Shown here: in pieces, positions 1 to 64,000 of the stretch
Layout of the letters: each line of letters opens with the position of its first letter
Position numbering within the stretch: the stretch's first letter is position 1
NCBI RefSeq assembly: GCF_014349155.1
Contig: NZ_JACSIT010000100.1
Location: 62,001-126,000 of the forward strand
Direction of reading: 5' to 3'
Length of the DNA: 64,000 bases
Origin: Neolewinella lacunae
GTDB lineage: Bacteria > Bacteroidota > Bacteroidia > Chitinophagales > Saprospiraceae
The notes under the pieces: model-generated
Databases searched by the model: none
Seen by the model: the letters and a program-made list of their open reading frames with translations, nothing else
Told to the model about the DNA's origin: nothing
Program-made: the position numbers and the translations under genes

Positions 1-153
1 TGGCTCAAAAGCCCGGTGAGTGGGGCCGTGTGCCGCCCTCACCATGGCCCGGTTGCATACGACGTGCCAAAGTCGGGTGCTTTGCCAAAGTGGCAGATGA
101 AGTGGATGACTTACCGCTTTTGGCGGTCAATTTGTGGCGCAGCATTGTATGTT

Positions 154-171
154 GGGCGCGTCCGCAGGTGC
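154..171 (-). repeat. Dispersed motif copy 1 (spacer GAC)
   Basis: Read on the minus strand the half-sites GCACCTGCG and GCGCCC are intact and the three bases between them are GAC. It is preceded by CCTT. It faces away from copy 2, 60 bp to the right. Confidence 0.85.
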
Positions 172-231
172 AAGGAAAGGGATGAAGGAGCCAGGTCCGG
201 GGCCGTCCTCCGCTCCCCAAAGACTTGCCCG

Positions 232-250
232 GCACCTGCGGCCGCGCCCC
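232..250 (+). repeat. Dispersed motif copy 2 (spacer GCC)
   Basis: Exact consensus GCACCTGCGGCCGCGCCCC, 21 bp beyond the stop codon of the minus-strand glycosyltransferase and pointing into that gene against its direction. Confidence 0.9.
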
Positions 251-271
251 TTACACCACCAGTTCCCTGCA

Positions 272-1735
272 TCAGGGCAGCTCGTAGACGTACCACCAGC
301 GCATACCGTCCAGCCAGCCGCCAAAATTGAACGGCTCCGCCCAGGCGGGGCGGGTACTGAAAACGAGTTTGGCCCCGGGCGGTGGGTTGGGACTGCGCGT
401 TTGCTCCGAATAGAGGCAGGTGGCCGTCGGGCACTCGCCCGGCCACTCCGCACGGTCCTGGTTGACAATGGTCACGCCCTGCGGACGCCGGTAAAAGTCG
501 ATGAGCAGATTGGAATACGTGTAAATGTGCTTGCCATCCGCCAGCAGCGTAAGCGGTTCGTTGTAATGGTAGTACACGTAGCGCTGGGCCAAGACCTCCA
601 CAATCATCGGCCGAACGGCCACGGAGGCCAGCAAAAGCAGATTGAGGACCCACAAAAAAGTAGTCGCATGCCGCCGCCAGGATCGTTGGAAAGCAGCCTC
701 CCCCCAGCGGGCGTGGAGGTCGCGTGCCAGCGCCACGATGGCCACGGGCAGGAATGGCAGCATGGGGAAGAGAAAGCGGATGTCTTTGCGCGCCAGCAAA
801 CAGTGCACGACGAAGAAAACGACGAATGCCCAGGTGAGCGGGTCGCGGCGGTAGCGGTAGCAAAACCAGCCGATGGCGGCCAGGTACACCAGGCTCAGGG
901 GCGGCACCCCACGCTCGAAAATGGATTCAAAGTAGCCCCACCAGGGCTGGGTGCCGAAGGTGGCGGCTTTCCCTTCCACCAGGTTTACGCGCAGGTAATT
1001 CCAGGGAGCGTTGACCCATTCGCCGTACAGCCAGTAATCGGCTACGGTACCCAACGCTACCACCACCAAGCCACCCGCAACGGTGGCAAGCAACCGCCGG
1101 GGAGACTCCCGGCCTACGAAAATCAGCCAGGCCCCCAGGCCTACGCAGGCCAGCGCCATCTGGTAGCGCAGCACAAAACTGCACCCGAACAAGAGGCCCG
1201 CCGCAAATACCTTCCAGAGGCCCGCTGCTTCCGCAGGCCGGGGCGTCAGTGTATAGGCCCCCCGAATGGGCAGGGGATACAGGAGAAATCCAAAAGCGAA
1301 GGCCATTCCGCTCCAGTTTTCACTCGCAAAACGAATTCCACTGTATACATTGACCCAGCTGAAGAGCAGCAACAGGGCCAGCCAGCGCAGCCAACGGGCG
1401 TCAGCAAACGCAGGGGCGTAGTTCCGGTATACCCGCACGGCGAGGTACAAAAACAAGCCCGCCGAAAGCAAACGCAAGACCAGCGCCACCAGAAAAGGAT
1501 CCGCCAGGCCAACGGCACCCAGGGCACGCAAGACGACGAAAACCAGGAAAGGCTGGGTGCCGGGGCGCATCTGAGCAGCATATTCCCAGGCCAGGTTTTC
1601 GGCCGGTGTATTGCCCAGCCGGTAATTGGCAAATTCGAGCAGCTGGAAATGCTCGTCGCCCTGATGAAAACCTACGGAATTCCAGCAGGCAACGGCCAGC
1701 ACCGAGGCGGCAAGCAAAAGGTATTTTTTGGGCAT
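272..1735 (-). CDS. GT22-like integral membrane mannosyltransferase
   Basis: This 487-residue protein has about ten hydrophobic segments and an N-terminal segment ending in the loop HQGDEHFQLLEFA. That acidic loop matches the first luminal/periplasmic loop of GT22 (ALG9/PIG-B-type) transferases, which use polyprenyl-phosphate-linked mannose. A second family-like feature is SENWSG near residue 145. The substrate cannot be read from sequence; cell-surface glycan or lipid glycosylation is an inference. The ATG at 1735 is preferred over an in-frame GTG at 1765 because the hydrophobic segment begins directly after it. A good -7 box lies at 1803-1810. The gene is alone downstream of the SusC/SusD terminator, so it is probably transcribed separately. 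Confidence 0.75.
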   Translation of the reverse strand: MPKKYLLLAASVLAVACWNSVGFHQGDEHFQLLEFANYRLGNTPAENLAWEYAAQMRPGTQPFLVFVVLRALGAVGLADPFLVALVLRLLSAGLFLYLAVRVYRNYAPAFADARWLRWLALLLLFSWVNVYSGIRFASENWSGMAFAFGFLLYPLPIRGAYTLTPRPAEAAGLWKVFAAGLLFGCSFVLRYQMALACVGLGAWLIFVGRESPRRLLATVAGGLVVVALGTVADYWLYGEWVNAPWNYLRVNLVEGKAATFGTQPWWGYFESIFERGVPPLSLVYLAAIGWFCYRYRRDPLTWAFVVFFVVHCLLARKDIRFLFPMLPFLPVAIVALARDLHARWGEAAFQRSWRRHATTFLWVLNLLLLASVAVRPMIVEVLAQRYVYYHYNEPLTLLADGKHIYTYSNLLIDFYRRPQGVTIVNQDRAEWPGECPTATCLYSEQTRSPNPPPGAKLVFSTRPAWAEPFNFGGWLDGMRWWYVYELP

Positions 1736-1802
1736 GGGCGGGGAGGGCAGGAAGCGTGAACCCACCCGGCGGAGCAGGGTAGGCGGAGAAGAATCTTGAC
1801 TA

Positions 1803-1810
1803 CAAAGGTA
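1803..1810 (-). promoter_or_regulatory. Bacteroidota -7 box upstream of the GT22-like gene
   Basis: The minus strand reads TACCTTTG, an exact match to TAnnTTTG, about 70 bp upstream of the ATG at 1735. No convincing -33 TTTG was found at the usual spacing, so this is a partial promoter call. Confidence 0.5.
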
Positions 1811-1942
1811 AAAAGAGGATGCGCTTGGCGGTGCCCGGCCGTGCTTTGTTGCGGGAGGTCCGGTTCTCCCGCGCGGTCTTCGTGGACAATTGCCCTTTTT
1901 TTAGCGCAGTTTTACGGCATTGGCCGGGAAGTGGGGGTAAGT

Positions 1943-1978
1943 AAAAAGCCCCCTTGCACTGCTGGAGTGCAAGGGGGC
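1943..1978 (-). terminator. Rho-independent terminator of the susCD operon
   Basis: On the minus strand a GC-rich hairpin, GCCCCCTTGCACT pairing with AGTGCAAGGGGGC across a short loop, is followed directly by TTTTT. It lies about 50 bp after the SusD stop codon. Confidence 0.9.
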
Positions 1979-2025
1979 CAGGGTTGGCGCAGCGATAGCC
2001 GCTGGCCGTTCGGGTTCACCCGCCC

Positions 2026-3486
2026 TTAGTAACCGGGGTTCTGGACCAACATGTCGTTGGCATCAATTTCCCGTTGGGGGATGGGGAAGAGGAGGATATC
2101 GGCATTGAAGGGTACGCCACGGACTTCGCGCTGAAGGCGGCGCAGGTCGTGGAGGCGGTTGCCTTCGAAGGCCAGCTCTACGCGGCGCTCGAGGATGATG
2201 GCTTCGATGAGGGCATCGGCGTCGGCGAAATCGGAAGCTTCGTAGCTGACAATGTCGCTGGCGTCGCTTTGTTCCCCTGCGGCGTTTACGCGGCGGATGG
2301 ACCGGTTGCGGATGGTGTTGAGCAGTTCCAGGCTTTCGGCGTTGATGCCATTGATGCGGGCCAATGCCTCAGCGCGCATCAGGTAGAAGGTCGCGCTGCG
2401 GACAAGCATGAGATCGTCAGCATTGTTGGTGAAATCTTCGTACTTCTCCACGTTGAAGATATCGGAAGAGGTCAGGAGGGCGGAACGCAGGTCAATCAAG
2501 GTGTCAGGACCTGCTTCGGCGAGCTGTTCGGCGGGGATGACTGCCAGGTAACCATTTTCCTTCAGGTCGGGGTTGACGACTACGTCGCCGCCCCGTCCGT
2601 TGATGTGGTGGAAGGTAGCCAGAGAGCCGTTAACGCCGGGGTTGTCCTGCACGGTATTGATGACGGCCATGATTTCCTCTGAACTGCCTTCGTTGATGAA
2701 GGGGATTTCAGGTGAAGCGGTGAGGTCGTAACCAGCCTCGATGACCGTTTGGGCGAGGGCGGCGGCTTGGGGGTAGTCGCGCTGCTGGAAGGCAATTTCA
2801 GCCAGATAGGCGGTAGCGGCAGTACCGTTGGCGCGGCCGCGGGCACCCGTAGGAGCGAGCAATGAGGCGGCTTCCGTCAGGTCGGCAATAGCTTGGGCGT
2901 ATACTTCTGCTACGGTGTTCCGAGCGGGGAAAGTGATGTCCGTTGATTCATCTACGGCCATGGTGACCACGGGGATGCCGAGGTCGGTAGAGCTGGAAGC
3001 GCCCCAGGGCTGGCCATAGTAACGGACCATTTCGAAGTGGATCATGCCGCGGAGGAAGAGGGCTTCACCGCGCAGGCGGTTGGCCAGGGCAGTGGTCAGG
3101 GCGGGGTCATCCACGGTGGTAAGGCCTTGCAGTACGAGGTTAGCGTGGTTGATGGCTATGTATCCCTGGGCCCACATACCGCCTATTTCCGGATTGGCTG
3201 CGGTGAGCTGGCGGTTGTACATATCGATGTAGCTGGGGAAAGATCCCCGCCACTCAGCATTGTCGGAAAGTACGTTGGCGTTGATGGCGAAGCCAGTGGC
3301 TCCCAGGTCGGAGCTCTGCAGCGCATTGTAGCCACCGATCAGGGCCGTTTCCAGGTCAGCAGCCCGATTGAAGGCTTCGCTGGAAGGCAGAGATTGGGCT
3401 GGGCTGAGATCCGTGAGGAAGTCGGTACAAGAGGCCCCCAGAAACAGGGTCATAGCCGCTAGTAAGGTTATTTTTAAACGTTGCAT
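2026..3486 (-). CDS. RagB/SusD-family nutrient-binding lipoprotein
   Basis: This 486-residue protein has a lipoprotein signal (LFLGASC, lipid-attached Cys at 20) followed by TDFLTDLSP, the usual start of mature SusD proteins. The TPR-like region and the ending REIDANDMLVQNPGY are typical of the family. SusD proteins sit on the outer face of the outer membrane and cap a SusC channel. It follows SusC by 20 bp and is closed by a strong terminator, so the two form an operon. No glycosidase or dedicated regulator is adjacent, so the ligand (a glycan or peptide) is unknown. Confidence 0.95.
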   Translation of the reverse strand: MQRLKITLLAAMTLFLGASCTDFLTDLSPAQSLPSSEAFNRAADLETALIGGYNALQSSDLGATGFAINANVLSDNAEWRGSFPSYIDMYNRQLTAANPEIGGMWAQGYIAINHANLVLQGLTTVDDPALTTALANRLRGEALFLRGMIHFEMVRYYGQPWGASSSTDLGIPVVTMAVDESTDITFPARNTVAEVYAQAIADLTEAASLLAPTGARGRANGTAATAYLAEIAFQQRDYPQAAALAQTVIEAGYDLTASPEIPFINEGSSEEIMAVINTVQDNPGVNGSLATFHHINGRGGDVVVNPDLKENGYLAVIPAEQLAEAGPDTLIDLRSALLTSSDIFNVEKYEDFTNNADDLMLVRSATFYLMRAEALARINGINAESLELLNTIRNRSIRRVNAAGEQSDASDIVSYEASDFADADALIEAIILERRVELAFEGNRLHDLRRLQREVRGVPFNADILLFPIPQREIDANDMLVQNPGY

Positions 3487-3506
3487 AGTTGCACGGAAGT
3501 TTAGGA

Positions 3507-6497
3507 TTAGAAGTTGAGGTTGAAACCGAAGGTGACGGTCTTGGTCTGGGGCCGGCTGAAGAAGATGTCTCCTTGTGCGAAACCACGGACGTCTTGGCCA
3601 CTGGCTTCGGGGTCAAGTCCGGCGAAGTCCGTGAACGTCAACAAGTTGGCACCACTGACGTAAAGGCGGGCGGAGTTACCAGCTTTTCCAATGTCCTTGA
3701 AGGTGTAGCCAAGTTGGACGTTCCGCAGGCGGAGGTAGTCGGCATCGGAGAGGTAACGGGTAGAGGCTTGGCTTCCGTTGACGCGACGACGCGCCTCGGG
3801 TACGTTGGTGATGGTGTTGGTAGGTGTCCAGGCGTCCAGCTGGGTGGTGCGCTGGTTCCAGGTTGCGGCGAGGTTATTCTCCACGAAAGTGCCTTCATTG
3901 AGGTACAACTGGTGGCCCAACGAGGTCTGGAAGAAAAAGCTGAAGTCAAATCCTTTAAAGCGCACATTGCTGCCGAAACCACCGGAAAAGTCGGGAATGG
4001 GATTACCCGCAATCACACGAGCGTCCAAACCGGGGTAAACTGCAGTCGTTTCTCCTTGTGCATTGATAAAAAGGGCATCCCCGTTAGCAGGGTCAACGCC
4101 AGCGTAAGGAATCAGGAAGAAGGATCCCAAAGTTTCCCCTACGCGGGCCAGTGAGCGGGTTACGGTGATGTCATCGGGCTCTCCGTCACCATTGTTGTCG
4201 ATCAGATCCCGCACTTCATTTCGCAGAGTAGCACCGTTGAGGTTGAAATTCCACTGGAAGTCGGGCTTATTGACCAGGTTAAAGTTCAGGTTGAACTCAA
4301 TGCCCGTGTTCAGGATTTCGCCAGCATTAGAGGTGATGACTGAAATGCCATTCGTCTGTGGCTGGGGTACGTCAAGGAGGAGGTCTGAACTAACCTTGTT
4401 GTAAAAACCAACGGAGCCATCCAGGAAGCCATTGGCCAGCGTGAAATCCAGCGCGACATCAAAGGTGCGGGCGCTTTCCCAGGTCAGCTCAGTGTTCTCG
4501 AGCTGGTTGAGCTGGAAACCGGGGATCATATTGTAATCGTTACCAAAGGCAACCAGACCAGCGGGGGCGAAGTTGCCAATACCGGCATTACCCGTCAAGC
4601 CGTAGCTGGCGCGGACTTTCAGCTGACTGAAGGGCGTATCGAGGTCACGAGCAATGTCGTAGGCGGCAGAAACAGCAGGGAAAAGGCCGTAGAGGTTATC
4701 CCGGCCGAAGCGGGAGCTACCGTCGTAACGGGCGCTGACGTTGAAGAAGAGTTTATCGTCAAAAGAGTAGCTGGCCCGGGCCAGGTAACCAACGAAGCGG
4801 TAAGCCGTGTTGAAACCACCACCACCGGTGATTTCGGCGGCGGAGTTGAGGGTCAGCAGGCGGTCATCGGCAAAAGTATTACCATTTACGTTGAGAGTGT
4901 TGGTAACGTTGTTTTGAACGGAAAAGCCCGCCAAGAGGTCGAGGGTCGAGCGGCCAAAATCAACGAGGTAGGTAGCCGTATTGTCCCAGGTGTAGTTCAG
5001 CACTTCCTGGTTTTGCGCCTGCCCCGTGCCTCCGGAACCAAAGCCGTCGGTGGTCAGGGAGCTGGACTTCTGAAAGTCCGTCAGGTTCAGGTACTGGGTA
5101 CCGAATTCACTGCGGATTTTCAGCGAGCTGATGGGGTTAAACTCCAGGAAAGTTTTGGCGAGTACCTGGCTGGTGGTCAGGCTGATGTTCTGACCTTCGA
5201 GGTTGATCAGTGGGTTACCCGCAAACTGGGCACGGCCCGTGCTGGTACGGATGATGCCACCCCGGGTGTTGCCGTTCTCGTCGAAAGGGTTGAGGTTGGG
5301 GAAGGCCAGGGCCGCGTAGGTCTGAGGTGAGGCAACGTTGTTGTCCTCATTCTGGCGGTTGTTGACCGTGCGGGTGGGGTTGAGGTTGAGGCCTGCTCTC
5401 CACTTATCACCCAACTTAGCTTCCAGGTTCAGGCGGAGGCTGTAGCGCTTCAGGTTTGTCGTCGTTACCCAGCCATCTTCGTCGCGGTACGTTCCGCCGA
5501 GGAAGTAGGAAATGGTGTTCGTACCACCGGAGACGCTGGCACTGGTTTCCTGGAGCTGGCCCTGCTGCGTTACCAAATCCAGCCATTGCGCATCGGGCTC
5601 CTCGGCGGGGTTGGCGTAGAGGTCGGTAGAAGTGGGGCTGCCACCACCAGCCAGGAAGGCGCGGTTCCAAAGCTCGGCGTACTGGGGCCCCGTCAGCAAT
5701 TCGTATTGGTTGGTGGGGTTGGTAAAGCCAATGTAAGAGTTGACGGAAACCTTCGCTTTCTGGTTGAAATCACCGGATTTGGTGGTGATGATGATTACAC
5801 CGTTAGAGCCCCGTGAACCGTAAATGGCCGCAGAAGCAGCGTCTTTTAGTACGTCGACACTCGCAATGTCGGCGGGGTTAATGTTAACCAAGGGATTGGT
5901 ACCAGGACCACCCAGCGCAAGGCCTTCGATGGTGGACTCCATGATAACACCATCCACGACGTAGAGCGGCTGGTTGTCGCTGTTGATCGAGCCAACACCG
6001 CGTACCCGCACGGACGTCTGGGCACCCAGCGTACCCGAGTTGGAGTTGATCGTCACACCGGGAAGACGGCCCTGGAGGGCATTCTCGAAGCTGGTGATCG
6101 GAACGTTGTCAAAAGCTTCGGTGCCAACGGAGGCGATGGACGTGGTAAGGCGCCGACGCGTCGTAGAACCGTAACCTGTAACTACCACCTGCTCCAGCAC
6201 CGTAGAGCTTTCCGACAGGGTGATGCTGTAGTTGGTCAGACCCGCAACGACGGGAACCTCCTGGGTCGTGAAACCCGTGTAGGTCACCACCAAAAACTCG
6301 GTGTTGGCGGGAAGCGTGAGTGCAAAGTTGCCGTCCAGATCCGTGACGGTACCGGAAGTAGAACCTTTAGCAAGGACGGAGGCACCGATAAGGGGCTCTC
6401 CGCCTGGGTCGGTAATTTTACCGGTGATGGCCTGGGCCTGCAGGGCAGTAAAGCCGCAAAGCAACAGGACTAGTAATAATAGTCTCATTTTACGCAT
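3507..6497 (-). CDS. SusC/RagA-family TonB-dependent outer-membrane transporter
   Basis: This 996-residue receptor begins with a signal peptide ending near LQAQA. It continues with a carboxypeptidase-regulatory-like domain (ITGKITDPGGEPLIGASV, about residues 24-100), then the family segment EQVVVTGYGSTTRRRLT, a plug domain with the LPGVTI element, and a long beta-barrel ending in TVTFGFNLNF. It imports large ligands through the outer membrane using TonB energy, together with the SusD protein encoded 20 bp downstream. The size is typical. A hairpin with GGGGAAT arms (6535-6553) lies in the leader. No extracytoplasmic sigma/anti-sigma pair is nearby. Confidence 0.96.
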   Translation of the reverse strand: MRKMRLLLLVLLLCGFTALQAQAITGKITDPGGEPLIGASVLAKGSTSGTVTDLDGNFALTLPANTEFLVVTYTGFTTQEVPVVAGLTNYSITLSESSTVLEQVVVTGYGSTTRRRLTTSIASVGTEAFDNVPITSFENALQGRLPGVTINSNSGTLGAQTSVRVRGVGSINSDNQPLYVVDGVIMESTIEGLALGGPGTNPLVNINPADIASVDVLKDAASAAIYGSRGSNGVIIITTKSGDFNQKAKVSVNSYIGFTNPTNQYELLTGPQYAELWNRAFLAGGGSPTSTDLYANPAEEPDAQWLDLVTQQGQLQETSASVSGGTNTISYFLGGTYRDEDGWVTTTNLKRYSLRLNLEAKLGDKWRAGLNLNPTRTVNNRQNEDNNVASPQTYAALAFPNLNPFDENGNTRGGIIRTSTGRAQFAGNPLINLEGQNISLTTSQVLAKTFLEFNPISSLKIRSEFGTQYLNLTDFQKSSSLTTDGFGSGGTGQAQNQEVLNYTWDNTATYLVDFGRSTLDLLAGFSVQNNVTNTLNVNGNTFADDRLLTLNSAAEITGGGGFNTAYRFVGYLARASYSFDDKLFFNVSARYDGSSRFGRDNLYGLFPAVSAAYDIARDLDTPFSQLKVRASYGLTGNAGIGNFAPAGLVAFGNDYNMIPGFQLNQLENTELTWESARTFDVALDFTLANGFLDGSVGFYNKVSSDLLLDVPQPQTNGISVITSNAGEILNTGIEFNLNFNLVNKPDFQWNFNLNGATLRNEVRDLIDNNGDGEPDDITVTRSLARVGETLGSFFLIPYAGVDPANGDALFINAQGETTAVYPGLDARVIAGNPIPDFSGGFGSNVRFKGFDFSFFFQTSLGHQLYLNEGTFVENNLAATWNQRTTQLDAWTPTNTITNVPEARRRVNGSQASTRYLSDADYLRLRNVQLGYTFKDIGKAGNSARLYVSGANLLTFTDFAGLDPEASGQDVRGFAQGDIFFSRPQTKTVTFGFNLNF

Positions 6498-6953
6498 ATT
6501 TGGTTAAAGATTGAGAAGTTGTAAGTTCATTTTTATTCCCCTCAATGGGGAATAGGGGTGATCAGCACACGAGATCAGGCAATCAAAGTTGATGCTCTAA
6601 ACCAGTGTTTCGCGCGGGCTAAGCGTTCAGTCCTCATTGGCACGTCGAGGAGCAGAAAAGCGACCGTGCGTCAGAATGGATTTTTGGCATGGTGGATAAG
6701 TCCAAAGAGTGTATGTAGCCTGGCACCAACTTCTTCCCCGCAAATTTTTGCTGGAAAGACGAAACTTGATTTGGCGTGCGAAGGAGTTGGTCGATTAAGT
6801 ATCTGGTTAATTGTTGTCAGGGCAATTTGTTTAACGTTCCCGTAACATTAACGCTACTTTCTCAACATTCGCTGCCTGCACTTGCGGCCTCGTGGCGGCA
6901 TTGTGTCATTGGGATGACAATAGGAATGCTTTCAAGGGTTGATGTAAGCCTCC
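6498..6953. other. Intergenic leader of susC
   Basis: No gene is supported here. Visible items are the palindrome ATTCCCC-TCAAT-GGGGAAT at 6535-6553 in the probable susC leader and a weak -7-like CAACTTTG on the minus strand at 6584-6591. A degenerate relative of the dispersed motif (GCACTTGCGGCCTCG, from 6878) is too diverged to count as a copy. Confidence 0.5.
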
Positions 6954-9812
6954 CTACCGCCCCCTCAACCGCAGCACCATACTGAACAACAAGCCCAGCA
7001 GCATAGAGATGGACCCCAACCAAAAAAGGTTAATGCCCGGAAACTCAATGGCCTGCAACGCCAGCCAGTCGGAGCGGCTGGAATTGGTCGCCACCGCGAT
7101 GGGGACGGCCAGGCTGCTACGGGGTGGAGCCTGGGCCACGAGTAAGGTCGCTTCGCTGGTCTCCGGGTTGAGGTTGACCAGGTTGGCAAAAAGCCCCAGT
7201 TCCCGGTGTTCATCGCGCACGCGGCTGGGGGTTTTGTCGCGGATGATGAAAACGGGTTCAAGCGTACCCGTGGCACCGTCGTCGGTGGCCACTTCCAGGA
7301 TGGCACTGACGGAAATGTCGTCGGGCTGGGGTTCGTAGTGATCGACGTCGGGCTGGGGCTGGAAGTTGCGGAAGGTGATGGTCTTATCACCGATGCGGAA
7401 GTCGCTGCCGGGCTTGACCACAAACTCCTGGTAATCCAGGTCGTCTTCGGGGGTGAGGAGCTGGCTGAACACGCTTTCGTCGATCTTGATCCGCGTCGAT
7501 ATGTCGTTGAGCTGGGCGGGGTAGTGGTAGAGCAGCCCTTCGCGCAGGACGATGGCCACCTGGGCATCGTATTCGGGAGTACCCTCCCCGCCGCGGCTGA
7601 TGCGGACACGGGCGCTCACGCCAATGTCGTCGGGCTCGGCCACGTAGTCGGGGTGGCGGGGTACGCGGGAGAATTCCTCGAGCGCAAGGGCGAAGTTGCG
7701 GATCTGGAAGGTGTCGGGGTCGCGGATCTTGACGGTGTCCTTAAAGGCCGTGCTTTCGCCCACCCGCAGTGCGTGGATGCGGTAGGCGAGGCTATCCTCC
7801 TTGGCCTGTTTTTCGGTGATGCTCTGCTCTTCTTTGGGCAGGCTCATGATGACGGTGAAGATGTCTTTATCCCAGTAGCGCTTGGTGCTGGGGTTGGTGA
7901 TGGCGATCTTCTCGTAAGTTTTGTCGTAGATGACGTTGGGGTGGAGCTCGAATTCATTGACGACGTTGCGCTCGGCGTCGAACTGCCGGTAGTCTACCGT
8001 GTAGGTGCGGTTGTAGCCGTCGATCGTGTCGCCCCGCAGCGTGAGTTCGTAGTTTTCCATCACCAGGGGCTCGTCTTTGATGAGGATGACGGTGGTGCGC
8101 ACGAGTTGCTCGTCGTCGCTGAGCCCCTCCATCAAAAACTGGTTTTGGGAGATGATCCGCTTATTGGCGCCGCTGGCCAGGATGCCCACCAGCATGATGC
8201 CGAAGCCGATGTGGCTCAGGGAACTGGCAAACACTTTGGCGTCCCGCCTGGAGAAGCGGATCAGGTAGTCCACATTGCTCCAAACGGCAAACCAACCGGC
8301 AAAAAGCATCAGCTTGAACTGCCAGGGACCGGCTTTGATCCACAACAAAGTCAGCAGCGAAAGGCACACTGCACCTGCGACCGCGCCCAAAGTATGGTAA
8401 ACAAAGGGCTTCCAATTGTTCGCAAAATCTTTCTCCCGCCAGCGCAAAAAGTGGGCGATGCCGGAGAGAATGCCAATGAAAATGCCGATCCAGATCTGGA
8501 AACGGTTGTGGTGGTCTTCGGGGTCCGTCAGCGTTACCCCGTCAAAAAGCGGATTGAAGTATTCCCGGATCGCGTTGTAGACCGGAATGCTGGTGGAACC
8601 GGTGATGAGGACGGCCGACATGAGCAGGGTAAGACTGCCGATGAACATCCAGAACTCCCGGCTGCTCACACTTTCTTCCTGCTCCGGCGCAGGGATGGAG
8701 CGCCAGCGCCAAACGAGCAGGCCGACGCTCAACGCGGCGTAAAAGCCGAGGAAAAAGAGCAACTGGGCCTCCAGGCCCATTTCGGTGAAGGCGTGCACCG
8801 AAGTGTCCCCCAAAATTCCCGAACGCGTCAGGAAAGTGCTGTAAATGATGAGGACAAAGGTGAAGAGGTAGAACAGGTAAGTGGCCCGGATGCCCTGGCC
8901 CGTCGCCCGGCTGATCAGGTTGGTGTGCAGGCCCGCCACGAGCATGAGCCAGGGGACGAGGCTGGTGTTCTCCACCGGGTCCCAGGCCCAGTAGCCCCCG
9001 AAGTTGAGCGCCTCGTAGGCCCAGGCGGCCCCCATCAGGATGCCGATGCCTAGGATGCCAGCGCTGAAGAGGCTCCACCGCAGTGCGGGCTTGAGCCAAT
9101 CCTGGTGCCGGCCCGTCCACAGCCCCGCCACCGCAAAGGCGAAGGGAACCACCGTGCTGGCAAAACCCAGGAAAAGGGTAGGGGGGTGAATCGTCATCCA
9201 GTAATTCTGGAGGCTGGGGTTGAGGCCGCTGCCCTTCAGCAGTTCAACGTAGTCCGCCTGCTGAAAAATCGGGGCCTGGATCGTCTCCCGCAGCAACAGC
9301 AGGGGGTTGGAGCCAAACTTCAGCACCCAATCCCCAAAACCAAAGTGCACCCCCAGCAACATGCTGGCAATGACCACCTGCACCGAGCCGAGCACCGCCA
9401 TTACCGGCCGCTCCCAGCTGCGGGCCGTCACCATCAGGACGTAGCCCAGGATGACGTGCCAGAACATCCACAACAAAAAACTTCCTTCCTGCCCCTCCCA
9501 AAAAGCGCTGAAAATGTAGCGCTGCTGGAGGTCGCCACTCACGTGCGCGCTCACGTAATTGTACTCGTAGTACTGGTTGAGCATCGCGAAGAAGATCGTC
9601 CCGATGACGGTAAAAACCGCCGCGCCGTGGGCCAAAAAGCTCAGTTGCCCCAGGCGGGCCCAGCGGCCGCCCCGGAGTTTTTCCTCGCGGTACTGCGTAG
9701 CCAGAAAATAGCTGATCGTACTGAGCAGCCCCGCGAAAAAGGCGAGCAAAACGGCAAAGTGCCCGACGTAGCGGGGGCCGAGGTGTTCACCGATGTATTG
9801 TATTGGTTCCAA
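6954..9812 (-). CDS. ccmF: Cytochrome c haem lyase, CcmF/CcsA type
   Basis: This large membrane protein (952 residues) carries the CcmF-type segment FWEGQEGSFLLW (about 104-115) and the haem-handling WWD signature WAWDPVENTSL (275-285). A TIHPPTLFLGF helix lies near 207. A soluble domain of several hundred residues follows, and a last helix lies near the C terminus. The family transfers haem to apocytochrome CXXCH motifs in the periplasm. It lies 49 bp downstream of the CcmE-type gene in the same direction, so the two likely work together. The only plausible start is TTG at 9812. The N-terminal EPIQYIGEHLGPRYVGHF matches where relatives begin, and no ATG precedes it. Confidence 0.88.
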   Translation of the reverse strand: MEPIQYIGEHLGPRYVGHFAVLLAFFAGLLSTISYFLATQYREEKLRGGRWARLGQLSFLAHGAAVFTVIGTIFFAMLNQYYEYNYVSAHVSGDLQQRYIFSAFWEGQEGSFLLWMFWHVILGYVLMVTARSWERPVMAVLGSVQVVIASMLLGVHFGFGDWVLKFGSNPLLLLRETIQAPIFQQADYVELLKGSGLNPSLQNYWMTIHPPTLFLGFASTVVPFAFAVAGLWTGRHQDWLKPALRWSLFSAGILGIGILMGAAWAYEALNFGGYWAWDPVENTSLVPWLMLVAGLHTNLISRATGQGIRATYLFYLFTFVLIIYSTFLTRSGILGDTSVHAFTEMGLEAQLLFFLGFYAALSVGLLVWRWRSIPAPEQEESVSSREFWMFIGSLTLLMSAVLITGSTSIPVYNAIREYFNPLFDGVTLTDPEDHHNRFQIWIGIFIGILSGIAHFLRWREKDFANNWKPFVYHTLGAVAGAVCLSLLTLLWIKAGPWQFKLMLFAGWFAVWSNVDYLIRFSRRDAKVFASSLSHIGFGIMLVGILASGANKRIISQNQFLMEGLSDDEQLVRTTVILIKDEPLVMENYELTLRGDTIDGYNRTYTVDYRQFDAERNVVNEFELHPNVIYDKTYEKIAITNPSTKRYWDKDIFTVIMSLPKEEQSITEKQAKEDSLAYRIHALRVGESTAFKDTVKIRDPDTFQIRNFALALEEFSRVPRHPDYVAEPDDIGVSARVRISRGGEGTPEYDAQVAIVLREGLLYHYPAQLNDISTRIKIDESVFSQLLTPEDDLDYQEFVVKPGSDFRIGDKTITFRNFQPQPDVDHYEPQPDDISVSAILEVATDDGATGTLEPVFIIRDKTPSRVRDEHRELGLFANLVNLNPETSEATLLVAQAPPRSSLAVPIAVATNSSRSDWLALQAIEFPGINLFWLGSISMLLGLLFSMVLRLRGR

Positions 9813-9861
9813 GGAGAAAAGGGGGAAGGGGGAAAAGAATAAAGGAATAAAGGGGGGCGGC

Positions 9862-10257
9862 TTAGCCGACGAGGTCTTTGATCATTGATTCTTCGTCTTT
9901 GTACTTGCTGGGGCACTTCAGTTGCACGTCTTTGGCGATGAAGGTATTGCCTTCCATGCGGCCGGTGAGCACGATGCTTTCCGACATTTCAAAGTCCTGG
10001 GGTTTGCCCATCAGGAGGACCACCTCGCGCTCCGTACCCTCGGCATCTTCCAGGAAAAAGGTGAACTTATTGGGGTCTTTGAGCGGGTCAAAAACCATGG
10101 GCTTATCCTTGACCAGGGTGCCGACGAGCTTGACCGATTCGCCGCTTTCGCTGGCGGTATTGAAACTGGCGTAGGGAGCCACTTCACCGCCGGCGTTGAG
10201 GACCAGTACGGCGGCTACTACGGCCATGATGAGGGCAATGATATAGGTCTTTTTCAT
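9862..10257 (-). CDS. ccmE: CcmE-type haem chaperone with a CxxxY haem site
   Basis: This 131-residue protein has one N-terminal membrane helix followed by an OB-fold-like domain (KLVGTLVKDKPMVFD, then VVLLMGKPQDF, then VLTGRMEGNTFIAKDVQLKC). It fits the size and topology of CcmE, which carries haem covalently in the periplasm before passing it to CcmF. Classical CcmE binds haem through His in HxxxY. Here the equivalent segment reads CPSKY, the CxxxY form known from archaea and some bacteria. The ATG at 10257 immediately precedes the membrane helix. It is the first gene of the ccmE-ccmF unit and lies 38 bp downstream of a dispersed-motif copy. Confidence 0.85.
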   Translation of the reverse strand: MKKTYIIALIMAVVAAVLVLNAGGEVAPYASFNTASESGESVKLVGTLVKDKPMVFDPLKDPNKFTFFLEDAEGTEREVVLLMGKPQDFEMSESIVLTGRMEGNTFIAKDVQLKCPSKYKDEESMIKDLVG

Positions 10258-10294
10258 ATCGTAAGCAGCGTTGGGCGGGGCGGGCCTTTTTAAG

Positions 10295-10313
10295 GGGGCG
10301 CGGCCGCAGGTGC
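10295..10313 (-). repeat. Dispersed motif copy 3 (spacer GCC)
   Basis: Exact consensus on the minus strand, preceded by CTTT and ending 38 bp before the ccmE start codon, in the same direction as ccmE. Confidence 0.9.
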
Positions 10314-10841
10314 AAAGATTAGTGAACGAGCGAGGAAGGCCACGGCGGCCGTCTTCACTTTCCAGGCGCGAAGATACTGCTGCCCACTCCTGCCGAGGGT
10401 CAGGCCACGGTAAACGTTTTATCTCCGTTGCCAGGGCGGCAGCGGAGAGCGGTTCCTGCTGCATTCCATCCTTTTATCCCGTCAGCGCGCGCACGAGTTT
10501 GAAAATTATTTGTAGCAACGTGGTATTCGCTACAACAAAATGCCCTAAATTGTGCACTTTAGGGATCGTGACGACGGAAAAGGGTCAGTGTTTTTGCTTT
10601 CCAGCAGGCAGAACATTCCCACCTGGGCACGAAACGCGTTCAAAGTTCCCACTTTTTACCACCGGACATAGTCCGGCACAAAAATCCACCAAGAGGGCAA
10701 CTGGCCCGCAATCAGGAAAAAGAACAGCGCAGTATGACGCTTTTAAGCTGTTGAAAATAACGTTTATTCGTTTTTTGTTTACATTTTGACCACCATTTGC
10801 TTTTTTCTGGCCATTTGAGCGAAGAAAAATGTGAAAAAAAG

Positions 10842-10866
10842 TGGGCAGAAGTGGGAAGATGTGGGA
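10842..10866 (+). promoter_or_regulatory. MraZ operator: three TGGGN boxes
   Basis: TGGGC, TGGGA and TGGGA begin at 10842, 10852 and 10862, an exact 10-bp period with 5-bp gaps. Direct TGGGN repeats of this spacing upstream of mraZ are the known binding site of MraZ, which represses its own operon in other bacteria. A fourth, degenerate box (TGAAA) begins at 10832. Autoregulation of this dcw cluster follows by inference. Confidence 0.85.
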
Positions 10867-10874
10867 ATAGGCTG

Positions 10875-10882
10875 TACTTTTA
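10875..10882 (+). promoter_or_regulatory. Probable -7 element of the dcw operon
   Basis: TACTTTTA matches TAnnTTTG at all but the last base. It lies 8 bp after the last MraZ box and about 40 bp before the mraZ ATG, so bound MraZ would overlap the upstream promoter region. Confidence 0.5.
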
Positions 10883-10922
10883 CAGCCACGATGGGATAAG
10901 TGTATTCCGTCTGAACCGCTTT

Positions 10923-11399
10923 ATGGCCTTGAAGTACGATTTGCTTGGCGAGTATGAGGTGGCCCTTGATGGTAAGGGACGCTTCCGCATGCCGAGCGGT
11001 CTGCTCAAAAACCTGGGCGACCGCGATACCCTCAAGTTCGTAGTCAACCGGGGCATTGGTGGCTGTCTCACCCTCTACCCTAAGCCGGTGTGGGACCACA
11101 TCAAACAGGAAGTGGATGAGCTGAGCGAGTACAAGCAAAAAAACCTGCTCTTCAAGCGGGCTTTTTACGCGGGTGCCAGCGAAGTTGTCCCCGACGCCGC
11201 CGATCGGCTGTTGCTCCCCAAGCGACTGCTCACTGCGGCCAAAGCCGACAAGAACCTCATCCTCTGCGCCAGAAACGACAGAATTGAAATTTGGGCGGAA
11301 GCCGAATACGCACTCCAGCTGGAAAACGAACCCGATGACCTCGGGGCGCTGGCTGAAGAAGTGTTCGGTGATTCTCCACGGGACAAGGAAGACAGCTGA
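10923..11399 (+). CDS. mraZ: Transcriptional regulator MraZ
   Basis: This 158-residue protein contains two MraZ/SpoVT-AbrB half-domains: EYEVALDGKGRFRMPSGL near residues 9-26 and the second copy around ADRLLLPKRLL. MraZ forms a ring-shaped DNA-binding protein that controls the division and cell-wall cluster. The ATG at 10923 is chosen because MALKYDLLGEYE aligns with the family start. An upstream in-frame start would run through the promoter and operator. The stop overlaps the rsmH start as TGATG, so the two are translationally coupled. Confidence 0.95.
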   Translation: MALKYDLLGEYEVALDGKGRFRMPSGLLKNLGDRDTLKFVVNRGIGGCLTLYPKPVWDHIKQEVDELSEYKQKNLLFKRAFYAGASEVVPDAADRLLLPKRLLTAAKADKNLILCARNDRIEIWAEAEYALQLENEPDDLGALAEEVFGDSPRDKEDS

Positions 11400-12310
11400 T
11401 GGACTACCACGTTCCCGTACTGGCGCACGAATGCGTGCACTATTTGAATCTCCGCCCGGGAGGAGTTTACGTTGATGTAACCTTCGGTGGGGGTGGCCAC
11501 AGCCGCCTCATCCTCGAACAAGCAAAGGGCATGGACCTGAAGCTGTTCGGTTTTGACCAGGATGAGGAAGCCAAAGCCAACGCCCTGGCCGACGAACGCT
11601 TCACCTTCGTAGCCGCCAACTTCCGCCACTTACGCAATTACCTGCGGCTCTACGGCATCGATCGCATCGATGGCCTGCTGGCTGACCTGGGGGTTTCCAG
11701 CCACCAGTTCGACCAGGCCGAGCGAGGCTTCAGCTACCGCTTCGACGCGCCGCTGGATATGCGCATGGGCAAAACCGCTGACCGCAGCGCCGCCGACGTA
11801 GTCAACCACTACGAAGCCGACGAATTGCAGAAGGTCTTCGGGGAATACGGCGAAGTTCGCAACGCCCGCACCCTGGCCCAGGCCATCGTCGCGGCCCGCG
11901 AACGCCAACCCATCGCTTCGATTCAGGACTTCCTGAACGTCTGCGATCCGTTGGTCAGGGGCACCCGCCCCCGCTACCTGGCCCAGGTGTTTCAGGCGTT
12001 GAGGATAGAAGTTAACGACGAGATCGGCGCACTTTCCGATTTACTGGCCCAGGCCACCGACTTACTGATACCAAACCAAGGTCGTCTCGTCGTCATCGCT
12101 TATCATTCACTCGAAGACCGCATCACCAAAAACTTCCTCAAAACCGGCAACGCAGGTGGCGACGTCCACAAGGATTTCTACGGGAAAATTGACCGTCCCT
12201 ACCAAATCCTGACGAAGAAACCCGTGTTGCCTTCGGCCGAAGAAATTCGGCGCAACTCCCGCGCCCGCAGTGCCAAACTACGGGTAGGGGAGCGCAGTGG
12301 GGAAGCCTGA
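11399..12310 (+). CDS. rsmH: 16S rRNA (cytosine(1402)-N4)-methyltransferase
   Basis: This 303-residue protein starts YHVPVLAHECVHYLNL and has the SAM-binding segment VDVTFGGGGHSRLIL, the family segments DGLLADLGVSSHQFD and RGFSYRFDAPLDMRM, and the late IAYHSLEDRITKNF. RsmH methylates C1402 at the ribosomal P site. It is conserved as the second gene of dcw clusters. Length and start are standard. Confidence 0.96.
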   Translation: MDYHVPVLAHECVHYLNLRPGGVYVDVTFGGGGHSRLILEQAKGMDLKLFGFDQDEEAKANALADERFTFVAANFRHLRNYLRLYGIDRIDGLLADLGVSSHQFDQAERGFSYRFDAPLDMRMGKTADRSAADVVNHYEADELQKVFGEYGEVRNARTLAQAIVAARERQPIASIQDFLNVCDPLVRGTRPRYLAQVFQALRIEVNDEIGALSDLLAQATDLLIPNQGRLVVIAYHSLEDRITKNFLKTGNAGGDVHKDFYGKIDRPYQILTKKPVLPSAEEIRRNSRARSAKLRVGERSGEA

Positions 12311-12494
12311 ATGCATCCGCCCCTTTCCGGGGGCTGGTGGAGGCTTCAACACTTCTTTTATTTTCTTGGATTGCTGACTGGGTTATTTTTTGATGGTGCC
12401 TCGCCGCAGCCTACCCCCGCCACCCGGTGGGGCTGGCCAGGGGGAAGCCTCGCCACCACAAGCTCCCCGCAGCATTCCATAAGGTGTGACAAAA

Positions 12495-12806
12495 ATGGCA
12501 GCAAAACGCAATTACGGCCCGCGCTTTAATCCGTCGGCCTTCATCCTGAACAACCTCGGCTTTCTCGTCTTTCTGGGCGCGATGGCTCTGCTGTATATTG
12601 GTAACGCCCATTACGCGGAATACAACATCCGGCGCATCCAGCAACTGGAAGAAGACATCAAGCAAAAGCGCTGGCTTTACATGTCCTTGCAAAGCGATAA
12701 CATGTACAATGGCCTGCGCTCGGAAGTAGTGCAGAACGTCCGGGCGGACGGCCTGCGCATGCACCGTGGTAAACCCAAAAAGCTCCTCGTCCCGGCCAAC
12801 CAGTAG
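12495..12806 (+). CDS. ftsL: FtsL-like septal protein
   Basis: This small bitopic protein (103 residues) has one membrane helix (NNLGFLVFLGAMALLYIGNA). A predicted coiled-coil stretch (YNIRRIQQLEEDIKQKR) follows in the periplasm. This layout and its place between rsmH and ftsI identify it as the Bacteroidota FtsL-type protein, which bridges FtsQ and the FtsW-FtsI synthase. Sequence similarity to proteobacterial FtsL is weak, so position carries much of the call. The ATG at 12495 is preferred over a GTG three codons upstream. The 175 bp before it hold no other gene. Confidence 0.82.
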   Translation: MAAKRNYGPRFNPSAFILNNLGFLVFLGAMALLYIGNAHYAEYNIRRIQQLEEDIKQKRWLYMSLQSDNMYNGLRSEVVQNVRADGLRMHRGKPKKLLVPANQ

Positions 12807-12866
12807 TGCCCCCCAGGCGCTACTTCCGCCCACGAAAAACATCCCTCTACCACCTCCACCACCACT

Positions 12867-14993
12867 ATGGCCGCCATAAACTTCAAAGACGAAGCACTCG
12901 TACGCATCTACGCCATCCTGGCGGTGATCGTCATGCCCGTGGCTGTGCTGCTGGCCTACCGTACGGTCGATATCGCTTACCTGAAGCGTGCCGAATTTTT
13001 GGCGATGGGCGAGAGCCTCTTCCGGGTCCGGACTGTCCAGGCGGAACGCGGCAACATTTACAGCAACGACGAGAACCTGCTGGCCACCTCCGTTCCCTAT
13101 TTTAGCCTCCACTTCGATCCCTTTGTGGCATCGCCCAAGGCCTACTACAGCAACATCGATAGCCTGGCCTACCTGCTTTCCGTCCACGTTAACAGCGACT
13201 ATACGCCGGGTGCCTGGCGGGATAGCCTGATTGCCATGCGCGACAGCATCAACCGCCCGGCGCGGCATTATTACAAGATCGCCGAAAGCGTCAGCTACAG
13301 TAAACTCCAGCAAGTCCAGCGCTTCCCCATCTTCAACGAAGGGCGACTGGGTGGCGGCCTCATCGTCGAAAAGCGCGACGAACGCAAGCGCCCCTTCGGC
13401 TGGCTCGCCCGCCGTACCATCGGCAAGGTGGACGGCGAACAAATGGTGGGCATCGAAGACGCCTTCAATACCGACCTGGCTGGCACCAGCGGCCAGGCCG
13501 AGATGTTCCAGATCCCCGGCGGCGGCTGGATCCCCACGGAAAACCTCGCCATCGTGGAGCCCACCTCGGGAGCCGATGTGTACACGACCCTCGACGTCAA
13601 TATCCAGGACATCGCTGAAAACGCCCTCGATAAAGCCATGCACCAGCACTTGCCCGAGTGGGGATCGGTGGTGGTTATGGACGTTGAGACCGGCGCCATC
13701 CGCGCCATGGCCAACCTGGGCCGCAATACCGACGGCAGCGACTACTTCGAGATGTACAACTACGCCATCGCCATGGCCACCGAGCCGGGGTCTACCTTCA
13801 AGCTGGCCACCATGATGGCCCTGCTGGAAGACGACAAAGTAACCCTCGACAGCGAAATTGACATCGAAAACGGGACCAAGGAATTCTACGACGTCACCAT
13901 CGAAGACTCTAACCCCATGAGTAAGCACTGGAACGTCATTTCCGTCCGCCAGGCCTTCGAACAGTCGTCCAACGTCGCCATGGCCAAACTGGCCGATAGC
14001 CTTTACTCCGACAACGAATTTTCCGACCGCCTGAAGTCGTTTCACCTCGAAGAAAAGACGGGCCTGGAACTGGAAGGCGAAGCCCAGCCCTTCATCAACA
14101 GTACCGGGTCGGGCACCTGGTCGGGCGTATCCCGCGCCTGGCTGGCCTTCGGCTACGAAAGCAAACTCACGCCGCTGCAAACCCTGACCTTCTTCAATGC
14201 CGTGGCCAACAACGGCCGCATGATGAAGCCTTACCTGGTCAAGGAAGTCCGCCGCGAAGGGAAAGTCATCAAAGCCTTCAAACCAACGGTGATCGACAAA
14301 AAGATCGCTTCCCAGGGGACCATCGAACAGCTCCGCAGTCTGCTTGAAGGGGTGGTGGACCGTGGCACCGCCTACCGCCTGAAGTCAGACCAGTACCGCT
14401 TCGCCGGCAAAACGGGGACGAGTTTGCAGAACTACGGCAAACCGGGGCGCCGCAAGGAATACCAGGCCAGTTTTGCGGGCTACTTCCCGGCCGATAATCC
14501 CAAGTACAGCGTCATTGTCGTCATCTACAATCCCAGTCGGGGTGGTTACTACGGCAGCGAGCTGGCCGGACCTGTTTTCCGCGAAATTGCCGATAACATC
14601 TACAACAGCATGATTGAGGTGCACGAACCCCTCAACCAGGGCCCCCGGCCGGTGCTGTACGCCAGCCAGCTGCCCAACCGCGACGCTGGTCACCTCGGGG
14701 AAATTGCCAAGGTGCTCGACTTCGTCAATGTCCACATTGACGTTGATTCCCTGCCCGCCACCGAACTGGCCGTGGTGGATGCGGGCGACGAACGGGTGGA
14801 CATCAAACCCTGGAACCCGGCTACCCAAAAATTCCCCAACGTACGCGGCATGCGCCTGCGCGACGCAGTGTACGTGCTGGAAAACGAGGGCTACATCGTT
14901 CATCCCCAGGGGGTTGGACGGGTGGTCGACCAGAAATGGCAGACCGATGGCCGCGGCCAACGGGGCCGCGACGTGACCCTCATCCTCAACTAA
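12867..14993 (+). CDS. ftsI: Septal peptidoglycan transpeptidase (class B PBP, FtsI)
   Basis: This 708-residue protein has one N-terminal helix and a dimerisation segment AERGNIYSNDENLLA. The transpeptidase domain has all three active-site motifs: STFK (Ser309, Lys312), SSN (367-369) and KTG (515-517). A PASTA-like domain follows at about 640-708 (NVRGMRLRDAVYVLENEGY). It crosslinks septal peptidoglycan together with FtsW, encoded six genes downstream. The PASTA tail is common in Bacteroidota FtsI. The ATG at 12867 directly precedes the cytoplasmic stub of the helix. Confidence 0.95.
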   Translation: MAAINFKDEALVRIYAILAVIVMPVAVLLAYRTVDIAYLKRAEFLAMGESLFRVRTVQAERGNIYSNDENLLATSVPYFSLHFDPFVASPKAYYSNIDSLAYLLSVHVNSDYTPGAWRDSLIAMRDSINRPARHYYKIAESVSYSKLQQVQRFPIFNEGRLGGGLIVEKRDERKRPFGWLARRTIGKVDGEQMVGIEDAFNTDLAGTSGQAEMFQIPGGGWIPTENLAIVEPTSGADVYTTLDVNIQDIAENALDKAMHQHLPEWGSVVVMDVETGAIRAMANLGRNTDGSDYFEMYNYAIAMATEPGSTFKLATMMALLEDDKVTLDSEIDIENGTKEFYDVTIEDSNPMSKHWNVISVRQAFEQSSNVAMAKLADSLYSDNEFSDRLKSFHLEEKTGLELEGEAQPFINSTGSGTWSGVSRAWLAFGYESKLTPLQTLTFFNAVANNGRMMKPYLVKEVRREGKVIKAFKPTVIDKKIASQGTIEQLRSLLEGVVDRGTAYRLKSDQYRFAGKTGTSLQNYGKPGRRKEYQASFAGYFPADNPKYSVIVVIYNPSRGGYYGSELAGPVFREIADNIYNSMIEVHEPLNQGPRPVLYASQLPNRDAGHLGEIAKVLDFVNVHIDVDSLPATELAVVDAGDERVDIKPWNPATQKFPNVRGMRLRDAVYVLENEGYIVHPQGVGRVVDQKWQTDGRGQRGRDVTLILN

Positions 14994-15034
14994 ATTTTCT
15001 TCATCGAGACGTTTTTTGCAATCAATTTAGAACC

Positions 15035-16555
15035 ATGCTGCTCACCCCAATCATCGATCGTATCCGTCCGCTTGCCATTACTGGCGAGCTGGCTGGTCGT
15101 GGAGTGAGCGGCGTGGTTTTTGATTCGCGGAAAGTCACGCCCGGCAGCCTCTTCGTGGCCGTTCGCGGCACCCAGGTGGATGGTCACGCCTACATTGCCC
15201 AGGCCATCGCGGCGGGTGCGGCCGTCATTGTGCACGAGGGCGCGCTCGCAGGCGATAGTCCCGGAGAATTTCGGGATGCGGGGCAAGGGACGATGAGCAA
15301 TGCCGAAGGCCCCGTCTTCCTCTCCGTTGCCGATTCTGCCCGGGCCCTGGGCATCCTGGCCAGCGAATTTTACGGCAACCCCAGCCAGGTCCTCCGGCTG
15401 ATTGGTATAACGGGAACGAATGGAAAGACGACCGTAAGTACCCTGCTGCACGACTTATTTACCCGCCTGGGCTACAAGGCCGGATTGCTCTCCACCGTCG
15501 AGGTTCGCATCGGTACAGCCATCGTTGCAGCCACCCACACCACGCCCGATGCCCTGGCCATCAACGCCCATTTGGCGGACATGGTGGCTGCGGGCTGCGA
15601 CTACGCCTTCATGGAGGTCAGCAGCCACGCCGTTGCGCAGTCCCGGATCGAAGGACTGGTCTTCGCCGGTGGCGTATTCACCAACCTTACCCACGATCAC
15701 CTCGACTACCACGGTACCTTCGCCGCTTACCGCGACGCCAAAAAGGCCTTCTTCGACGGACTGCCCAAAACGGCCTTTGCCCTAAGCAACGCCGACGATA
15801 AAAACGGTGCGGTCATGTTGCAAAACACCGTGGCCAGCAAAAAATTCTACAGCCTGCGCAAGGTGGTAGATTACCGCGCCAAAGTGCTTGGCAACTCGCC
15901 ACAGGGCCTCCAGCTGGAGGTGAACGGCACGGAAGTCTTCACCCGCCTGCTGGGGCGGTTCAATGCTTACAACCTGCTGGCCGCCTATGGAGTGGCTACG
16001 GAACTGGGGCAGGAGAGCCAGGACGTATTGGTCGCCCTTTCCAGCCTCTCCGCCGCCAACGGCCGCCTGGATTACGTCATTGACCCCGCCGGACAACTCA
16101 CTGCCGTCGTCGACTACGCCCACACCCCCGACGCCCTGCAAAACGTGCTGGAAACCCTGCGTGAGGTTCTTCAGCCCGGCAGTGCCCTGCTCTGCGTGGT
16201 GGGAGCCGGGGGAGACCGCGACCGGACGAAGCGGCCCAGCATGGCCCGCCTGGCCGCCAGCCTGGCTGACCGCGCCATCCTCACCAGCGATAACCCCCGC
16301 AGCGAAGACCCCGAAGCCATCCTCAGCGAAATGGAAGCCGGCCTCGATACCCCCCAGCTGCGGGCCAAAACCTTGCGCATCACCGACCGCCGCAGCGCCA
16401 TCCGCACGGCCGTTGAGCTGGCCCGCCCGGGAGATATCCTCCTCGTAGCGGGCAAGGGACACGAAACCTACCAGGAAATCAAAGGCCAGCGCCTGCCCTT
16501 TGACGATAAGCTGGAAATTGCCAACGCACTTCAACTCCGCAGCCATGCTCGTTAG
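15035..16555 (+). CDS. murE: UDP-MurNAc-tripeptide synthetase (meso-DAP type)
   Basis: This 506-residue Mur ligase adds the third stem-peptide residue. The ATP-binding loop GITGTNGKTT lies near residues 125-134, and FTNLTHDHLDYHGTF is the central-domain signature. The substrate-selecting motif is DNPR (419-422), which in this family marks meso-diaminopimelate rather than lysine enzymes. The ATG at 15035 is preferred because MLLTPIIDRIRP is the normal start and the upstream extension overlaps ftsI. The gene ends 11 bp inside mraY. Confidence 0.96.
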   Translation: MLLTPIIDRIRPLAITGELAGRGVSGVVFDSRKVTPGSLFVAVRGTQVDGHAYIAQAIAAGAAVIVHEGALAGDSPGEFRDAGQGTMSNAEGPVFLSVADSARALGILASEFYGNPSQVLRLIGITGTNGKTTVSTLLHDLFTRLGYKAGLLSTVEVRIGTAIVAATHTTPDALAINAHLADMVAAGCDYAFMEVSSHAVAQSRIEGLVFAGGVFTNLTHDHLDYHGTFAAYRDAKKAFFDGLPKTAFALSNADDKNGAVMLQNTVASKKFYSLRKVVDYRAKVLGNSPQGLQLEVNGTEVFTRLLGRFNAYNLLAAYGVATELGQESQDVLVALSSLSAANGRLDYVIDPAGQLTAVVDYAHTPDALQNVLETLREVLQPGSALLCVVGAGGDRDRTKRPSMARLAASLADRAILTSDNPRSEDPEAILSEMEAGLDTPQLRAKTLRITDRRSAIRTAVELARPGDILLVAGKGHETYQEIKGQRLPFDDKLEIANALQLRSHAR

Positions 16556-17801
16556 CCTCATCGAGTGGTTCCAGGACCGGCTCGGAGATTTTCCCGGAGC
16601 CGATCTTTTCGACTTCCTCAGCGTACGCGCCGGGGCGGCCATCATCATCTCTTTGCTCATCAGCATGGTCTTCGGGGCGGGCATCATCCGCAAACTGCAG
16701 CGCCACCAGATGGGCGAAAGCGTCCGGGACCTCGGTTTGGAAGGACAGGCCAAAAAGGCCGGTACCCCCACCATGGGCGGCATCATCATTCTGCTGGCCA
16801 TCCTCGTGCCCTGCCTGTTGATGGGGCGGCTCGATAATGTCTATCTCCTGACCATGCTCGTGACCACCGTCTGGATGGGGCTCATTGGCTTTGTCGACGA
16901 CTACCTCAAGATCAAGCGCAAGAACAAAGATGGCCTGGCGGGGCGCTTCAAAATTCTGGGCCAGGTGGGCCTGGGCCTCACCATCGCCCTGGTCATGCTC
17001 TTCAGCGAACAGGTGGTTGCCCGCTTTGAGGTGGCCGACGCAGCCTCCATTGGCCTGACGGACGCCGACCGCGTGGGGCCAATTGCCACCACGACCCTGG
17101 AAAATGGCGTGACGGTCTCCCGGGCCAATTACCGCACTACGGTAACCAACGTCCCCTTCGTGAAAGACAGCCGCATGGCCTACGAAAACCTTTTCGGCAT
17201 CGGCAAGCAGCTGGTGTGGATACTGTTCATCCCCTTCATCATCTTCATCGTCACGGCCATCTCCAACGCCGCCAACCTGACGGACGGCCTGGATGGCCTG
17301 GCCACGGGCGTTTCGGCTACCATTGCCGGGACGCTGGCGGTCTTCGCCTACGTCAGCAGTAACGCCATTGCCGCCAATTACCTCGGCATTTTGCACCTGC
17401 CGGGGACCGAAGAATTGGTGGTTTTCAGCGGTTGTCTGCTGGGAGCCTGCCTGGGCTTCCTGTGGTACAACAGCTTTCCGGCGACGGTCTTCATGGGGGA
17501 CACCGGGTCGCTGGCCCTGGGCGGCATCATCGCTGCCCTGGCCATCCTGCTGCGCAAGGAACTGCTGCTGCCTATGCTCTGCATCATCTTCGTGGTGGAG
17601 AACCTCTCGGTGGTCGTGCAGGTAAGCTACTTCAAATACACTAAAAGAAAATACGGCGAGGGACGGAGGATTTTCCTCATGTCTCCGCTACACCATCATT
17701 TCCAAAAAAAGGGCATGCCCGAAACCAAAATCGTGATCCGCTTCTGGATCGTTAGCCTGCTGCTGGCAGTGGCGACAATCCTGACGCTGAAACTGCGCTG
17801 A
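16545..17801 (+). CDS. mraY: Phospho-MurNAc-pentapeptide transferase
   Basis: This polytopic membrane enzyme (418 residues) makes lipid I from UDP-MurNAc-pentapeptide and undecaprenyl phosphate. The signatures are KKAGTPTMGG, FVDDYLKIKRKNKDGL with the metal-binding aspartates, NAANLTDGLDGLATG, and the cytoplasmic loop HHHFQKKGMPETKIVIRFW. A periplasmic insertion of about 60 residues in the middle, starting after helix LTIALVMLFSEQVV, is usual in Bacteroidota MraY. The ATG at 16545 overlaps the end of murE by 11 bp. Confidence 0.96.
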   Translation: MLVSLIEWFQDRLGDFPGADLFDFLSVRAGAAIIISLLISMVFGAGIIRKLQRHQMGESVRDLGLEGQAKKAGTPTMGGIIILLAILVPCLLMGRLDNVYLLTMLVTTVWMGLIGFVDDYLKIKRKNKDGLAGRFKILGQVGLGLTIALVMLFSEQVVARFEVADAASIGLTDADRVGPIATTTLENGVTVSRANYRTTVTNVPFVKDSRMAYENLFGIGKQLVWILFIPFIIFIVTAISNAANLTDGLDGLATGVSATIAGTLAVFAYVSSNAIAANYLGILHLPGTEELVVFSGCLLGACLGFLWYNSFPATVFMGDTGSLALGGIIAALAILLRKELLLPMLCIIFVVENLSVVVQVSYFKYTKRKYGEGRRIFLMSPLHHHFQKKGMPETKIVIRFWIVSLLLAVATILTLKLR

Positions 17802-17865
17802 CGGGGGCAGCATGGAAGAAGGCGGGGCATCTCCGCAGCCTTTCCGGCAAGCTACGTAAATCAAT

Positions 17866-19191
17866 ATGAACACAAGCAAAACCATTGTCATCCTGGGAGC
17901 CGGTGAATCCGGTGCAAGTGCGGCCCGCCTCGCGCAACGGGAGGGCTTTGCCGTGTTCGTCTCCGACGCTGGCCCGGGCAATCCCCGCTTCCTGGAGGAG
18001 CTCCGGGCCGCCGGCATTGAAGTGGAAACCAACGGCCACACCGCAGCGCGCATCCTGGAAGCCAGCGAGGTAGTTAAAAGCCCCGGCATCCCCGATACGG
18101 CACCCCTCATCGTGCAACTGCGCGCCAAGGGCATCCCCGTCATCAGCGAAATTGAGTTTGCCGCCCGCTACGCTCCGCCCGGGACGAAAATCATCGGCAT
18201 CACCGGCAGCAACGGCAAAACGACTACGACGATGCTGACCCACCACCTGCTCGCGGCGGCGGGGGTGAAATCCATCGCCGGTGGCAACCTCGGCGACAGC
18301 TTCGCCCGCCTGCTGCTGGACCATCCCACGCCGGAGGTCTACGTGCTGGAGCTCAGCAGTTTTCAACTCGACGGCATCGAGGCTTTCCGCCCCGGCGTAG
18401 GAGCCGTCCTCAACATTACCCCCGATCACCTGGACCGCTACGAGTATACGCTCGAAAAGTACGCGGACAGCAAGCTGCGTATCGCCATGTCTCAGGGGCC
18501 TGACGACGTCTTGTACGTCCTTGCTGATTCAACGACCATTGCACCTGCGCTCCGGCGCCGAAATCCGAAAAGCCAGGTGCACACGATTGATGCGGCTGAC
18601 GTGCGCGAGGCCTCCATTGTGGTGGATGGCCACGAATTTACCCTCGGTACGGGGCAGCTCCGCGGTCGCCACAACGGCCTCAACGCCCTGTTTGCCGCCC
18701 GGATGGCCCTCCGCATGGGCGTCAGTGCGCCAGACATCCAACTGGCGCTCGACAGCTTCATCCCCGCCCCCCACCGGATGGAGGTGATTCCCACCACCGA
18801 CGGCCGTACCTGGATCAACGACAGCAAAGCCACCAACGTCGATGCCGCCTATTTCGCCCTCGAGGCGATGACGGGCCCCACCGTCTGGATCGCCGGGGGC
18901 ACCGATAAGGGCAACGATTACGACGTTCTGCTGCCGCTGGTGGAAGGCAAAATCCACACCCTGATCTGTATGGGTCTGGACAACAGCAAGCTGCTGGCGG
19001 CCTTCCGCGGGGTCATTCCCACGATCCTGGAATGCAGCGGTGCCGCAGCGGCGGTGGTCTTCGCCGGTGCCCACGCTTTGCCGGGCCATACGGTGCTGCT
19101 GAGCCCCTGCTGTGCGAGCTTCGACCTCTTCAAAAATTACGTGGACCGTGGCGACCAGTTCCGCACGGCCGTTAAAAACCTGCACGCATGA
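17866..19191 (+). CDS. murD: UDP-MurNAc-L-alanine:D-glutamate ligase
   Basis: This 441-residue Mur ligase has the N-terminal Rossmann segment VILGAGESGASAARLA, the P-loop GITGSNGKTTTT, the ITPDHLDRYEY signature and the C-terminal-domain segments INDSKATNVDAA and LLSPCCASFDLF. It adds D-glutamate to UDP-MurNAc-L-Ala in the cytoplasm. The stop overlaps the ftsW start as ATGA. A sequence resembling the dispersed motif (from 18541) lies in its coding region but has a five-base spacer, so it is not counted as a copy. Confidence 0.97.
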   Translation: MNTSKTIVILGAGESGASAARLAQREGFAVFVSDAGPGNPRFLEELRAAGIEVETNGHTAARILEASEVVKSPGIPDTAPLIVQLRAKGIPVISEIEFAARYAPPGTKIIGITGSNGKTTTTMLTHHLLAAAGVKSIAGGNLGDSFARLLLDHPTPEVYVLELSSFQLDGIEAFRPGVGAVLNITPDHLDRYEYTLEKYADSKLRIAMSQGPDDVLYVLADSTTIAPALRRRNPKSQVHTIDAADVREASIVVDGHEFTLGTGQLRGRHNGLNALFAARMALRMGVSAPDIQLALDSFIPAPHRMEVIPTTDGRTWINDSKATNVDAAYFALEAMTGPTVWIAGGTDKGNDYDVLLPLVEGKIHTLICMGLDNSKLLAAFRGVIPTILECSGAAAAVVFAGAHALPGHTVLLSPCCASFDLFKNYVDRGDQFRTAVKNLHA

Positions 19192-20348
19192 ACCTCTCCT
19201 TACGCATTGCGACTGAGCTGCGGGGCGACCGCGTCATCTGGGCCATCATCGTCCTGTTGTCCATCATTTCCATGATGTCCGTCTTCAGTTCTTCGGCCAA
19301 CCTGGCCTACGTGGAGCGGGGTGGGGCCGTGGGCTTTTACCTGCTCAAGCACGGGCTGATTCTGACGGTGGGCTTGATCGTCATTTACATTTGCCACCTG
19401 CTGGCCTACACCAAATTCAGCCGCTGGGCTCCCGGCTTGCTGGTGGTCTCTTTCGTGTTGTTGATTTTGACGATGTGGTTTGGTCCGGTGATCAACAACT
19501 CCCAGCGCTGGCTGCAGGTGCCCTTCATTGGCCTGACATTTCAGAGTTCTGACTTTGCCAAGACGGCCCTGATCATCTTTGTGGCCCGCTCCATCGGCTC
19601 GAAGCAAGACGTGATAAAAGACTTTCAAGAGGCCTTCTTGCCCATCATTGCGCCGGTGATTGGTATTTGTATGTTGATTGCGATCAACGACCTTTCCTCG
19701 GCCCTGATGCTGTTCCTGATCTGTATCCTGATGATGGTGGTAGGTCGCGTGGCCATGCAGTACGTGGTGATGTTGATTCTGCTGGGCATTTGTGTTTTCA
19801 GCCTGATGGTGATGGTGGGTGCGCGCTATCCCCACCTCATTCCCCGGGCCGCTACCTGGCAAAACCGGATGGATACCTTTTTCAATCCAGAGACGGCATC
19901 CAACGACGAGCGCTACCAGATTACCAAGGCCCAGATTGCGATGGCTAATGGTGGTCTTTTCGGCGTCGGGCCGGGCAACAGTACGCAACGCAATTACGTG
20001 CCCAGTGCGCACGCTGACTTCATCTATTCCATCATCGTGGAAGAATACGGGGCCATCGGGGGGATTCTGATTCTGCTGCTCTACGTCCTGTTCTTTTTCC
20101 GCATCGTGCGGCTGGTGACCAAAAGTTCCAAAGCCTTTGGGGCGATGGTGGCCTTTGGAATTGGCCTGGCTTTGCTCTTGCAGGCTTTTTTCAACATTGC
20201 CGTCAACCTCGACCTGGTGCCCGTCACGGGCCTCACGCTGCCCCTCATCAGCATGGGCGGGACGAGCGTATTGTTCACCTGTGTTTCGTTCGGGATCATT
20301 CTTTCCGTCTCGAAGCACATCGAATCCATCACCGCCGATGCAACCTAA
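19188..20348 (+). CDS. ftsW: SEDS-family septal glycosyltransferase FtsW
   Basis: This 386-residue protein with about ten membrane helices belongs to the SEDS family (RodA/FtsW/SpoVE). It contains GPVINNSQRWLQVPF, the family segment FQSSDFAKTALI, and the C-terminal NLDLVPVTGLTLPLISMGGTS. It polymerises lipid II at the septum together with FtsI. Its place between murD and murG supports FtsW over RodA. Both ends overlap neighbouring genes, 4 bp with murD and 11 bp with murG. Confidence 0.95.
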   Translation: MNLSLRIATELRGDRVIWAIIVLLSIISMMSVFSSSANLAYVERGGAVGFYLLKHGLILTVGLIVIYICHLLAYTKFSRWAPGLLVVSFVLLILTMWFGPVINNSQRWLQVPFIGLTFQSSDFAKTALIIFVARSIGSKQDVIKDFQEAFLPIIAPVIGICMLIAINDLSSALMLFLICILMMVVGRVAMQYVVMLILLGICVFSLMVMVGARYPHLIPRAATWQNRMDTFFNPETASNDERYQITKAQIAMANGGLFGVGPGNSTQRNYVPSAHADFIYSIIVEEYGAIGGILILLLYVLFFFRIVRLVTKSSKAFGAMVAFGIGLALLLQAFFNIAVNLDLVPVTGLTLPLISMGGTSVLFTCVSFGIILSVSKHIESITADAT

Positions 20349-21468
20349 GCCAACGACTTCTTCTCGGGCGGCGGAGCCCCTGCGCGTGATTGTGAGCGGT
20401 GGGGGCACGGGGGGGCACATCTTCCCTGCCATCGCCATTGCGGACGAGCTCAGGCGGCTGCGCCCGGACACCGAGTTCCTGTTCGTAGGGGCGAAGGGCA
20501 AAATGGAAATGGAAAAAGTGCCGAAGGCGGGATACACTATTGAAGGCCTCTGGATTTCCGGCCTCCAGCGGAAACTGACGCTGGGCAACCTGAGCTTCCC
20601 GTTCAAGGTCATCAGCAGCCTCTGGGCATCGCGGAGCATCCTTAAGCGCTTCCGGCCGCACGTGGTGATTGGCACGGGGGGCTACGCGGGCGGGCCGGTT
20701 TTGTACGCGGCGGCGAAACTGGGCATCCCTACGCTCATTCAGGAGCCCAATGCTTTTGCGGGCCTGGCGAATAAGTGGCTGGGGCGGCAGGTGGATAAAA
20801 TCTGCGTGGCCTTTCCTGGTATGGACCAATTTTTCCCCGCCGCCAAGCTGGTGGAAACGGGCAACCCCGTGCGGGAGGCCATGCTCGAACTGGCGGCGCA
20901 GCCCGGTGCAGAGGCAGCACCCACCGTCCTCCTGATGGGCGGCAGTGGGGGCGCCAAAAGCCTGAATGAGGCGATGCGCGGTGCGGCGGATTTGATCGGG
21001 GCGCGGCCGCAGGTGCAGTGGAAGTGGCAATGTGGCAGTGTTTATTACGAAGACTTCCGGCAGTGTGCTACCGCGCAGCTGCCCAATGTGACGATCTCCG
21101 CCTTCATTGACGATATGGCAGGGGCCTACCGGTCGGCCACCGTCGTAATCGGGCGGGCGGGCTCCACGACCATCGCCGAGATCCAGTACCTCGGCAAGCC
21201 GACCATCCTGGTGCCCAGCCCCTGGGTGGCCGAAGACCACCAGACGATGAATGCCCGGGCCCTGACCGCCCGCGACGCTGCCGTGCTGGTGCCCGACGCT
21301 GCCGTCAGCGCAGACCTGATTCCCACGGTCTTTGCTTTGCTCGACGACCCTGCGCGGCTGGCCGAACTGGGCCGTAACGCCCGCGCTATGGCCCGGCCCG
21401 GTGCGGTGAGTCGCATTGCCGAAGAAGCCCTCCAACTCATTTCTTCCACCCCAAAAATGGCCCACTGA
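20338..21468 (+). CDS. murG: Lipid II synthase MurG
   Basis: This 376-residue GT28 transferase adds GlcNAc to lipid I on the inner membrane face. It has the glycine-rich start VIVSGGGTGGHIFPA, the segment GTGGYAGGPVLYAA, the UDP-GlcNAc-binding loop VIGRAGSTTIAE, and PWVAEDHQTMNA. The ATG at 20338 overlaps ftsW by 11 bp and gives the usual length. Codons 221-226 (GARPQV) are encoded exactly by a dispersed-motif copy on the opposite strand. They fall in the variable linker before WQCG. Confidence 0.96.
   Translation: MQPKPTTSSRAAEPLRVIVSGGGTGGHIFPAIAIADELRRLRPDTEFLFVGAKGKMEMEKVPKAGYTIEGLWISGLQRKLTLGNLSFPFKVISSLWASRSILKRFRPHVVIGTGGYAGGPVLYAAAKLGIPTLIQEPNAFAGLANKWLGRQVDKICVAFPGMDQFFPAAKLVETGNPVREAMLELAAQPGAEAAPTVLLMGGSGGAKSLNEAMRGAADLIGARPQVQWKWQCGSVYYEDFRQCATAQLPNVTISAFIDDMAGAYRSATVVIGRAGSTTIAEIQYLGKPTILVPSPWVAEDHQTMNARALTARDAAVLVPDAAVSADLIPTVFALLDDPARLAELGRNARAMARPGAVSRIAEEALQLISSTPKMAH
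20998..21016 (-). repeat. Dispersed motif copy 4 inside murG
   Basis: A perfect 19-bp consensus lies in frame inside murG and points against the gene. It is the only perfect copy well inside a coding region; copies 6, 7 and 12 touch the ends of other genes. Confidence 0.9.
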
Positions 21469-22850
21469 TGGAACTGACCGACGTAAAGCAAGTCTACTTC
21501 ATTGGCATCGGAGGCATCGGGATGAGTGCCGTGGCCCGCTACTTCCACTTGCGCGGCGTGCACGTAACGGGCTACGATAAGACGGAGACCGTACTGACCC
21601 AAACCCTCGAACGGGAAGGCATCACCATTCACTACGGCGAGGCGCGCCTGGATCTCGTCCCACCTCCAGCAGACGACCTGCTCGTGGTGTGGACCCCCGC
21701 CATCCCGCGCAACTTCCCGGAGCTGGTACGGGTGCAGGAGGGCGCGTACCAGCTCCTCAAGCGGGCCCAGGTACTGGGGCTCATCAGCCAGGGGATGGAG
21801 TGCGTTGGCATTGCCGGCACCCACGGAAAAACGACGACGACCACCCTGACTACGCACCTGATGCGGACGGCGGGGCTGGATCCCAGCGCCTTTCTCGGCG
21901 GCATTCCCCGGGATTTCTCCGGCAATTATGTCCACGGCAACAGTGAATACGTAGTAGTGGAAGCGGACGAATACGACCGCAGTTTCCTCAACCTCCACCC
22001 GGCCATCGCCGTGATTCTTTCCGCCGACCCGGATCACCTCGACATCTACGGCGACCACAACAATATGCTGGAAACCGGCTTCAGGGCCTACGCCCGGCAG
22101 GTGAAGGATGGCGGACACCTGCTGGTGCGCCACGAGCTGCGGGAACTTTTCGAAGACATCCCCCAGGTGATGCTGACCACCTTCGGCATCGGGGCGGGAG
22201 ACTTCCGCGCCCAGAACGTGCAGGTGAAGGACGGTGCTTTTCATTTCGACCTCCGGGAGCCCGACGGGCACCTGGTCTTGGACATCCGTACGACTTTGCC
22301 CGGACGGCACAACGTGGAGAACGCCGTAGCGGCCTGCGCGGTGACGCGGCTGGCGGGGGGCGATGAGGAATCCCTGCGGGTGGCTTTGGCTTCTTTCCGG
22401 GGCATTGGCCGGCGCTTCGATACGGTGCTGAAAACGGAGCACCTGGTCATCATTGACGACTACGCCCACCACCCCACGGAACTGGAAGCAGCCATCGCGG
22501 CGGCCCGGGAGTTGTACCCCGGCCAGACCATCCGCGGCGTTTTTCAGCCCCACCTGTTCAGCCGTACCCAAGACTTTGCGGCGGGTTTTGCCAAGGCATT
22601 GGACCGTCTCGATGAGGTCATTCTCATCCCCATCTACCCCGCCCGCGAAGAGCCCATCCCCGGCATTACCAGCCGGACGATCTACGAAAAAATGCGCAAC
22701 GAACAGCGCCGCCTGCTCTCCGACGAGCAGATGCTGGAGGCTACGGCGGAACTAAGCGACGGCGTACTGCTGTTGTTGGGCGCCGGAGACATTGATAAGC
22801 TGGTACCCAAAATCGTTCATCAACACACTAAGCCCACTACCCATGGATAG
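21468..22850 (+). CDS. murC: UDP-MurNAc:L-alanine ligase
   Basis: This 460-residue Mur ligase starts the stem peptide by adding L-alanine. It shows VYFIGIGGIGMSAVARY, the P-loop AGTHGKTTTTTL, the central EADEYDRSFLNL segment, DPDHLDIYGD, and the C-terminal DDYAHHPTELEA and FQPHLFSRTQDF. The start codon overlaps the murG stop (TGATG) and the end overlaps ftsQ by 8 bp. It is complete and of normal length. Confidence 0.97.
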   Translation: MELTDVKQVYFIGIGGIGMSAVARYFHLRGVHVTGYDKTETVLTQTLEREGITIHYGEARLDLVPPPADDLLVVWTPAIPRNFPELVRVQEGAYQLLKRAQVLGLISQGMECVGIAGTHGKTTTTTLTTHLMRTAGLDPSAFLGGIPRDFSGNYVHGNSEYVVVEADEYDRSFLNLHPAIAVILSADPDHLDIYGDHNNMLETGFRAYARQVKDGGHLLVRHELRELFEDIPQVMLTTFGIGAGDFRAQNVQVKDGAFHFDLREPDGHLVLDIRTTLPGRHNVENAVAACAVTRLAGGDEESLRVALASFRGIGRRFDTVLKTEHLVIIDDYAHHPTELEAAIAAARELYPGQTIRGVFQPHLFSRTQDFAAGFAKALDRLDEVILIPIYPAREEPIPGITSRTIYEKMRNEQRRLLSDEQMLEATAELSDGVLLLLGAGDIDKLVPKIVHQHTKPTTHG

Positions 22851-23658
22851 CCGTCGTCGCTTTACCGAACAACCCTACGTGGTCAGGGCCATGCAGAACG
22901 TGCGGACCTACGGCTGGATCGTCATGGCCGTGGTGGTCGGTATCCTGGCCATCTCGGCCATCAGTTCCCGGGAGGCCTCCCACGTAGGCACGGTGGCTCC
23001 CGTCATTCTGCCACTGCCCGACGGCGAAGCGCTGGTGACGGAACAAGAGCTGCTCGACTTACTGGCCAGCAGCTTCACCAAGCCGATGAACGAACTGAGC
23101 CTGGCCGACATTGACGTGGAGCGCGTGGAGTCCATCCTGGAGGGCCAGGCTTTCGTGGCCGATGCCGATGCTTTTGTGGACGACAATCTCCAACTCAACA
23201 TCGTGGTGACCCAGCGGGTGCCTCTCCTGCGGGTGATTGCCGAAAATGGCCAGAACTATTACCTGGACCTGGACGGCGTGCGCATGCCCGTGAGTACCAC
23301 CCACACGGCCCGGGTACCGGTAGTTTCGGGCAACGTAGTCCTTTGGCAAGACGACTTCATGGAGCACCCCGAACACCAGCTGTACCAGTTGGTGGAGCTG
23401 GCCAGGTTCCTGCGGCAGGATGACTTTCTGGACGCGCTCATTGAGCAGATTTACGTGAATACCAAGGGCGAGTTCATTCTGGCCCCGAAACTTGGCGACC
23501 AGGTGATTCACCTCGGCCACTACGATAGGGAAGGAACGGCCGCCAGGCTGCGCCGCTTAAAAATCTTTTACCGCGAAGGGTTGCCCTACGAGGGGTGGAG
23601 CAAGTACAAAAGCTTTGACTTGCGCTACGCCGACCAGGTAGTGGCCCGCAAACGATAA
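22843..23658 (+). CDS. ftsQ: Divisome protein FtsQ/DivIB
   Basis: This 271-residue bitopic protein has one helix (YGWIVMAVVVGILAISAI) after a short basic stub. A POTRA-like and FtsQ-type periplasmic domain follows, including DIDVERVESILEGQAFVADAD and VTQRVPLLRV. FtsQ recruits FtsL and its partners to the septum. It sits where ftsQ is expected, between murC and ftsA, and overlaps murC by 8 bp. The ATG at 22843 gives a normal N terminus; an upstream in-frame start would extend further into murC. Confidence 0.9.
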   Translation: MDSRRRFTEQPYVVRAMQNVRTYGWIVMAVVVGILAISAISSREASHVGTVAPVILPLPDGEALVTEQELLDLLASSFTKPMNELSLADIDVERVESILEGQAFVADADAFVDDNLQLNIVVTQRVPLLRVIAENGQNYYLDLDGVRMPVSTTHTARVPVVSGNVVLWQDDFMEHPEHQLYQLVELARFLRQDDFLDALIEQIYVNTKGEFILAPKLGDQVIHLGHYDREGTAARLRRLKIFYREGLPYEGWSKYKSFDLRYADQVVARKR

Positions 23659-23730
23659 ATACGTACCCATTTTCCGAAGTTGGCCGCTGACAATGACCCT
23701 GCCACGCCAACGTGAACCTTTTTAAATCGG

Positions 23731-25110
23731 ATGTTTATTATGACTGATACCACTCAAACTCAAATTATTGCCGCCCTTGACATCGGCACCACCAAAGTCT
23801 GCGCCCTCGTCGGGAGGCGGGATGCGCACGGCAGGCTGGAAATCCTCGGCACCGGTAAGGTAGAATCCGAGGGCGTCATGCGCGGGGTTGTCTCGAACAT
23901 CGAGAAGACCGTCCGGGCCATCAGCGAAGCGCGCGCACTAGCGGAAAAAGCCAGTGGCGTGACCTTCGACGTCGTGCACGTCGGCATCGCCGGCCAGCAC
24001 ATCAAAAGCTTGCAGCACCGCGGGATGTTGACCCGGGACAGTGCGCAATCGGAGATCAGCCAGCGGGACATTGACCGCCTGATCAGCGACATGTACAAGC
24101 TCGTGTTGCCTCCGGGCGACAAAATCCTCCACGTCATTCCCCAGGAATTCACGGTGGATATGGAGCAGGGGATCGTGGACCCCATTGGCATGTCGGGCTC
24201 ACGCCTGGAGGCCAACTTCCACATCATCACCGGCCAGATCACGGCCAGCAACAACATCAACCGCTGCGTGGAGCGGGCCGGCCTGGAAATGGCGGGCGTA
24301 ACGCTGGAGCCCATTGCCAGCGCCGCAGCGGTACTCTACGAAGACGAAAAGCAGGCGGGTGTTGCCCTGGTCGATATCGGTGGTGGAACTACCGACATAA
24401 CGATCTTCCAGGATGGCATCATCCGCCACACGGCCGTTATTCCCTTCGGGGGCAACGTCTTTACCAAAGACATTAAGGCGGGCTGCACCGTAATGGAAGA
24501 GCACGCGGAGAAGCTGAAGGTGGGCTACGGCTCGGCCCTGGCTACCGAAGTGTTCGAGAACCGCCTGATCGTCATCCCCGGCCTGCGCGGACGGGAGCCG
24601 AAGGAGATCAGCGAGAAAAACCTCGCCCTCATCATCCAGGCCCGCGCCGAAGAAATTCTGGACCACGTGATGTGGGAGGTACGCCGGGCGGGTTTTGATG
24701 CCCAGCAGCTCATCGGTGGCATCGTCTTGACGGGCGGTGGTGCTTTGCTGCGCGACATCGAGAAGCTGACCGAACTGCACACGGGCATGAGCGCCCGCGT
24801 GGGAACCCCCATTGAGCACCTGGCCCATGGCTACCAGGAGCGGCTCACCAGCCCGATTTACGCTACGGGTGTGGGCTTGTTGCTGCAGGGTTTTGCCGAC
24901 ATTGACGCCGGCAAGGTGATCCCCAGCGCCACCAGCAAGAAGGAGAAAGAAGCCGCCGAGGCCAAAGCCGCCGCCGAAGCCAAGGCTGCCGCCGAAGCCA
25001 AGGCCCGCGCCGAAGAAGAAGAGACCGTAGAAAGCGGCGGAAGCTGGTTCGACAACGTCTTCCGCAAAACCAAGGAGTGGTTTGAGGCTGAACCCGACTC
25101 CGACTTCTAG
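23731..25110 (+). CDS. ftsA: Cell division protein FtsA
   Basis: This 459-residue actin-like ATPase tethers FtsZ to the membrane. It shows ALDIGTTKVCALVG, the phosphate-binding segment LVDIGGGTTDITIF, and the late GGIVLTGGGALLRDIE. The C-terminal 65 residues depart from the compact form. A run of Ala/Lys/Glu repeats (EAKAAAEAKA-type, near 405-430) forms a probable helical linker before the amphipathic tail SWFDNVFRKTKEWFEAE that would bind the membrane. Translation may start at 23731 or at a second ATG three codons later. It stands 72 bp after ftsQ. Confidence 0.95.
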   Translation: MFIMTDTTQTQIIAALDIGTTKVCALVGRRDAHGRLEILGTGKVESEGVMRGVVSNIEKTVRAISEARALAEKASGVTFDVVHVGIAGQHIKSLQHRGMLTRDSAQSEISQRDIDRLISDMYKLVLPPGDKILHVIPQEFTVDMEQGIVDPIGMSGSRLEANFHIITGQITASNNINRCVERAGLEMAGVTLEPIASAAAVLYEDEKQAGVALVDIGGGTTDITIFQDGIIRHTAVIPFGGNVFTKDIKAGCTVMEEHAEKLKVGYGSALATEVFENRLIVIPGLRGREPKEISEKNLALIIQARAEEILDHVMWEVRRAGFDAQQLIGGIVLTGGGALLRDIEKLTELHTGMSARVGTPIEHLAHGYQERLTSPIYATGVGLLLQGFADIDAGKVIPSATSKKEKEAAEAKAAAEAKAAAEAKARAEEEETVESGGSWFDNVFRKTKEWFEAEPDSDF

Positions 25111-25203
25111 GGCTGCGGAAAAGGAACACCAGCGCGGGGAGCGGCTGGCAAGGGTGGGGAGACCTTCCTTGCTGACTTCCCCGGCTCCATTTCCCTTTCC
25201 ACA

Positions 25204-25221
25204 GCACCTGCGGGCGCGCCC
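25204..25221 (+). repeat. Dispersed motif copy 5 (spacer GGC)
   Basis: Half-sites intact with GGC between them. It lies between ftsA and ftsZ, 142 bp before the ftsZ ATG, in the same direction as ftsZ. Confidence 0.8.
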
Positions 25222-25263
25222 TGAAAAGCCCTCCGCCATCCATTAATCCATTAGAAAAAACTG

Positions 25264-25279
25264 CGGCTTCGGCCGTTTT
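25264..25279 (+). terminator. Weak terminator-like hairpin between ftsA and ftsZ
   Basis: CGGC-TTCG-GCCG is a short stem with a stable UUCG loop, preceded by an A-run and followed by TTTT. It could partly end ftsA transcripts and suggests ftsZ has some promoter of its own. The short stem makes the call uncertain. Confidence 0.45.
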
Positions 25280-25363
25280 AGCCCGATTTCAACATCCGAT
25301 CAAAATGGTTTTCAGAGGTGTGAACCAACGCTGAGGTGCAAGACGGGCGCAAAAAAAATTACC

Positions 25364-26872
25364 ATGACTATTGACTTCCCACAGGGAGAATCTCCCATCA
25401 TCAAAGTAATCGGCGTGGGTGGCGGCGGCTCGAACGCCGTGAACCACATGTACGCCCAGGGCATCATCGGGGTGGACTTTGCCATCTGCAATACCGACCA
25501 CCAGGCGATGGAGCTCAGCAAAGTGCCCACCAAAATGCAGCTTGGCCCCAACCTGACCGAAGGCCGGGGCGCGGGCTCGAAGCCGAACGTGGGCAAACTG
25601 GCCTGCGAAGAAAGCATCGAAGAGGTGCGCAAATACCTGAACAACAACTGCCGGATGCTCTTCGTCACCGCCGGCATGGGCGGTGGTACGGGAACGGGAG
25701 CGGCGCCGATCATTGCCAAAACTGCCCGGGAAATGGGCATCCTGACGGTGGGCATCGTAACGCTGCCCTTCACTTTTGAAGGCCGGCGGCGCGCCGCCAA
25801 CGGCATGGACGGCCTCAATGACCTGAAGGAAAACGTTGATACCCTCATCGTGGTCTCCAACGATAAGCTGCGGCAGATCCACGGGAACCTCAACCTGAGC
25901 GAAGCTTTTGCTAAGGCGGACAATATCCTGACCACCGCCGCCCGGGGCATTGCCGAAATCATCACCGTGCCGGGTTACGTCAATGTCGACTTCGAAGACG
26001 TTAACACCGTCATGCGCGACAGCGGCGTAGCCATCATGGGGACCGCTACGGCCGAAGGCGACGACCGCGCCCGGCAGGCCGTAGACCAGGCCCTGCACAG
26101 CCCCCTGTTGGAGGACAACGACATCCAGGGAGCCCGCCACATCCTGCTCAACATCACCAGCGGTACCCGCGAGGTGACCATGGACGAGATTTTTGAGATC
26201 ACGGAATTCGTTCAGGAAGAAGCCGGTTACGGCACGGACCTCATCTGGGGCAACTGCTACGACGAGAGCCTGGGCGACAAGCTGAGCGTGACGGTGATTG
26301 CCACTGGCTTCGGAGAGAAGAAGAACGTGTTTACCGCCAGTGGCGCGGATCGCAAAGTGGTGCACCTGGATGAAGCTGACCGCAAAGACCAGCCCCAATC
26401 CCAGCCCCGGGTTTCTCTGGAAGACATCACCGGCGAGAAAGACCCCGTTGGCTACACCAAAAACAACGCAGGCTCGCTCACGTACGAGTTTGAGGATTTG
26501 GACGAAGCCAAGATCCGCCTCCGCGCCCGCAGCAACACGCCAGTGCCGCCCCGCGCCCGCGAGGAGCGCAGCTTCACCAACAGCTACCTCCAGAACGAAG
26601 AAGAAGCCCGCCGCGAAGCCCAGCGCCGCGAATTGGAGGCCCGCGATCAGGAACGTCGCGCCGCCTTGCGCAACCGCACCGAACTGCCCAAGTTGAGCAA
26701 CCCCAAAGTCGTCAACGAACTGGAAAGCCAACCCGCCTACCTGCGGCGAAACATCCAGCTGGATAACGTTGCTCCCAGCGACCAGCAGGAGATGAGCCGC
26801 TGGAGCATCACCGACGACGAAGAAATGCCGCTGCGCCGGGGCAACCGCTACCTGCACGATAATGTAGACTAA
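25364..26872 (+). CDS. ftsZ: Cell division GTPase FtsZ
   Basis: This 502-residue tubulin-like GTPase forms the division ring. It shows VIGVGGGGSNAVNHM near residue 15, the tubulin signature GGGTGTG (106-112), and TLPFTFEGRRRAANG. The GTPase and polymerisation domains end near residue 330. The linker is long, charged and repeat-rich in Arg, Glu and Ala, ending in PLRRGNRYLHDNVD, with no classical proteobacterial C-terminal peptide. It is the last gene of the cluster. Its leader (254 bp from ftsA) carries a motif copy and a hairpin, so expression separate from ftsA is possible. Confidence 0.97.
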   Translation: MTIDFPQGESPIIKVIGVGGGGSNAVNHMYAQGIIGVDFAICNTDHQAMELSKVPTKMQLGPNLTEGRGAGSKPNVGKLACEESIEEVRKYLNNNCRMLFVTAGMGGGTGTGAAPIIAKTAREMGILTVGIVTLPFTFEGRRRAANGMDGLNDLKENVDTLIVVSNDKLRQIHGNLNLSEAFAKADNILTTAARGIAEIITVPGYVNVDFEDVNTVMRDSGVAIMGTATAEGDDRARQAVDQALHSPLLEDNDIQGARHILLNITSGTREVTMDEIFEITEFVQEEAGYGTDLIWGNCYDESLGDKLSVTVIATGFGEKKNVFTASGADRKVVHLDEADRKDQPQSQPRVSLEDITGEKDPVGYTKNNAGSLTYEFEDLDEAKIRLRARSNTPVPPRAREERSFTNSYLQNEEEARREAQRRELEARDQERRAALRNRTELPKLSNPKVVNELESQPAYLRRNIQLDNVAPSDQQEMSRWSITDDEEMPLRRGNRYLHDNVD

Positions 26873-27016
26873 TTCAAGCAATTTCGGGCGGACGGTGCTT
26901 CGCCACTCCGCCCTCGCACTCCCGCTAGTGGCAGTCCTGAATGGGCGGGCCTTGGTGTGGAGTGCCCCGTAAAATGGGTTTTTCAGACATCCGAAACAGA
27001 CAAAATTTTCATTGGT

Positions 27017-27113
27017 GCTGAGTCTGGCGCTCGAGTAAGCGTCAGCCTCAGCAATCACACCTTTTTAGCTTTGGTGCGGGCATCGGGGGGTCAATCCCGG
27101 TGCCCGCTTTTTT
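27017..27113 (+). ncRNA. Possible small structured RNA or long 3' UTR ending in a terminator
   Basis: Two adjacent hairpins are seen. The first, 27017-27052, has GCTGAG/CTCAGC arms extended inward by CTG/CAG and CGCT/AGCG. The second is the terminator at 27076-27107. The pair could be the structured end of the ftsZ message or an independent small RNA. No clear promoter was found, so the type is tentative. Confidence 0.3.
27076..27113 (+). terminator. Rho-independent terminator after the dcw cluster
   Basis: A 12-bp stem (GCGGGCATCGGG with CCCGGTGCCCGC, one G-T pair) with a short loop is followed by TTTTTT. It lies about 200 bp after ftsZ on the same strand. Confidence 0.9.
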
Positions 27114-27205
27114 ACTGTGGCAGGGTATATTTAGCAGTCCGGGTGACTAATGCGCGCTTTGCCCCGCGCGAACTTGGGGCCGCACTTATTTTAGAGGGCA
27201 ACTTC

Positions 27206-27221
27206 GTATACTGCAGTATAC
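27206..27221. promoter_or_regulatory. Perfect 16-bp palindrome, operator-like
   Basis: GTATACTGCAGTATAC is a perfect inverted repeat with no spacer, in the intergenic stretch between the terminator and the MITE. A dimeric regulator could bind it, but nothing ties it to a particular gene. Confidence 0.3.
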
Positions 27222-27364
27222 CACGGGCTCATAACGAAAACGAGGAAATAAATCCTCTCGCTACGTTGGCACCCCCCTCCGGGTCTTGTCCCGCTTATTC
27301 CAATCCCTGGAGTATTTCGTACTGCGCGGCCAAGAATTGTCACGACCGTAAGCAATCAAGCTAA

Positions 27365-27517
27365 GAGCGTGTCTAAATTTTTACTTCCTGATAACCAAGC
27401 ACTTATAAACCTGACGTCACAAAAAATGGCTTACGTAGTCCACTATGGGCGCAATTTTTTGTCTAGCCAGAACCATAAGTTATTGATTATCAGTTCTTAA
27501 AAATTTTAGACACGCTC
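27365..27517. mobile_element. 153-bp MITE with TAA target duplication
   Basis: The element begins GAGCGTGTCTAAA and ends with its reverse complement. The inner parts also pair imperfectly (for example GGCTTACGTAGTCCAC near the centre), so nearly the whole element folds back on itself. TAA is found directly outside both ends (27362-27364 and 27518-27520), consistent with a 3-bp target duplication of the TNA kind made by some IS5-group transposases. There is no coding capacity, so it must have been moved by a transposase encoded elsewhere. Classification of the parent IS is an inference. Confidence 0.8.
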
Positions 27518-27550
27518 TAAACTGCCTATTTTAAGCGCCAATCAACAATT

Positions 27551-29035
27551 ATGCGACCCTTACTATTACTTCTTTTCCTATCCTTAACCTTTACCTCCCA
27601 AGCCCAAACTGTTTTCTCGCATTTGTTGGGAAAAAACGGGGTAGATCAGCGGCAAGACGTGGCCATCTGGGGGGAACATTACTTAATCCGCTTCACTGGG
27701 CTGTTGGTCAGTCCTTTGGAATTCGTCGACGAACTACTTTTGGTGAATGACCAAGGTGAGGATTTTAACCAGTTTTCTTTTAATCCGAACAACCAGGTAA
27801 ACAGCATCAGCCGAGCTTATTTTACCGTTCTTTCTGATAGTTTCGCCGTAGCAGTGGCCACGGAGGAAATGCCAACGTTGGTCCGCTTTGATCAAACCGG
27901 AAACCAGCTAAATACCCGAAGCCTGGCTCCGGGAAGTACCTACCCCAGCGTTCGTGCTGCGGGCGACTCGCTTTTGTACCTGACGGAAGAGGGAACCACC
28001 GCTGGAGGCAAAAGAATCATCACGGTACGCGCACTGCGGCCAGATTTTACGGATGTTTACACGATGGAAGTTGCTACTGAAAACGACGTTTATTTCAACG
28101 CCGCCAGTACTGATGCTTCCGGGGCGTATTACCTGGTTTACTGGGAATACGACCCGGAAGCCCAAGCTGGAATTGGGTATAGGGCCCTGAAAATTGATGA
28201 CTTAGGCGAAGTGGTTTGGGAGCGGCAAATCGCAGATCCCGTACGGTCGGGAGGCATTCACCAAGGGTATCTGGCCATTTTACCCGTTGGAGAAAGCGGA
28301 GTAACAGTACTGGAAGGTCTCGAATTTTCTGCAACGGGTTGTATTGGTAATTTCTGCGAGTCTGAGTTCGGGCGCTTGCGGATTTATCCCGATCGCGATG
28401 GGCCGGCAGAAGTGTACGATTTAAATTTTTCTCCCTTTGGTATGGAGCTTTTACCGGGCGGGGAGCCTTTCGTTTACGGCACCACTTCGTACTATTCGGA
28501 TGGTGGCAAGGGCGTGCTTTTTAAGCCCGGCGGCTGGCCCGACGGAACGGAGGTTCACCTGCTGGAATTTCCTGACACTGCGGAGTACGGTCCGGCCAGC
28601 AATAACAGCATCTTCGGCATGAGTGTGGCGGAAAACGGTGATTTGGTGGGTATCGGAGGAGTCAAATTGGGTGACGGTTCCGATATCGACAATGACAACC
28701 AGCAATGGTTTTTCCGGCTGCGGGCCAACGGTTGTTTTGCGGCAGACTGTTCTGATTTAGCGGAAAATCCGGGGGATCTCGTCCCGGTAAACGACTACAT
28801 GACTGATGCTTCCTTTACCATTGCCCCGAATCCGGCTGGCGCGCATTTTCGTTTGCTTGGTTTAGAGGCGCCAGCGGAGTACCGCATCATTTCTCCAATG
28901 GGTCAAACGATGGGCATGGGCACGGCCACGGAGGGTACGGAGGTGCGCCTCGCTGCGGTGCCGCCGGGGGTATACCTGCTGCTGCTTACCCGCAACGGCC
29001 GGGTAGTGGGACGGCAGAAATTGCTGCGTATTTGA
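27551..29035 (+). CDS. Secreted protein with type IX secretion sorting domain
   Basis: This 494-residue protein has a signal peptide ending near FTSQAQ. A long middle region of beta-rich repeats follows (for example VRFDQTGNQLNTRSL), probably a propeller-like fold. The last 75 residues are a T9SS C-terminal domain: FTIAPNPAGAHF, then YRIISPMGQTMG, then PPGVYLLLLTRNGRVVGRQKLLRI. Such domains direct export through the type IX system and are often cleaved. No catalytic motif was recognised, so function is unknown. The 5' half is less GC-rich than neighbouring genes, and a MITE lies just upstream. Confidence 0.85.
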   Translation: MRPLLLLLFLSLTFTSQAQTVFSHLLGKNGVDQRQDVAIWGEHYLIRFTGLLVSPLEFVDELLLVNDQGEDFNQFSFNPNNQVNSISRAYFTVLSDSFAVAVATEEMPTLVRFDQTGNQLNTRSLAPGSTYPSVRAAGDSLLYLTEEGTTAGGKRIITVRALRPDFTDVYTMEVATENDVYFNAASTDASGAYYLVYWEYDPEAQAGIGYRALKIDDLGEVVWERQIADPVRSGGIHQGYLAILPVGESGVTVLEGLEFSATGCIGNFCESEFGRLRIYPDRDGPAEVYDLNFSPFGMELLPGGEPFVYGTTSYYSDGGKGVLFKPGGWPDGTEVHLLEFPDTAEYGPASNNSIFGMSVAENGDLVGIGGVKLGDGSDIDNDNQQWFFRLRANGCFAADCSDLAENPGDLVPVNDYMTDASFTIAPNPAGAHFRLLGLEAPAEYRIISPMGQTMGMGTATEGTEVRLAAVPPGVYLLLLTRNGRVVGRQKLLRI

Positions 29036-29068
29036 TACGCCAATAGGGAAGCGCCTGGCGCGGGCCCC

Positions 29069-31504
29069 CTACCGCACCCCCATCTCCACCACCAGATAAC
29101 TCCCCTTAAAATCCTGGTTGCGGACCTCAATCACCGCCCGGCCCGTTCCCGGTACCAATTCAATGGCGGCCCGCCCGTTGGCCATTTCAATGACCTGACT
29201 GCGGGTGGGGGTACCGTAGTCTACCAGCAATTTCCCGCTGCCGTCGAGGCTGAAGTAAACGTGGTCTTCGTAGTCCAGCACGCGGCGTCCGGCGGCGTCC
29301 TGCATCGTCGCTTCAATGAGGAGGTGGCCATTCGGCAGCGTACGCTGGGTCAGGACGATTTCCTCCGGGCTGCCCGCTTTCTCGTAGGCATAGGTCAGGG
29401 CCAGGGTGTCTGCCGCAACCAGTTGGCCCCCCTCGTAGCCCAGGCTGATGAGTTGATTAGCCCCTGCGGCGAAGTTCAGTTCCCAGGTAAGTCCCTGGGC
29501 AGGATACACTCCCCGCCGGCGTTGTTTGCGGCCCATGGACACTCCGTTGAGCCACAGCTCCACCTCCGCGCAGTTGCTGAATACGGCCTGCTCCCGCGTT
29601 TTGCCCACCGGCCCGCTCCGTTCCGTCCAGGTATGCGATTCGAGGTAGGTGAAGGGTTCTCCCGACCAGTAGCTTTTAAAAACGTAGTAGGCATCTTTGG
29701 GCTTGCCGGCCCGGTCCACCAGCCCCTTCTGGTTGAGGTAGGGGATGGCGTTTTCGGGCCGTAGCGGGGTGCCGAAGTCCTTGAAGGCCCACTGGGCGTT
29801 GCCCGCAAACCAGTCCGTCGTCTCCGAAACGCTCAGGTGCCAGTCGAAGAGATCCACCACGTAATTTTCCGACCAATCGCCGGATTTGGCGACGTTGACG
29901 ACGTTGGCCTGGTTGATGTCTTCGGCCCATTCATCGGCCTTCACCGTTCCGTCGCCCGTAATGGGGGTCTCGGTGTGGCGGCCAATGTGGCTGGAGCCGC
30001 CATACTCCATGTGCAGGAACCGGGGGTAGAGATCGCGCTGCTTTTCCAGGGTAGGGCCGTAATTTTTGTAAACGCCGGCGTACCAACCCGACCAGATGGA
30101 GGGACTGAACACGTCCGGGATATCCGCGCCTTCGTAGTATTTACGCAGGGCAGTGAGCCGACCGGGATCGAGGGCGTGAGCCAGGTCGTTGAGTTCGCCC
30201 AGGAAGGCATTGAGCTGGGCGGGGTCGTCGCCGCCGGGGAAGTCGGGCAGCCAGTACAGTTCATTGCCCAGGGACCAGAAAAAGATGCTGGGGTGATTGA
30301 AGTTTTGGCGGATTTGTTCGGCCAGCAGCTGCTTCGTATTGGCCTCCCAGGTACTTCCTCCTTTGCCGCCGCGGCACCAGGGGAGCTCGTCCCAGACGAT
30401 GAGGCCCAGCGAATCGCAGGCGCGGTAAACGGCCGGATCCTGGGGGTAATGGCCCAGCCGCACGAAATTTACGCCCAGGTCTTTCATTTGCTGCACGTCG
30501 GCCAGGTGCAAACTATCGGGCATGGCCGCCCCGTAGCCCGCGTGTTCCTCGTGGCGGTGGGTGCCGCGCAGCAGCAGGCGCTCGCCATTCAGGTAAAAGG
30601 GGCCGTTGGGTTCGAAAGAAAACCAGCGGTAACCAACCCAGTCCCGGAGCTCGTCCATGGTAGCTTCGCCGTTGAGTAGCCGGACGCGGACGGCGTAGCG
30701 GTTGGGAGTGGCGGGAGACCACAGCCGGGGGTTGGCCAGGGGCGGTAGTTGGATTTCAGCACGGTTGGCTCCCGCAGGCAGGGGAATTTCCGCCCCGGCA
30801 ACGCGTTCGTTGCTGGTGGGATCGTAGAGTTCTGCGGCGAGGTGCTGACCGGGCGCAGCGGCCTGGCCCAGGTAGGCCACGATGCGGGTGGTGGCACTGC
30901 TGTTGCTTACGGCAGGGGTCGAGATTTCCAGCCGTTCCAGGTGTACGGCCGGGGTGGTTTGCAGCCAGACGTCGCGCGTTAATCCCCCATAGATGAAAAA
31001 GTCGGACTTCTGGGAAGGAATCAGGTCGGGATCGTAGCCATTGTCTACGCGCACTGCCAGTTGGTTCGCTCCGCTGGCCGCCAGGTGGGGCGTCAGGTCA
31101 ATGGTGAAACCCACGTAGCCGCCCACGTGACCGCCGATGCGCTGGCCGTTCAGGTACACCTCGGCCTTGGTGTTGGCCCCTTCAAAGTAAAGGGCGTAGC
31201 GTTGGCCGGGCACCGCCTTGATGGCCAGGGGGCGGAGGTACCAGCTGGCATCGCGGCGGTAGCCGGGGGTGTTGTCCACCGCATCCCACTGGTTCCAGGT
31301 GTGGGGCAGCGTGACGGGCGTTCCCACCGCAGGCAGCGCCGCCAGGTTGGGCGTACTGTGCTCGAAGTAAGTCCAGCCGTCGTTGATTTTGCGTTGCTCC
31401 CGAACCTGCGGAGGGGCAGTTTCGGGGGCAGATCGGGCGCTGACGCAGGTGCAAAGGAAGGCACTAAGGAGCAGAGAAAGAACGGGGAAGATTGCAACGC
31501 GCAT
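29069..31504 (-). CDS. Glycoside hydrolase family 2 protein (beta-galactosidase-like)
   Basis: This 811-residue secreted protein has the GH2 order: sugar-binding jelly-roll (TPVTLPHTWNQWD), immunoglobulin-like domain, TIM barrel and C-terminal beta domains. The general acid/base is Glu415 in FFWSLGNELYW and the nucleophile Glu500 in FLHMEYGGSS. The family cleaves terminal beta-galactosides, glucuronides or mannosides; the substrate here is undetermined. The ATG at 31504 opens a signal peptide. The peptide end (CTCVSA, residues 18-23) is encoded by a dispersed-motif copy, and neither Cys sits in an ideal lipobox. The hybrid sensor gene upstream on the same strand is the likely regulator. Confidence 0.9.
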   Translation of the reverse strand: MRVAIFPVLSLLLSAFLCTCVSARSAPETAPPQVREQRKINDGWTYFEHSTPNLAALPAVGTPVTLPHTWNQWDAVDNTPGYRRDASWYLRPLAIKAVPGQRYALYFEGANTKAEVYLNGQRIGGHVGGYVGFTIDLTPHLAASGANQLAVRVDNGYDPDLIPSQKSDFFIYGGLTRDVWLQTTPAVHLERLEISTPAVSNSSATTRIVAYLGQAAAPGQHLAAELYDPTSNERVAGAEIPLPAGANRAEIQLPPLANPRLWSPATPNRYAVRVRLLNGEATMDELRDWVGYRWFSFEPNGPFYLNGERLLLRGTHRHEEHAGYGAAMPDSLHLADVQQMKDLGVNFVRLGHYPQDPAVYRACDSLGLIVWDELPWCRGGKGGSTWEANTKQLLAEQIRQNFNHPSIFFWSLGNELYWLPDFPGGDDPAQLNAFLGELNDLAHALDPGRLTALRKYYEGADIPDVFSPSIWSGWYAGVYKNYGPTLEKQRDLYPRFLHMEYGGSSHIGRHTETPITGDGTVKADEWAEDINQANVVNVAKSGDWSENYVVDLFDWHLSVSETTDWFAGNAQWAFKDFGTPLRPENAIPYLNQKGLVDRAGKPKDAYYVFKSYWSGEPFTYLESHTWTERSGPVGKTREQAVFSNCAEVELWLNGVSMGRKQRRRGVYPAQGLTWELNFAAGANQLISLGYEGGQLVAADTLALTYAYEKAGSPEEIVLTQRTLPNGHLLIEATMQDAAGRRVLDYEDHVYFSLDGSGKLLVDYGTPTRSQVIEMANGRAAIELVPGTGRAVIEVRNQDFKGSYLVVEMGVR
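31435..31452 (-). repeat. Dispersed motif copy 6 (spacer TCA) in the GH2 signal peptide
   Basis: Half-sites intact with TCA between them, preceded by TTT. It is inside the first 24 codons of the GH2 gene and has the same direction as the gene. Confidence 0.8.
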
Positions 31505-31670
31505 GAGGAGATTTATGCTCTTGACCGAAGATGCCTCACCCCAAAAAGGCCAGGCACTGGTCAAGCTATCCGCTCCGCTACGGAAAATCGTCGCTCTTTC
31601 GGAGGATTATTGTTCAAGGTCCTGTTTTTCAGGGGATTGCAACGACCTTGCCAAGACGCTCATCGCCCGT

Positions 31671-34600
31671 TTAGCGGTCCCCTGCACCTGCGTCCGCGCC
31701 CGCTTTTACCTGCTCGCGGTAGTCCGTGGGGGCGGTGCCGAAGGTGCTGCGAAAGCATTTGGTGAAATAGCGCGTGTCTTTAAACCCGACGCGGGTGGCC
31801 ACTTCATTGACGTTCAGATCGCCGTCGCGCAGCAGCTGGGCGGCGCGCTTCATGCGAATCAGTTTGATGAAATTATTTGGCGTATGGCCGCTGATTTCCT
31901 TGAGCCGCGCAAAAAGCAGGGCGCGGGAGACGGCCAGGTCGCGCGCAAAGCGGTCGACTTTGTAGCCCGGCCGGGCAATGTTGGCCTCCGCCACGGCGAG
32001 GGCCTTTTCCAAAAACACCTCGTCGGCCGAGGCGATGTTGAGTACCGTCGGCTCCAGGCGGAGGGCCCGGGTAATTTTCTCCCGGGAGGTGCGCGCGCTG
32101 GCCAGGGTATTGCGGATGCGCAGTTTGAGCTCGCGCGGACTGAAGGGCTTAGTCAGATAATCGTCGGCCCCCTTGGCCAATCCTTCGAGCTTGAAGTCGT
32201 CCGCCGAGCGGGCCGTAAGCAGCAGGACCGGCAGATGGCTCGTCCGGGGGTCGCTCTTCAGTGCGGTACAAAGCTCCAGGCCGTCCATTTCGGGCATCAT
32301 TACGTCGGATACCACCAGGTCGGGAGGGTTTTTGACGGCCAGCTCCAGCGCCGCCCGGCCATTGGGTGCGGTGAGCACCCGGTATTCTTCGCGGAGTTCG
32401 GAGACGAGGTAAGCCAAGACTTCACGGTTGTCTTCCACCACCAGAATGCGCAATTTTTCCTGGCCATTGACCGCCGGAGCAAGCGCTGCGGGGGACGGGG
32501 GAAGCGGCGCTGGTGTTGGAGGGGAGGAAGTTCCCGTGCCCACTGCGGCCCCGCGCAAAGGCAGGGTGAAGGCAAAGGTGCTGCCCGCGCCCGGCGCACT
32601 ATCCACCCAGATGTTGCCCTGGTGGAGCTCCACGAGTTGCCGGCAAATGGCCAGCCCGATGCCCGTACCCGTATGGCGGGCGTTGGTCTCCCGCTCAAAG
32701 AAGCGGAGGAAGATTTGTTCCTGAATTTCCCGGGGAATGCCGGGGCCGTCGTCGCTCACCTTAATCTCCGCTTCGCTGCCGTTGCGGCGGATTTCCAGGT
32801 CGACGCGCCCATTTTCGCCGACGGCTTTGAAGGCATTGGCCAGGAGATTGAAGAGGATTTTTTCCAGTTTATCAGCGTCAAAAGGCACGAACAGCGTAGG
32901 CTCCGCCACCAGGAAGCGGTAGGTGATGTTGCCCGCGATGGCCTGCTCAGCAAAGGCGGCGTAGACCTCGCGGGCGGAGGCGATGAGGTCCAGGCGGCGC
33001 AGCTCCAGGGTATCGTGGCCGCTATCGAGCTTGCGGAAGGTCAGCAGCTGGTTGACGAGCTTGAGCAGGTGCCGGGTGTTGCGGGCCACGGATTGGAGGC
33101 GGCGCTGGGTCTCGGCCGAGCCTTCGCCCGAACTGGTGAGGTCTTCGAGGGGCCCGACGATGAGGGTCAGCGGTGTGCGGATCTCGTGGGCAATGTTGGT
33201 AAAAAAGCGCAGTTTGGTTTGGTGGAGTTCTTCCTGCTGGGCCTTGGCCATCCTTTCCAGTTTCAGGCGGTTGCGCAGGTGGTAGTAGCGCGTGACGGAG
33301 AAGAGCAGCAGCGCGGCCAACAGGGCGTATACCAGGTAGGCCCAGCCCGTCCGCCAGGGTGGGGGAAGCACCCGGATGAGCAACTCCCGCGCCTGGTGGT
33401 TCCAGACGCCGTCGCCGTTGGCGGCCTTGACGTAAAAGCGGTACTCGCCCGGACTTTGGATGGTGTAGCTCGCCTCGGTATTGCCGCGTTGCTGTACCCA
33501 TTCCCGGTCGAGCCCTTCCAGGCGGTAGGCGTAGAGGTTCTTGCTGGGGTTGAGGTAATCCAGGGCGGCAAAAGCGATGCTGAAATTGGCCTCGTTGTAG
33601 GGGAAGACCAGAGTGCTTACCCCGTCGAGCGGGCCGCTCAGCAATCCGTCGTCTGCCCCGGGAATTACGGGCTGGCCAAATTGCTTGAGGCCGGTAAAGA
33701 CCACCTCCGGCGGCTCGGGGTTGCTCCGGATGGCATCGGGGTGGAAGAGGGTAAAGCCCTCCAGCCCCCCGAAGAGGAGCTCGCCCCGCCGCGTTTTTCC
33801 TGCGGCGTTGAAGTTGAATTCCTGGTTCTCCAGGCCGTCCAGGTGGTCGTAGGTCTGGAAGGTATTGTCCTGGCGGTTGAGGCGGGCCAGGCCGAGGTTG
33901 GTGCTGCACCAGAGCTGGCCGCTGTCGTCTTCCACGATGGCCAGGATGGTGTTGCCGGGGATGCCCTCGGCGCGGCTGTAGTGGGCCTGCAATTCGCCGT
34001 CGTTGTTGAGGGCGTAGAGCCCTTCGGAGTAGGTGCCTACCCAGATGAGTCCGTCGTAAGACTCGGCGATGCAGTAGATGCGCTGCTGGGGGAAGAAGTG
34101 GCGGAAGGCTTCCGTCCCCGTATCGCTCAGGAGGTCAAGCCCGCGGTCGGTGGCTACCCAGAGCTGCCCCCGGCGGTCGAGCAGCATCGCGCGGCAGTTG
34201 TCGGACGCCAGCGAGCTTTCCCGGTCGGCGCGGTGGCGGATCGCGGGGAGGGCCTTGCCTCCCGGCCCGATCCGGTCGATGCCGCCGCCGTGGGTGGCTA
34301 CCCACATGGTATCGTGGTGGCGGACGACGTCGTAGACATTATCGTTCGTCAGGCCTCGGCTCCCTTGCCGGTAGCTGGCCGTAATCTCCAGGGTATTAAG
34401 GTCTAAGCGACTCAGGCCGTGCTGGTAGGCCCCGACCCAGATGGCGTTGCCGTCTAACAACAGGGTTTTCAGGTTATCGCCCAAGGCACCGTTTTTGGGG
34501 ATGATCTTCTGGATGCGGCCGTCCTGGCGATTGAAGTAGTTGAGTCCGCCGCCTTCGGTACCGATCCAGATGCCGCCGTCGGGGTCTTCGAGGAAGGCGC

Positions 34601-35669
34601 TGACGACGTCGTTACTCAACCCGTTGTGCCGTTGTTGGAAGTTTAGGAAGCGGTGGCGCTGGTCGTCGTGAAAGTCTACCCCGCCGTAGTAAGTGCCCAC
34701 CCACAGGCTGCCCCGCCGGTCGATGTAGAGCGCGTGGATGGAGTTGCTGCTCAGGCTGGTACCGCTGGTGGGGTCTTCGACGTAGCGGGTGAATTTTTCC
34801 CTGCCCGGCGCGTAGCGGTTGAGCCCAGCGAAGGTGCCCACCCAGAGGTGACCGTCGTGGCCAACGACGATGTCGCGTACGTTATCGCTGCTCAGGCTGT
34901 GGGGGTCGGCGGGGTCGTGAACCAACTGTTTCACTTGTCCATCGGTGTAGCGCCAGCGGTAGATGCCGTTGTTGCGGGTGCCGATCCATACCTCCCCCTC
35001 GGCGGTGCAGTGGAGGGCCTGGATGAAGAGGGAGCTAAGGATGCCGGATGGACCACTGGGTTCCAGCCGCTTTTCATCGGCAGAAAGTTGGTACAGGCCG
35101 CGGGAGGTCCCCACGTAAAGCTGCCCGGCGGGGGAAGCGACGATGGCCTGGATTTGCCCGACGGCCGTGCCGGGCTGGCCTACCAGTTGGAAGTAGTCGG
35201 CATCCGCCCGGTAGCCGAAAAGGCCTTCTTCGGTGCCCACCCAGAGTCGGCCCTGCGCATCCTGGTAAATGGCGTGGACGAAGCCCGCCGAAGGAAAGCC
35301 CCGCCCGGCACCGTAGGAGGTGAAATCGTCGCTTTCCGGCCGGTAGCGGCTCAGCCCGCTGGCGGTGCCGATCCAGAGTTGGTTGGCGGAGGCGTCGTGG
35401 TAAAGGGTCCGGATGTCGTTGTACACCAGGCTGTTGGCCGCGTTTTGCTCGTTCAGGTAGGTGGTGATGCGGTTGCCGTCGTACTTGTTCAGTCCGTTGC
35501 GGGTGCCAAACCACATCAGGCCCATCCCGTCCTGGGCAATGGCGAAGACGGAGTTTTGGGAGAGGCCCTGCTGCTTGCTCAGATGCCGGAACGAGGCCTC
35601 CGGCTGCGCCGTAAGCAGGGCAAATGGGGCCAAAAGGCCCAGTAAAAAATACCGTATTCGTTGTGGCAT
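31671..35669 (-). CDS. Hybrid two-component system sensor-regulator (HTCS)
   Basis: One 1332-residue chain carries a whole signalling pathway. After a signal peptide comes a periplasmic double propeller of ligand-binding repeats (SFRHLSKQQGLSQNSVFAIAQD, then many WIGT/WVGT units). A Y_Y_Y domain (SPGEYRFYVKAANGDG) and one membrane helix follow. Next are a histidine kinase (His in FFTNIAHEIRTPLT), its ATPase domain (DDGPGIP), a receiver (ILVVEDN with acceptor Asp in VVSDVMMPEMDG) and an AraC-type DNA-binding domain. Such proteins in Bacteroidota sense glycan fragments and activate nearby glycan-use genes; GH2, directly downstream on the same strand, is the likely target. The ATG at 35669 opens the signal peptide. 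The C-terminal residues ADAGAG are encoded by a dispersed-motif copy. Confidence 0.95.
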   Translation of the reverse strand: MPQRIRYFLLGLLAPFALLTAQPEASFRHLSKQQGLSQNSVFAIAQDGMGLMWFGTRNGLNKYDGNRITTYLNEQNAANSLVYNDIRTLYHDASANQLWIGTASGLSRYRPESDDFTSYGAGRGFPSAGFVHAIYQDAQGRLWVGTEEGLFGYRADADYFQLVGQPGTAVGQIQAIVASPAGQLYVGTSRGLYQLSADEKRLEPSGPSGILSSLFIQALHCTAEGEVWIGTRNNGIYRWRYTDGQVKQLVHDPADPHSLSSDNVRDIVVGHDGHLWVGTFAGLNRYAPGREKFTRYVEDPTSGTSLSSNSIHALYIDRRGSLWVGTYYGGVDFHDDQRHRFLNFQQRHNGLSNDVVSAFLEDPDGGIWIGTEGGGLNYFNRQDGRIQKIIPKNGALGDNLKTLLLDGNAIWVGAYQHGLSRLDLNTLEITASYRQGSRGLTNDNVYDVVRHHDTMWVATHGGGIDRIGPGGKALPAIRHRADRESSLASDNCRAMLLDRRGQLWVATDRGLDLLSDTGTEAFRHFFPQQRIYCIAESYDGLIWVGTYSEGLYALNNDGELQAHYSRAEGIPGNTILAIVEDDSGQLWCSTNLGLARLNRQDNTFQTYDHLDGLENQEFNFNAAGKTRRGELLFGGLEGFTLFHPDAIRSNPEPPEVVFTGLKQFGQPVIPGADDGLLSGPLDGVSTLVFPYNEANFSIAFAALDYLNPSKNLYAYRLEGLDREWVQQRGNTEASYTIQSPGEYRFYVKAANGDGVWNHQARELLIRVLPPPWRTGWAYLVYALLAALLLFSVTRYYHLRNRLKLERMAKAQQEELHQTKLRFFTNIAHEIRTPLTLIVGPLEDLTSSGEGSAETQRRLQSVARNTRHLLKLVNQLLTFRKLDSGHDTLELRRLDLIASAREVYAAFAEQAIAGNITYRFLVAEPTLFVPFDADKLEKILFNLLANAFKAVGENGRVDLEIRRNGSEAEIKVSDDGPGIPREIQEQIFLRFFERETNARHTGTGIGLAICRQLVELHQGNIWVDSAPGAGSTFAFTLPLRGAAVGTGTSSPPTPAPLPPSPAALAPAVNGQEKLRILVVEDNREVLAYLVSELREEYRVLTAPNGRAALELAVKNPPDLVVSDVMMPEMDGLELCTALKSDPRTSHLPVLLLTARSADDFKLEGLAKGADDYLTKPFSPRELKLRIRNTLASARTSREKITRALRLEPTVLNIASADEVFLEKALAVAEANIARPGYKVDRFARDLAVSRALLFARLKEISGHTPNNFIKLIRMKRAAQLLRDGDLNVNEVATRVGFKDTRYFTKCFRSTFGTAPTDYREQVKAGADAGAGDR
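31684..31701 (+). repeat. Dispersed motif copy 7 (spacer TCC) at the HTCS 3' end
   Basis: Half-sites intact with TCC between them. It overlaps the last ten codons of the hybrid sensor gene and points into that gene, opposite to its transcription. Copy 8 brackets the other end of the gene. Confidence 0.8.
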
Positions 35670-35795
35670 GATCAAAAAACCTGACAAACTTCCCGGATTG
35701 TGGCTCGGCCATTCCGGTGCCCTACCGATAAGGACGCTTGTGCGGGCAGCGCCCCTTACCGATCTAAGGTAGTGTTTTTCCAGACACCGTGTTTT

Positions 35796-35814
35796 GGGGC
35801 GCGGCCGCAGGTGC
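35796..35814 (-). repeat. Dispersed motif copy 8 (spacer GCC)
   Basis: Exact consensus preceded by CCTT, about 127 bp before the HTCS start codon and in the same direction as the gene. Confidence 0.9.
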
Positions 35815-36114
35815 AAGGGAAGGGCTTCGGCTCAGGGATGTTTAGCGCTTAGATTGCCGATAGAAGGAGTTAAGATCTGCCTCACCCCTAGAGTGAGCGG
35901 AGCAGATGTAGCAGAGTGTGGGTCTTGGTTTTACTTGCAAGATAGTTAAGAAGCTAGGCCAGAAGCTTCCCCTCACGATTGACAAAACATTAAGAACATC
36001 AGTTTATTTGCCGCGTGTTGGATGTGGTATGACAATTGTGAGAGCAGCGATGAATATGCTCTACCATGGTGATAAAGTGTAAATCTTTCGAGAATAAATG
36101 TAAAAAAACGAAAC

Positions 36115-36147
36115 TTTTTGGATGTTTGATGTATAACCCCTATCTTG
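36115..36147 (+). promoter_or_regulatory. Probable promoter of the broken lipoprotein gene
   Basis: TTTTTG at 36115-36120 and TATCTTG at 36141-36147 lie 20 bp apart, close to the Bacteroidota -33/-7 arrangement. The -7 box is one T short of the ideal. The first ATG follows 20 bp later. Confidence 0.45.
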
Positions 36148-36166
36148 CACAAAAGATAATTCCTGA

Positions 36167-36665
36167 TGCTTAAAAATCCTACCCCCCTCTTCTTTATTTC
36201 TCTCATTTTTTTCTCCATTCTCACAATCGCATGTGAGAAAGAAAATTTTGAAGAGGCTGAATCCCACAACTACGCAGATTCTAATGTTAACAATGTAGTA
36301 AGTGAACAAAAAGTACTCTTGTGGAAGAATTCGTAGAGGATTTTACGTCTTCTCTCAGCGTACCTGAAATCGCCGAACTGATCAAATCATCCTTGAAACT
36401 TCAAAATGATTCCAGTTCTATTTTACTTGCTGTGCTTTTGCAAAAGCCACTTACATTAAAAGAAAATCCCAGTATTCGTCAGTACAGAAATTTTTTTGAA
36501 ACAGAAACTGGTAAACTTAGCAAATCAAATTCAAAACTTGATTCTTTGACAAGTAGCCATCCTTTATTGGAGGTGAAGGTTCCCGACATCTGGGATGTAG
36601 ATGAATGGGATTTCGAGACAGATCCTCCTAAGGTAGAAAATTTCCTCAAATTTGAAATAACTTAA
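36167..36665 (+). pseudogene. Small lipoprotein split by a frameshift in an A-run
   Basis: From the ATG at 36167 a lipoprotein signal peptide is read (FFISLIFFSILTIAC, then EKENFEEAES), but this frame stops at 36341. The continuation EEFVEDFTSSLSVPEIAELI lies in the next frame and runs to 36665 without an initiation site of its own other than a GTG at 36321. One more A in the AAAAA run at 36308-36312 would join them as SEQKSTLVEEFVEDF and give a 166-residue lipoprotein. This may be a true frameshift, a phase-variable site or a sequencing error in a homopolymer. The family was not recognised. Composition is AT-rich. Confidence 0.7.
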
Positions 36666-36855
36666 CAGAATTTGTTTATGCAACAATGCCGAATTAAAGT
36701 ACTCATCCTAGGAATTAAAAAATTTCCAGTAGAGGGGCAAATTTATTAATGCGTAAGGATTTAGTGCGCTAGTAATCTTTAAAATAATGTATACTTCGGC
36801 CAAGTTGTTTAAATTTAGTTCTAAGTTGTAAATAAGCCCTTTAAGAAATACGTCT

Positions 36856-37575
36856 ATGAAAGTTTACGGCTTAACAGCGGTAATTTTTATGGTGTCTGCA
36901 TATCTCTTCAGTCAGGGCCAGCCACTGAAACTGGGGTTTTATGCCGGGCCATCATACAATATTTTCACCCAGACTAACTTTATTCAAATTGGCTCGGTCT
37001 GGTCAGTAGGGGATCCCGAAAGTTTTGTAGACTGGCAGTACGGCGCTACCTTGGAGCTTCCGGTTAACAACCGAATGTCAGTTATCGCCGATATGAATTT
37101 TAGGCCTGATTACCGATATAGTTATTTTGTCCAAGACGTAGAAGATGTTTCCATATTCGGGCCAGTTCTGAAAGTAATTGTAGTGGGCGGAGATGAATTT
37201 ACTGCCTCAATGTTGGTGTCTTATTCACTATTTTCACTAGGAAAACTTTCCATTAGTGCTTACGGAGGACCTGGTATTTCTATTAATACCAAAGATAAGA
37301 CGGAGCCGATCCATTTTAATGGTAGATTACTCGCTACTGCCGAGGTCATCAATGCAATGTACGACTCCGATCACCCACCCACGTTTATGGGCTCGGTTGG
37401 CGGGCTGGTGGAGTACGGTCGGATCAGCCTCCGCTCGGGCTATGTGAAAACCTTGTCCAATTCCAATACGGCTCCGATAAATGTAGGGGGGCAACAGCGC
37501 TCATTCCTGAATAAGCGGGATGCTTACCAAGTTTCGCTGGGCTATGCCTTTCCGTTGGGGAAAAAGAGGCGCTAG
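36856..37575 (+). CDS. Small outer-membrane beta-barrel protein, unknown role
   Basis: This 239-residue protein has a signal peptide ending near LFSQGQ. Alternating hydrophobic strands follow (LKLGFYAGPSYNIF, WQYGATLELPVNNRMSVIADM, ISLRSGYVKTL) and the end is AYQVSLGYAFPLGKKRR. This is the layout of the small barrel proteins common in Bacteroidota outer membranes. No specific family was recognised. It shares the AT-rich composition of the broken lipoprotein 190 bp upstream, so both may have arrived together. That link is inferred from composition and position only. Confidence 0.7.
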   Translation: MKVYGLTAVIFMVSAYLFSQGQPLKLGFYAGPSYNIFTQTNFIQIGSVWSVGDPESFVDWQYGATLELPVNNRMSVIADMNFRPDYRYSYFVQDVEDVSIFGPVLKVIVVGGDEFTASMLVSYSLFSLGKLSISAYGGPGISINTKDKTEPIHFNGRLLATAEVINAMYDSDHPPTFMGSVGGLVEYGRISLRSGYVKTLSNSNTAPINVGGQQRSFLNKRDAYQVSLGYAFPLGKKRR

Positions 37576-37672
37576 GCGGGACCTGACTTCGCCAACGTGA
37601 AGCGCGTAGGGTCCTGGAGATTTTTCTTTTGCGAGTAGGTATCTTGGCAGCTGCAAATCCTCCCTTCTCGCC

Positions 37673-38755
37673 ATGTACCATATCCACCCCGACCTCCGCC
37701 ACGCCGGTACCCTTCCGGCCGACTTCTACCACAACCCCGCCGTGTGGGAAGCGTGTCGGGAAAAGGTATTCGCTCGGAGCTGGCAGTACCTGGGAGACGA
37801 GCGCCGCCTGTTCAGTGGGCCGGAGAACATCCACCCCCTGTGGCTGCTGGAAAAATACCTCGATGAGCCGCTGCTGCTCACCAAGCGCGGGGAGGATGTG
37901 GAGTGCCTCACCAACGTCTGTACCCACCGGGGGATGATCCTGGCGCAGCACCCGGCCCAGGTGCGGAAGCTGACTTGCCCCTACCACGGCCGGCGCTTCG
38001 ATCTGGGCGGTAAATTTGAGTTCATGCCAGAATTTCGGGAAGCCGAAGATTTCCCCCGTCCCTGCGACGACCTCCACCGTTTGCCCCTTGACCGCTGGCG
38101 GCAGTTTCTGTTCACTTCCCTTGCGCCGGGCAGCGATTTTAAGTCGATCGTCGCCACCCTGGAGGAACGGTTGTATTTTCTGGACTTCGCCGCCTTCACG
38201 CCCCGGCCGGAATACAACAAGGTGTACAACGTGCAGGCGCACTGGGCGCTTTACCTGGACAATTACCTGGAGGGCTTTCACGTCCCCTTCGTGCACAACG
38301 ACCTCGGGGCCTTGCTTGACTACGGCAGCTACACCACGGAATGCTACGAAGAGGTAGTGTTGCAGATCGGCTACGCCAGTGGGGGAGACTTCACTTTTGC
38401 TTTGCCTCAGGGCCACCCTGACTTCGGCCGGCAGGTGACGGCCTACTATTACTGGGTTTACCCCAACCTGATGCTCAACGTGTATCCCTGGGGCGTGCAG
38501 CTCAACATCGTCCGGCCCGTAACGCCGACCTTTACCAAAGTGGAGTTCATCTACTACATCCAGGACCACGCCACCTTCGAGCTGATGAACGGGGCCAACC
38601 TCGCCGAAAAGACGGAGCGGGAGGATGAGTTTGTGGTGGAGGCGGTGCAGCGCGGGTTGGGGTCGCGCTTTTACCCCGGTGGGCGTTTTTCGCCGCAGCG
38701 GGAGAGTGGGGTGCATGCGCTGCACCGGATGCTGGCGCGGGCGTTGGGCGGGTAG
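37673..38755 (+). CDS. Rieske-type ring-hydroxylating oxygenase, alpha subunit-like
   Basis: This 360-residue protein has a complete Rieske [2Fe-2S] site: Cys83-x-His85 (CTHRG) and Cys102-x2-His105 (CPYHGRRFDL). The catalytic-domain signature with mononuclear-iron histidines 203 and 208 lies in DNYLEGFHVPFVH. Proteins of this family hydroxylate or demethylate small aromatic or quaternary-amine substrates using electrons from a reductase. No reductase or ferredoxin is encoded here, so it must borrow one. The short length suggests a single-subunit oxygenase of the choline-monooxygenase-like branch; the substrate is unknown. Confidence 0.85.
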   Translation: MYHIHPDLRHAGTLPADFYHNPAVWEACREKVFARSWQYLGDERRLFSGPENIHPLWLLEKYLDEPLLLTKRGEDVECLTNVCTHRGMILAQHPAQVRKLTCPYHGRRFDLGGKFEFMPEFREAEDFPRPCDDLHRLPLDRWRQFLFTSLAPGSDFKSIVATLEERLYFLDFAAFTPRPEYNKVYNVQAHWALYLDNYLEGFHVPFVHNDLGALLDYGSYTTECYEEVVLQIGYASGGDFTFALPQGHPDFGRQVTAYYYWVYPNLMLNVYPWGVQLNIVRPVTPTFTKVEFIYYIQDHATFELMNGANLAEKTEREDEFVVEAVQRGLGSRFYPGGRFSPQRESGVHALHRMLARALGG

Positions 38756-38783
38756 ACTTCCCTCGCTCCTTCACCTGGCCCTT

Positions 38784-38801
38784 GCACCTGCGGCCGCGCC
38801 C
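38784..38801 (+). repeat. Dispersed motif copy 9 (spacer GCC)
   Basis: Consensus copy preceded by CCTT, 29 bp after the Rieske stop codon and 97 bp before the SDR start, in the direction of both. Confidence 0.9.
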
Positions 38802-38897
38802 TCTACCACCCACCGTTTCGGCCTAGAAGAGCCGTGGTAAAAAGAATGAGCCATTTTTCCATCGGCGGTGTTATGCCCCTGACCAAACTTACCCGTG

Positions 38898-39602
38898 ATG
38901 TCTTCTCCCGAAAAAATTGCCTTGGTAACCGGAGCCAACCGCGGCCTCGGCAAAGAAACCGCCCGGCAACTGGCCCAGGCGGGCTACCACGTAGTGCTCA
39001 CCAGCCGCTCCGCCGCCGGGCAGGCCGTGGCCGACGAATACCGCGCCGCCGGGCTTTCCGTGGATTTTCATCCGCTGGACGTTGCCGACGGGCAAAGCAT
39101 CGGCGAACTGACCGACTACCTGACGGCCAATTACCCCCACCTGGACGTACTGATCAACAACGCCGGTATTCACTACGATACTTTTCAAAATACCCTGAAC
39201 GCCGATTTTGCCATCGTCGAAGAGGCCATCCACGTCAACACCATTGGCCCCTGGCGACTGAGTAAAGCCCTAATCCCCCTGCTGCAAAAAAGTGCCGGCG
39301 GGCGCATTGTCAACGTCTCCAGCAGCTCCGGCTCCTTTGCCGATTCCTGGCCCGGTACGCCAGCGTATTCCATTTCCAAGGCGGCCCTGAATATGCTCAC
39401 CCTGAAGCTCGCTGCTGACCTCGCCGATACCCCTATTCTGGTCAATAGCGTCTGCCCTGGCTGGGTCCGTACCGAAATGGGTGGCGAGGCCGCGCCGCGC
39501 TCCGTGGCCGAAGGGGCAGCGAGCATTATCTGGGCAGCGCTGCTGCCGGAGGGAGGGCCTACGGGTGGTTTTTTCCGGGATGGGGAGCGGGTTAGTTGGT
39601 AG
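38898..39602 (+). CDS. Short-chain dehydrogenase/reductase
   Basis: This 234-residue classical SDR has the cofactor-binding TGANRGLGKETA, NNAG in VLINNAGIHYD, the catalytic Ser in VNVSSSSGSF, and YSISK with Tyr and Lys. The ending CPGWVRTEMGG is also typical. It resembles carbonyl-reductase-like SDRs that usually prefer NADPH. The substrate is not predictable. The ATG at 38898 is preferred over a GTG one codon earlier. A composite repeat begins immediately after its stop codon. Confidence 0.9.
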   Translation: MSSPEKIALVTGANRGLGKETARQLAQAGYHVVLTSRSAAGQAVADEYRAAGLSVDFHPLDVADGQSIGELTDYLTANYPHLDVLINNAGIHYDTFQNTLNADFAIVEEAIHVNTIGPWRLSKALIPLLQKSAGGRIVNVSSSSGSFADSWPGTPAYSISKAALNMLTLKLAADLADTPILVNSVCPGWVRTEMGGEAAPRSVAEGAASIIWAALLPEGGPTGGFFRDGERVSW

Positions 39603-39603
39603 G

Positions 39604-40005
39604 TTAATGAGCGAATGCGTGAATGAGTGAATGCGTGAATGGGCTACCGCACGCGACACGCTGCCGCACACGACACGCTGCCGCGCGCGGCACGCTACCG
39701 CGAGCGACCTAATAATGAGTGAATGAGTGAAGGATTGAATGGCTGCCGCGAGCGACACGCTACCGCAAGTGATATGCTACCGCGGGTGACACGCTACCGC
39801 ACGCAATAGGCTCGCCAAAGGCTGTTTAGCGATATGGAGCTTATCGTCAATAATTTTCTCCTGATTTATTGCCGGGGCAGCGGTCAGCGAACTTGTGCCA
39901 GAGAATAAAAATAGCGCTCTGGTCATGTGGCCCCTTATCTCGCCTATCCCGTGCGGCAGCGTGTCGCTGGCGGCAGCCCATTCACTCATTCACGCATTCA
40001 CGCAT
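39604..40005. repeat. Composite repeat element 1 between SDR and metallo-hydrolase
   Basis: The left arm has 8-bp units (GAATGAGT/GAATGCGT) followed by 17-bp units of the form GCTRCCGCACGSGAYAY (four, then after more 8-bp units four again). A core includes CAATAATTTTC, GGCAGCGGT and CTCTGGTC. The right arm is the reverse complement: 17-bp units, then ACTCATTC/ACGCATTC units. The element fills the whole gap between the SDR stop and the stop of the convergent hydrolase gene. No coding potential was recognised. Confidence 0.85.
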
Positions 40006-40929
40006 TCACTCATTGACCTCCTCCCACATCACCTCCAGATTCACATCCCGCAGGCGCTCTCCGAAATTCCAGGTTTCGGCACCGGGGATGGTGACGGTTT
40101 TGGCTTTGAGGGCTTCCAGCGTGGTACCTTTTTTCTTTTCCCTGGTGACGTATTTGCGGAGGGAGCGCAGGTAATTTTCGAAGGCTTTGAGGTCGGAGGC
40201 GGTGCCGAAGACGGGGTAGCCATCGGCGGCGTGACCGAAGATGTAGATGGTATTTTTATCGTAGAATTGGCGGATGCTTTTCATCACCTCGGCCCAGTTG
40301 GTGAGGTTGCCGCCGGCTTTGGGGTCGATGTAGGGAAAGCGGCGGTTGAAGAGCAAATCGCCGAGGTGTGCCACGTTGGCGTTTTCGAAGTGTACGACGG
40401 CATCGCCTCCGGTGTGGCCGGCCCCGAAGTGACGCAGGCTGATGCTCTCCTTACCGTCGGGGAGGTTGGTAGACCAGCTGGTGGTGAAGGTTGTACCGGG
40501 CAGGGGTAGGGTGCCGGCTTTGTCGTTGGCCGCCAGGTTGTCTTCCAGGTTCTGCTTGGCGCGGGCGTGGCTGATGTGCTGCTTGGCCAGGGGGGCAAAA
40601 ACGCCGTTGCCGCCCGTATGGTCGCCGTGGTGGTGGGTATTGGCCAGGAGGCTGAACTGCGCCAGCTCGCCCTTTTCCCGCAGCAAATCGAGTAAATGCC
40701 GGGCCGATTCCGGAAACTGGGTATCAATGATCACCCCGCCCTCGGGCCGTCCAGCGGGGAGGTAGACGCCAATCGTACCCCCACTGTTGGTGTAGTAGCC
40801 GACGTTGCCCCGGATCATCTGAAAGTCCCCGGCGGCTGCATCCGGACGAAATCCACGGCTAAAAAGCGAAACCAAAGGGGCCGCAGCCAGCACAGCACCC
40901 GTGCCCAGCAAAAAGTAACGACGGTTCAT
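40006..40929 (-). CDS. Exported metallo-beta-lactamase-fold hydrolase
   Basis: This 307-residue protein has the MBL signature HHHGDHTGG with metal ligands, then FGAGHTGGDAVVHF and HLGDLLFNRRFP. The overall spacing resembles quinoprotein relay or SoxH-like members more than true beta-lactamases. The N terminus NRRYFLLGTGAVLAAAP looks like a twin-arginine signal, so it is probably exported folded. Substrate unknown. The ATG at 40929 is preferred over a TTG one codon upstream. The last codons read EVNE and the stop is the first TGA of the composite repeat, so the repeat has reached the coding end. Confidence 0.82.
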   Translation of the reverse strand: MNRRYFLLGTGAVLAAAPLVSLFSRGFRPDAAAGDFQMIRGNVGYYTNSGGTIGVYLPAGRPEGGVIIDTQFPESARHLLDLLREKGELAQFSLLANTHHHGDHTGGNGVFAPLAKQHISHARAKQNLEDNLAANDKAGTLPLPGTTFTTSWSTNLPDGKESISLRHFGAGHTGGDAVVHFENANVAHLGDLLFNRRFPYIDPKAGGNLTNWAEVMKSIRQFYDKNTIYIFGHAADGYPVFGTASDLKAFENYLRSLRKYVTREKKKGTTLEALKAKTVTIPGAETWNFGERLRDVNLEVMWEEVNE

Positions 40930-41060
40930 CAAGGGAGCGTTTATGCAAGAAGGCCCAAGGCCAGGTTTTTGTTTGGATTAATATTACTCAGCCAGAATTT
41001 TCTCAAAATAAAAAAAACACCAGTCGGACCAATTCCCCGGGCCAAGTCCGACGCCGGGTC

Positions 41061-41573
41061 TCACGGTTCCTGCCCCAGCTCTTCCGCAATGACCGCATCC
41101 AGCGCCCGTTCGTGGAACTTGACGCTCCACCCCCCACCTAGGTGGATGCGGAGGTCGGCGTTGCTGGCCTTGCTGAGTCCACTCCGGTCGATCCGCGCTT
41201 CATCGATCCCCAGGTGCTCCTCCAGCCAATCCGCAAAGGCAGCCAACGGGCGGTCGGTGACAAACTCCACGTGGTCATAGCCCTCGGGATAAAAACTGCC
41301 GGGTTTCGGCTCGGGGAGTTCCAGCAACTCAATCCGCCGCTGCCCGTGTACCCAAGGGGCGCTCATCCGAAAAGTACTGATCCGCCGCCCCTGGATGATG
41401 GATTCGGCCAGCAGGATATTGTCCACTAACAGTGCATCCCGCAGGCGCTCGTAGTCCGCCACGCTTTCCACCCGGTAGCAGATGTGGTCCAGTAACAAAT
41501 GATCCAGCGCCCCCGGAGTCGGCTCCAGGCTGGCGAGTAGTTCGGTGAGGAAGGGGGTGGGGTGGGGGAGCAT
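41061..41573 (-). CDS. YecM-like VOC-fold protein
   Basis: This 170-residue protein shows the YecM pattern: DHICYRVESVADYERLRDAL, then ILLAESIIQGRRISTFRM, ELLELPEPKPGSFYPEGYDHVEFV and an ending in IHLGGGWSVKFHERALDAVI. YecM proteins have a vicinal-oxygen-chelate fold and probably bind metal, but their reaction is not known. The ATG at 41573 gives the family length; the open frame upstream is made of repeat sequence and is not part of the protein. It stands alone between two minus-strand genes. Confidence 0.8.
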   Translation of the reverse strand: MLPHPTPFLTELLASLEPTPGALDHLLLDHICYRVESVADYERLRDALLVDNILLAESIIQGRRISTFRMSAPWVHGQRRIELLELPEPKPGSFYPEGYDHVEFVTDRPLAAFADWLEEHLGIDEARIDRSGLSKASNADLRIHLGGGWSVKFHERALDAVIAEELGQEP

Positions 41574-42212
41574 GGGGTAATGAGTGAATGCGTGAATGAG
41601 CGAATGCGTGAATGGGCTGCCGCACGGGATAGGCGAGACAATGAATGGGTTAATGAGCGAATGCGTGAATGAGTGAATAAGCTGCCGCACGGGATAAGCG
41701 AGATAGGCTACCATTGGCTATCTCGGCATTAATCGGCAATAATTTTCATTTATCGAACGCCAAGGCAGCGGTGTTGAGGTAATTAGTGAATAGTCTCTGG
41801 TCGCAGGAGATGCGATAGCATATCCCGTGCGGTAGCGTATCCCGTGCGGTAGCGTATCCCGTGCGGTAGCGTATCCCGTGCGGTAGCGTATCCCGTGCGG
41901 TAGCATATCCCGTGCGGCAGAGTATCCCGTGCAGCAGCGTATCCCGTGCGGCAGCATGTCTCGTGCGGCAGCATGTCTCGTGCGGCAGCGTATCTCGTGC
42001 GGTAGCATATCCCGCGCGGCAGCATATCCCGTGCGGCAGCATGTCGCTTGCGGTAGCGTATCTCGTGCGGTAGCATATCCCGCGCGGCAGCATATCCCGT
42101 GCGGCAGCATGTCGCTTGCGGTAGCATGTCGCTCGCGGTAGCCCATTCACTCATTCACTCATTCACGCATTCACTCATTGACCGCATTAGCTAGCGCTGC
42201 TGCCTACGGCGG
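41574..42212. repeat. Composite repeat element 2 between the YecM-like gene and glpD
   Basis: This has the same architecture as element 1 but is longer. The left arm has 8-bp units and single 17-bp units twice. The core has CAATAATTTTC, GGCAGCGGT and CTCTGGTC in the same order. The right arm is an expanded 17-bp array (41818-42140), then 8-bp units in reverse orientation. It ends with a stretch also found in element 3 (CGCTGCTGCCTACGGCGGTC, shared with one mismatch plus a one-base gap). It directly abuts the glpD stop codon. Confidence 0.85.
41818..42140. repeat. 17-bp tandem array, 19 units
   Basis: Nineteen successive units of GCRTRTCYCGTGCGGYA fit exactly into 323 bp. Units 11-14 (41988-42055) are repeated base for base as units 15-18 (42056-42123), a 68-bp higher-order duplication. 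The first five units are almost identical. Because 17 is not a multiple of 3 and the unit has no stop, all three minus-strand frames stay open across it. Confidence 0.92.
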
Positions 42213-43862
42213 TCACTCATTGACCTCAAATACACTCACCCAAGCCATCGCCTCCAGCACCCGTTTCTTCTCCCGTTCCCGCTCGGCGGCACTGTACTGG
42301 TAGGCGGCGGCGAAGACGTCCAGGACTTCCTCCAGGACGGGTTCGATGCTGGGCATATCGAAATAGAGGCGTCCGCTGCGGCGCTCGATCCAGTCGATGG
42401 GGTAAAGGGCCAGTTCGTGTTCGATGCACCAGGCGGCTTCGGCGGCGGCCAGGCGGGCCACGTCGGTGCCTTCCTGGCGCTGGGTGGCGGCGTCGATGAT
42501 GGCCGGGGATTGTTTGCCGTAGTTGCTCACCAGGTAGGCTGCGCGATCGGGCGTGAGGCTGGCGGCCAGCAGGTAGTTTTCGATGTGCTTTTCGTAGGCC
42601 TTCACGGCGGCAAAATCCTCGAAGGGGCCGCCCGTCAGCACGAGGTCTTTGGTATGCGTTTTGCGCAGCTCCTCGCCCGCCGTACGCAGTTGCTTGCCCA
42701 GCCGGTCCACCACCCGCTCGGCCATTTTACGGTAGCCCGTTAATTTACCCCCGGCGATGGACAGCAAGCCCGAGGCCGATTCGAATATTTCGTCTTTGCG
42801 CGACATCTCACCGGCCGACTTACCCTCTTCAAAAATCAGGGGCCGCACGCCCGCCCAGCTCGATTCTACGTCGTCCACCGTCAGTTGCACCGTCGGGAAC
42901 ATCTCATTGGTGGCTTTGAGCAGATAATCGACGTCCTCCCGGTTAATCGGGATGGCTTTCGGATCCCCGCTGTAGGGCGTATCCGTCGTGCCGATGTAGG
43001 TACAGCGCAGGCGGGGAATGGCGAACAGCATCCGCCCGTCGGGCACGTCAAAATACACGGCGTGTTGCAGCGGCAGGCGCTCGCGGGATACGACGATGTG
43101 AACGCCCTTGGAGAGAAACACCCCGCGGTTGGTCATGCTTTTATCTTTCTTCCGGAGGTCATCCACCCAGGGGCCGGTACTGCTGATGACGTGCCTGGTT
43201 TTAATCGTCAGTTCCCCGCCGCTGAAGTGGTCATGACAAATCACGCCGGAAATTTTGCCCTGGGCGTCGTAGGTAAAATCTTTGGCTTCGACGTAATTCA
43301 GGGCCGTCGCCCCTTCTTTTTCGGCCGTCTTGATGTTTTCGATCGTCAGGCGGGCGTCGTCGGTGCGGTACTCGGCGTAGAAGCCGCCGCCGGTGAGGAT
43401 GTCCGTACGCAGCAGCGGTTCGTGGGCGCTGGTTTCCTCTTTCGAGAGCATCACGCGTTTATCGTCGCCTTCCACGTCGGCCAAAAAATCGTAAACCCAC
43501 AGGGCCATGCTGGTGGAAAATTTTCCCAGCGAGCCACCTTCCACGAGGGGCAGCAGCATCTTTTCGGGGCGGACGAGGTGGGGGGCCAAGTCGTGCACCA
43601 CGGCCCGTTCCTGTCCGACTTCCCGCACCAGGCCGATCTCCAGATTTTTGAGGTAGCGCAGGCCGCCGTGGATGAGTTTGGTGGATTTGGAACTGGTCCC
43701 GGAGGCGAAATCGTCGCGTTCGATCAGGGCCACGTCCAGGCCCCGGCTGGCGGCGTCCAGGGCCACGCCCGCGCCAGTGATGCCGCCGCCGATGACGACG
43801 AGGTCAAAGGTATGTTGGCGCAGGTGGTCGATTTTGGCGGTGCGTTGTGGCGTAGCTTGCAT
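42213..43862 (-). CDS. glpD: Glycerol-3-phosphate dehydrogenase, FAD-dependent
   Basis: This 549-residue flavoprotein oxidises sn-glycerol 3-phosphate to dihydroxyacetone phosphate and feeds electrons to the quinone pool. It has VVIGGGITGAGVALDAASRG near residue 23, the family segment SGTSSKSTKLIHGGLRYL, TYIGTTDTPYSGD, and LLSIAGGKLTGYRKMAE. The C-terminal helical domain is present. The ATG at 43862 fits relatives. The protein ends EVNE, the same four residues as the metallo-hydrolase, because both stops lie at the edge of a composite repeat. It is divergent from the PfkB kinase gene. Confidence 0.94.
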   Translation of the reverse strand: MQATPQRTAKIDHLRQHTFDLVVIGGGITGAGVALDAASRGLDVALIERDDFASGTSSKSTKLIHGGLRYLKNLEIGLVREVGQERAVVHDLAPHLVRPEKMLLPLVEGGSLGKFSTSMALWVYDFLADVEGDDKRVMLSKEETSAHEPLLRTDILTGGGFYAEYRTDDARLTIENIKTAEKEGATALNYVEAKDFTYDAQGKISGVICHDHFSGGELTIKTRHVISSTGPWVDDLRKKDKSMTNRGVFLSKGVHIVVSRERLPLQHAVYFDVPDGRMLFAIPRLRCTYIGTTDTPYSGDPKAIPINREDVDYLLKATNEMFPTVQLTVDDVESSWAGVRPLIFEEGKSAGEMSRKDEIFESASGLLSIAGGKLTGYRKMAERVVDRLGKQLRTAGEELRKTHTKDLVLTGGPFEDFAAVKAYEKHIENYLLAASLTPDRAAYLVSNYGKQSPAIIDAATQRQEGTDVARLAAAEAAWCIEHELALYPIDWIERRSGRLYFDMPSIEPVLEEVLDVFAAAYQYSAAEREREKKRVLEAMAWVSVFEVNE

Positions 43863-43955
43863 AGTGCGGATGGTTCTCAAGACGTAAATTGGCGGCGAGC
43901 GCAAATGGTTGTCTTTTTCAGGGAGTTTGCCCGTTTGCGGGGCTTTATCTTCTTT

Positions 43956-43974
43956 GGGGCGCGGCCGCAGGTGC
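43956..43974 (-). repeat. Dispersed motif copy 10 (spacer GCC)
   Basis: Exact consensus 94 bp before the glpD start codon, in the direction of glpD. The adjoining 43975-44040 is very rich in C and G runs (CCCCC/GGGGG), typical of short Bacteroidota intergenic repeats. Confidence 0.88.
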
Positions 43975-44133
43975 TCCCCCCCGCCCCCCCGAAGGGGGGA
44001 GTTCAGACGCCCCCCAACCCCCAAAGGGGGAGGAGCAAGGGAAGTCTGAAGCTGGGGGCGGACGAGCGAAAAAACCATGCGCTCTGGCCTTATTTTTACC
44101 GCCCATCTTTTCTCCCAGCAAAGTCTTTTCTCC

Positions 44134-45051
44134 ATGCCCGAAATCGTTGCCATCGGCGAACTCCTCATCGACCTCATCAGCACGAACTACGCCGATGATT
44201 TTCAGTCGGCCGATCACTACCAGCGGCTCCCCGGCGGCAGCCCCGCCAACCTGGCCATGAACCTGGCCCGCCTGGGGCGCAGCGTAGCTTTGGTCGCTAC
44301 CGTCGGCCAGGACGACGCGGGCACCTTGCTCCTCACGGCGGTCCGGGAAGCGGGGGTGGATGTCGATCACATCGCCCGCCACGCCGACCCGACCACCCTG
44401 ATCCTGGTCACCAAAAGCCGGGCCGTCAGCAACTTCGAGCCCTACCGCCTGGCCGACCGCCAAATCGGCACCGAACAACTGCCGGATGCACTGGTGCAAG
44501 GCTGCCAGGTCATCCACACCACCGCCTTTGCCCTGAGCAAGGAACCCGCCCGCAGCAACATCCTGGCCTCCATGGCCATTGCCGCCGCTGCCGGAGCCAA
44601 GCCTAGCGTCGACTTCAACTACGCCGATAAGATCTGGGGCGACGACCGCGCCGCTGGCCTGCAAACCCTGACCGCACTGGCCGCCCACGGTGCCCTCGTC
44701 AAAGTCAGCGAAGTAGATTACGAACGCCTCTTCGGAGAGCCGGTACGGGAGTACCACGCCGCCGCTGCGCGCATCCAGGCCCTGGGAGCATCCGTCGTTT
44801 GCCTTACGCTGGGACCCGACGGCTGCTACGTACTGGCCCCGGATGCCGCGTTTCACCTTCCCGCCCGCCCGGTGGAGGTAAAGGATACGACGGGCGCGGG
44901 CGACGCTTTTTGGTCGGGATTTCTCGCCGCCCACGTCGCCGGATACCCCTGGTACGAATGCGCCCTGGCAGGCCGGGGGATGGCCGAGAAAAAACTCACC
45001 CGCGTCGGGGCCGTGCTGGAGGATGTCGTGTTGGAGGAGTTGTTGGAATGA
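44134..45051 (+). CDS. PfkB-family sugar kinase, fructokinase-like
   Basis: This 305-residue ribokinase-fold kinase has IVAIGELLIDLI at the N terminus, the sugar-binding GGSPANLAMNLARLG, and the PfkB signature VKDTTGAGDAFWSGFL with the catalytic Asp in GAGDAF. The pattern suits fructokinase or a related hexose kinase, but 2-keto-3-deoxygluconate or other sugars cannot be excluded. The ATG at 44134 aligns with family starts. No sugar transporter is adjacent. Confidence 0.88.
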   Translation: MPEIVAIGELLIDLISTNYADDFQSADHYQRLPGGSPANLAMNLARLGRSVALVATVGQDDAGTLLLTAVREAGVDVDHIARHADPTTLILVTKSRAVSNFEPYRLADRQIGTEQLPDALVQGCQVIHTTAFALSKEPARSNILASMAIAAAAGAKPSVDFNYADKIWGDDRAAGLQTLTALAAHGALVKVSEVDYERLFGEPVREYHAAAARIQALGASVVCLTLGPDGCYVLAPDAAFHLPARPVEVKDTTGAGDAFWSGFLAAHVAGYPWYECALAGRGMAEKKLTRVGAVLEDVVLEELLE

Positions 45052-45193
45052 AAAATATCGATGGTGCAGAAAAAGGGCCCGATTATTTAGATCAATAGCG
45101 GCGGCGAAATAAGGCAAAAAATAAATCTGTCAATTGGCCGTCATAATCAGTAGCAGTTGCGGCAGGGGTTTATGCGGCGCAACCCGGAAGGAT

Positions 45194-45201
45194 TATCTTT
45201 G
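45194..45201 (+). promoter_or_regulatory. -7 box directly before a small secreted-protein gene
   Basis: TATCTTTG is an exact TAnnTTTG. The ATG follows after only 7 bp, so the transcript would be leaderless or nearly so. Confidence 0.65.
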
Positions 45202-45208
45202 CGGGGAA

Positions 45209-45598
45209 ATGAAACAATTGGTCATTGGTTGCTTGCTTTCGTTCTTGCTCCTGGCTCAGGCGGCGAAGAACCCGCTGTTGCTCCAATGGCAGCAATGGGC
45301 CAACGAAAGTTTCACCGAGCTCTTCTGCATCAATAAGGGCTTGGAGGATATTCCGATGTGTTTCGGCTCCTGTCAGCTGCCCGCCCTTTTTCAGGGGATG
45401 GAGAGCGATCAGGGGGATGACGAGTTGCAAGCGGTGCTTCCGCTGGCCACGGTGCTTTATTGCATGTTGCCCTCCTCCCAACGAGAAAATCCGGTGCCGA
45501 ATCCCGTTCTGGTTCCTCAGGATAACCCGGTTTTCGTCCCTTCATTGATTGCCCGCCACTACGTTGGCACCGTTTTCGAACCGCCTATAATGGGTTAA
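45209..45598 (+). CDS. Small exported protein with a CINK...CxxxC motif, probable metal link
   Basis: This 129-residue protein begins with a hydrophobic helix (QLVIGCLLSFLLLAQAA). It continues with FTELFCINKGLEDIPMCFGSCQL. Short Bacteroidota proteins with the pattern C-(E/V)NK-x-x-P-x-x-x-C-x-G-x-C-x-L are often found next to copper or other metal uptake genes. This motif is a looser version of that pattern, so the link is an inference, strengthened by the MbnP/MbnH genes 1.3 kb downstream. The C-terminal third is proline-rich (NPVPNPVLVPQDNPVFVP resembles their tails). An excellent -7 box lies 8 bp upstream of the ATG. Confidence 0.6.
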   Translation: MKQLVIGCLLSFLLLAQAAKNPLLLQWQQWANESFTELFCINKGLEDIPMCFGSCQLPALFQGMESDQGDDELQAVLPLATVLYCMLPSSQRENPVPNPVLVPQDNPVFVPSLIARHYVGTVFEPPIMG

Positions 45599-45659
45599 TA
45601 CGAAAACGGCCCTGCTTCCCCGTAAATAATTCGCGTACTCCTGCTGCATCCTCCTTGGT

Positions 45660-45818
45660 ATGTGGGCATTGCGCTGCCCTTTGGGTGGGGAATTGGCAGG
45701 TTTTTATCGTCCGTTCCCGGAAGGCCATATCCTTTGTTTAGGTTTACTGCTATTTTTTCTGCTGGCCTTACTGCCGTGCTTCCTTGTAGCGTGGGGTAAG
45801 AGGTGGGAATATGCGTAG
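45660..45818 (+). CDS. Possible 52-residue single-span membrane protein
   Basis: A short open frame reads ALRCPLGGELAGFYRPFPEG, then a strongly hydrophobic helix (LCLGLLLFFLLALLPCFLVA), then a basic end GKRWEYA. The positive tail after the helix and the lack of any other gene in this 330-bp gap make it plausible. No family was recognised, and short hydrophobic frames can arise by chance. It would be co-directional with the metal-related genes on both sides. Confidence 0.4.
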   Translation: MWALRCPLGGELAGFYRPFPEGHILCLGLLLFFLLALLPCFLVAWGKRWEYA

Positions 45819-45929
45819 ACTGTAAATTACTGGGTCCGGGTTTTGCGTCTTCCGCATCCGCGCTGCCGGCGAGGCAGTAGCCTTAGGCGGAATTGCTCCG
45901 TCGTTTGATCATCATTAAATTTCTGGATT

Positions 45930-46841
45930 ATGTATGTGCGTAAATTGCTACTGGCAATGCTGGTTTTGCTATGCCCGGTAATGACCAAAGCCTGCGATGC
46001 TTGTGGCTGCGGAATTGGCGGTGGTGGCTTTGGCTTGCTTTCTCTGTACCGCAATAATTTTGTGGGCCTCAGTTACGGTGGCTTGCCCTTCCGGAGCAAG
46101 CTAACGAGTGGGGAGTATACGGGTACGGAAGACGTCTTTCATCTTCTGGAGTTGCAACTCCGCTACGAAATAATGCCGGGCTGGCGGGTGGATGCAGTGA
46201 TGCCCTACCGCCATAACGTACGGATTAGTCCGGACGGCGATGATACCCTGGAAGGCTTGGGCGATCTGCGCTTTGGAGTCAATTACGTCCTGGCGGACAA
46301 CCGGCCGCTGGGCCAGCAAGGGGGCTCCTGGTACTGGGAGGCGGGGCTGGTGCTGAGCGCGCCCACGGGAGCATACCAGGCGGACTTGCTGGACCAGCGC
46401 TATTTGCCCGACAATTTTAATCTGGGCCGCGGAGCGCTTGGCTACGGGTTACGATCGGCTTTGGTGCTTAACCACCAGCGGGTGGGCCTGAGCCTGAGCG
46501 GCCGGCACCTCCGCTACGCGAAGAGCGATGCCCACTACCGCTTCGGGGCGGAGACCAGCCTTTCGGCGCAGGTTTTCAGCCAATTCAGTTACGACCCCCA
46601 TTGGAAATTGATCCCTTTTGTGGGATTGAACTACGAGCGGACGGCGGCCAACGAAACCGTTGATGCCCTGCCCGTCCACGCCACCGGAGGCAAGGCCTTG
46701 CTGGCGGCGGCGGGCGTGAACGTCCGCTACGATGATTTTACCATCGGAGTGGTGGCCAGCCTTCCCTTAGCACAAGACTACGCGGAGGGGATGACGGAAC
46801 TAGGTTTCAGCCGGCAGATACAAATCCTTTATAATTTTTAA
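45930..46841 (+). CDS. Outer-membrane barrel protein with an N-terminal CDACGCG motif
   Basis: This 303-residue protein has a signal peptide ending near VMTKA. The mature start CDACGCGIGGGGFG contains three cysteines in a metal-binding-like arrangement. The rest is a beta-barrel with YRNNFVGLSYGGLPFR, WRVDAVMPYRHNVR, and the ending GFSRQIQILYNF. Similar Bacteroidota barrels lie beside MbnP genes. Its gene is 78 bp upstream of MbnP in the same direction, which suggests a role in moving a metal ion, probably copper, across the outer membrane. The role is inferred from context, not shown by a catalytic motif. Confidence 0.7.
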   Translation: MYVRKLLLAMLVLLCPVMTKACDACGCGIGGGGFGLLSLYRNNFVGLSYGGLPFRSKLTSGEYTGTEDVFHLLELQLRYEIMPGWRVDAVMPYRHNVRISPDGDDTLEGLGDLRFGVNYVLADNRPLGQQGGSWYWEAGLVLSAPTGAYQADLLDQRYLPDNFNLGRGALGYGLRSALVLNHQRVGLSLSGRHLRYAKSDAHYRFGAETSLSAQVFSQFSYDPHWKLIPFVGLNYERTAANETVDALPVHATGGKALLAAAGVNVRYDDFTIGVVASLPLAQDYAEGMTELGFSRQIQILYNF

Positions 46842-46851
46842 AACCATCTCT

Positions 46852-46869
46852 GCACCTGCGTCAGCGCCC
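46852..46869 (+). repeat. Dispersed motif copy 11 (spacer TCA)
   Basis: Half-sites intact with TCA between them. It lies 10 bp after the barrel gene stop and 50 bp before the MbnP start, in their direction. Confidence 0.8.
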
Positions 46870-46919
46870 AAAAAACGGCGCACGCTATTGCATTTTTTCA
46901 CCATTAATATTTTTTAACC

Positions 46920-47783
46920 ATGAAGACTTTCCCCATTTACGCCATGCTGGCCATGGCCCTGTTTACCTTCGCCGCCTGCGAAGACGACGATAACCTGCAA
47001 CCCGCCACCGTGGGTACTTTTGAAGTGGAATTCGAGCACGTAATGGGCCCGCAGGACAACCAACGGGCATTCAACCTAAGCGCAGTGGGCTCCACGGATT
47101 TCCCCTACACCAACGCCGCAAACCAACCTTACAACATCACCCTTTTGCGCTACTACGTAAGCGAAGTGGTGCTGGAAGGCCCCAACGGCGAACGTTTTGA
47201 AGACCCCATGAGCGTGAGCGCTACGGATGCCCAAGGCTATTACCTCATCGACGCGGCCAACCCCGGCAGCCTTACGTTTGACCTTGAGGATGTTCCTTCC
47301 GGGCAGTACAACAAAATCAGTTTCCTGCTCGGCGTTGACAGCACGGGCGTGCTCGAAGGTGCTGCGGGCGGTGTGCTTGATCCGGCAACGAGCGGGATGT
47401 TCTGGAGCTGGAACTCGGGCTACGTTGCCCTGAAGGTAGAAGGCCAAAGCCCCGTCAGTCCCGGCGGAGCGAGCGGTAATACCATCGTGCCGGCCAATGA
47501 AGATGGGATCGTTTTTCACCTCGGAGGCTGGAAAAACATCCCCAACACGCCCTTCCGCTACAACAACCAGCGGATCGTGCTTGATTTTGACACCAACGCC
47601 CGGGTGGGTGAAGGGCTGAGCCCCAGCGTACACCTGGAAATGGACGTTGCGACCTTGTTTGACGGACCGGAAACCAGCGTTGATTTTGCCAATGGTAACG
47701 TCAATATGCACCGCCCGGTAGACGCCACCCCGATGGCGAAAAACGCCGCAGCGACTTTCCGCTACGATCATATTCACCAGTAA
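46920..47783 (+). CDS. mbnP: MbnP-family copper-binding lipoprotein
   Basis: This 287-residue lipoprotein (lipobox FAAC, Cys20) matches MbnP throughout: VEFEHVMG, then ITLLRYYVSEVVL, then the hallmark SGMFWSWNSGYVALKVEG with Trp162 and Trp164, and the late VHLEMDVATLFDGP. In characterised members a tryptophan in this region is oxidised to kynurenine by the partner dihaem enzyme MbnH, which creates a copper-binding site. MbnH is encoded 160 bp downstream. The protein probably sits in the periplasm or at the outer membrane and scavenges copper. A strong terminator follows its stop codon. Confidence 0.88.
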   Translation: MKTFPIYAMLAMALFTFAACEDDDNLQPATVGTFEVEFEHVMGPQDNQRAFNLSAVGSTDFPYTNAANQPYNITLLRYYVSEVVLEGPNGERFEDPMSVSATDAQGYYLIDAANPGSLTFDLEDVPSGQYNKISFLLGVDSTGVLEGAAGGVLDPATSGMFWSWNSGYVALKVEGQSPVSPGGASGNTIVPANEDGIVFHLGGWKNIPNTPFRYNNQRIVLDFDTNARVGEGLSPSVHLEMDVATLFDGPETSVDFANGNVNMHRPVDATPMAKNAAATFRYDHIHQ

Positions 47784-47792
47784 ATAAGTGTA

Positions 47793-47830
47793 AACACCCG
47801 CCAGCGCGGCAATGCGTTGGCGGGTGTTTA
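47793..47830 (+). terminator. Terminator-type hairpin after mbnP
   Basis: AAACACCCGCCAGCGC pairs with GCGTTGGCGGGTGTTT across a 6-base loop (one G-T pair). The stem is 16 bp with a T/A-rich edge on both sides, so it can act in either direction. It may set mbnP and mbnH levels apart. Confidence 0.75.
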
Positions 47831-47886
47831 ATATGCCATTTTATTTCCTTTTTTACTGAACGAAATAAGCGGTTTCAATCAATGGT

Positions 47887-47912
47887 CCCTGAAAACGAAA
47901 CCGTTTTCGGGG
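47887..47912. promoter_or_regulatory. Palindrome in the mbnH leader
   Basis: CCCTGAAAACG pairs with CGTTTTCGGGG (one G-T pair) around AAAC. It lies 30 bp before the mbnH ATG and could be an operator or a leader hairpin. Confidence 0.4.
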
Positions 47913-47942
47913 ATTATTTCTACCTATTGAAAACCCAGCAAA

Positions 47943-48950
47943 ATGCGCCATCTTTTTCTTCCCCTCCTCCTGCTCTTCGCCCAGGGCTGCCAGCCCGAGC
48001 CAGTGGAAAGTACAGCGTCGTACACTTTCGTCGCTCCCCCGCATTTCCCGCCCCCAACCTACGATTTTGCGCGCAACCCGATAACGGAAGAAGGGTTCCG
48101 TCTGGGCAAGCGCCTGTTTGAAGACTTGCGCCTTTCGCGGGACGGTTCGGTAAGCTGCGCCAGCTGTCACCAACAGGCCGTAGCCTTTGCCGACCCCCAG
48201 CACCGGCTCAGCGTCGGGGTGGAGGAGCGGGTGGGCCTGCGGAACGCCCCGGGTTTGTTTAACCTGGCCTTCACAACGGAGTTTATGTGGGACGGCGGGA
48301 TTGCGCACCTGGATTTTGTGACGATTAACGCCATCACCGCTCCGTTCGAGATGGACGAAAGCCTGGAGAATGTGGTGCATAAACTCCGGGCCGACGCCAG
48401 CTATCGTACGGCCTTCGCGCGGGCTTTTGGAGAGGACACCATCACTTCTGGTCTGATGTTGCAGGCACTGAGTCAATACCAGGCCTTGTTGGTTTCGGAC
48501 CGCAGTAAGTACGACGACGTAGTATTGGGCCGCAACGGGGCGGCGTTTACGGCCGAGGAGCTGCGCGGAGAAGCGATTTTTAAACTCCGCTGCGCCAGTT
48601 GTCACGCCGGCCCCTTGTTTACGGACGGCACCTACCGCAATAATGGGCTGGACGGAGCAGGCGAACAAGACCTGGGCCGCAGCCTGATTACCGAAACGGA
48701 AGAAGACCGGGGGAAATTCCGGGTACCCACGCTGCGCAACGTCGGGCGCACCGCTCCTTACATGCACGACGGCCGCTTTTCCACCTTGGTCGAGGTATTA
48801 GAGCATTACCGTACGGGGGTGATTACCTCCCCAACCCTTGACCCCGCACTGGAAAACGGTATTACGCTTAGTGCGCAGGAGGTAGCCGATGTGCTGGCCT
48901 TCCTGGAAACCCTGACGGACTGGCCATTTTTGCAGGACCCGCGCTTTTAG
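47943..48950 (+). CDS. mbnH: Dihaem peroxidase-like enzyme MbnH
   Basis: This 335-residue lipoprotein (FAQGC, Cys16) has two haem c sites, CASCH at 72-76 and at 217-221. The fold is that of bacterial cytochrome c peroxidases and MauG, with PTLRNVGRTAPYMHDGRFSTL and late VADVLAFLETLTD. Next to an MbnP gene, the better reading is MbnH, which oxidises a tryptophan of MbnP rather than detoxifying peroxide. The haems would be attached by the CcmE/CcmF system encoded at 6954-10257. A plain cytochrome c peroxidase remains possible. A palindrome precedes the ATG. Confidence 0.85.
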   Translation: MRHLFLPLLLLFAQGCQPEPVESTASYTFVAPPHFPPPTYDFARNPITEEGFRLGKRLFEDLRLSRDGSVSCASCHQQAVAFADPQHRLSVGVEERVGLRNAPGLFNLAFTTEFMWDGGIAHLDFVTINAITAPFEMDESLENVVHKLRADASYRTAFARAFGEDTITSGLMLQALSQYQALLVSDRSKYDDVVLGRNGAAFTAEELRGEAIFKLRCASCHAGPLFTDGTYRNNGLDGAGEQDLGRSLITETEEDRGKFRVPTLRNVGRTAPYMHDGRFSTLVEVLEHYRTGVITSPTLDPALENGITLSAQEVADVLAFLETLTDWPFLQDPRF

Positions 48951-48972
48951 CTTCGTTTAAAGCGCCCCACGC

Positions 48973-50388
48973 CTACCCCTTCAAATAAGCTTTAACCCCG
49001 TAGCTTGCCAATACCCCTTCGCCCGTAGCGGCAGCCACCTGGGCGATGGCCCCCTCGCGGACGTCGCCAGCGGCGAAGATGCCGGGGATGGAAGTCTGGG
49101 CCAGGCCCTGTGTAGCAATAAAGCCCCGCTCGTTGAGATCCAGCAAGTCTTTAAATGGCTGGGTGTTGGGGAGCAGCCCGATGAAAACGAAGGCGCCGTC
49201 GGCCTCGATCAGTTTTTCTTTGCCCGTAGCATTGTCTTTCACTTCCAGGCCCTTGAATTTGCCCGCCTTGTCGGAAACAAAACGGACGGGCGTAGTATCC
49301 AGGTAAGTCGCGATTTTGTCCTGCATCCCCGCTAGCTTCTCGGTGTAGATCGAATCCGCCGAAAAGGCTTCGGAGCGGTGGACCAAGTGGACTTTTTTGG
49401 TAAAGCCCGCCAGGAAAATACCTTCCTCGAGGGCGGAGTTGCCGCCGCCGATGACGATGATTTCCCGGTCGCGGTAAAAAGCTCCGTCGCAGGTAGCGCA
49501 GAAGTGGACGCCGGAGCCGATCAGCTCCTGTTCCCCGGGAATGCCGAGCATCCGGTAAGTGGAGCCTGTGGCAATGACGATGCTGCGGCCCTGGTAGGCA
49601 TCGCCTTTGGTCCGCACCGTGAAGCAGTGTTCCCCGGGCTCGATGCCCGTCACTTCCACGCCCGTGATGATCTCCGCCCCGTAGGTTCTGGCTTGTTCTT
49701 CCATTTTGTCCATCAGGTCGGGGCCGGAGATGTTGGTGAAGCCTGGGTAGTTCTCGATTTTTTCCGTCAGCCAGGCGTTACCGCCGATGTTTTTCTTTTC
49801 GAGGATCAGGCTATCGAAACGGTCGCGCTGGGCGTAGATGGCCGTGGTGAGTCCGGCTGCGCCACCGCCGATGATGATGACGTCGTAGCTTTTCTGGGGT
49901 TTTTCCTCGTCGAGTTTGAGCAGCTGGCGGAGGGTGTCGTTATCGGGATTGGTGTGGGGCTGGCCATCAATGAGGATGGTGGGGATGATGCGTTTGCCCT
50001 TGTTGATTTTCTCGACCAGCTCGGCGGCCCATTCGTGTTGGTCCACCTCGATGTACTGGAAGCGGACCTGGGCATCCCGCAGGTAGCGTTTGGCGCGGCG
50101 GCAATCGGGGCACCAGTCGGCGCCGTACATGACGACAACTCCGGTGGGGTTGATGCCCAGAATTTCGTCCAACGCCGCATTATCGGGGTTGGTGTAGGAT
50201 TTCCCGTGGAGGGTCAGGGTGGGGATGATGCGTTTGCCGCTGTTGATCTTTTCGACCAAGGCGGTGGCTTTTTTATCGAGATCGACGTCGATGAACTGGT
50301 AGTCGATGCCGTGCTGGTCCAGGTAAGCTTTGGCGCGGCGGCAGTCGGGGCACCAGTCGGCACCGTAGAGTTTCAGTTGGTCTGGCAT
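48973..50388 (-). CDS. Fusion of two glutaredoxin-like domains and thioredoxin reductase
   Basis: This 471-residue chain has two near-duplicate glutaredoxin-type domains (about 1-82 and 83-160), each with a CPDC redox site (13-16 and 93-96) and an IIPT cis-Pro segment. A complete thioredoxin reductase follows. It has the FAD loop VIIIGGGAAGLTTAIYA near 170, the active-site pair CATC (297-300), the NADPH loop VIGGGNSALEEGIFLAG, and the late FAAGDVREGAIAQVAAATGEG. Electrons would flow from NADPH through FAD and CATC to the attached domains. The tandem pair on the N terminus is unusual. It is convergent with mbnH. Partners are not known. Confidence 0.92.
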   Translation of the reverse strand: MPDQLKLYGADWCPDCRRAKAYLDQHGIDYQFIDVDLDKKATALVEKINSGKRIIPTLTLHGKSYTNPDNAALDEILGINPTGVVVMYGADWCPDCRRAKRYLRDAQVRFQYIEVDQHEWAAELVEKINKGKRIIPTILIDGQPHTNPDNDTLRQLLKLDEEKPQKSYDVIIIGGGAAGLTTAIYAQRDRFDSLILEKKNIGGNAWLTEKIENYPGFTNISGPDLMDKMEEQARTYGAEIITGVEVTGIEPGEHCFTVRTKGDAYQGRSIVIATGSTYRMLGIPGEQELIGSGVHFCATCDGAFYRDREIIVIGGGNSALEEGIFLAGFTKKVHLVHRSEAFSADSIYTEKLAGMQDKIATYLDTTPVRFVSDKAGKFKGLEVKDNATGKEKLIEADGAFVFIGLLPNTQPFKDLLDLNERGFIATQGLAQTSIPGIFAAGDVREGAIAQVAAATGEGVLASYGVKAYLKG

Positions 50389-50437
50389 GATGATGTTGTA
50401 GGTGGACTTAATTTTGGTTAGTCGGTAAAAGCGGTGC

Positions 50438-51832
50438 TCAGGGGCAATCGAGGTAGATGCGGGCGGCGTTGGCCATTGCCTCTGTCCTCACTTTGCACCT
50501 GCGTTGAGCGCCCAAAACCTGATCATGTTCCATCCGGGCCCGGATGTTCCCGTTGGTGAGCACGTCGTAAAGTAACACGTATTTCCCGGTCGGGGGTTGG
50601 TCCTGGAGGTCCTGTACCGTCGGCGTTGTGCTTTGCGGGGCCCCCGAAACGGGGTGGATGCGGCGGTAATAATCAAAGGCGGGTTCCGAACTGTAATGCA
50701 ACAGCGGGCGGTAGCCGGGGTCGAAGGTCGTGACCAACCAGCGGGCGTCGGAGAAGGAAAGGGGCGAAGTGTAGTGGCGCGACACATTGGAGCCTCCGAG
50801 GACGATCAGCCAGCCCAACAGCAGTCCGTAGCGCGCCAAACTCGGGATCTTTTGCTCCGCAAAAACCCGCTGGCTACTGATGGCGGCCAGCCACCACCAG
50901 CCGGGCAGGGTGAAGAGCAGCAGCCGGGTAATAAGGCTGTACTGCCCCTGGGTGGAGGCGGCCAGCACCAGCAGCACGGGCCAGAACAACAGCGCCGCTG
51001 CGGTGGGGCGTAACGCCAGGCCCGCCAGCGCCAGCGCGGTCCCCACACCAATGCTCCAGGCCGTGAAGCCAAAGGCCAGTTTGGGCAGTTCCACCAGCAG
51101 CCAGAGCGCTCGCAGCCAGTCGAAACCCGCCGTGCCGGGCAGTGGGAAAAAGTATTGCTCGTGGTAGTTGGCCAGTTGGACGTCGTTGACGGAAGGGCGC
51201 AGCAGCACCAGGTACAAGACCACAAAACTCAGCAGCCAAAGGCCCGAAACCAGCAGCCAGCCCAGTCGGCCTTCCTTGGCGAACAGGCGGGTGCCCCCCA
51301 CGGCCGCCAAAACGAAGGCGGCGGGCAAGGACCACCACACGGCCACCGCCCCGGCCACCACCCAAAGCCAGTGGGGCCGTGGGTAGCGCAATCCGCCGGC
51401 CAGCAACAGCGCCGCAATGCCCAGGTCCAGAGCGTAGGGTTTTACCTCCCCCACGTAGCGCAAAACGGTGGGATTGACGAAGAGCAGGGCCAACACGAGC
51501 AGCGTCCAATCCCCCAGCCGCAGCGTCCGGCTGCCCAGCACCAAGCCCACAATGCCCAGCACCCCGCCCAGCAAAGCAGGCAGGCGGAGGGACCGCTCGC
51601 CGTAACCGAAGAGCTCGCCGCAGGCTTTGGCCAGCACGAGGTACAGCGGCGGCGCGTACTGGGCGTGGTCCAGGGGCGTGAAGAGCTCGCCGAAGGAGCG
51701 ATCGTAGAGGTTGCGCACCAGATTGGCCTCATCGATGAACAGCGGCCGGCCCGCCCACCAGTTGATCAGCCAAAGGGCCAGCCCCGCTAGGAGCAACAGC
51801 GCGTAGGCGAGATTGCGGTAGGTTTGGTCCAT
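50438..51832 (-). CDS. GT39/ArnT-like polyprenyl-sugar transferase
   Basis: This 464-residue protein with about eleven membrane helices starts with a helix followed by PLFIDEANLVRNLYDRSFGELF. That first-loop Asp-Glu pair is typical of GT39/ArnT/PMT transferases that use lipid-linked sugars. Later AQYAPPLYLVLAKACGELFG is also family-like. The C-terminal soluble tail contains VLGAQRRCKVR, which is encoded by dispersed-motif copy 12. Donor and acceptor are unknown. The TACATTTG box four bases before the ATG implies an almost leaderless message. Confidence 0.8.
   Translation of the reverse strand: MDQTYRNLAYALLLLAGLALWLINWWAGRPLFIDEANLVRNLYDRSFGELFTPLDHAQYAPPLYLVLAKACGELFGYGERSLRLPALLGGVLGIVGLVLGSRTLRLGDWTLLVLALLFVNPTVLRYVGEVKPYALDLGIAALLLAGGLRYPRPHWLWVVAGAVAVWWSLPAAFVLAAVGGTRLFAKEGRLGWLLVSGLWLLSFVVLYLVLLRPSVNDVQLANYHEQYFFPLPGTAGFDWLRALWLLVELPKLAFGFTAWSIGVGTALALAGLALRPTAAALLFWPVLLVLAASTQGQYSLITRLLLFTLPGWWWLAAISSQRVFAEQKIPSLARYGLLLGWLIVLGGSNVSRHYTSPLSFSDARWLVTTFDPGYRPLLHYSSEPAFDYYRRIHPVSGAPQSTTPTVQDLQDQPPTGKYVLLYDVLTNGNIRARMEHDQVLGAQRRCKVRTEAMANAARIYLDCP
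50495..50513 (+). repeat. Dispersed motif copy 12 (spacer TTGA)
   Basis: The only copy with four bases between the half-sites. It lies inside the last 30 codons of the GT39-like gene and points into the gene against its transcription. It is preceded by CTTT. Confidence 0.75.
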
Positions 51833-51836
51833 CGCT

Positions 51837-51844
51837 CAAATGTA
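51837..51844 (-). promoter_or_regulatory. -7 box abutting the GT39-like start codon
   Basis: The minus strand reads TACATTTG, an exact TAnnTTTG, ending four bases before the ATG. With the usual start distance the transcript would begin at or next to the ATG. Confidence 0.65.
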
Positions 51845-51958
51845 GCGTGAAATTTTTTTCGCACCACATCGATTTGAAAACCAGGATTTTGGGTGGCGGC
51901 GGAGAAATTTTTCTACTTTTTCCGGGCACTTTTCTTGCAAGGATGCGATGGATGACCC

Positions 51959-51966
51959 TATATTTG
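51959..51966 (+). promoter_or_regulatory. -7 box of the tRNA-Gly gene
   Basis: TATATTTG is an exact TAnnTTTG. TTG at 51935-51937 stands 21 bp upstream as a possible -33 box. The mature tRNA begins 43 bp downstream. Confidence 0.65.
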
Positions 51967-52009
51967 CATCGCTTTAGCAATAAGGCAATTGGCTGAGCAG
52001 CCAGCAGAC

Positions 52010-52082
52010 GCGGATTTAGCTCAGTTGGTAGAGCGCAACCTTGCCAAGGTTGAGGTCGCAGGTTCGAATCTTGTAATCCGCT
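52010..52082 (+). tRNA. tRNA-Gly (GCC)
   Basis: A 73-base cloverleaf: acceptor GCGGATT with AATCCGC, D arm GCTC/GAGC, anticodon arm CAACC-TTGCCAA-GGTTG with anticodon GCC, and T arm GCAGG-TTCGAAT-CTTGT including G-T pairs. The discriminator base is T and CCA is not encoded. A hairpin follows 11 bp downstream. The last 15 bases and that hairpin are duplicated 139 bp further on. Confidence 0.95.
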
Positions 52083-52133
52083 CTAATCGCGAAAAGGGCC
52101 GTCTCCGAAAGGGGACGGCCCTTCTGCGTTGTG
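52068..52133 (+). repeat. 66-bp direct repeat, first copy (tRNA 3' end plus hairpin)
   Basis: It starts in the T loop of tRNA-Gly and runs through the acceptor end and the hairpin of 52094-52123. An identical second copy is at 52207-52272. Confidence 0.95.
52094..52123 (+). terminator. Terminator-like hairpin after tRNA-Gly
   Basis: AAGGGCCGTCTCC pairs with GGGGACGGCCCTT around GAAA. The stem is strong, but only TT follows it. A second identical hairpin is at 52233-52262. Confidence 0.7.
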
Positions 52134-52206
52134 TGCAAAAGGAAGGATTTCCCCCCGGTCGCGTTGGTTCGAACCCAGAGCGCAGCGATCACGACCAGCG
52201 GGAGTC

Positions 52207-52272
52207 ATCTTGTAATCCGCTCTAATCGCGAAAAGGGCCGTCTCCGAAAGGGGACGGCCCTTCTGCGTTGTG
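52207..52272 (+). repeat. 66-bp direct repeat, second copy
   Basis: Identical to 52068-52133. The sequence before it is not a tRNA body but includes GGTTCGAACCC at about 52165-52175, which looks like the remains of another T arm. This could mark an old integration or a decayed tandem tRNA. Confidence 0.95.
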
Positions 52273-52291
52273 CTCCGTTGGTTTTTTTGGG

Positions 52292-52337
52292 CCCATGGAG
52301 TTGCATGGAGTAAGGCATGGAGTTGCTTGGAGTTTTG
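52292..52337 (+). repeat. CATGGAG repeat copy A
   Basis: CCCATGGAGTTGCATGGAGT is followed by GCATGGAGTTGCTTGGAGTT, so the element is itself a tandem of two similar halves. It is preceded by a T-run. Confidence 0.8.
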
Positions 52338-52341
52338 GCAG

Positions 52342-52635
52342 GGTATTGTCGCGGCTTTAGCCCGACCTAGGGACTTTAGCTCGTGGAGCTGACCTCTGGT
52401 CGGTAGGTGGTCTGGCTGAAGCCGCGACAATACCTGAGGCGACCTCTGGTCGGTAGCTGGTCGGGCTGAAGCCGCGACAATACCTGGGGCGGCCTTTGGG
52501 CAGTAAGTGGTCGGGCTGAAGCCGCGACAATACCTGGGGCGGCCTTTGGGCAGTAGGTGGTCGGGCTGAAGCCGCGACAATACCTGGGGCGGCCTTTGGG
52601 CAGTAGGTGGTCGGGCTGAAGCCGCGACAATACCT
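52342..52635. repeat. 50-bp tandem array with an inverted leading half-copy
   Basis: Five units begin every 50 bp (phase points 52401, 52451, 52501, 52551 and 52601). All share GCTGAAGCCGCGACAATACC, and the last three are almost identical. A reverse-complement copy of that segment at 52342-52367 could pair with the first unit. The minus strand is open in all three frames. At its right end the last unit runs into dispersed-motif copy 13 through the shared bases CTGGGGCG. Confidence 0.92.
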
Positions 52636-52654
52636 GGGGCGCGGCCGCAGGTGC
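52636..52654 (-). repeat. Dispersed motif copy 13 (spacer GCC)
   Basis: Exact consensus joined without a break to the end of the 50-bp array. It faces left, toward the tRNA and the GT39-like gene. Confidence 0.88.
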
Positions 52655-52695
52655 GGGGAAAAGTGAAGGAGCAATGGAGAATACCCAGCACTATA

Positions 52696-52734
52696 AACTA
52701 CTGAACTACTGAACTACTGAACTACTGAACTACC
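52696..52734. repeat. 8-bp microsatellite AACTACTG
   Basis: Four perfect units of AACTACTG and a partial fifth. It lies about 60 bp beyond the stop of the propeller lipoprotein gene (minus strand). Confidence 0.85.
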
Positions 52735-52791
52735 AAAGCCCACAGCGACCAACTCGCAAAGCAGTGACCCAACGAAAGAAAAGGTACGCAC

Positions 52792-53991
52792 CTATTTCCC
52801 AAAAATGAGCATAAACCGAAACTCCGTATCCCATTGCGCCAACATCTTTTCCTGTTCTTCTTCCCCCAGTTGGAGCGCTGGCTGCTGCACAATATTGCGA
52901 ACTTGTTCCTCTTCAACGATGGGCGTAAGGATTCTCCAGTAAAAGAAACCGTCTTCGGTGACACCAAGTGGTCCGGCTTCAAAGTGATCCGTGATTTCAG
53001 TGCCGCCCAGCATTTTATTATAATGCAGGCGTTTTACCAGTTGCTTGCTAGCGTACTCGTCGCGTTTGTCTACTATTGCCAATACTTTCTCTGATCCTTG
53101 GAGATACACAAAGATGATTCTATCCGGAGACTCCATAAAGTTGCCGGCACCGTGCGAATAATCCGATTGGAGAATTGGCATTATGAATTCTCTCACGTCT
53201 TGATGGGGACGATCAAAGTACTCGCCGGGAATTTCCTTGCTGCCAAAATCTAAGACATAAGGAATAGAAAGTGCATCACCGTCAATTTCGTAGATATTGG
53301 GGTAGTATTTCTGTTGAAACCTGATTTTTCCCGTACTGGTACGGTAGAGGTGATTTTTAGTGAGGAAATTCAAATATAGACGGTTGTCCTCAATAGGCAA
53401 ATATTCACTAATCAATTCACCATCTATATTGACACGGCATAGTCTCCCAATGTTGGGGTTTTTTTGTGTGCCGGTGTAAACCAAAAAATGGTCTCCATCC
53501 TTAATGAAATCAATGCCAAATAGTCCGGTATTGATTTTTCTTTTTACTTTGAAATCAGCCCCGATCTGTACGATGCTCAAGCCGTCCCGGTCCAAGACAT
53601 CAAGGCTCCCGTCCTGGTTGACGCTGAGGGCCCGAATCTTTTGGATTACGCCTTCCGGCCCTTGGGAATCACTCACGTAGGACTTCACATAGCGACCATT
53701 TTCATAGATGTGAACGGAGGGCTGCGGTGAATTTACTGCCACGTAGGTTTTTCCCTCTGTAATAACTACGTCAACGGCCCTGCCAAGGTCATAGTACGGT
53801 CCGCCCAGGAAAGGTTGCGCGTAGGTGTTGAGAAATACCTCTTCAAAATCTTTCCTACTTTCTAGCGGACCGGATATGGCCAAAATATCGCTCTGTTTAC
53901 TGCCCGCTTCCTTCAGGTTTTCATTTGAACATCCTGAAGTAAACATGCAAGCTAATAATACCGCTGTAATAGAATGGAGTTTAGGTAGCAT
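52792..53991 (-). CDS. Beta-propeller lipoprotein of the six-bladed Bacteroidota type
   Basis: This 399-residue lipoprotein (CMFTSGC lipobox, Cys21) consists of repeated beta blades (VDVVITEGKTYVAVNSPQPSVHIYENGRYVKSYVS, in which ENGRY...KSYVSDSQGPEG is the recurring blade type, and SVNQDGSLDVLDRDGLSIVQI). This fits the six-bladed propeller lipoproteins frequent in Bacteroidota, for which no enzymatic role is established. It is less GC-rich than the genes around it and stands alone, so recent acquisition is possible. Confidence 0.72.
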   Translation of the reverse strand: MLPKLHSITAVLLACMFTSGCSNENLKEAGSKQSDILAISGPLESRKDFEEVFLNTYAQPFLGGPYYDLGRAVDVVITEGKTYVAVNSPQPSVHIYENGRYVKSYVSDSQGPEGVIQKIRALSVNQDGSLDVLDRDGLSIVQIGADFKVKRKINTGLFGIDFIKDGDHFLVYTGTQKNPNIGRLCRVNIDGELISEYLPIEDNRLYLNFLTKNHLYRTSTGKIRFQQKYYPNIYEIDGDALSIPYVLDFGSKEIPGEYFDRPHQDVREFIMPILQSDYSHGAGNFMESPDRIIFVYLQGSEKVLAIVDKRDEYASKQLVKRLHYNKMLGGTEITDHFEAGPLGVTEDGFFYWRILTPIVEEEQVRNIVQQPALQLGEEEQEKMLAQWDTEFRFMLIFGK

Positions 53992-54367
53992 GTTTTACTT
54001 CTTTGAATGACAACAAATGCTCTTTAGGTATTGAGCAGGACCACAGGCGAAGGATAGGTTGGTATTGGTGCTGAAAGTACTTCGAAGAGCCGTCGTGCTG
54101 AGAAAGCAGGATAGCTGGCTTAACAAATATACGCCCTGTTTTTAATTCCTCAAGCGGAGCAACGTAAAAAATGATAAGGATTTTACTTTTGAATGAAATC
54201 AAAACATAAACAGATCGGAAATGGTTATAAGTAATTGACTGTCAATAACTTGTGATTATGGGTAGGCCGTGCCTCCGCTTTCAATTTTTCCCCTCCGGCA
54301 GCCCGACCCTGGAGGGGTCAAGCGTAGCGTCTGGTACAACCCGACGTTTTCGATAAATGAAGTTTTA

Positions 54368-54416
54368 GCCCATGGAGTTGCCTGGAGTGTAGCATGGAGT
54401 TGCTTGGAGTTTTTTC
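54368..54416 (+). repeat. CATGGAG repeat copy B
   Basis: Same two-half structure as copy A, preceded by GTTTTA and followed by TTTTTT. Its trailing T-run stands 17 bp before the -7-like box of the kinase gene and may serve as its -33 region. Confidence 0.8.
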
Positions 54417-54432
54417 CTGAATCCCTACGCCC

Positions 54433-54439
54433 TATCTTG
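54433..54439 (+). promoter_or_regulatory. -7-like box of the kinase gene
   Basis: TATCTTG resembles TAnnTTTG with one T missing, and the ATG follows after 5 bp. Confidence 0.4.
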
Positions 54440-54444
54440 CCACC

Positions 54445-55485
54445 ATGCAAACCGACTACGACAGCATCCGCCCCGGTGAAAACCTCGACTGGGGTAAGCT
54501 GGAAAACTACCTGCGCCAGCACCTCCCCGGCGCCGAAGGGCCCTTTTCCGTCGGCCAGTTCCGGGGTGGGCACGCCAACCTCACCTATCTGCTGCGCTTC
54601 GGGGAGCGGGAGTTTGTCCTGCGCCGCCCGCCGTTCGGGACCATCCCCCCGGGAGCCCACGATATGCAGCGGGAATACCGCGTCTTGCGGGGGTTGCACC
54701 CTTTTTTCCCGCCCGCGCCCCAGGCGTACCTGCTGGGCACGGACCATGCGGTGATCGGCGCCGACTTCGTCGTCGTTGAACGCCGCAGCGGGGTCGTCAT
54801 TCGGCAAGGACTGCCGGAGTGCTTCGTGGGCGTAGACCGGGCACCCGAGCGACTCACCGATGCCCTCATGCGCGTCTGTGCCGACCTGCACGCGGTAGAT
54901 CCCTACGCCGCCGGACTGGAAACGCTGGGCAAACCCGAAGGCTTCGTCGCCCGCCAACTCAGTGGCTGGCTGAAACGCTGGGACCTCGCCAAGCTGGAAG
55001 AAAACGACGACATCGAATGGCTCCGCGCCGAACTACCCAAAGACATTCCCGATCCGCAGCGGGTCAGTGTGGTCCACGGCGACCTAAAATTCGACAACTG
55101 CCAGTTTCAACCCAATGACCCGGACCGCGTCACTGCGGTTTTCGACTGGGACATGGCCACGCTCGGCGACCCACTTGTAGACCTGGCGGGCCTACTCAGC
55201 TTCTGGCCCGATCCCGCCCTCGACGGTGCCGACCTGCCCGTCGCCCACCAGCAGGGCGACTGGCCCAACAAAGAATACCTGCGCAGCCGCTACGCCGCCT
55301 ACTCCGGCCTCGACCTGCGCCGCATGCCCTGGTACGAAGCCTTCGCCTTCCTGAAAACGGCCGTCATCGCCCAACAACTCTACGCCCGCTACGTCGCCGG
55401 AGCTACCAAAGACGAACGGATGGAAAAATTCGGCCCCGCCGCCCGCACCTTCGCCAAACTGGGCCGCATGCGCCTCTCCGCCTAA
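54445..55485 (+). CDS. Aminoglycoside-phosphotransferase-fold kinase, ACAD10/11-type
   Basis: This 346-residue kinase has a glycine-rich start (FRGGHANLTYLLRFGEREFVLRRPP), the catalytic loop VVHGDLKFDNCQF and the metal-binding segment VFDWDMATLGDPLVDLAGLL. This is the branch linked to acyl-CoA dehydrogenases in ACAD10/ACAD11 and in levulinate catabolism, where a 4-hydroxyacyl-CoA is phosphorylated. An acyl-CoA dehydrogenase gene starts 33 bp downstream, which supports that role. Antibiotic resistance is unlikely. The ATG at 54445 directly follows a -7-like box. Confidence 0.85.
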   Translation: MQTDYDSIRPGENLDWGKLENYLRQHLPGAEGPFSVGQFRGGHANLTYLLRFGEREFVLRRPPFGTIPPGAHDMQREYRVLRGLHPFFPPAPQAYLLGTDHAVIGADFVVVERRSGVVIRQGLPECFVGVDRAPERLTDALMRVCADLHAVDPYAAGLETLGKPEGFVARQLSGWLKRWDLAKLEENDDIEWLRAELPKDIPDPQRVSVVHGDLKFDNCQFQPNDPDRVTAVFDWDMATLGDPLVDLAGLLSFWPDPALDGADLPVAHQQGDWPNKEYLRSRYAAYSGLDLRRMPWYEAFAFLKTAVIAQQLYARYVAGATKDERMEKFGPAARTFAKLGRMRLSA

Positions 55486-55518
55486 AACCTCCATCCCTCC
55501 CGACGCAAAATTTCGATC

Positions 55519-56739
55519 ATGTTTACGGATTACAACGACAAAACCAAGGACTTACTCGCCCGCCTCGACGCTTTCCTGGAAACCCACATTTACCCCCTGG
55601 AGCAGGAGATGCTGACCTGGACGGCGGCGCACCCCTGGCAAGTCCACCCCGCCATCGAAGGCCTCAAAGCCAAAGCCCGCGCCGCCGGTCTCTGGAACCT
55701 CTTTTTACCCGAGGATTACGGCCACTTCAGTCCCGGCCTCACCAACCTGGAGTACGCCCCGCTGGCCGAGCGCATGGGGCGGGTGCTCTGGGCGTCAGAA
55801 ATCTTCAACTGCAGTGCGCCGGATACCGGCAATATGGAGGTGTTGGCCCGCTACGGCACCGCCCGGCAGCAGAGCGAATGGCTGATGCCCCTGCTGGCCG
55901 GAGAAATCCGCAGCGCCTTTTTGATGACCGAGCCCGGCGTAGCCAGTTCGGATGCCACGAACATCGAAACGAGCATCGTCCGGGACGGCGACGACTACCT
56001 GATCAACGGCCGGAAGTGGTGGAGCACCGGCGCGATGCACCCCGACTGCCGGATCTTCGTCGTGATGGGCAAAACCGATCCCGCCGCCCCCCGCCACCAG
56101 CAGCAAAGCATGATTCTGGTGCCGCGCGATACGCCGGGGGTGGAGATCGTCCGGCCGCTCGAAGCTTTTGGCTCTTACGATAGTCCGGCGGGCCACGCGG
56201 AGATCCAACTGACCAACGTGCGGGTGCCGGCCGATCACCTCCTGCTGGGGGAGGGTAGGGGCTTCGAAATTGCCCAGGGGCGCTTAGGACCGGGCCGCAT
56301 CCACCACTGCATGCGCCTCATCGGGGCCGCCCAGCGGAGCCTGGAGCTGATGTGCCAACGGGTCGATGCCCGCGTAGCCTTCGGGCAAAGCCTAGGGAAA
56401 TTTTCCAGCATCCGCCAGGACGTGGCCCGCTCGCGCTGCGACATCGAACAGGCGCGGCTGCTTACCCTTTCCGCGGCCGACTGCATCGACCGCCACGGCA
56501 TCAAGGCGGCCCAAGACCTGGTGGGCATGATCAAGATCGTCGCCCCCAGCATGGCCACGGCCGTCATCGACCGCGCCATCCAGGCGCACGGGGGGCTGGG
56601 CGCATCCTCCGATTTGCCGCTCTACGCCTTTTGGGCATACGCGCGCTCCATCCGCCTGGCCGATGGGCCCGATGAAGTCCACATGTACCAACTCGGCCGC
56701 AATACCATTGCGCGCTACGCGGCTACTGCCGGGGTGTAG
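55519..56739 (+). CDS. Acyl-CoA dehydrogenase
   Basis: This 406-residue flavoenzyme has [21 protein letters not shown] near residues 134-153 and [27 protein letters not shown]. The FAD-domain segment [25 protein letters not shown] and the late [15 protein letters not shown] follow. The WWSTGA and GRIHHCMR patterns are those of the ACAD10/11 branch rather than short-chain fatty-acid enzymes. Together with the kinase it would convert 4-hydroxyacyl-CoA to enoyl-CoA by way of a 4-phosphoryl intermediate. That route is inferred from the pair. No thiolase or hydratase is nearby. Confidence 0.92.
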
Positions 56740-56874
56740 TTAAGTAGTTCATAGTTCATAGTTCAGTAAGGCAAACCAGGCGCTTTAGGTCACCATCCAT
56801 CCTATCTCTTGGGCCGCCCCCCGCCTGACCCCGGTAGAGGTCCAACCTTAATAACCACGGATGGAGGATGCAGC

Positions 56875-56976
56875 GCATCCGGAATCCGGGGTACTCCCGC
56901 AGCCTAGTCCAACGCATCAGGAATCCGGGGTATTCCCGCAGCCTAGTCCAGCGCATCCGGAATCCGGGGTATTCCC
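56875..56976. repeat. 39-bp tandem repeat, about 2.6 units
   Basis: Units begin at 56875, 56914 and 56953 with GCATCCGGAATCCGGGGTAT-type sequence and differ at few positions. Because 39 is 13 codons, the minus strand reads as repeats of REYPGFRMRWTRL in one frame, but no start, family or promoter supports a gene. Confidence 0.88.
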
Positions 56977-57010
56977 ACCGCCCCAACATCGCATTTTAAT
57001 CCTCAACCCC

Positions 57011-57028
57011 GCACCTGCGGCCGCGCCC
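57011..57028 (+). repeat. Dispersed motif copy 14 (spacer GCC)
   Basis: Consensus copy between two convergent genes, pointing into the oligopeptidase gene. It is one arm of a perfect inverted pair with copy 15. Confidence 0.9.
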
Positions 57029-57044
57029 AAAATCCCATAATTCT

Positions 57045-57061
57045 GGCGCGGCCGCAGGTGC
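57045..57061 (-). repeat. Dispersed motif copy 15 (spacer GCC)
   Basis: Reverse-orientation copy 16 bp after copy 14. The two can form a 17-bp stem with a 16-base loop, placed where a two-way terminator would be expected. Confidence 0.9.
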
Positions 57062-57098
57062 ACGGGCGAGTAGGCAAAGCGCAAAGGACGCCTACGCC

Positions 57099-59270
57099 CT
57101 AGCCCTCCACGCCATATTTCACCGGCGAATTGGTGTTGTAAAAGAAGAAACTCCAGATGTCGGCCTGCTCCTCGATGGTCTTCGAGATGGGCTTGCCCGC
57201 GCCGTGGCCCGCGTCAACGGCGACGCGGATCAAGACGGGCTTTTCGCCCGCGTGCGCCTCCTGCAGCCGCGCCGCAAACTTGAAGGAGTGGGCCGGCACC
57301 ACCCGGTCGTCGTGGTCGGCCGTAGTCACCATCGTGGCGGGGTAGGCGGTGCCGTCTTTGAGGTTGTGCAGCGGCGAATAGGCCCGCAGGATGGGGAACA
57401 TCTCGGGGTCAGCACTGCTGCCATACTCGGGGATCCAGCCCTTGCCAACGGTAAATTCGTGGTAGCGCAGCATATCCATTACGCCCACGGCGGGAAAGGC
57501 GACGGCGAACAAGTCCGGGCGCTGCGTCATGGCCGCACCCACCAGCAAGCCCCCGTTGGAGCCCCCGGCAATGGCCAGTTTTTCCTTGCTCGTGTAGCCT
57601 TTTTCAATGAGCCACTCGCCAGCCGCAATGAAGTCGTCGAACACGTTTTGCTTGTTTTTCAGCATGCCCGCCTGGTGCCATTCCTCGCCGTATTCGCCGC
57701 CACCCCGGAGGTTGGCCATGGCAAACACCGCACCATTTTCCAGCATGGGGATGCGGAAAGCCGAAAAGCCCGGGCTCATATTGATGTTGAATCCGCCGTA
57801 CCCGTAGAGGTAAGTCGGGTTGGTGCCGTCCAGCTTGAGGCCTTTTTTGTGGACCAAAAACATCGTCACCGGCGTCCCGTCTTTGCTGGTGTAGGTGATC
57901 TGGCTTTCTTCGAAGTCGGCGGGCGTAAATTTCAGGTCGGGGGCAAAGAAGGGGCGGCTTTCGCCCGTTTCCACGTCGTATTCAAAGATGGTGGCCGGGT
58001 AAGTGAAGCTGGTGAAGGTGTAGTAGAGTTTTTTCTCTTCCTCCCGGCCGCTGAAGCCCCCGGCGCTGCCCAATCCCGGCAGTTCGATGGCTTTGCGGTT
58101 GCTGCCGTCGTAGTTCATCTGGTAGTAGCGGTCGGTGGCTTTTTCCAGGTAATTGGCGAAGAAATAGCCGCCGCCGGTATTGACACCCTGCAGGAGGTTG
58201 TCCCCCTCGGGCAAAATTTCCGTCCAGTTTTCTTCCGCCGGCTGGTCAATGTTGATCTTCACCAGGCGGTACCTGGGCGCGCCTACGTCGGTGTGGACGT
58301 AGAAGTCTTTGCCGATGGTGTGGACGAGGCTGCTCTTCTGGGTCGTTTCGGGGAAGAGGGCGATGGGCTTTTTCCCGACCGGAATGGTCTTGCCATCGAG
58401 GGGCAGGTAGTACATGGCAAAGCCATCGGTGCCGGGGGCGGCGTAGAGCACGAAGTAGTCTTCCTCCTCCGTGGTGCCTCCGTAGTGGTAGTAGCTGGGG
58501 TTGCCTTTGTCTTCGTAGATCAGTACGTCCTTGCTCTGCGGGTCGCCGAGTTTATGGTAGTAGACGCTGTGCATGGTGTTATTGCCCTTCAGGGCTTCGC
58601 CGGGAGCCGGGGCGGGGTAGCGGCTGTAGAAAAAGCCGTCTTTGTACCAGCCGGCACCGCCAAATTTGATCCACTCCAGTTCGTCGGGCAGGTCGGTATT
58701 GGTCTGCAGGTCGCGCACGTAGATCTTGTTCCAGTCAGAGCCCGCTTCGCTGCGGCTGTAGGCCATGTAGCGCTTGCTCTTATCCGCGCCCAGCAGGCCG
58801 ATGCTGGTAGTGCCTTCAGCGTTGAGGGTGTTGGGGTCAATCAAGACTTTCTCTTCGCCGTTTTCGCCTTCTTTGTAGTAGTAGACGGACTGGTTCTGGA
58901 GGCCATCGTTTTTGCTCCAGATGTAGTAGTTGCCAACTTTGCTGGGCGCGCCCACGCGGGGGTAGTTGACCAGTTCGGTGAGGCGGTCGGCGATGGCTTT
59001 GCGGAAAGGGATCTGGTCCAGGTAGCCGAAAGTAGTTTTGTTTTGCTCCGTCACCCAGGCTTTGGTGGCCTCGGCGTTGTCGTCTTCCAGCCAGCGGAAG
59101 GCATCGGGTACTTCCGTGCCGTGGTAGGTGTCTACGTGGTCTACCTTTTCAGTGCTGGGGTAGGTAACGGGAATCGGGGGGTAGGCAGTAGCTTTGGTCA
59201 TTTCTTCTTTTGGTGTGTCGGCGCAAGCAGCGAGCAGCAAAAGTAGGGCCAGGGGGAAAAAGTTTTTCAT
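57099..59270 (-). CDS. Prolyl oligopeptidase family serine peptidase (S9A)
   Basis: This 723-residue lipoprotein (LLLLAAC, Cys16) has the N-terminal propeller segment VDTYHGTEVPDAFRWLED and LVNYPRVGAP. The alpha/beta-hydrolase domain begins near 480 with YLYGYGGFNINMSPGFS. Nucleophile Ser571 lies in AGGSNGGLLVGA, the Asp in TADHDDRVVP (near 653) and the His in DAGHGAGK (near 690). It would cut proline-containing peptides in the periplasm. The ATG at 59270 opens the signal peptide; the open frame upstream is a motif copy and is not coding. A -7-like TAAATTCG lies at 59297-59304. Confidence 0.93.
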   Translation of the reverse strand: MKNFFPLALLLLLAACADTPKEEMTKATAYPPIPVTYPSTEKVDHVDTYHGTEVPDAFRWLEDDNAEATKAWVTEQNKTTFGYLDQIPFRKAIADRLTELVNYPRVGAPSKVGNYYIWSKNDGLQNQSVYYYKEGENGEEKVLIDPNTLNAEGTTSIGLLGADKSKRYMAYSRSEAGSDWNKIYVRDLQTNTDLPDELEWIKFGGAGWYKDGFFYSRYPAPAPGEALKGNNTMHSVYYHKLGDPQSKDVLIYEDKGNPSYYHYGGTTEEEDYFVLYAAPGTDGFAMYYLPLDGKTIPVGKKPIALFPETTQKSSLVHTIGKDFYVHTDVGAPRYRLVKINIDQPAEENWTEILPEGDNLLQGVNTGGGYFFANYLEKATDRYYQMNYDGSNRKAIELPGLGSAGGFSGREEEKKLYYTFTSFTYPATIFEYDVETGESRPFFAPDLKFTPADFEESQITYTSKDGTPVTMFLVHKKGLKLDGTNPTYLYGYGGFNINMSPGFSAFRIPMLENGAVFAMANLRGGGEYGEEWHQAGMLKNKQNVFDDFIAAGEWLIEKGYTSKEKLAIAGGSNGGLLVGAAMTQRPDLFAVAFPAVGVMDMLRYHEFTVGKGWIPEYGSSADPEMFPILRAYSPLHNLKDGTAYPATMVTTADHDDRVVPAHSFKFAARLQEAHAGEKPVLIRVAVDAGHGAGKPISKTIEEQADIWSFFFYNTNSPVKYGVEG

Positions 59271-59340
59271 GCGGGGAGTGCAGGTTTTGATCCAGGCGAA
59301 TTTAGGGCCAGCCGGGCACATGCGGAGCCTGTTTATCTGC

Positions 59341-59359
59341 GGGGCGCGGCCGCAGGTGC
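59341..59359 (-). repeat. Dispersed motif copy 16 (spacer GCC)
   Basis: Exact consensus preceded by CCTT, 71 bp before the oligopeptidase ATG and in its direction. With copy 14 it brackets that gene. Confidence 0.9.
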
Positions 59360-59463
59360 AAGGGAACCGACAAAAGAGCAGGCTTTTTAGACCAACGCCC
59401 ATGGCCGGGGGGGCGATGGCCTAAAATAAACGGGCCCTTCCTCCCTCCCGCGCCCGCTTCCCG

Positions 59464-59471
59464 TATCTTTG
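59464..59471 (+). promoter_or_regulatory. -7 box of the ankyrin lipoprotein gene
   Basis: TATCTTTG is an exact TAnnTTTG, and the ATG follows after only 7 bp. Confidence 0.65.
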
Positions 59472-59478
59472 CTTTACC

Positions 59479-60243
59479 ATGCGCCAAGGAATTGCCCTCA
59501 CCCTGTTTGTGTTCGTCCTCGCAGCCTGCGATGCTCCCGCCGGAGTGGACGAGATCGGCTTCAATGAAGAAGAATACTTCAGCCTGCCCATCATCGAAAA
59601 AATCGCGGGGTACGACGTTGCCGCACTGGAACTCCGGGACGCCGATCTTCCCCTGGCCCGCCAAAAAATGAGCAGCAGCCACGTCCTCTGGTACGCCGCC
59701 GCCTACTGCGATACGGCGCTGCTGCGGCAAACAATCCTGGGCGGCGGCAATCCCAACATCCATTTTCAGGAAAGCTTCCCGCTCTCGCTCTCCGCCTACT
59801 GCGATAGCCTGGCCCTGCCCACCATCGAAATGCTGGTGGCGGCGGGTGCCGTGGTGGATACCGTTCGCCCGCAGGGCTTCCCCGTTTTCAGCAGCGTCGT
59901 GGCCAGCGATAACCTGCCCGCCGTCCGCCTCCTCCTCGCAGTGGGCGCCGACCCCGAACGCCGGGATTTAGAGGAATACTCGGGCTGCCGGCCCATCCAC
60001 TGCGCTAAATCGCCCGAGATGCTTTTCCTGTTTCTCGACCAGGGAATCTCCCTCCAGCCAGTCTGCAGCAACGGGCAGACCCTGCTCCACCGCGCCGCCA
60101 TGGAAGACCTCCTCCCCCTCGCCGAGTACCTGCTGGAATACAACCTGGTCAACCCCGCTGCCCTGGACAACGACGGCTATTCCGCCTACGATTACGCGGA
60201 AATGTACGGGTTTGAGGAGATGATGGAGCGGCTCAAACAATGA
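59479..60243 (+). CDS. Ankyrin-repeat lipoprotein
   Basis: This 254-residue lipoprotein (FVLAAC, Cys17) has at least four ankyrin-type repeats after about residue 70: SHVLWYAAAYCDTALLRQTILGGG, LPTIEMLVAAGAVVD, LPAVRLLLAVGADPERRD and GQTLLHRAAMEDLLPLAEYLLE. Ankyrin repeats bind proteins and have no enzymatic role; the partner is unknown. It has its own promoter and ends LKQ with the stop provided at the border of composite repeat 3. Confidence 0.85.
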   Translation: MRQGIALTLFVFVLAACDAPAGVDEIGFNEEEYFSLPIIEKIAGYDVAALELRDADLPLARQKMSSSHVLWYAAAYCDTALLRQTILGGGNPNIHFQESFPLSLSAYCDSLALPTIEMLVAAGAVVDTVRPQGFPVFSSVVASDNLPAVRLLLAVGADPERRDLEEYSGCRPIHCAKSPEMLFLFLDQGISLQPVCSNGQTLLHRAAMEDLLPLAEYLLEYNLVNPAALDNDGYSAYDYAEMYGFEEMMERLKQ

Positions 60244-60534
60244 GTGAATGAGTGACCGCCGGAGGCAGCAGCGTAGCTAATGAGTGAATGCGTGAATGGG
60301 CTGCCGCGAGCGACACGCTACCGCACGGGATATGCTACCGCACGGGATATGCATGGCAGTTATTGTCAGCTCTACTACCTCTGAAATTCAATTATTCAAT
60401 AAGCTTCCGCACAGTATACGCTTTTCATTTATGGCCAGCGCTGTTTTCACGGCGGTTGATTATTTATTTAATCGATTATTCGATTATTCACTCATTCATT
60501 CACTCATTCATTCACTCATTCACGCATTCACCCC
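60244..60534. repeat. Composite repeat element 3 between the ankyrin gene and udk
   Basis: The left arm has 8-bp units, the sequence ACCGCCGGAGGCAGCAGCG shared in reverse with element 2, more 8-bp units, then three 17-bp units. The core is more diverged (TTATTGTCAGC, TTTTCATTTATGGCCAGCG). The right arm is ACTCATTC/ATTCACTC units reaching the udk stop. It fills the whole gap between convergent genes. Confidence 0.8.
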
Positions 60535-61149
60535 TCAGACCATCGTCTCCACAAAAGCCCGCACCACCTTCAGGCCCATATTAAAGTCCGTATTATTATT
60601 CACGATGATGTCGGCCTTTTCCCGGTAGGGCTCTACGTATTTTTCGTAGGAGGGTAAGACGTGGTGTTCGTAGCGGTAGAGTACGTCTTCGAGGGGGTAG
60701 TTGCGCTCCAGTTGGTCGCGCTTAATGCGGCGGACGACCTTGAGGTTGTCCTTGGCGTGCAGGAAGATGCGTAGGTCGAGCATCTTGCGGAGTTCCTTGT
60801 AGTGGAAGACGAAGAGGCCTTCGACGATGATGACCGGGGCAGGCTTGAAGGTGAGCGTCTGTGGGTCCGCCAGTTCGTTGTTGAAGACGTATTCCTTGCG
60901 ATGGACGGTCTTGCCCTGGCAGAGTAACTCAAGATCGCGGACAAACTCCCGGCGGTAAATCGAGCTGGGCCGATCAAAGTTGTGGATGCCCTGGGCGTCC
61001 TTTTTCTGCTTTTCGCGGGGGACGTAGTAGTCGTCCATGCTCAAGTAACAAACCTGGTCTTCCTGCAAGCCTTCGCGGAGACCGCGGATGAACGTTGTTT
61101 TACCGGATCCGGAGCCGCCGGTGATGCCAATGAGAAAAGGACGCTTCAT
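60535..61149 (-). CDS. udk: Uridine kinase
   Basis: This 204-residue P-loop kinase has GITGGSGSGKTTF (loop residues 11-18), LSMDDYYVPREKQ with the catalytic Asp region, NFDRPSSI for base recognition, and VIIVEGLFVFHYKEL. It phosphorylates uridine and cytidine for pyrimidine salvage. Size and motifs are standard. The ATG at 61149 is preceded by TATCTTCG, one base from the -7 consensus, after 5 bp. Its stop lies 3 bp from the composite repeat. Confidence 0.92.
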   Translation of the reverse strand: MKRPFLIGITGGSGSGKTTFIRGLREGLQEDQVCYLSMDDYYVPREKQKKDAQGIHNFDRPSSIYRREFVRDLELLCQGKTVHRKEYVFNNELADPQTLTFKPAPVIIVEGLFVFHYKELRKMLDLRIFLHAKDNLKVVRRIKRDQLERNYPLEDVLYRYEHHVLPSYEKYVEPYREKADIIVNNNTDFNMGLKVVRAFVETMV

Positions 61150-61339
61150 GGGGGCGAAGATAGGTTACGCCCGATCAAGGTGGCCCGCCCGCCGGTATTC
61201 TTCCCAAAAAGCATCGCTGGCCGGGGGGCGAAGCGTATCTTGGCAGCCTGAGGAAGGGACTTTCACCTGCCGGGCAGTTTGCCGCACTGCTTCGTTCTGA
61301 TCTTTCCCCCTTTTCCTTCCACCCCAACGCCGCTACGCC

Positions 61340-62413
61340 ATGGTGCCGATACCGGAGAACGATCCCTTGCAAGAATATCCCCGCTGCAACTGCTGCGGGA
61401 GCCCGATGTGGCCAGGCGAACGGTTTTGCAGCGACTGCGGGCAAAAGGTCTACCATGGCCCGCCCAGCTTCTGGGGAATGCTCAGCACCTTTTATGCGGA
61501 TACCTTCAGCCTGGACAACCGCTTTTTCCGGACGATGCGGCAGCTGCTCGTCCCGGGCCGGCTCACCACCCTGTACCTTACGGGCCGGCAACAGCCCTAT
61601 TTCCAACCCCTGCGGCTGTTTTTTGTCAGCGGCCTGCTGATGATTGGCGTATACGGCGCAGTGGCAAGCACCGCGATCGGCGACAGCCTGGAGCGCTCCA
61701 CCGAGAACAAACGCTCCGAGGCCTACCAAAAAGTCTACAGTGAAAAGCTGATAGGCCAGGTTGATAGCGTCCGCCTTGCCTTCCCGCAGGCTATCGTCCG
61801 GCAGGCCACCGATAGCCTGATCGTTAGCATGGGACGCATCGAAAATGATTCGACCGAGCTCGGGTACCTCGATTTTAGCCAGGGACTGGGCGGTACAACG
61901 ACGCCCTTCATCATTTCTGACCAGGATTACATCCTGCTGACGCCGGAGGAAATCGTCACGAAATACGGAATCACCGGCCGCCTGAACCGCTACCAGGTCA
62001 AACAGCTCGTACGCCTGAACCGTATGAACCTGAGTGATGTCAACAAATTGATCGGCCAGTTGATCTGGGGCCTGCTGGTGATGGTTCCCATTTCAGCCTT
62101 GCTCCTCAAAGTGGTGTACATCCGCCGGAAAAAGAAGTACGTTGCCCACTTCGTATTTTCACTGCACACGCACTCGTTTTTATTCCTCACCCATTTTCTG
62201 GGAGCTTGTGAACTGGCCATCTTCGGTACGCCCTACCTCATCATCTTCGGCACCCTGGCCAGCATCGTCTATTTCGTCCTGTCCCTGAAAAAGGTATACC
62301 AGCAGGGTTGGTGGCGAACGCTGATCAAAGCATTCCTCCTGATGTGGGCCTACCTCTTCCTTTTGCAGCTGGTGGCCTTCGTGACTTTGCTGACCTGGAT
62401 GGTATTATTTTAA
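61340..62413 (+). CDS. DUF3667 membrane protein with zinc ribbon
   Basis: This 357-residue protein starts with a zinc ribbon (Cys16/Cys19 and Cys30/Cys33 in CNCCGSPMWPGERFCSDCG). The DUF3667 signature follows: TFYADTFSLDNRFFRTMRQLLVPG, then YLTGRQQPYFQPLRLFFVSGLLM. There are about five membrane helices, three of them near the C terminus. The family is common in Bacteroidota and has no assigned function. The ATG at 61340 is used because the ribbon lies close to the N terminus in relatives. Confidence 0.85.
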   Translation: MVPIPENDPLQEYPRCNCCGSPMWPGERFCSDCGQKVYHGPPSFWGMLSTFYADTFSLDNRFFRTMRQLLVPGRLTTLYLTGRQQPYFQPLRLFFVSGLLMIGVYGAVASTAIGDSLERSTENKRSEAYQKVYSEKLIGQVDSVRLAFPQAIVRQATDSLIVSMGRIENDSTELGYLDFSQGLGGTTTPFIISDQDYILLTPEEIVTKYGITGRLNRYQVKQLVRLNRMNLSDVNKLIGQLIWGLLVMVPISALLLKVVYIRRKKKYVAHFVFSLHTHSFLFLTHFLGACELAIFGTPYLIIFGTLASIVYFVLSLKKVYQQGWWRTLIKAFLLMWAYLFLLQLVAFVTLLTWMVLF

Positions 62414-62451
62414 GTCCCCCTCCCGATCCGGTCCGGCTGGGTTTCATTTTA

Positions 62452-62474
62452 GCCCATGGAGTTACCTGGAGTTG
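62452..62474 (+). repeat. CATGGAG repeat copy C (half copy)
   Basis: TTTTAGCCCATGGAGTTACC and TGGAGTTG match the first half of copies A and B; the second half is absent. It lies between convergent genes. Confidence 0.7.
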
Positions 62475-62518
62475 TTCGGAACCGGATCCAGGCCTCTGCT
62501 ACGTAGTCAACACTCGCC

Positions 62519-63838
62519 TCAAACCACCAGGGAGAGCCCCAGGCAACCCACCAGGCCAATGAGGCTCACCACCGTTTCCATCACCGTCCAGCTGCGGAGG
62601 GTCTGGGGCACGGTCAGGCCGAAGTATTCCTTGAAAAGCCAGAAGCCGGTGTCGTTGACGTGGCTCAGGGTGAGGCTGCCCGCGCCGGTGGCCAAGACGA
62701 GCAGCTCCGGGCTGGCGTTGCCGCCCTGGGCCAGGGGCAGCGCAATGCCGGCCGCAGTGATCGCCGCCACCGTCGCCGAACCCAGGGTTACCCGCAGGGC
62801 TGCGGCAATGAGCCAGGCAATGAGGATGGGGTGGGTATTGAAGCCTTGCAGGGTATCGACGATGTACCTGCTCGTGCCGCTATCGACCAACACCTGCTTG
62901 AAGGCTCCGCCCGCCGCAATGATGAGCAATACGGCAGCCATGGGAGCCAGTTGTTTGCCCACCCGGCCCATGAGTTGCTGGATGGACATCCCCGTTTGCC
63001 CGCCCAAAACCAGCATGGCAATCACCACTCCCAGTAAAAGCGCCACCGTAGCGTTGGTAAAGAGTCCGAGCAGGCCGGAACTTACGACCCAGCTTTGCTC
63101 GTCCACCGTTCCCTGCACCAGCGTCCCCGCCGCCAAAAGTAAAACGGGCAGCAACGCACACAACATACTCGCCCCGAAGGAGGGCAACCGCACGGGCAAT
63201 TCAATGGCCTCAAAGGTCAGCGCACCTTTGGTCTGGGGCATATTGCGCAGCGTACGCGCCAGCACCGGACCCGCCAAAATGACCGAGGGAATGCCCAGCA
63301 AAATGCCGTAGAGCAAGACCTTGCCCATGTCCGCACCGAAGGTGTTGGAAATAAGCACCGGCGCCGGGTGCGGCGGCAAAAAACCGTGCGTGACCGAGAG
63401 GGAGACCACCGTAGCCACCGCCACCATGGCCAGCGGAAGCCCTGTCTTTTCCGCCGCACTGATGATGATCGGCGCCATCATCACAAAGGCTACCGTGTAA
63501 AACAAGGGGATGCCAATCAAAAAACCGACCAAACACAGCCCCCAGAGCACCGAAGTTCCGGTCCGTTGCCCCACCAGGCGGTCGGTAATCACTTTTGCCG
63601 CTCCCGTTTCGGCCACCACACCGCCTAAAATAGCGCCTAAGCCGAGGATGATGGCCAGGTCGCTCAGCGTACCCCCCACGCCGTTCGTAATGGCGTCCAT
63701 CGTTCCCTTCGGGCCCATTCCCAGGCCCAAACCAGCCCCGATCGCCACCAACACCAGCGCAATAAAGGGGTGCCACTTCAGGATGACAATGAGCAGCAAA
63801 AGGGCGGCAACCGCCAGAAGCGTAATAACAATAGGCAT
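62519..63838 (-). CDS. GntP-family gluconate:proton symporter
   Basis: This 439-residue inner-membrane permease has about twelve helices. It matches GntP with ILKWHPFIALVLVAIGAGLGLGM, then GGTLSDLAIILGLGAILGGVVAETGAA, then the signature TVVSLSVTHGFLPPHPAPVLIS, and a late VSPEL-like segment QGGNASPELLVLATGAGSL, read here in parts. It takes up gluconate or related sugar acids with protons. No gluconate kinase is inside the window. The start at 63838 is standard. Confidence 0.9.
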   Translation of the reverse strand: MPIVITLLAVAALLLLIVILKWHPFIALVLVAIGAGLGLGMGPKGTMDAITNGVGGTLSDLAIILGLGAILGGVVAETGAAKVITDRLVGQRTGTSVLWGLCLVGFLIGIPLFYTVAFVMMAPIIISAAEKTGLPLAMVAVATVVSLSVTHGFLPPHPAPVLISNTFGADMGKVLLYGILLGIPSVILAGPVLARTLRNMPQTKGALTFEAIELPVRLPSFGASMLCALLPVLLLAAGTLVQGTVDEQSWVVSSGLLGLFTNATVALLLGVVIAMLVLGGQTGMSIQQLMGRVGKQLAPMAAVLLIIAAGGAFKQVLVDSGTSRYIVDTLQGFNTHPILIAWLIAAALRVTLGSATVAAITAAGIALPLAQGGNASPELLVLATGAGSLTLSHVNDTGFWLFKEYFGLTVPQTLRSWTVMETVVSLIGLVGCLGLSLVV

Positions 63839-63895
63839 GATCTCGGAGCGTAGCAGTGTTTAGACAGTGCGCCAAAGTACAACCCAAATCTTGTT

Positions 63896-64000
63896 CACGG
63901 CAGGTTGGAAGCAGGCAACCGGTCTATTCGCTGCTGTTCAGGTCCCTGGATCGCAATGGGCTTTTCGGTCGGTAGCAGGGCTAGTCCATCCACTACCAAA
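63896..64000 (-). CDS. Possible C-terminal end of a gene running off the right edge
   Basis: On the minus strand a frame enters from the right edge and reads GLALLPTEKPIAIQGPEQQR before stopping at 63896. Length and codon use look coding, and it would sit just upstream of the permease gene. Too little is visible for a family call. Confidence 0.4.

Follow-up and report, generated by a model that had tools for sequence, protein, structure and literature searches.

Sequence-specific uptake tags are known from the Neisseriaceae (DUS) and the Pasteurellaceae (USS), where pili do the work, and the USS has semi-conserved flanking segments. Among other short chromosomal sequences, Chi of E. coli measures 8 bp and has a strand bias of about 75:25, KOPS-like polar sites are skewed along the replichore, and REP/REPIN elements occur in hundreds of intergenic copies and as inverted pairs, with repeats that flank a RAYT gene. 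In H. influenzae, the orientation of uptake sequences is reported to make no difference to their action (PMC1939737, in the sections available), USS are spaced about 1 kb apart (PMC7811141, from its accessible part) and Riemerella columbina, also a member of the Bacteroidota, is transformed preferentially by its own DNA (PMC7965970, likewise from an accessible part). Here we describe an abundant motif that is restricted to one Neolewinella/Lewinella genus.

A pattern search of the window (the whole 64-kb stretch of Neolewinella lacunae DNA that was analysed) returned 16 exact matches to GCACCTGCG-N2..5-GCGCCC, versus 0 in 100 dinucleotide shuffles, and one further copy with a single mismatch. 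The initial annotation had listed sixteen copies, 15 of which are exact; its entry at 57045 carries one mismatch (GCGCCA), the copy at 8371 had been overlooked, and the positions hold broadly, several minus-strand starts being off by one. The spacers that it gave were correct, its view that the motif consists of two parts and tolerates changes in the spacer was borne out, and a Pfam search agreed with the names ccmE, ftsZ, GH2, HTCS, SDR, mbnP and oligopeptidase. The copies in the window are as follows:

154..171, minus strand, copy with spacer GAC
232..249, plus strand, copy with spacer GCC, forming a divergent pair with the copy at 154
8371..8388, plus strand, copy overlooked earlier, spacer ACC, antisense within the minus-strand gene 6954-9812
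10296..10313, minus strand, copy with spacer GCC, 5' of ccmE (Pfam)
20999..21016, minus strand, copy with spacer GCC, antisense within a glycosyltransferase-28 (MurG-type) gene, 20338-21468 (Pfam)
25204..25221, plus strand, copy with spacer GGC, ftsA-ftsZ intergenic
31435..31452, minus strand, copy with spacer TCA, within the start of a GH2 gene (Pfam)
31684..31701, plus strand, copy with spacer TCC, antisense in the 3' end of an HTCS gene
35797..35814, minus strand, copy with spacer GCC, 5' end of the HTCS gene (Pfam)
38784..38801, plus strand, copy with spacer GCC, 5' of an SDR gene (Pfam)
43957..43974, minus strand, copy with spacer GCC, G+C hairpin immediately upstream
46852..46869, plus strand, copy with spacer TCA, 5' of mbnP (Pfam)
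50495..50513, plus strand, copy with 4-base spacer TTGA, antisense in the 3' end of the minus-strand gene 50438-51832
52637..52654, minus strand, copy with spacer GCC, bordering a 50-bp tandem array
57011..57028, plus strand, copy with spacer GCC, forming a convergent pair with the copy at 57044
57044..57061, minus strand, one-mismatch copy whose last six bases are GCGCCA
59342..59359, minus strand, copy with spacer GCC, 5' of a prolyl oligopeptidase gene (Pfam)

The same codons that hold the copy at 20999..21016 carry a copy in several relatives, and none in genomes G010 and G001. Recognition as a hairpin, at which the arrangement GCG..CGC about the spacer had hinted, was rejected because a stem of this kind is absent from the G010 dialect GCTACTTTG-NN-AG.

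The N. lacunae genome (5,815,296 bases) holds 1,141 copies, 561 and 580 on the two strands, and 0 copies of the reversed pattern, so that the motif is far commoner than base composition predicts. Among the 60 genomes searched, the 39 outside the genus gave a single exact match in total, while the congener G018 has 514 exact copies in a fragmented assembly. A scan of IMG/VR with an extended pattern returned four single matches, and no comparable iterated 9-mer was found in 138 kb of G035, a member of the same family, or in 100 kb of G038, from the same order, G021 being represented in that search by 37 kb only.

Genus species with few copies of the N. lacunae motif carry other spellings. TGCTACTTTG-N1-2-AG occurs 1,272 times in G010 and 0-2 times in each of the 20 other genus genomes, ACCTGCGCTCCGCCGCC 180 times in G001, 0 times in N. 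lacunae and 0-17 times in other genus genomes, and GCTCCCGCG-NNC-CCGCCC 169 times in G004, 58 times in G017 and 0-3 times in other genus genomes. At least four spellings are present within one genus, that of G010 having little in common with the rest, and species-specific dialects between relatives, a hallmark of DUS and USS, are found here too. In the ftsA-ftsZ gap, readable in 11 of 20 loci, G018 has an exact copy, G005, G003, G007 and G013 have variants, G010 has the other dialect, and G001 and G006 have nothing similar. Within one gene, G014 and G010 each have their own spelling, at positions that differ by a few bases. These are the one intergenic and the one gene candidate for dialect replacement in place, with 1-5 shared intergenic regions per genome pair.

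Neighbouring copies alternate in direction beyond chance, and more sharply than first stated. With the copy at 8371 included, 12 of 16 neighbouring pairs alternate in the window (p = 0.08), as do 140 of 185 in 856 kb of N. lacunae, where neighbours lie 4.3 kb apart on average. This set comprises 192 copies defined by GCACCTGCG-N2..6-GCGCC, the last C left free; slightly wider patterns served for G002, G014 and G005 and for a 216-copy count of gaps, and one copy listing left out copies at most 60 bases from a stretch end. The exclusion data cover these 856 kb, 661 kb of G010 (the lengths of its contigs C1 and C2 being read from the final position listed for each) and 500 kb of the three relatives, that is, parts of genomes. 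Across these five genomes and two dialects, 19 of the 179 pairs that lie less than 3 kb apart share an orientation (N. lacunae 8/84, G010 8/59, G002, G014 and G005 together 3/36), and in each of the three sets 0 of 2,000 orientation shuffles reached so few. The effect in G013 was weaker and in the same direction (3 same versus 11 opposite below 3 kb; 29 of 2,000 shuffles as low). When pooled, the observed number of same-orientation pairs relative to expectation was 0.10 at 0-0.2 kb, 0.03 at 0.2-1 kb, 0.08 at 1-2 kb, 0.27 at 2-3 kb, 0.63 at 3-4 kb and 1.05 at 4-5 kb, which by interpolation places the half-point at roughly 3-3.5 kb. At 0.2-3 kb, the pooled ratios were 0.75 for convergent pairs, which are somewhat depleted (51 versus 68 expected; in G010 at 1-3 kb, 5 versus 17), and 1.18 for divergent pairs, whose ratio varies from one distance bin to another (3.87 at less than 0.2 kb, 0.46 at 3-4 kb). 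Exclusion among same-strand copies ends near 4 kb and leaves opposite orientations little affected, their independence being imperfect. Mean same-strand spacing is 8.7 kb in N. lacunae and G010 alike, despite their different sequences, and one-mismatch copies fill same-strand gaps, with 20 of 40 being separated by more than 6 kb from the closest perfect copy on their strand (expected 15%).

Same-strand exclusion might be a side effect of lethal deletions between direct repeats, with the role of the motif lying elsewhere, since deletion would remove direct repeats and spare inverted ones. Yet the G010 pattern of only about 13 bp gives a similar exclusion curve, and the pooled exclusion is near complete to 2 kb and lifts at 3-4 kb, whereas short-repeat deletion should fade smoothly; we regard this origin as barely probable. 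The main rival to the self-recognition reading developed below is a Chi-like site, at which a strand-tracking helicase-nuclease would read one orientation and switch from degradation to recombination, the copies marking self DNA in the cell. Strand-specific redundancy and one copy per about 8.7 kb on each strand would be explained directly, and coevolution of enzyme and site could produce dialects. However, the replication-strand bias of Chi is absent over long contigs (33/39 over 364 kb in N. lacunae C82; 49/39 over 362 kb listed in G010 C1, each count rejecting a 75:25 bias), the motif spans 13-18 bp and tolerates changes in its spacer, compared with the 8 bp of E. coli Chi, and copies are mostly intergenic, so that we consider a Chi-like site unlikely. 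The unbiased counts also speak against replication polarity. Even coverage, with a largest neighbour gap of 11.85 kb among 216 relaxed-pattern copies of the 856 kb, and spacing that depends on orientation would suit a polar chromosome-organising site, evenly spaced and read by orientation on both strands by a translocase or nucleoid protein for packing or segregation. Long contigs show no strand polarity, though, nor a KOPS-like replichore skew, differences in spelling between congeners are unexpected for a core organiser, and a single genus among the 60 genomes searched carries the motif, which makes this role improbable.

To place the copies relative to genes, we used our own gene caller, rather than a published one, and left out 6 of the 192 copies at stretch ends. 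In the 856 kb of N. lacunae, 118 of the 186 placed copies were intergenic, compared with a non-coding share of 18%. The proposal that direction follows gene polarity holds in the window for the 5' copies of the Pfam-tested genes, which point along these genes, but does not extend genome-wide: in the 856 kb, intergenic copies between co-directional genes were 36 along and 26 against (p = 0.25), intragenic copies were 36 on the strand of the gene and 32 opposite (p = 0.72), and the coding strand near copies was balanced. The first 120 bp of genes are biased (13 same versus 3 opposite, p = 0.02, in the same 856 kb). Within these 120 bp, signal-peptide-like codons can spell the motif; the copy at 31435..31452, translated by eye, encodes ..CTCVSA in a signal-peptide-like start. 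The further suggestion of a transcription-linked element (terminator, leader or promoter) draws on the enrichment between genes, on 4 convergent and 4 divergent neighbouring pairs less than 100 bp apart (856 kb) that could form hairpins, and on a modest link in G010, where the coding strand within 1 kb upstream of copies is more often the opposite one (33 opposite versus 17 same). It is nevertheless hard to credit, as the gene-direction link in N. lacunae is not significant and gene starts show the opposite pattern to that of the copies, with a same-strand excess at 1-2 kb (240 versus 112).

The initial annotation had also raised a recombination or cassette border. When coding copies were compared with relatives by best tblastn hits (E 1e-8; hits rather than established orthologues, some genes being counted from several genomes), 84 of 100 comparisons were ungapped and 16 gapped, and 24 of the 25 compared copies, those of 119 intragenic copies in five genomes with a usable match, were ungapped in at least one comparison. 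Because most align ungapped, the coding copies look like substitutions, not insertions, which argues against a border made by insertion; for the 25 of 119 compared, they agree with the gain by substitution in place, genes included, that characterises DUS and USS. Ungapped alignment also speaks against spread by insertion as a REP/REPIN-like repeat, mobilised by a RAYT (Y1) transposase, as do the kilobase-scale same-strand exclusion, which insertion does not predict, the lack of a Y1_Tnp match in the fragmented assembly of G018, and the 21 of 31 RAYT loci that are copy-free, including both N. lacunae loci (about 3.3 kb each). We therefore judge this origin very unlikely, even though Y1_Tnp genes occur in 20 of 21 genus genomes, close inverted pairs exist, 45 of 59 G+C hairpins lie directly upstream of the left half-site, and 10 of the 31 loci hold a copy of either dialect, among them L090 (G011), where copies flank the matched domain on either side at about 220-230 bp, and L097 (G010), where one copy lies about 135 bp from that domain.

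On balance, we tentatively favour the view that the motif serves chromosomal DNA exchange as a self-recognition sequence specific to each species, akin to DUS and USS but read one strand at a time. DNA would be acquired preferentially when the single strand that is imported (or scanned) bears a copy, and this transfer bias would spread the copies. If one copy per strand stretch suffices, a second copy on the same stretch would gain nothing and decay, whereas a copy on the other strand would travel separately and retain its advantage; the half-point of exclusion would then indicate how long a strand is usually handled, and a change of the recognising protein would cause the genomic set to be rewritten into a new dialect. 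ComEC is present in 21 of 21 genus genomes and does not discriminate, because 12 of the 15 non-genus genomes that were searched also have it. T2SSF, the platform protein shared by type IV pili and type II secretion, had no match in the 21 genus genomes, so that the genus seems to lack the machinery known for DUS and USS. The partial depletion of convergent pairs, the uneven divergent pairs and the unbalanced coding strand upstream of G010 copies also count against this view. Strand exclusion is likewise not part of the classical uptake model, given the orientation-independent action reported for H. influenzae in the available part of PMC1939737.

With more reserve, we propose that these are genomic self-tags counted per DNA strand and, to our knowledge, the first uptake- or exchange-type sequence in the Bacteroidota, one that operates without type IV pili and in at least four spellings: a machine handling single strands of a few kilobases would need one tag per strand, and the genome would settle into two nearly independent spaced series. 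If so, a lineage lacking the pilus platform protein would represent an independent origin of uptake tags, and several dialects in one genus would amount to a natural experiment on the joint change of receptor and tag. Same-strand exclusion itself yields, from the genome alone, a measurable length of about 3-4 kb for a strand-specific process, and can be sought in every complete genome that contains DUS, USS or Chi.

Compared with known systems, the motif shares with REP/REPIN and RAYT the hundreds of intergenic copies, the inverted pairs and the presence of RAYT genes in the genus, but differs in having no copy at the N. lacunae RAYT loci and in coding copies that are mostly substitutions by alignment. 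Like Chi, it would be read by orientation and is spaced on the kilobase scale, whereas it is longer, bipartite, mostly intergenic and free of strand bias over long contigs. With the USS it has in common a core with semi-conserved flanks, a similar copy number and no overall strand bias; its copies are orientation-dependent in spacing, whereas USS action is reported to be orientation-independent (PMC1939737, sections available), and its mean neighbour spacing of 4.3 kb contrasts with about 1 kb for the USS (PMC7811141, accessible part). Hundreds to thousands of near-identical copies, as in DUS and USS, are present (1,141 in N. lacunae, 1,272 in G010), and type IV pilus or pseudopilus machinery is not evident (T2SSF in 0 of 21 genus genomes). 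The DUS of the Neisseriaceae likewise exceeds 1,000 copies per genome, lies both between and within genes, differs in dialect between species and forms inverted pairs. The motif described here differs from it in its host among the Bacteroidota with no pilus platform match in the genus, its putative role in uptake, its two parts separated by a 3-5 base spacer and, in place of copies independent of each other's orientation, same-strand exclusion over 3-4 kb.

Exact copies of the two-part motif (GCACCTGCG-N2..5-GCGCCC) number 16 in the window versus none in 100 shuffles, so the repeated site proposed in the initial annotation is real, although its list had overlooked a copy at 8371 and counted as a copy the sequence at 57044, which carries one mismatch. 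The window lies on contig C82 of a 5.8 Mb genome, whose exact copies total 1,141, split 561 forward to 580 reverse; the reversed pattern has no match there. Among 117 copies in 456 kb, 108 have a 3-base spacer, five a 4-base and four a 5-base one; GCC is the commonest spacer (64 copies), and the flanks of copies are pyrimidine-rich on the left and A-rich on the right. A further match at 18541-18559 (GCACCTGCG-CTCCG-GCGCC, coding strand of the 17866-19191 gene) encodes APALRRR and may reflect protein constraint instead of a site, since this protein motif is retained in several relatives. The following features accompany the exact copies in the window, and in the composite elements the 8-bp repeats (GAATGCGT type) are inverted on the far side.

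Features of the window (window coordinates)
57044: motif copy with a single mismatch
39606-39801 and 39979-40014: composite element, 8-bp tandem repeats (GAATGCGT type) near 17-bp/68-bp arrays (GCTACCGCACGGGATAT type)
41579-41703 and 41811-42188: composite element of the same GAATGCGT/GCTACCGCACGGGATAT type
60288-60531: composite element of the same GAATGCGT/GCTACCGCACGGGATAT type
52403-52641: tandem array of a 50-bp unit (4.8 copies at 94% matches), adjoining the copy at 52637
52696-52733: 8-bp array AACTACTG, adjoining the copy at 52637

Searching the relatives, whose genus a scan with the window's FtsA identified as Neolewinella and Lewinella, revealed the exact motif in 20 of 21 genus genomes (1 to 1,141 copies), and the same search of 39 genomes outside the genus returned one copy in total. 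The genomes poorest in the motif carry a different spelling. Unbiased word counts in congener G010 identified TGCTACTTTG (47 occurrences in 239 kb versus 1 expected), and TGCTACTTTG-N1-2-AG occurs 1,272 times genome-wide there, whereas none of the remaining 20 genus genomes has more than two copies; its left half has 5 of 9 bases in common with the motif. Visibly closer spellings are ACCTGCGCTCCGCCGCC in G001 (180 copies, none in N. lacunae, as many as 17 in some congeners) and GCTCCCGCG-NNC-CCGCCC in G004 (169 copies, 58 in G017 and 0-3 elsewhere), while G013 uses GCACC[T/C]GCG with spacers that often end in A. Eleven of 20 loci offered a readable ftsA-ftsZ gap; there we found an exact copy in G018, drifted copies in G005, G003, G007 and G013, the G010 dialect in G010 itself, and nothing resembling the motif in G001 and G006. 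Separately, near-identical segments recurring every 240 bp in G010 (GCGCCTGTGGCCGGGCC; stretch L148/L149) are probably a tandem repeat.

The alternation of direction noted in the window points to our central result, an exclusion between nearby copies on the same strand. Only 8 of 84 N. lacunae pairs closer than 3 kb shared an orientation (2,000 shuffles of orientation over fixed positions: mean 41, minimum 25), as did 8 of 59 for the different motif of G010 (mean 29.1, minimum 17) and 3 of 36 in G002, G014 and G005 together (mean 17.7, minimum 8), with no clear effect at 3-6 kb or 6-10 kb. These pair statistics draw on parts of the genomes amounting to about 2 Mb in total. Relative to a uniform expectation, pooled same-orientation pairs stood at 0.10 below 0.2 kb, 0.03 at 0.2-1 kb, 0.08 at 1-2 kb and 0.27 at 2-3 kb, then at 0.63, 1.05 and 0.99 in the three bins from 3 to 6 kb. 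At 0.2-3 kb, convergent pairs reached 0.75 (51 versus 68 expected) and divergent pairs 1.18 (80 versus 68), with scatter in individual bins (e.g. divergent 0.46 at 3-4 kb); convergent pairs were low in G010 at 1-3 kb (5 versus 17). Exclusion was weaker in G013, in the same direction (3 same versus 11 opposite). Copies with one mismatch (40 across 856 kb, versus 0 and 4.7 in scaled Markov controls) occupy gaps of the same-strand series, and the wider pattern (216 copies) leaves a largest gap of 11.85 kb, with 10 same-orientation pairs below 3 kb versus 80 expected.

The claim that copies follow gene polarity was not supported in 856 kb of the N. lacunae genome (82% coding by an in-house gene caller; 6 copies at stretch ends omitted). 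Of the 186 copies placed there, 118 lie between genes. In gaps flanked by co-directional genes, 36 pointed along and 26 against (p = 0.25), and intragenic copies divided 36 to 32. Only the first 120 bp of genes departs from this balance, with 13 same and 3 opposite; signal-peptide-like codons can spell the motif there, e.g. CTCVSA. Gene layout does not explain the exclusion, because gene starts show a same-strand excess. Coding strand within 3 kb on each side of copies is balanced in N. lacunae (0.494 and 0.516 same strand) and less so in G010 (0.422 in the upstream 3 kb; 33 opposite versus 17 same at 1 kb). Five genomes yielded 119 intragenic copies, of which 25 could be aligned to a usable best hit from a different genome; as 84 of the 100 resulting comparisons were ungapped across the motif (16 gapped) and 24 of the 25 copies were ungapped at least once, copies inside genes appear to be mostly in-place substitutions.

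Were the copies REP/REPIN repeats, RAYT (Y1) transposases might be expected beside them. Matches to these occur in 20 of 21 genus genomes (one to seven each), many in open frames of ~170 or 220-250 aa, and the strongest point for this reading is a G011 RAYT locus (L090) with copies on both sides at most ~230 bp away; across the genus, copies accompany 10 RAYT loci out of 31 and neither of those in N. lacunae. Many copies in the 856 kb, including that at 43957, are immediately preceded by a G+C hairpin (CCCCC-TT-GGGGG) and a G run, and 45 of 59 such hairpins have GCACCTGCG within 60 bases after them. The hairpin may be a distinct repeat that exploits the site.

Same-strand copies compete and opposite-strand copies hardly do. 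Recognition of double-stranded fragments should make both orientations redundant, and coverage running outward one way from a site should deplete convergent pairs no less than same-strand pairs. The best fit is a process that reads or carries a single strand at a time; it leaves the mild convergent depletion unaccounted for. Taken with the dialects, in-place substitution and high copy number, this makes our best reading, held with slightly less than even confidence, a candidate uptake or exchange tag whose copies would be spread by transfer bias. Import would be pilus-free, since ComEC is present in all 21 genus genomes and T2SSF, the platform family of type IV pili, had no match in any. The main rival is a Chi-like site; some 360 kb of N. 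lacunae and of G010 show no preference for either strand.

Our literature search (subscription papers lay outside it) found nothing on a Lewinella uptake sequence; titles and abstract openings on Bacteroidetes/Bacteroidota uptake sequences, natural transformation, competence or ComEC mention no such tag, none of the matches listed for Saprospiraceae and competence names that family, and the main text of an overrepresented-motif paper (PMC5217627) names no Bacteroidetes, Saprospira or Lewinella. Same-strand exclusion is absent from the available passages of PMC1939737, PMC7811141, PMC2346458 and the DUS dialect paper PMC3630211. Those passages describe the H. influenzae uptake effect as independent of orientation and position (PMC1939737, which also cites Karlin's claim of even spacing), USS distribution as apparently random (PMC2346458), and receptor binding as not detectably raised by USS pairs at most 100 bp apart (PMC7811141). 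Within Bacteroidota, Riemerella columbina is reported, in the part of PMC7965970 available, to prefer its own DNA in transformation, and the candidate uptake words given there are A-rich.
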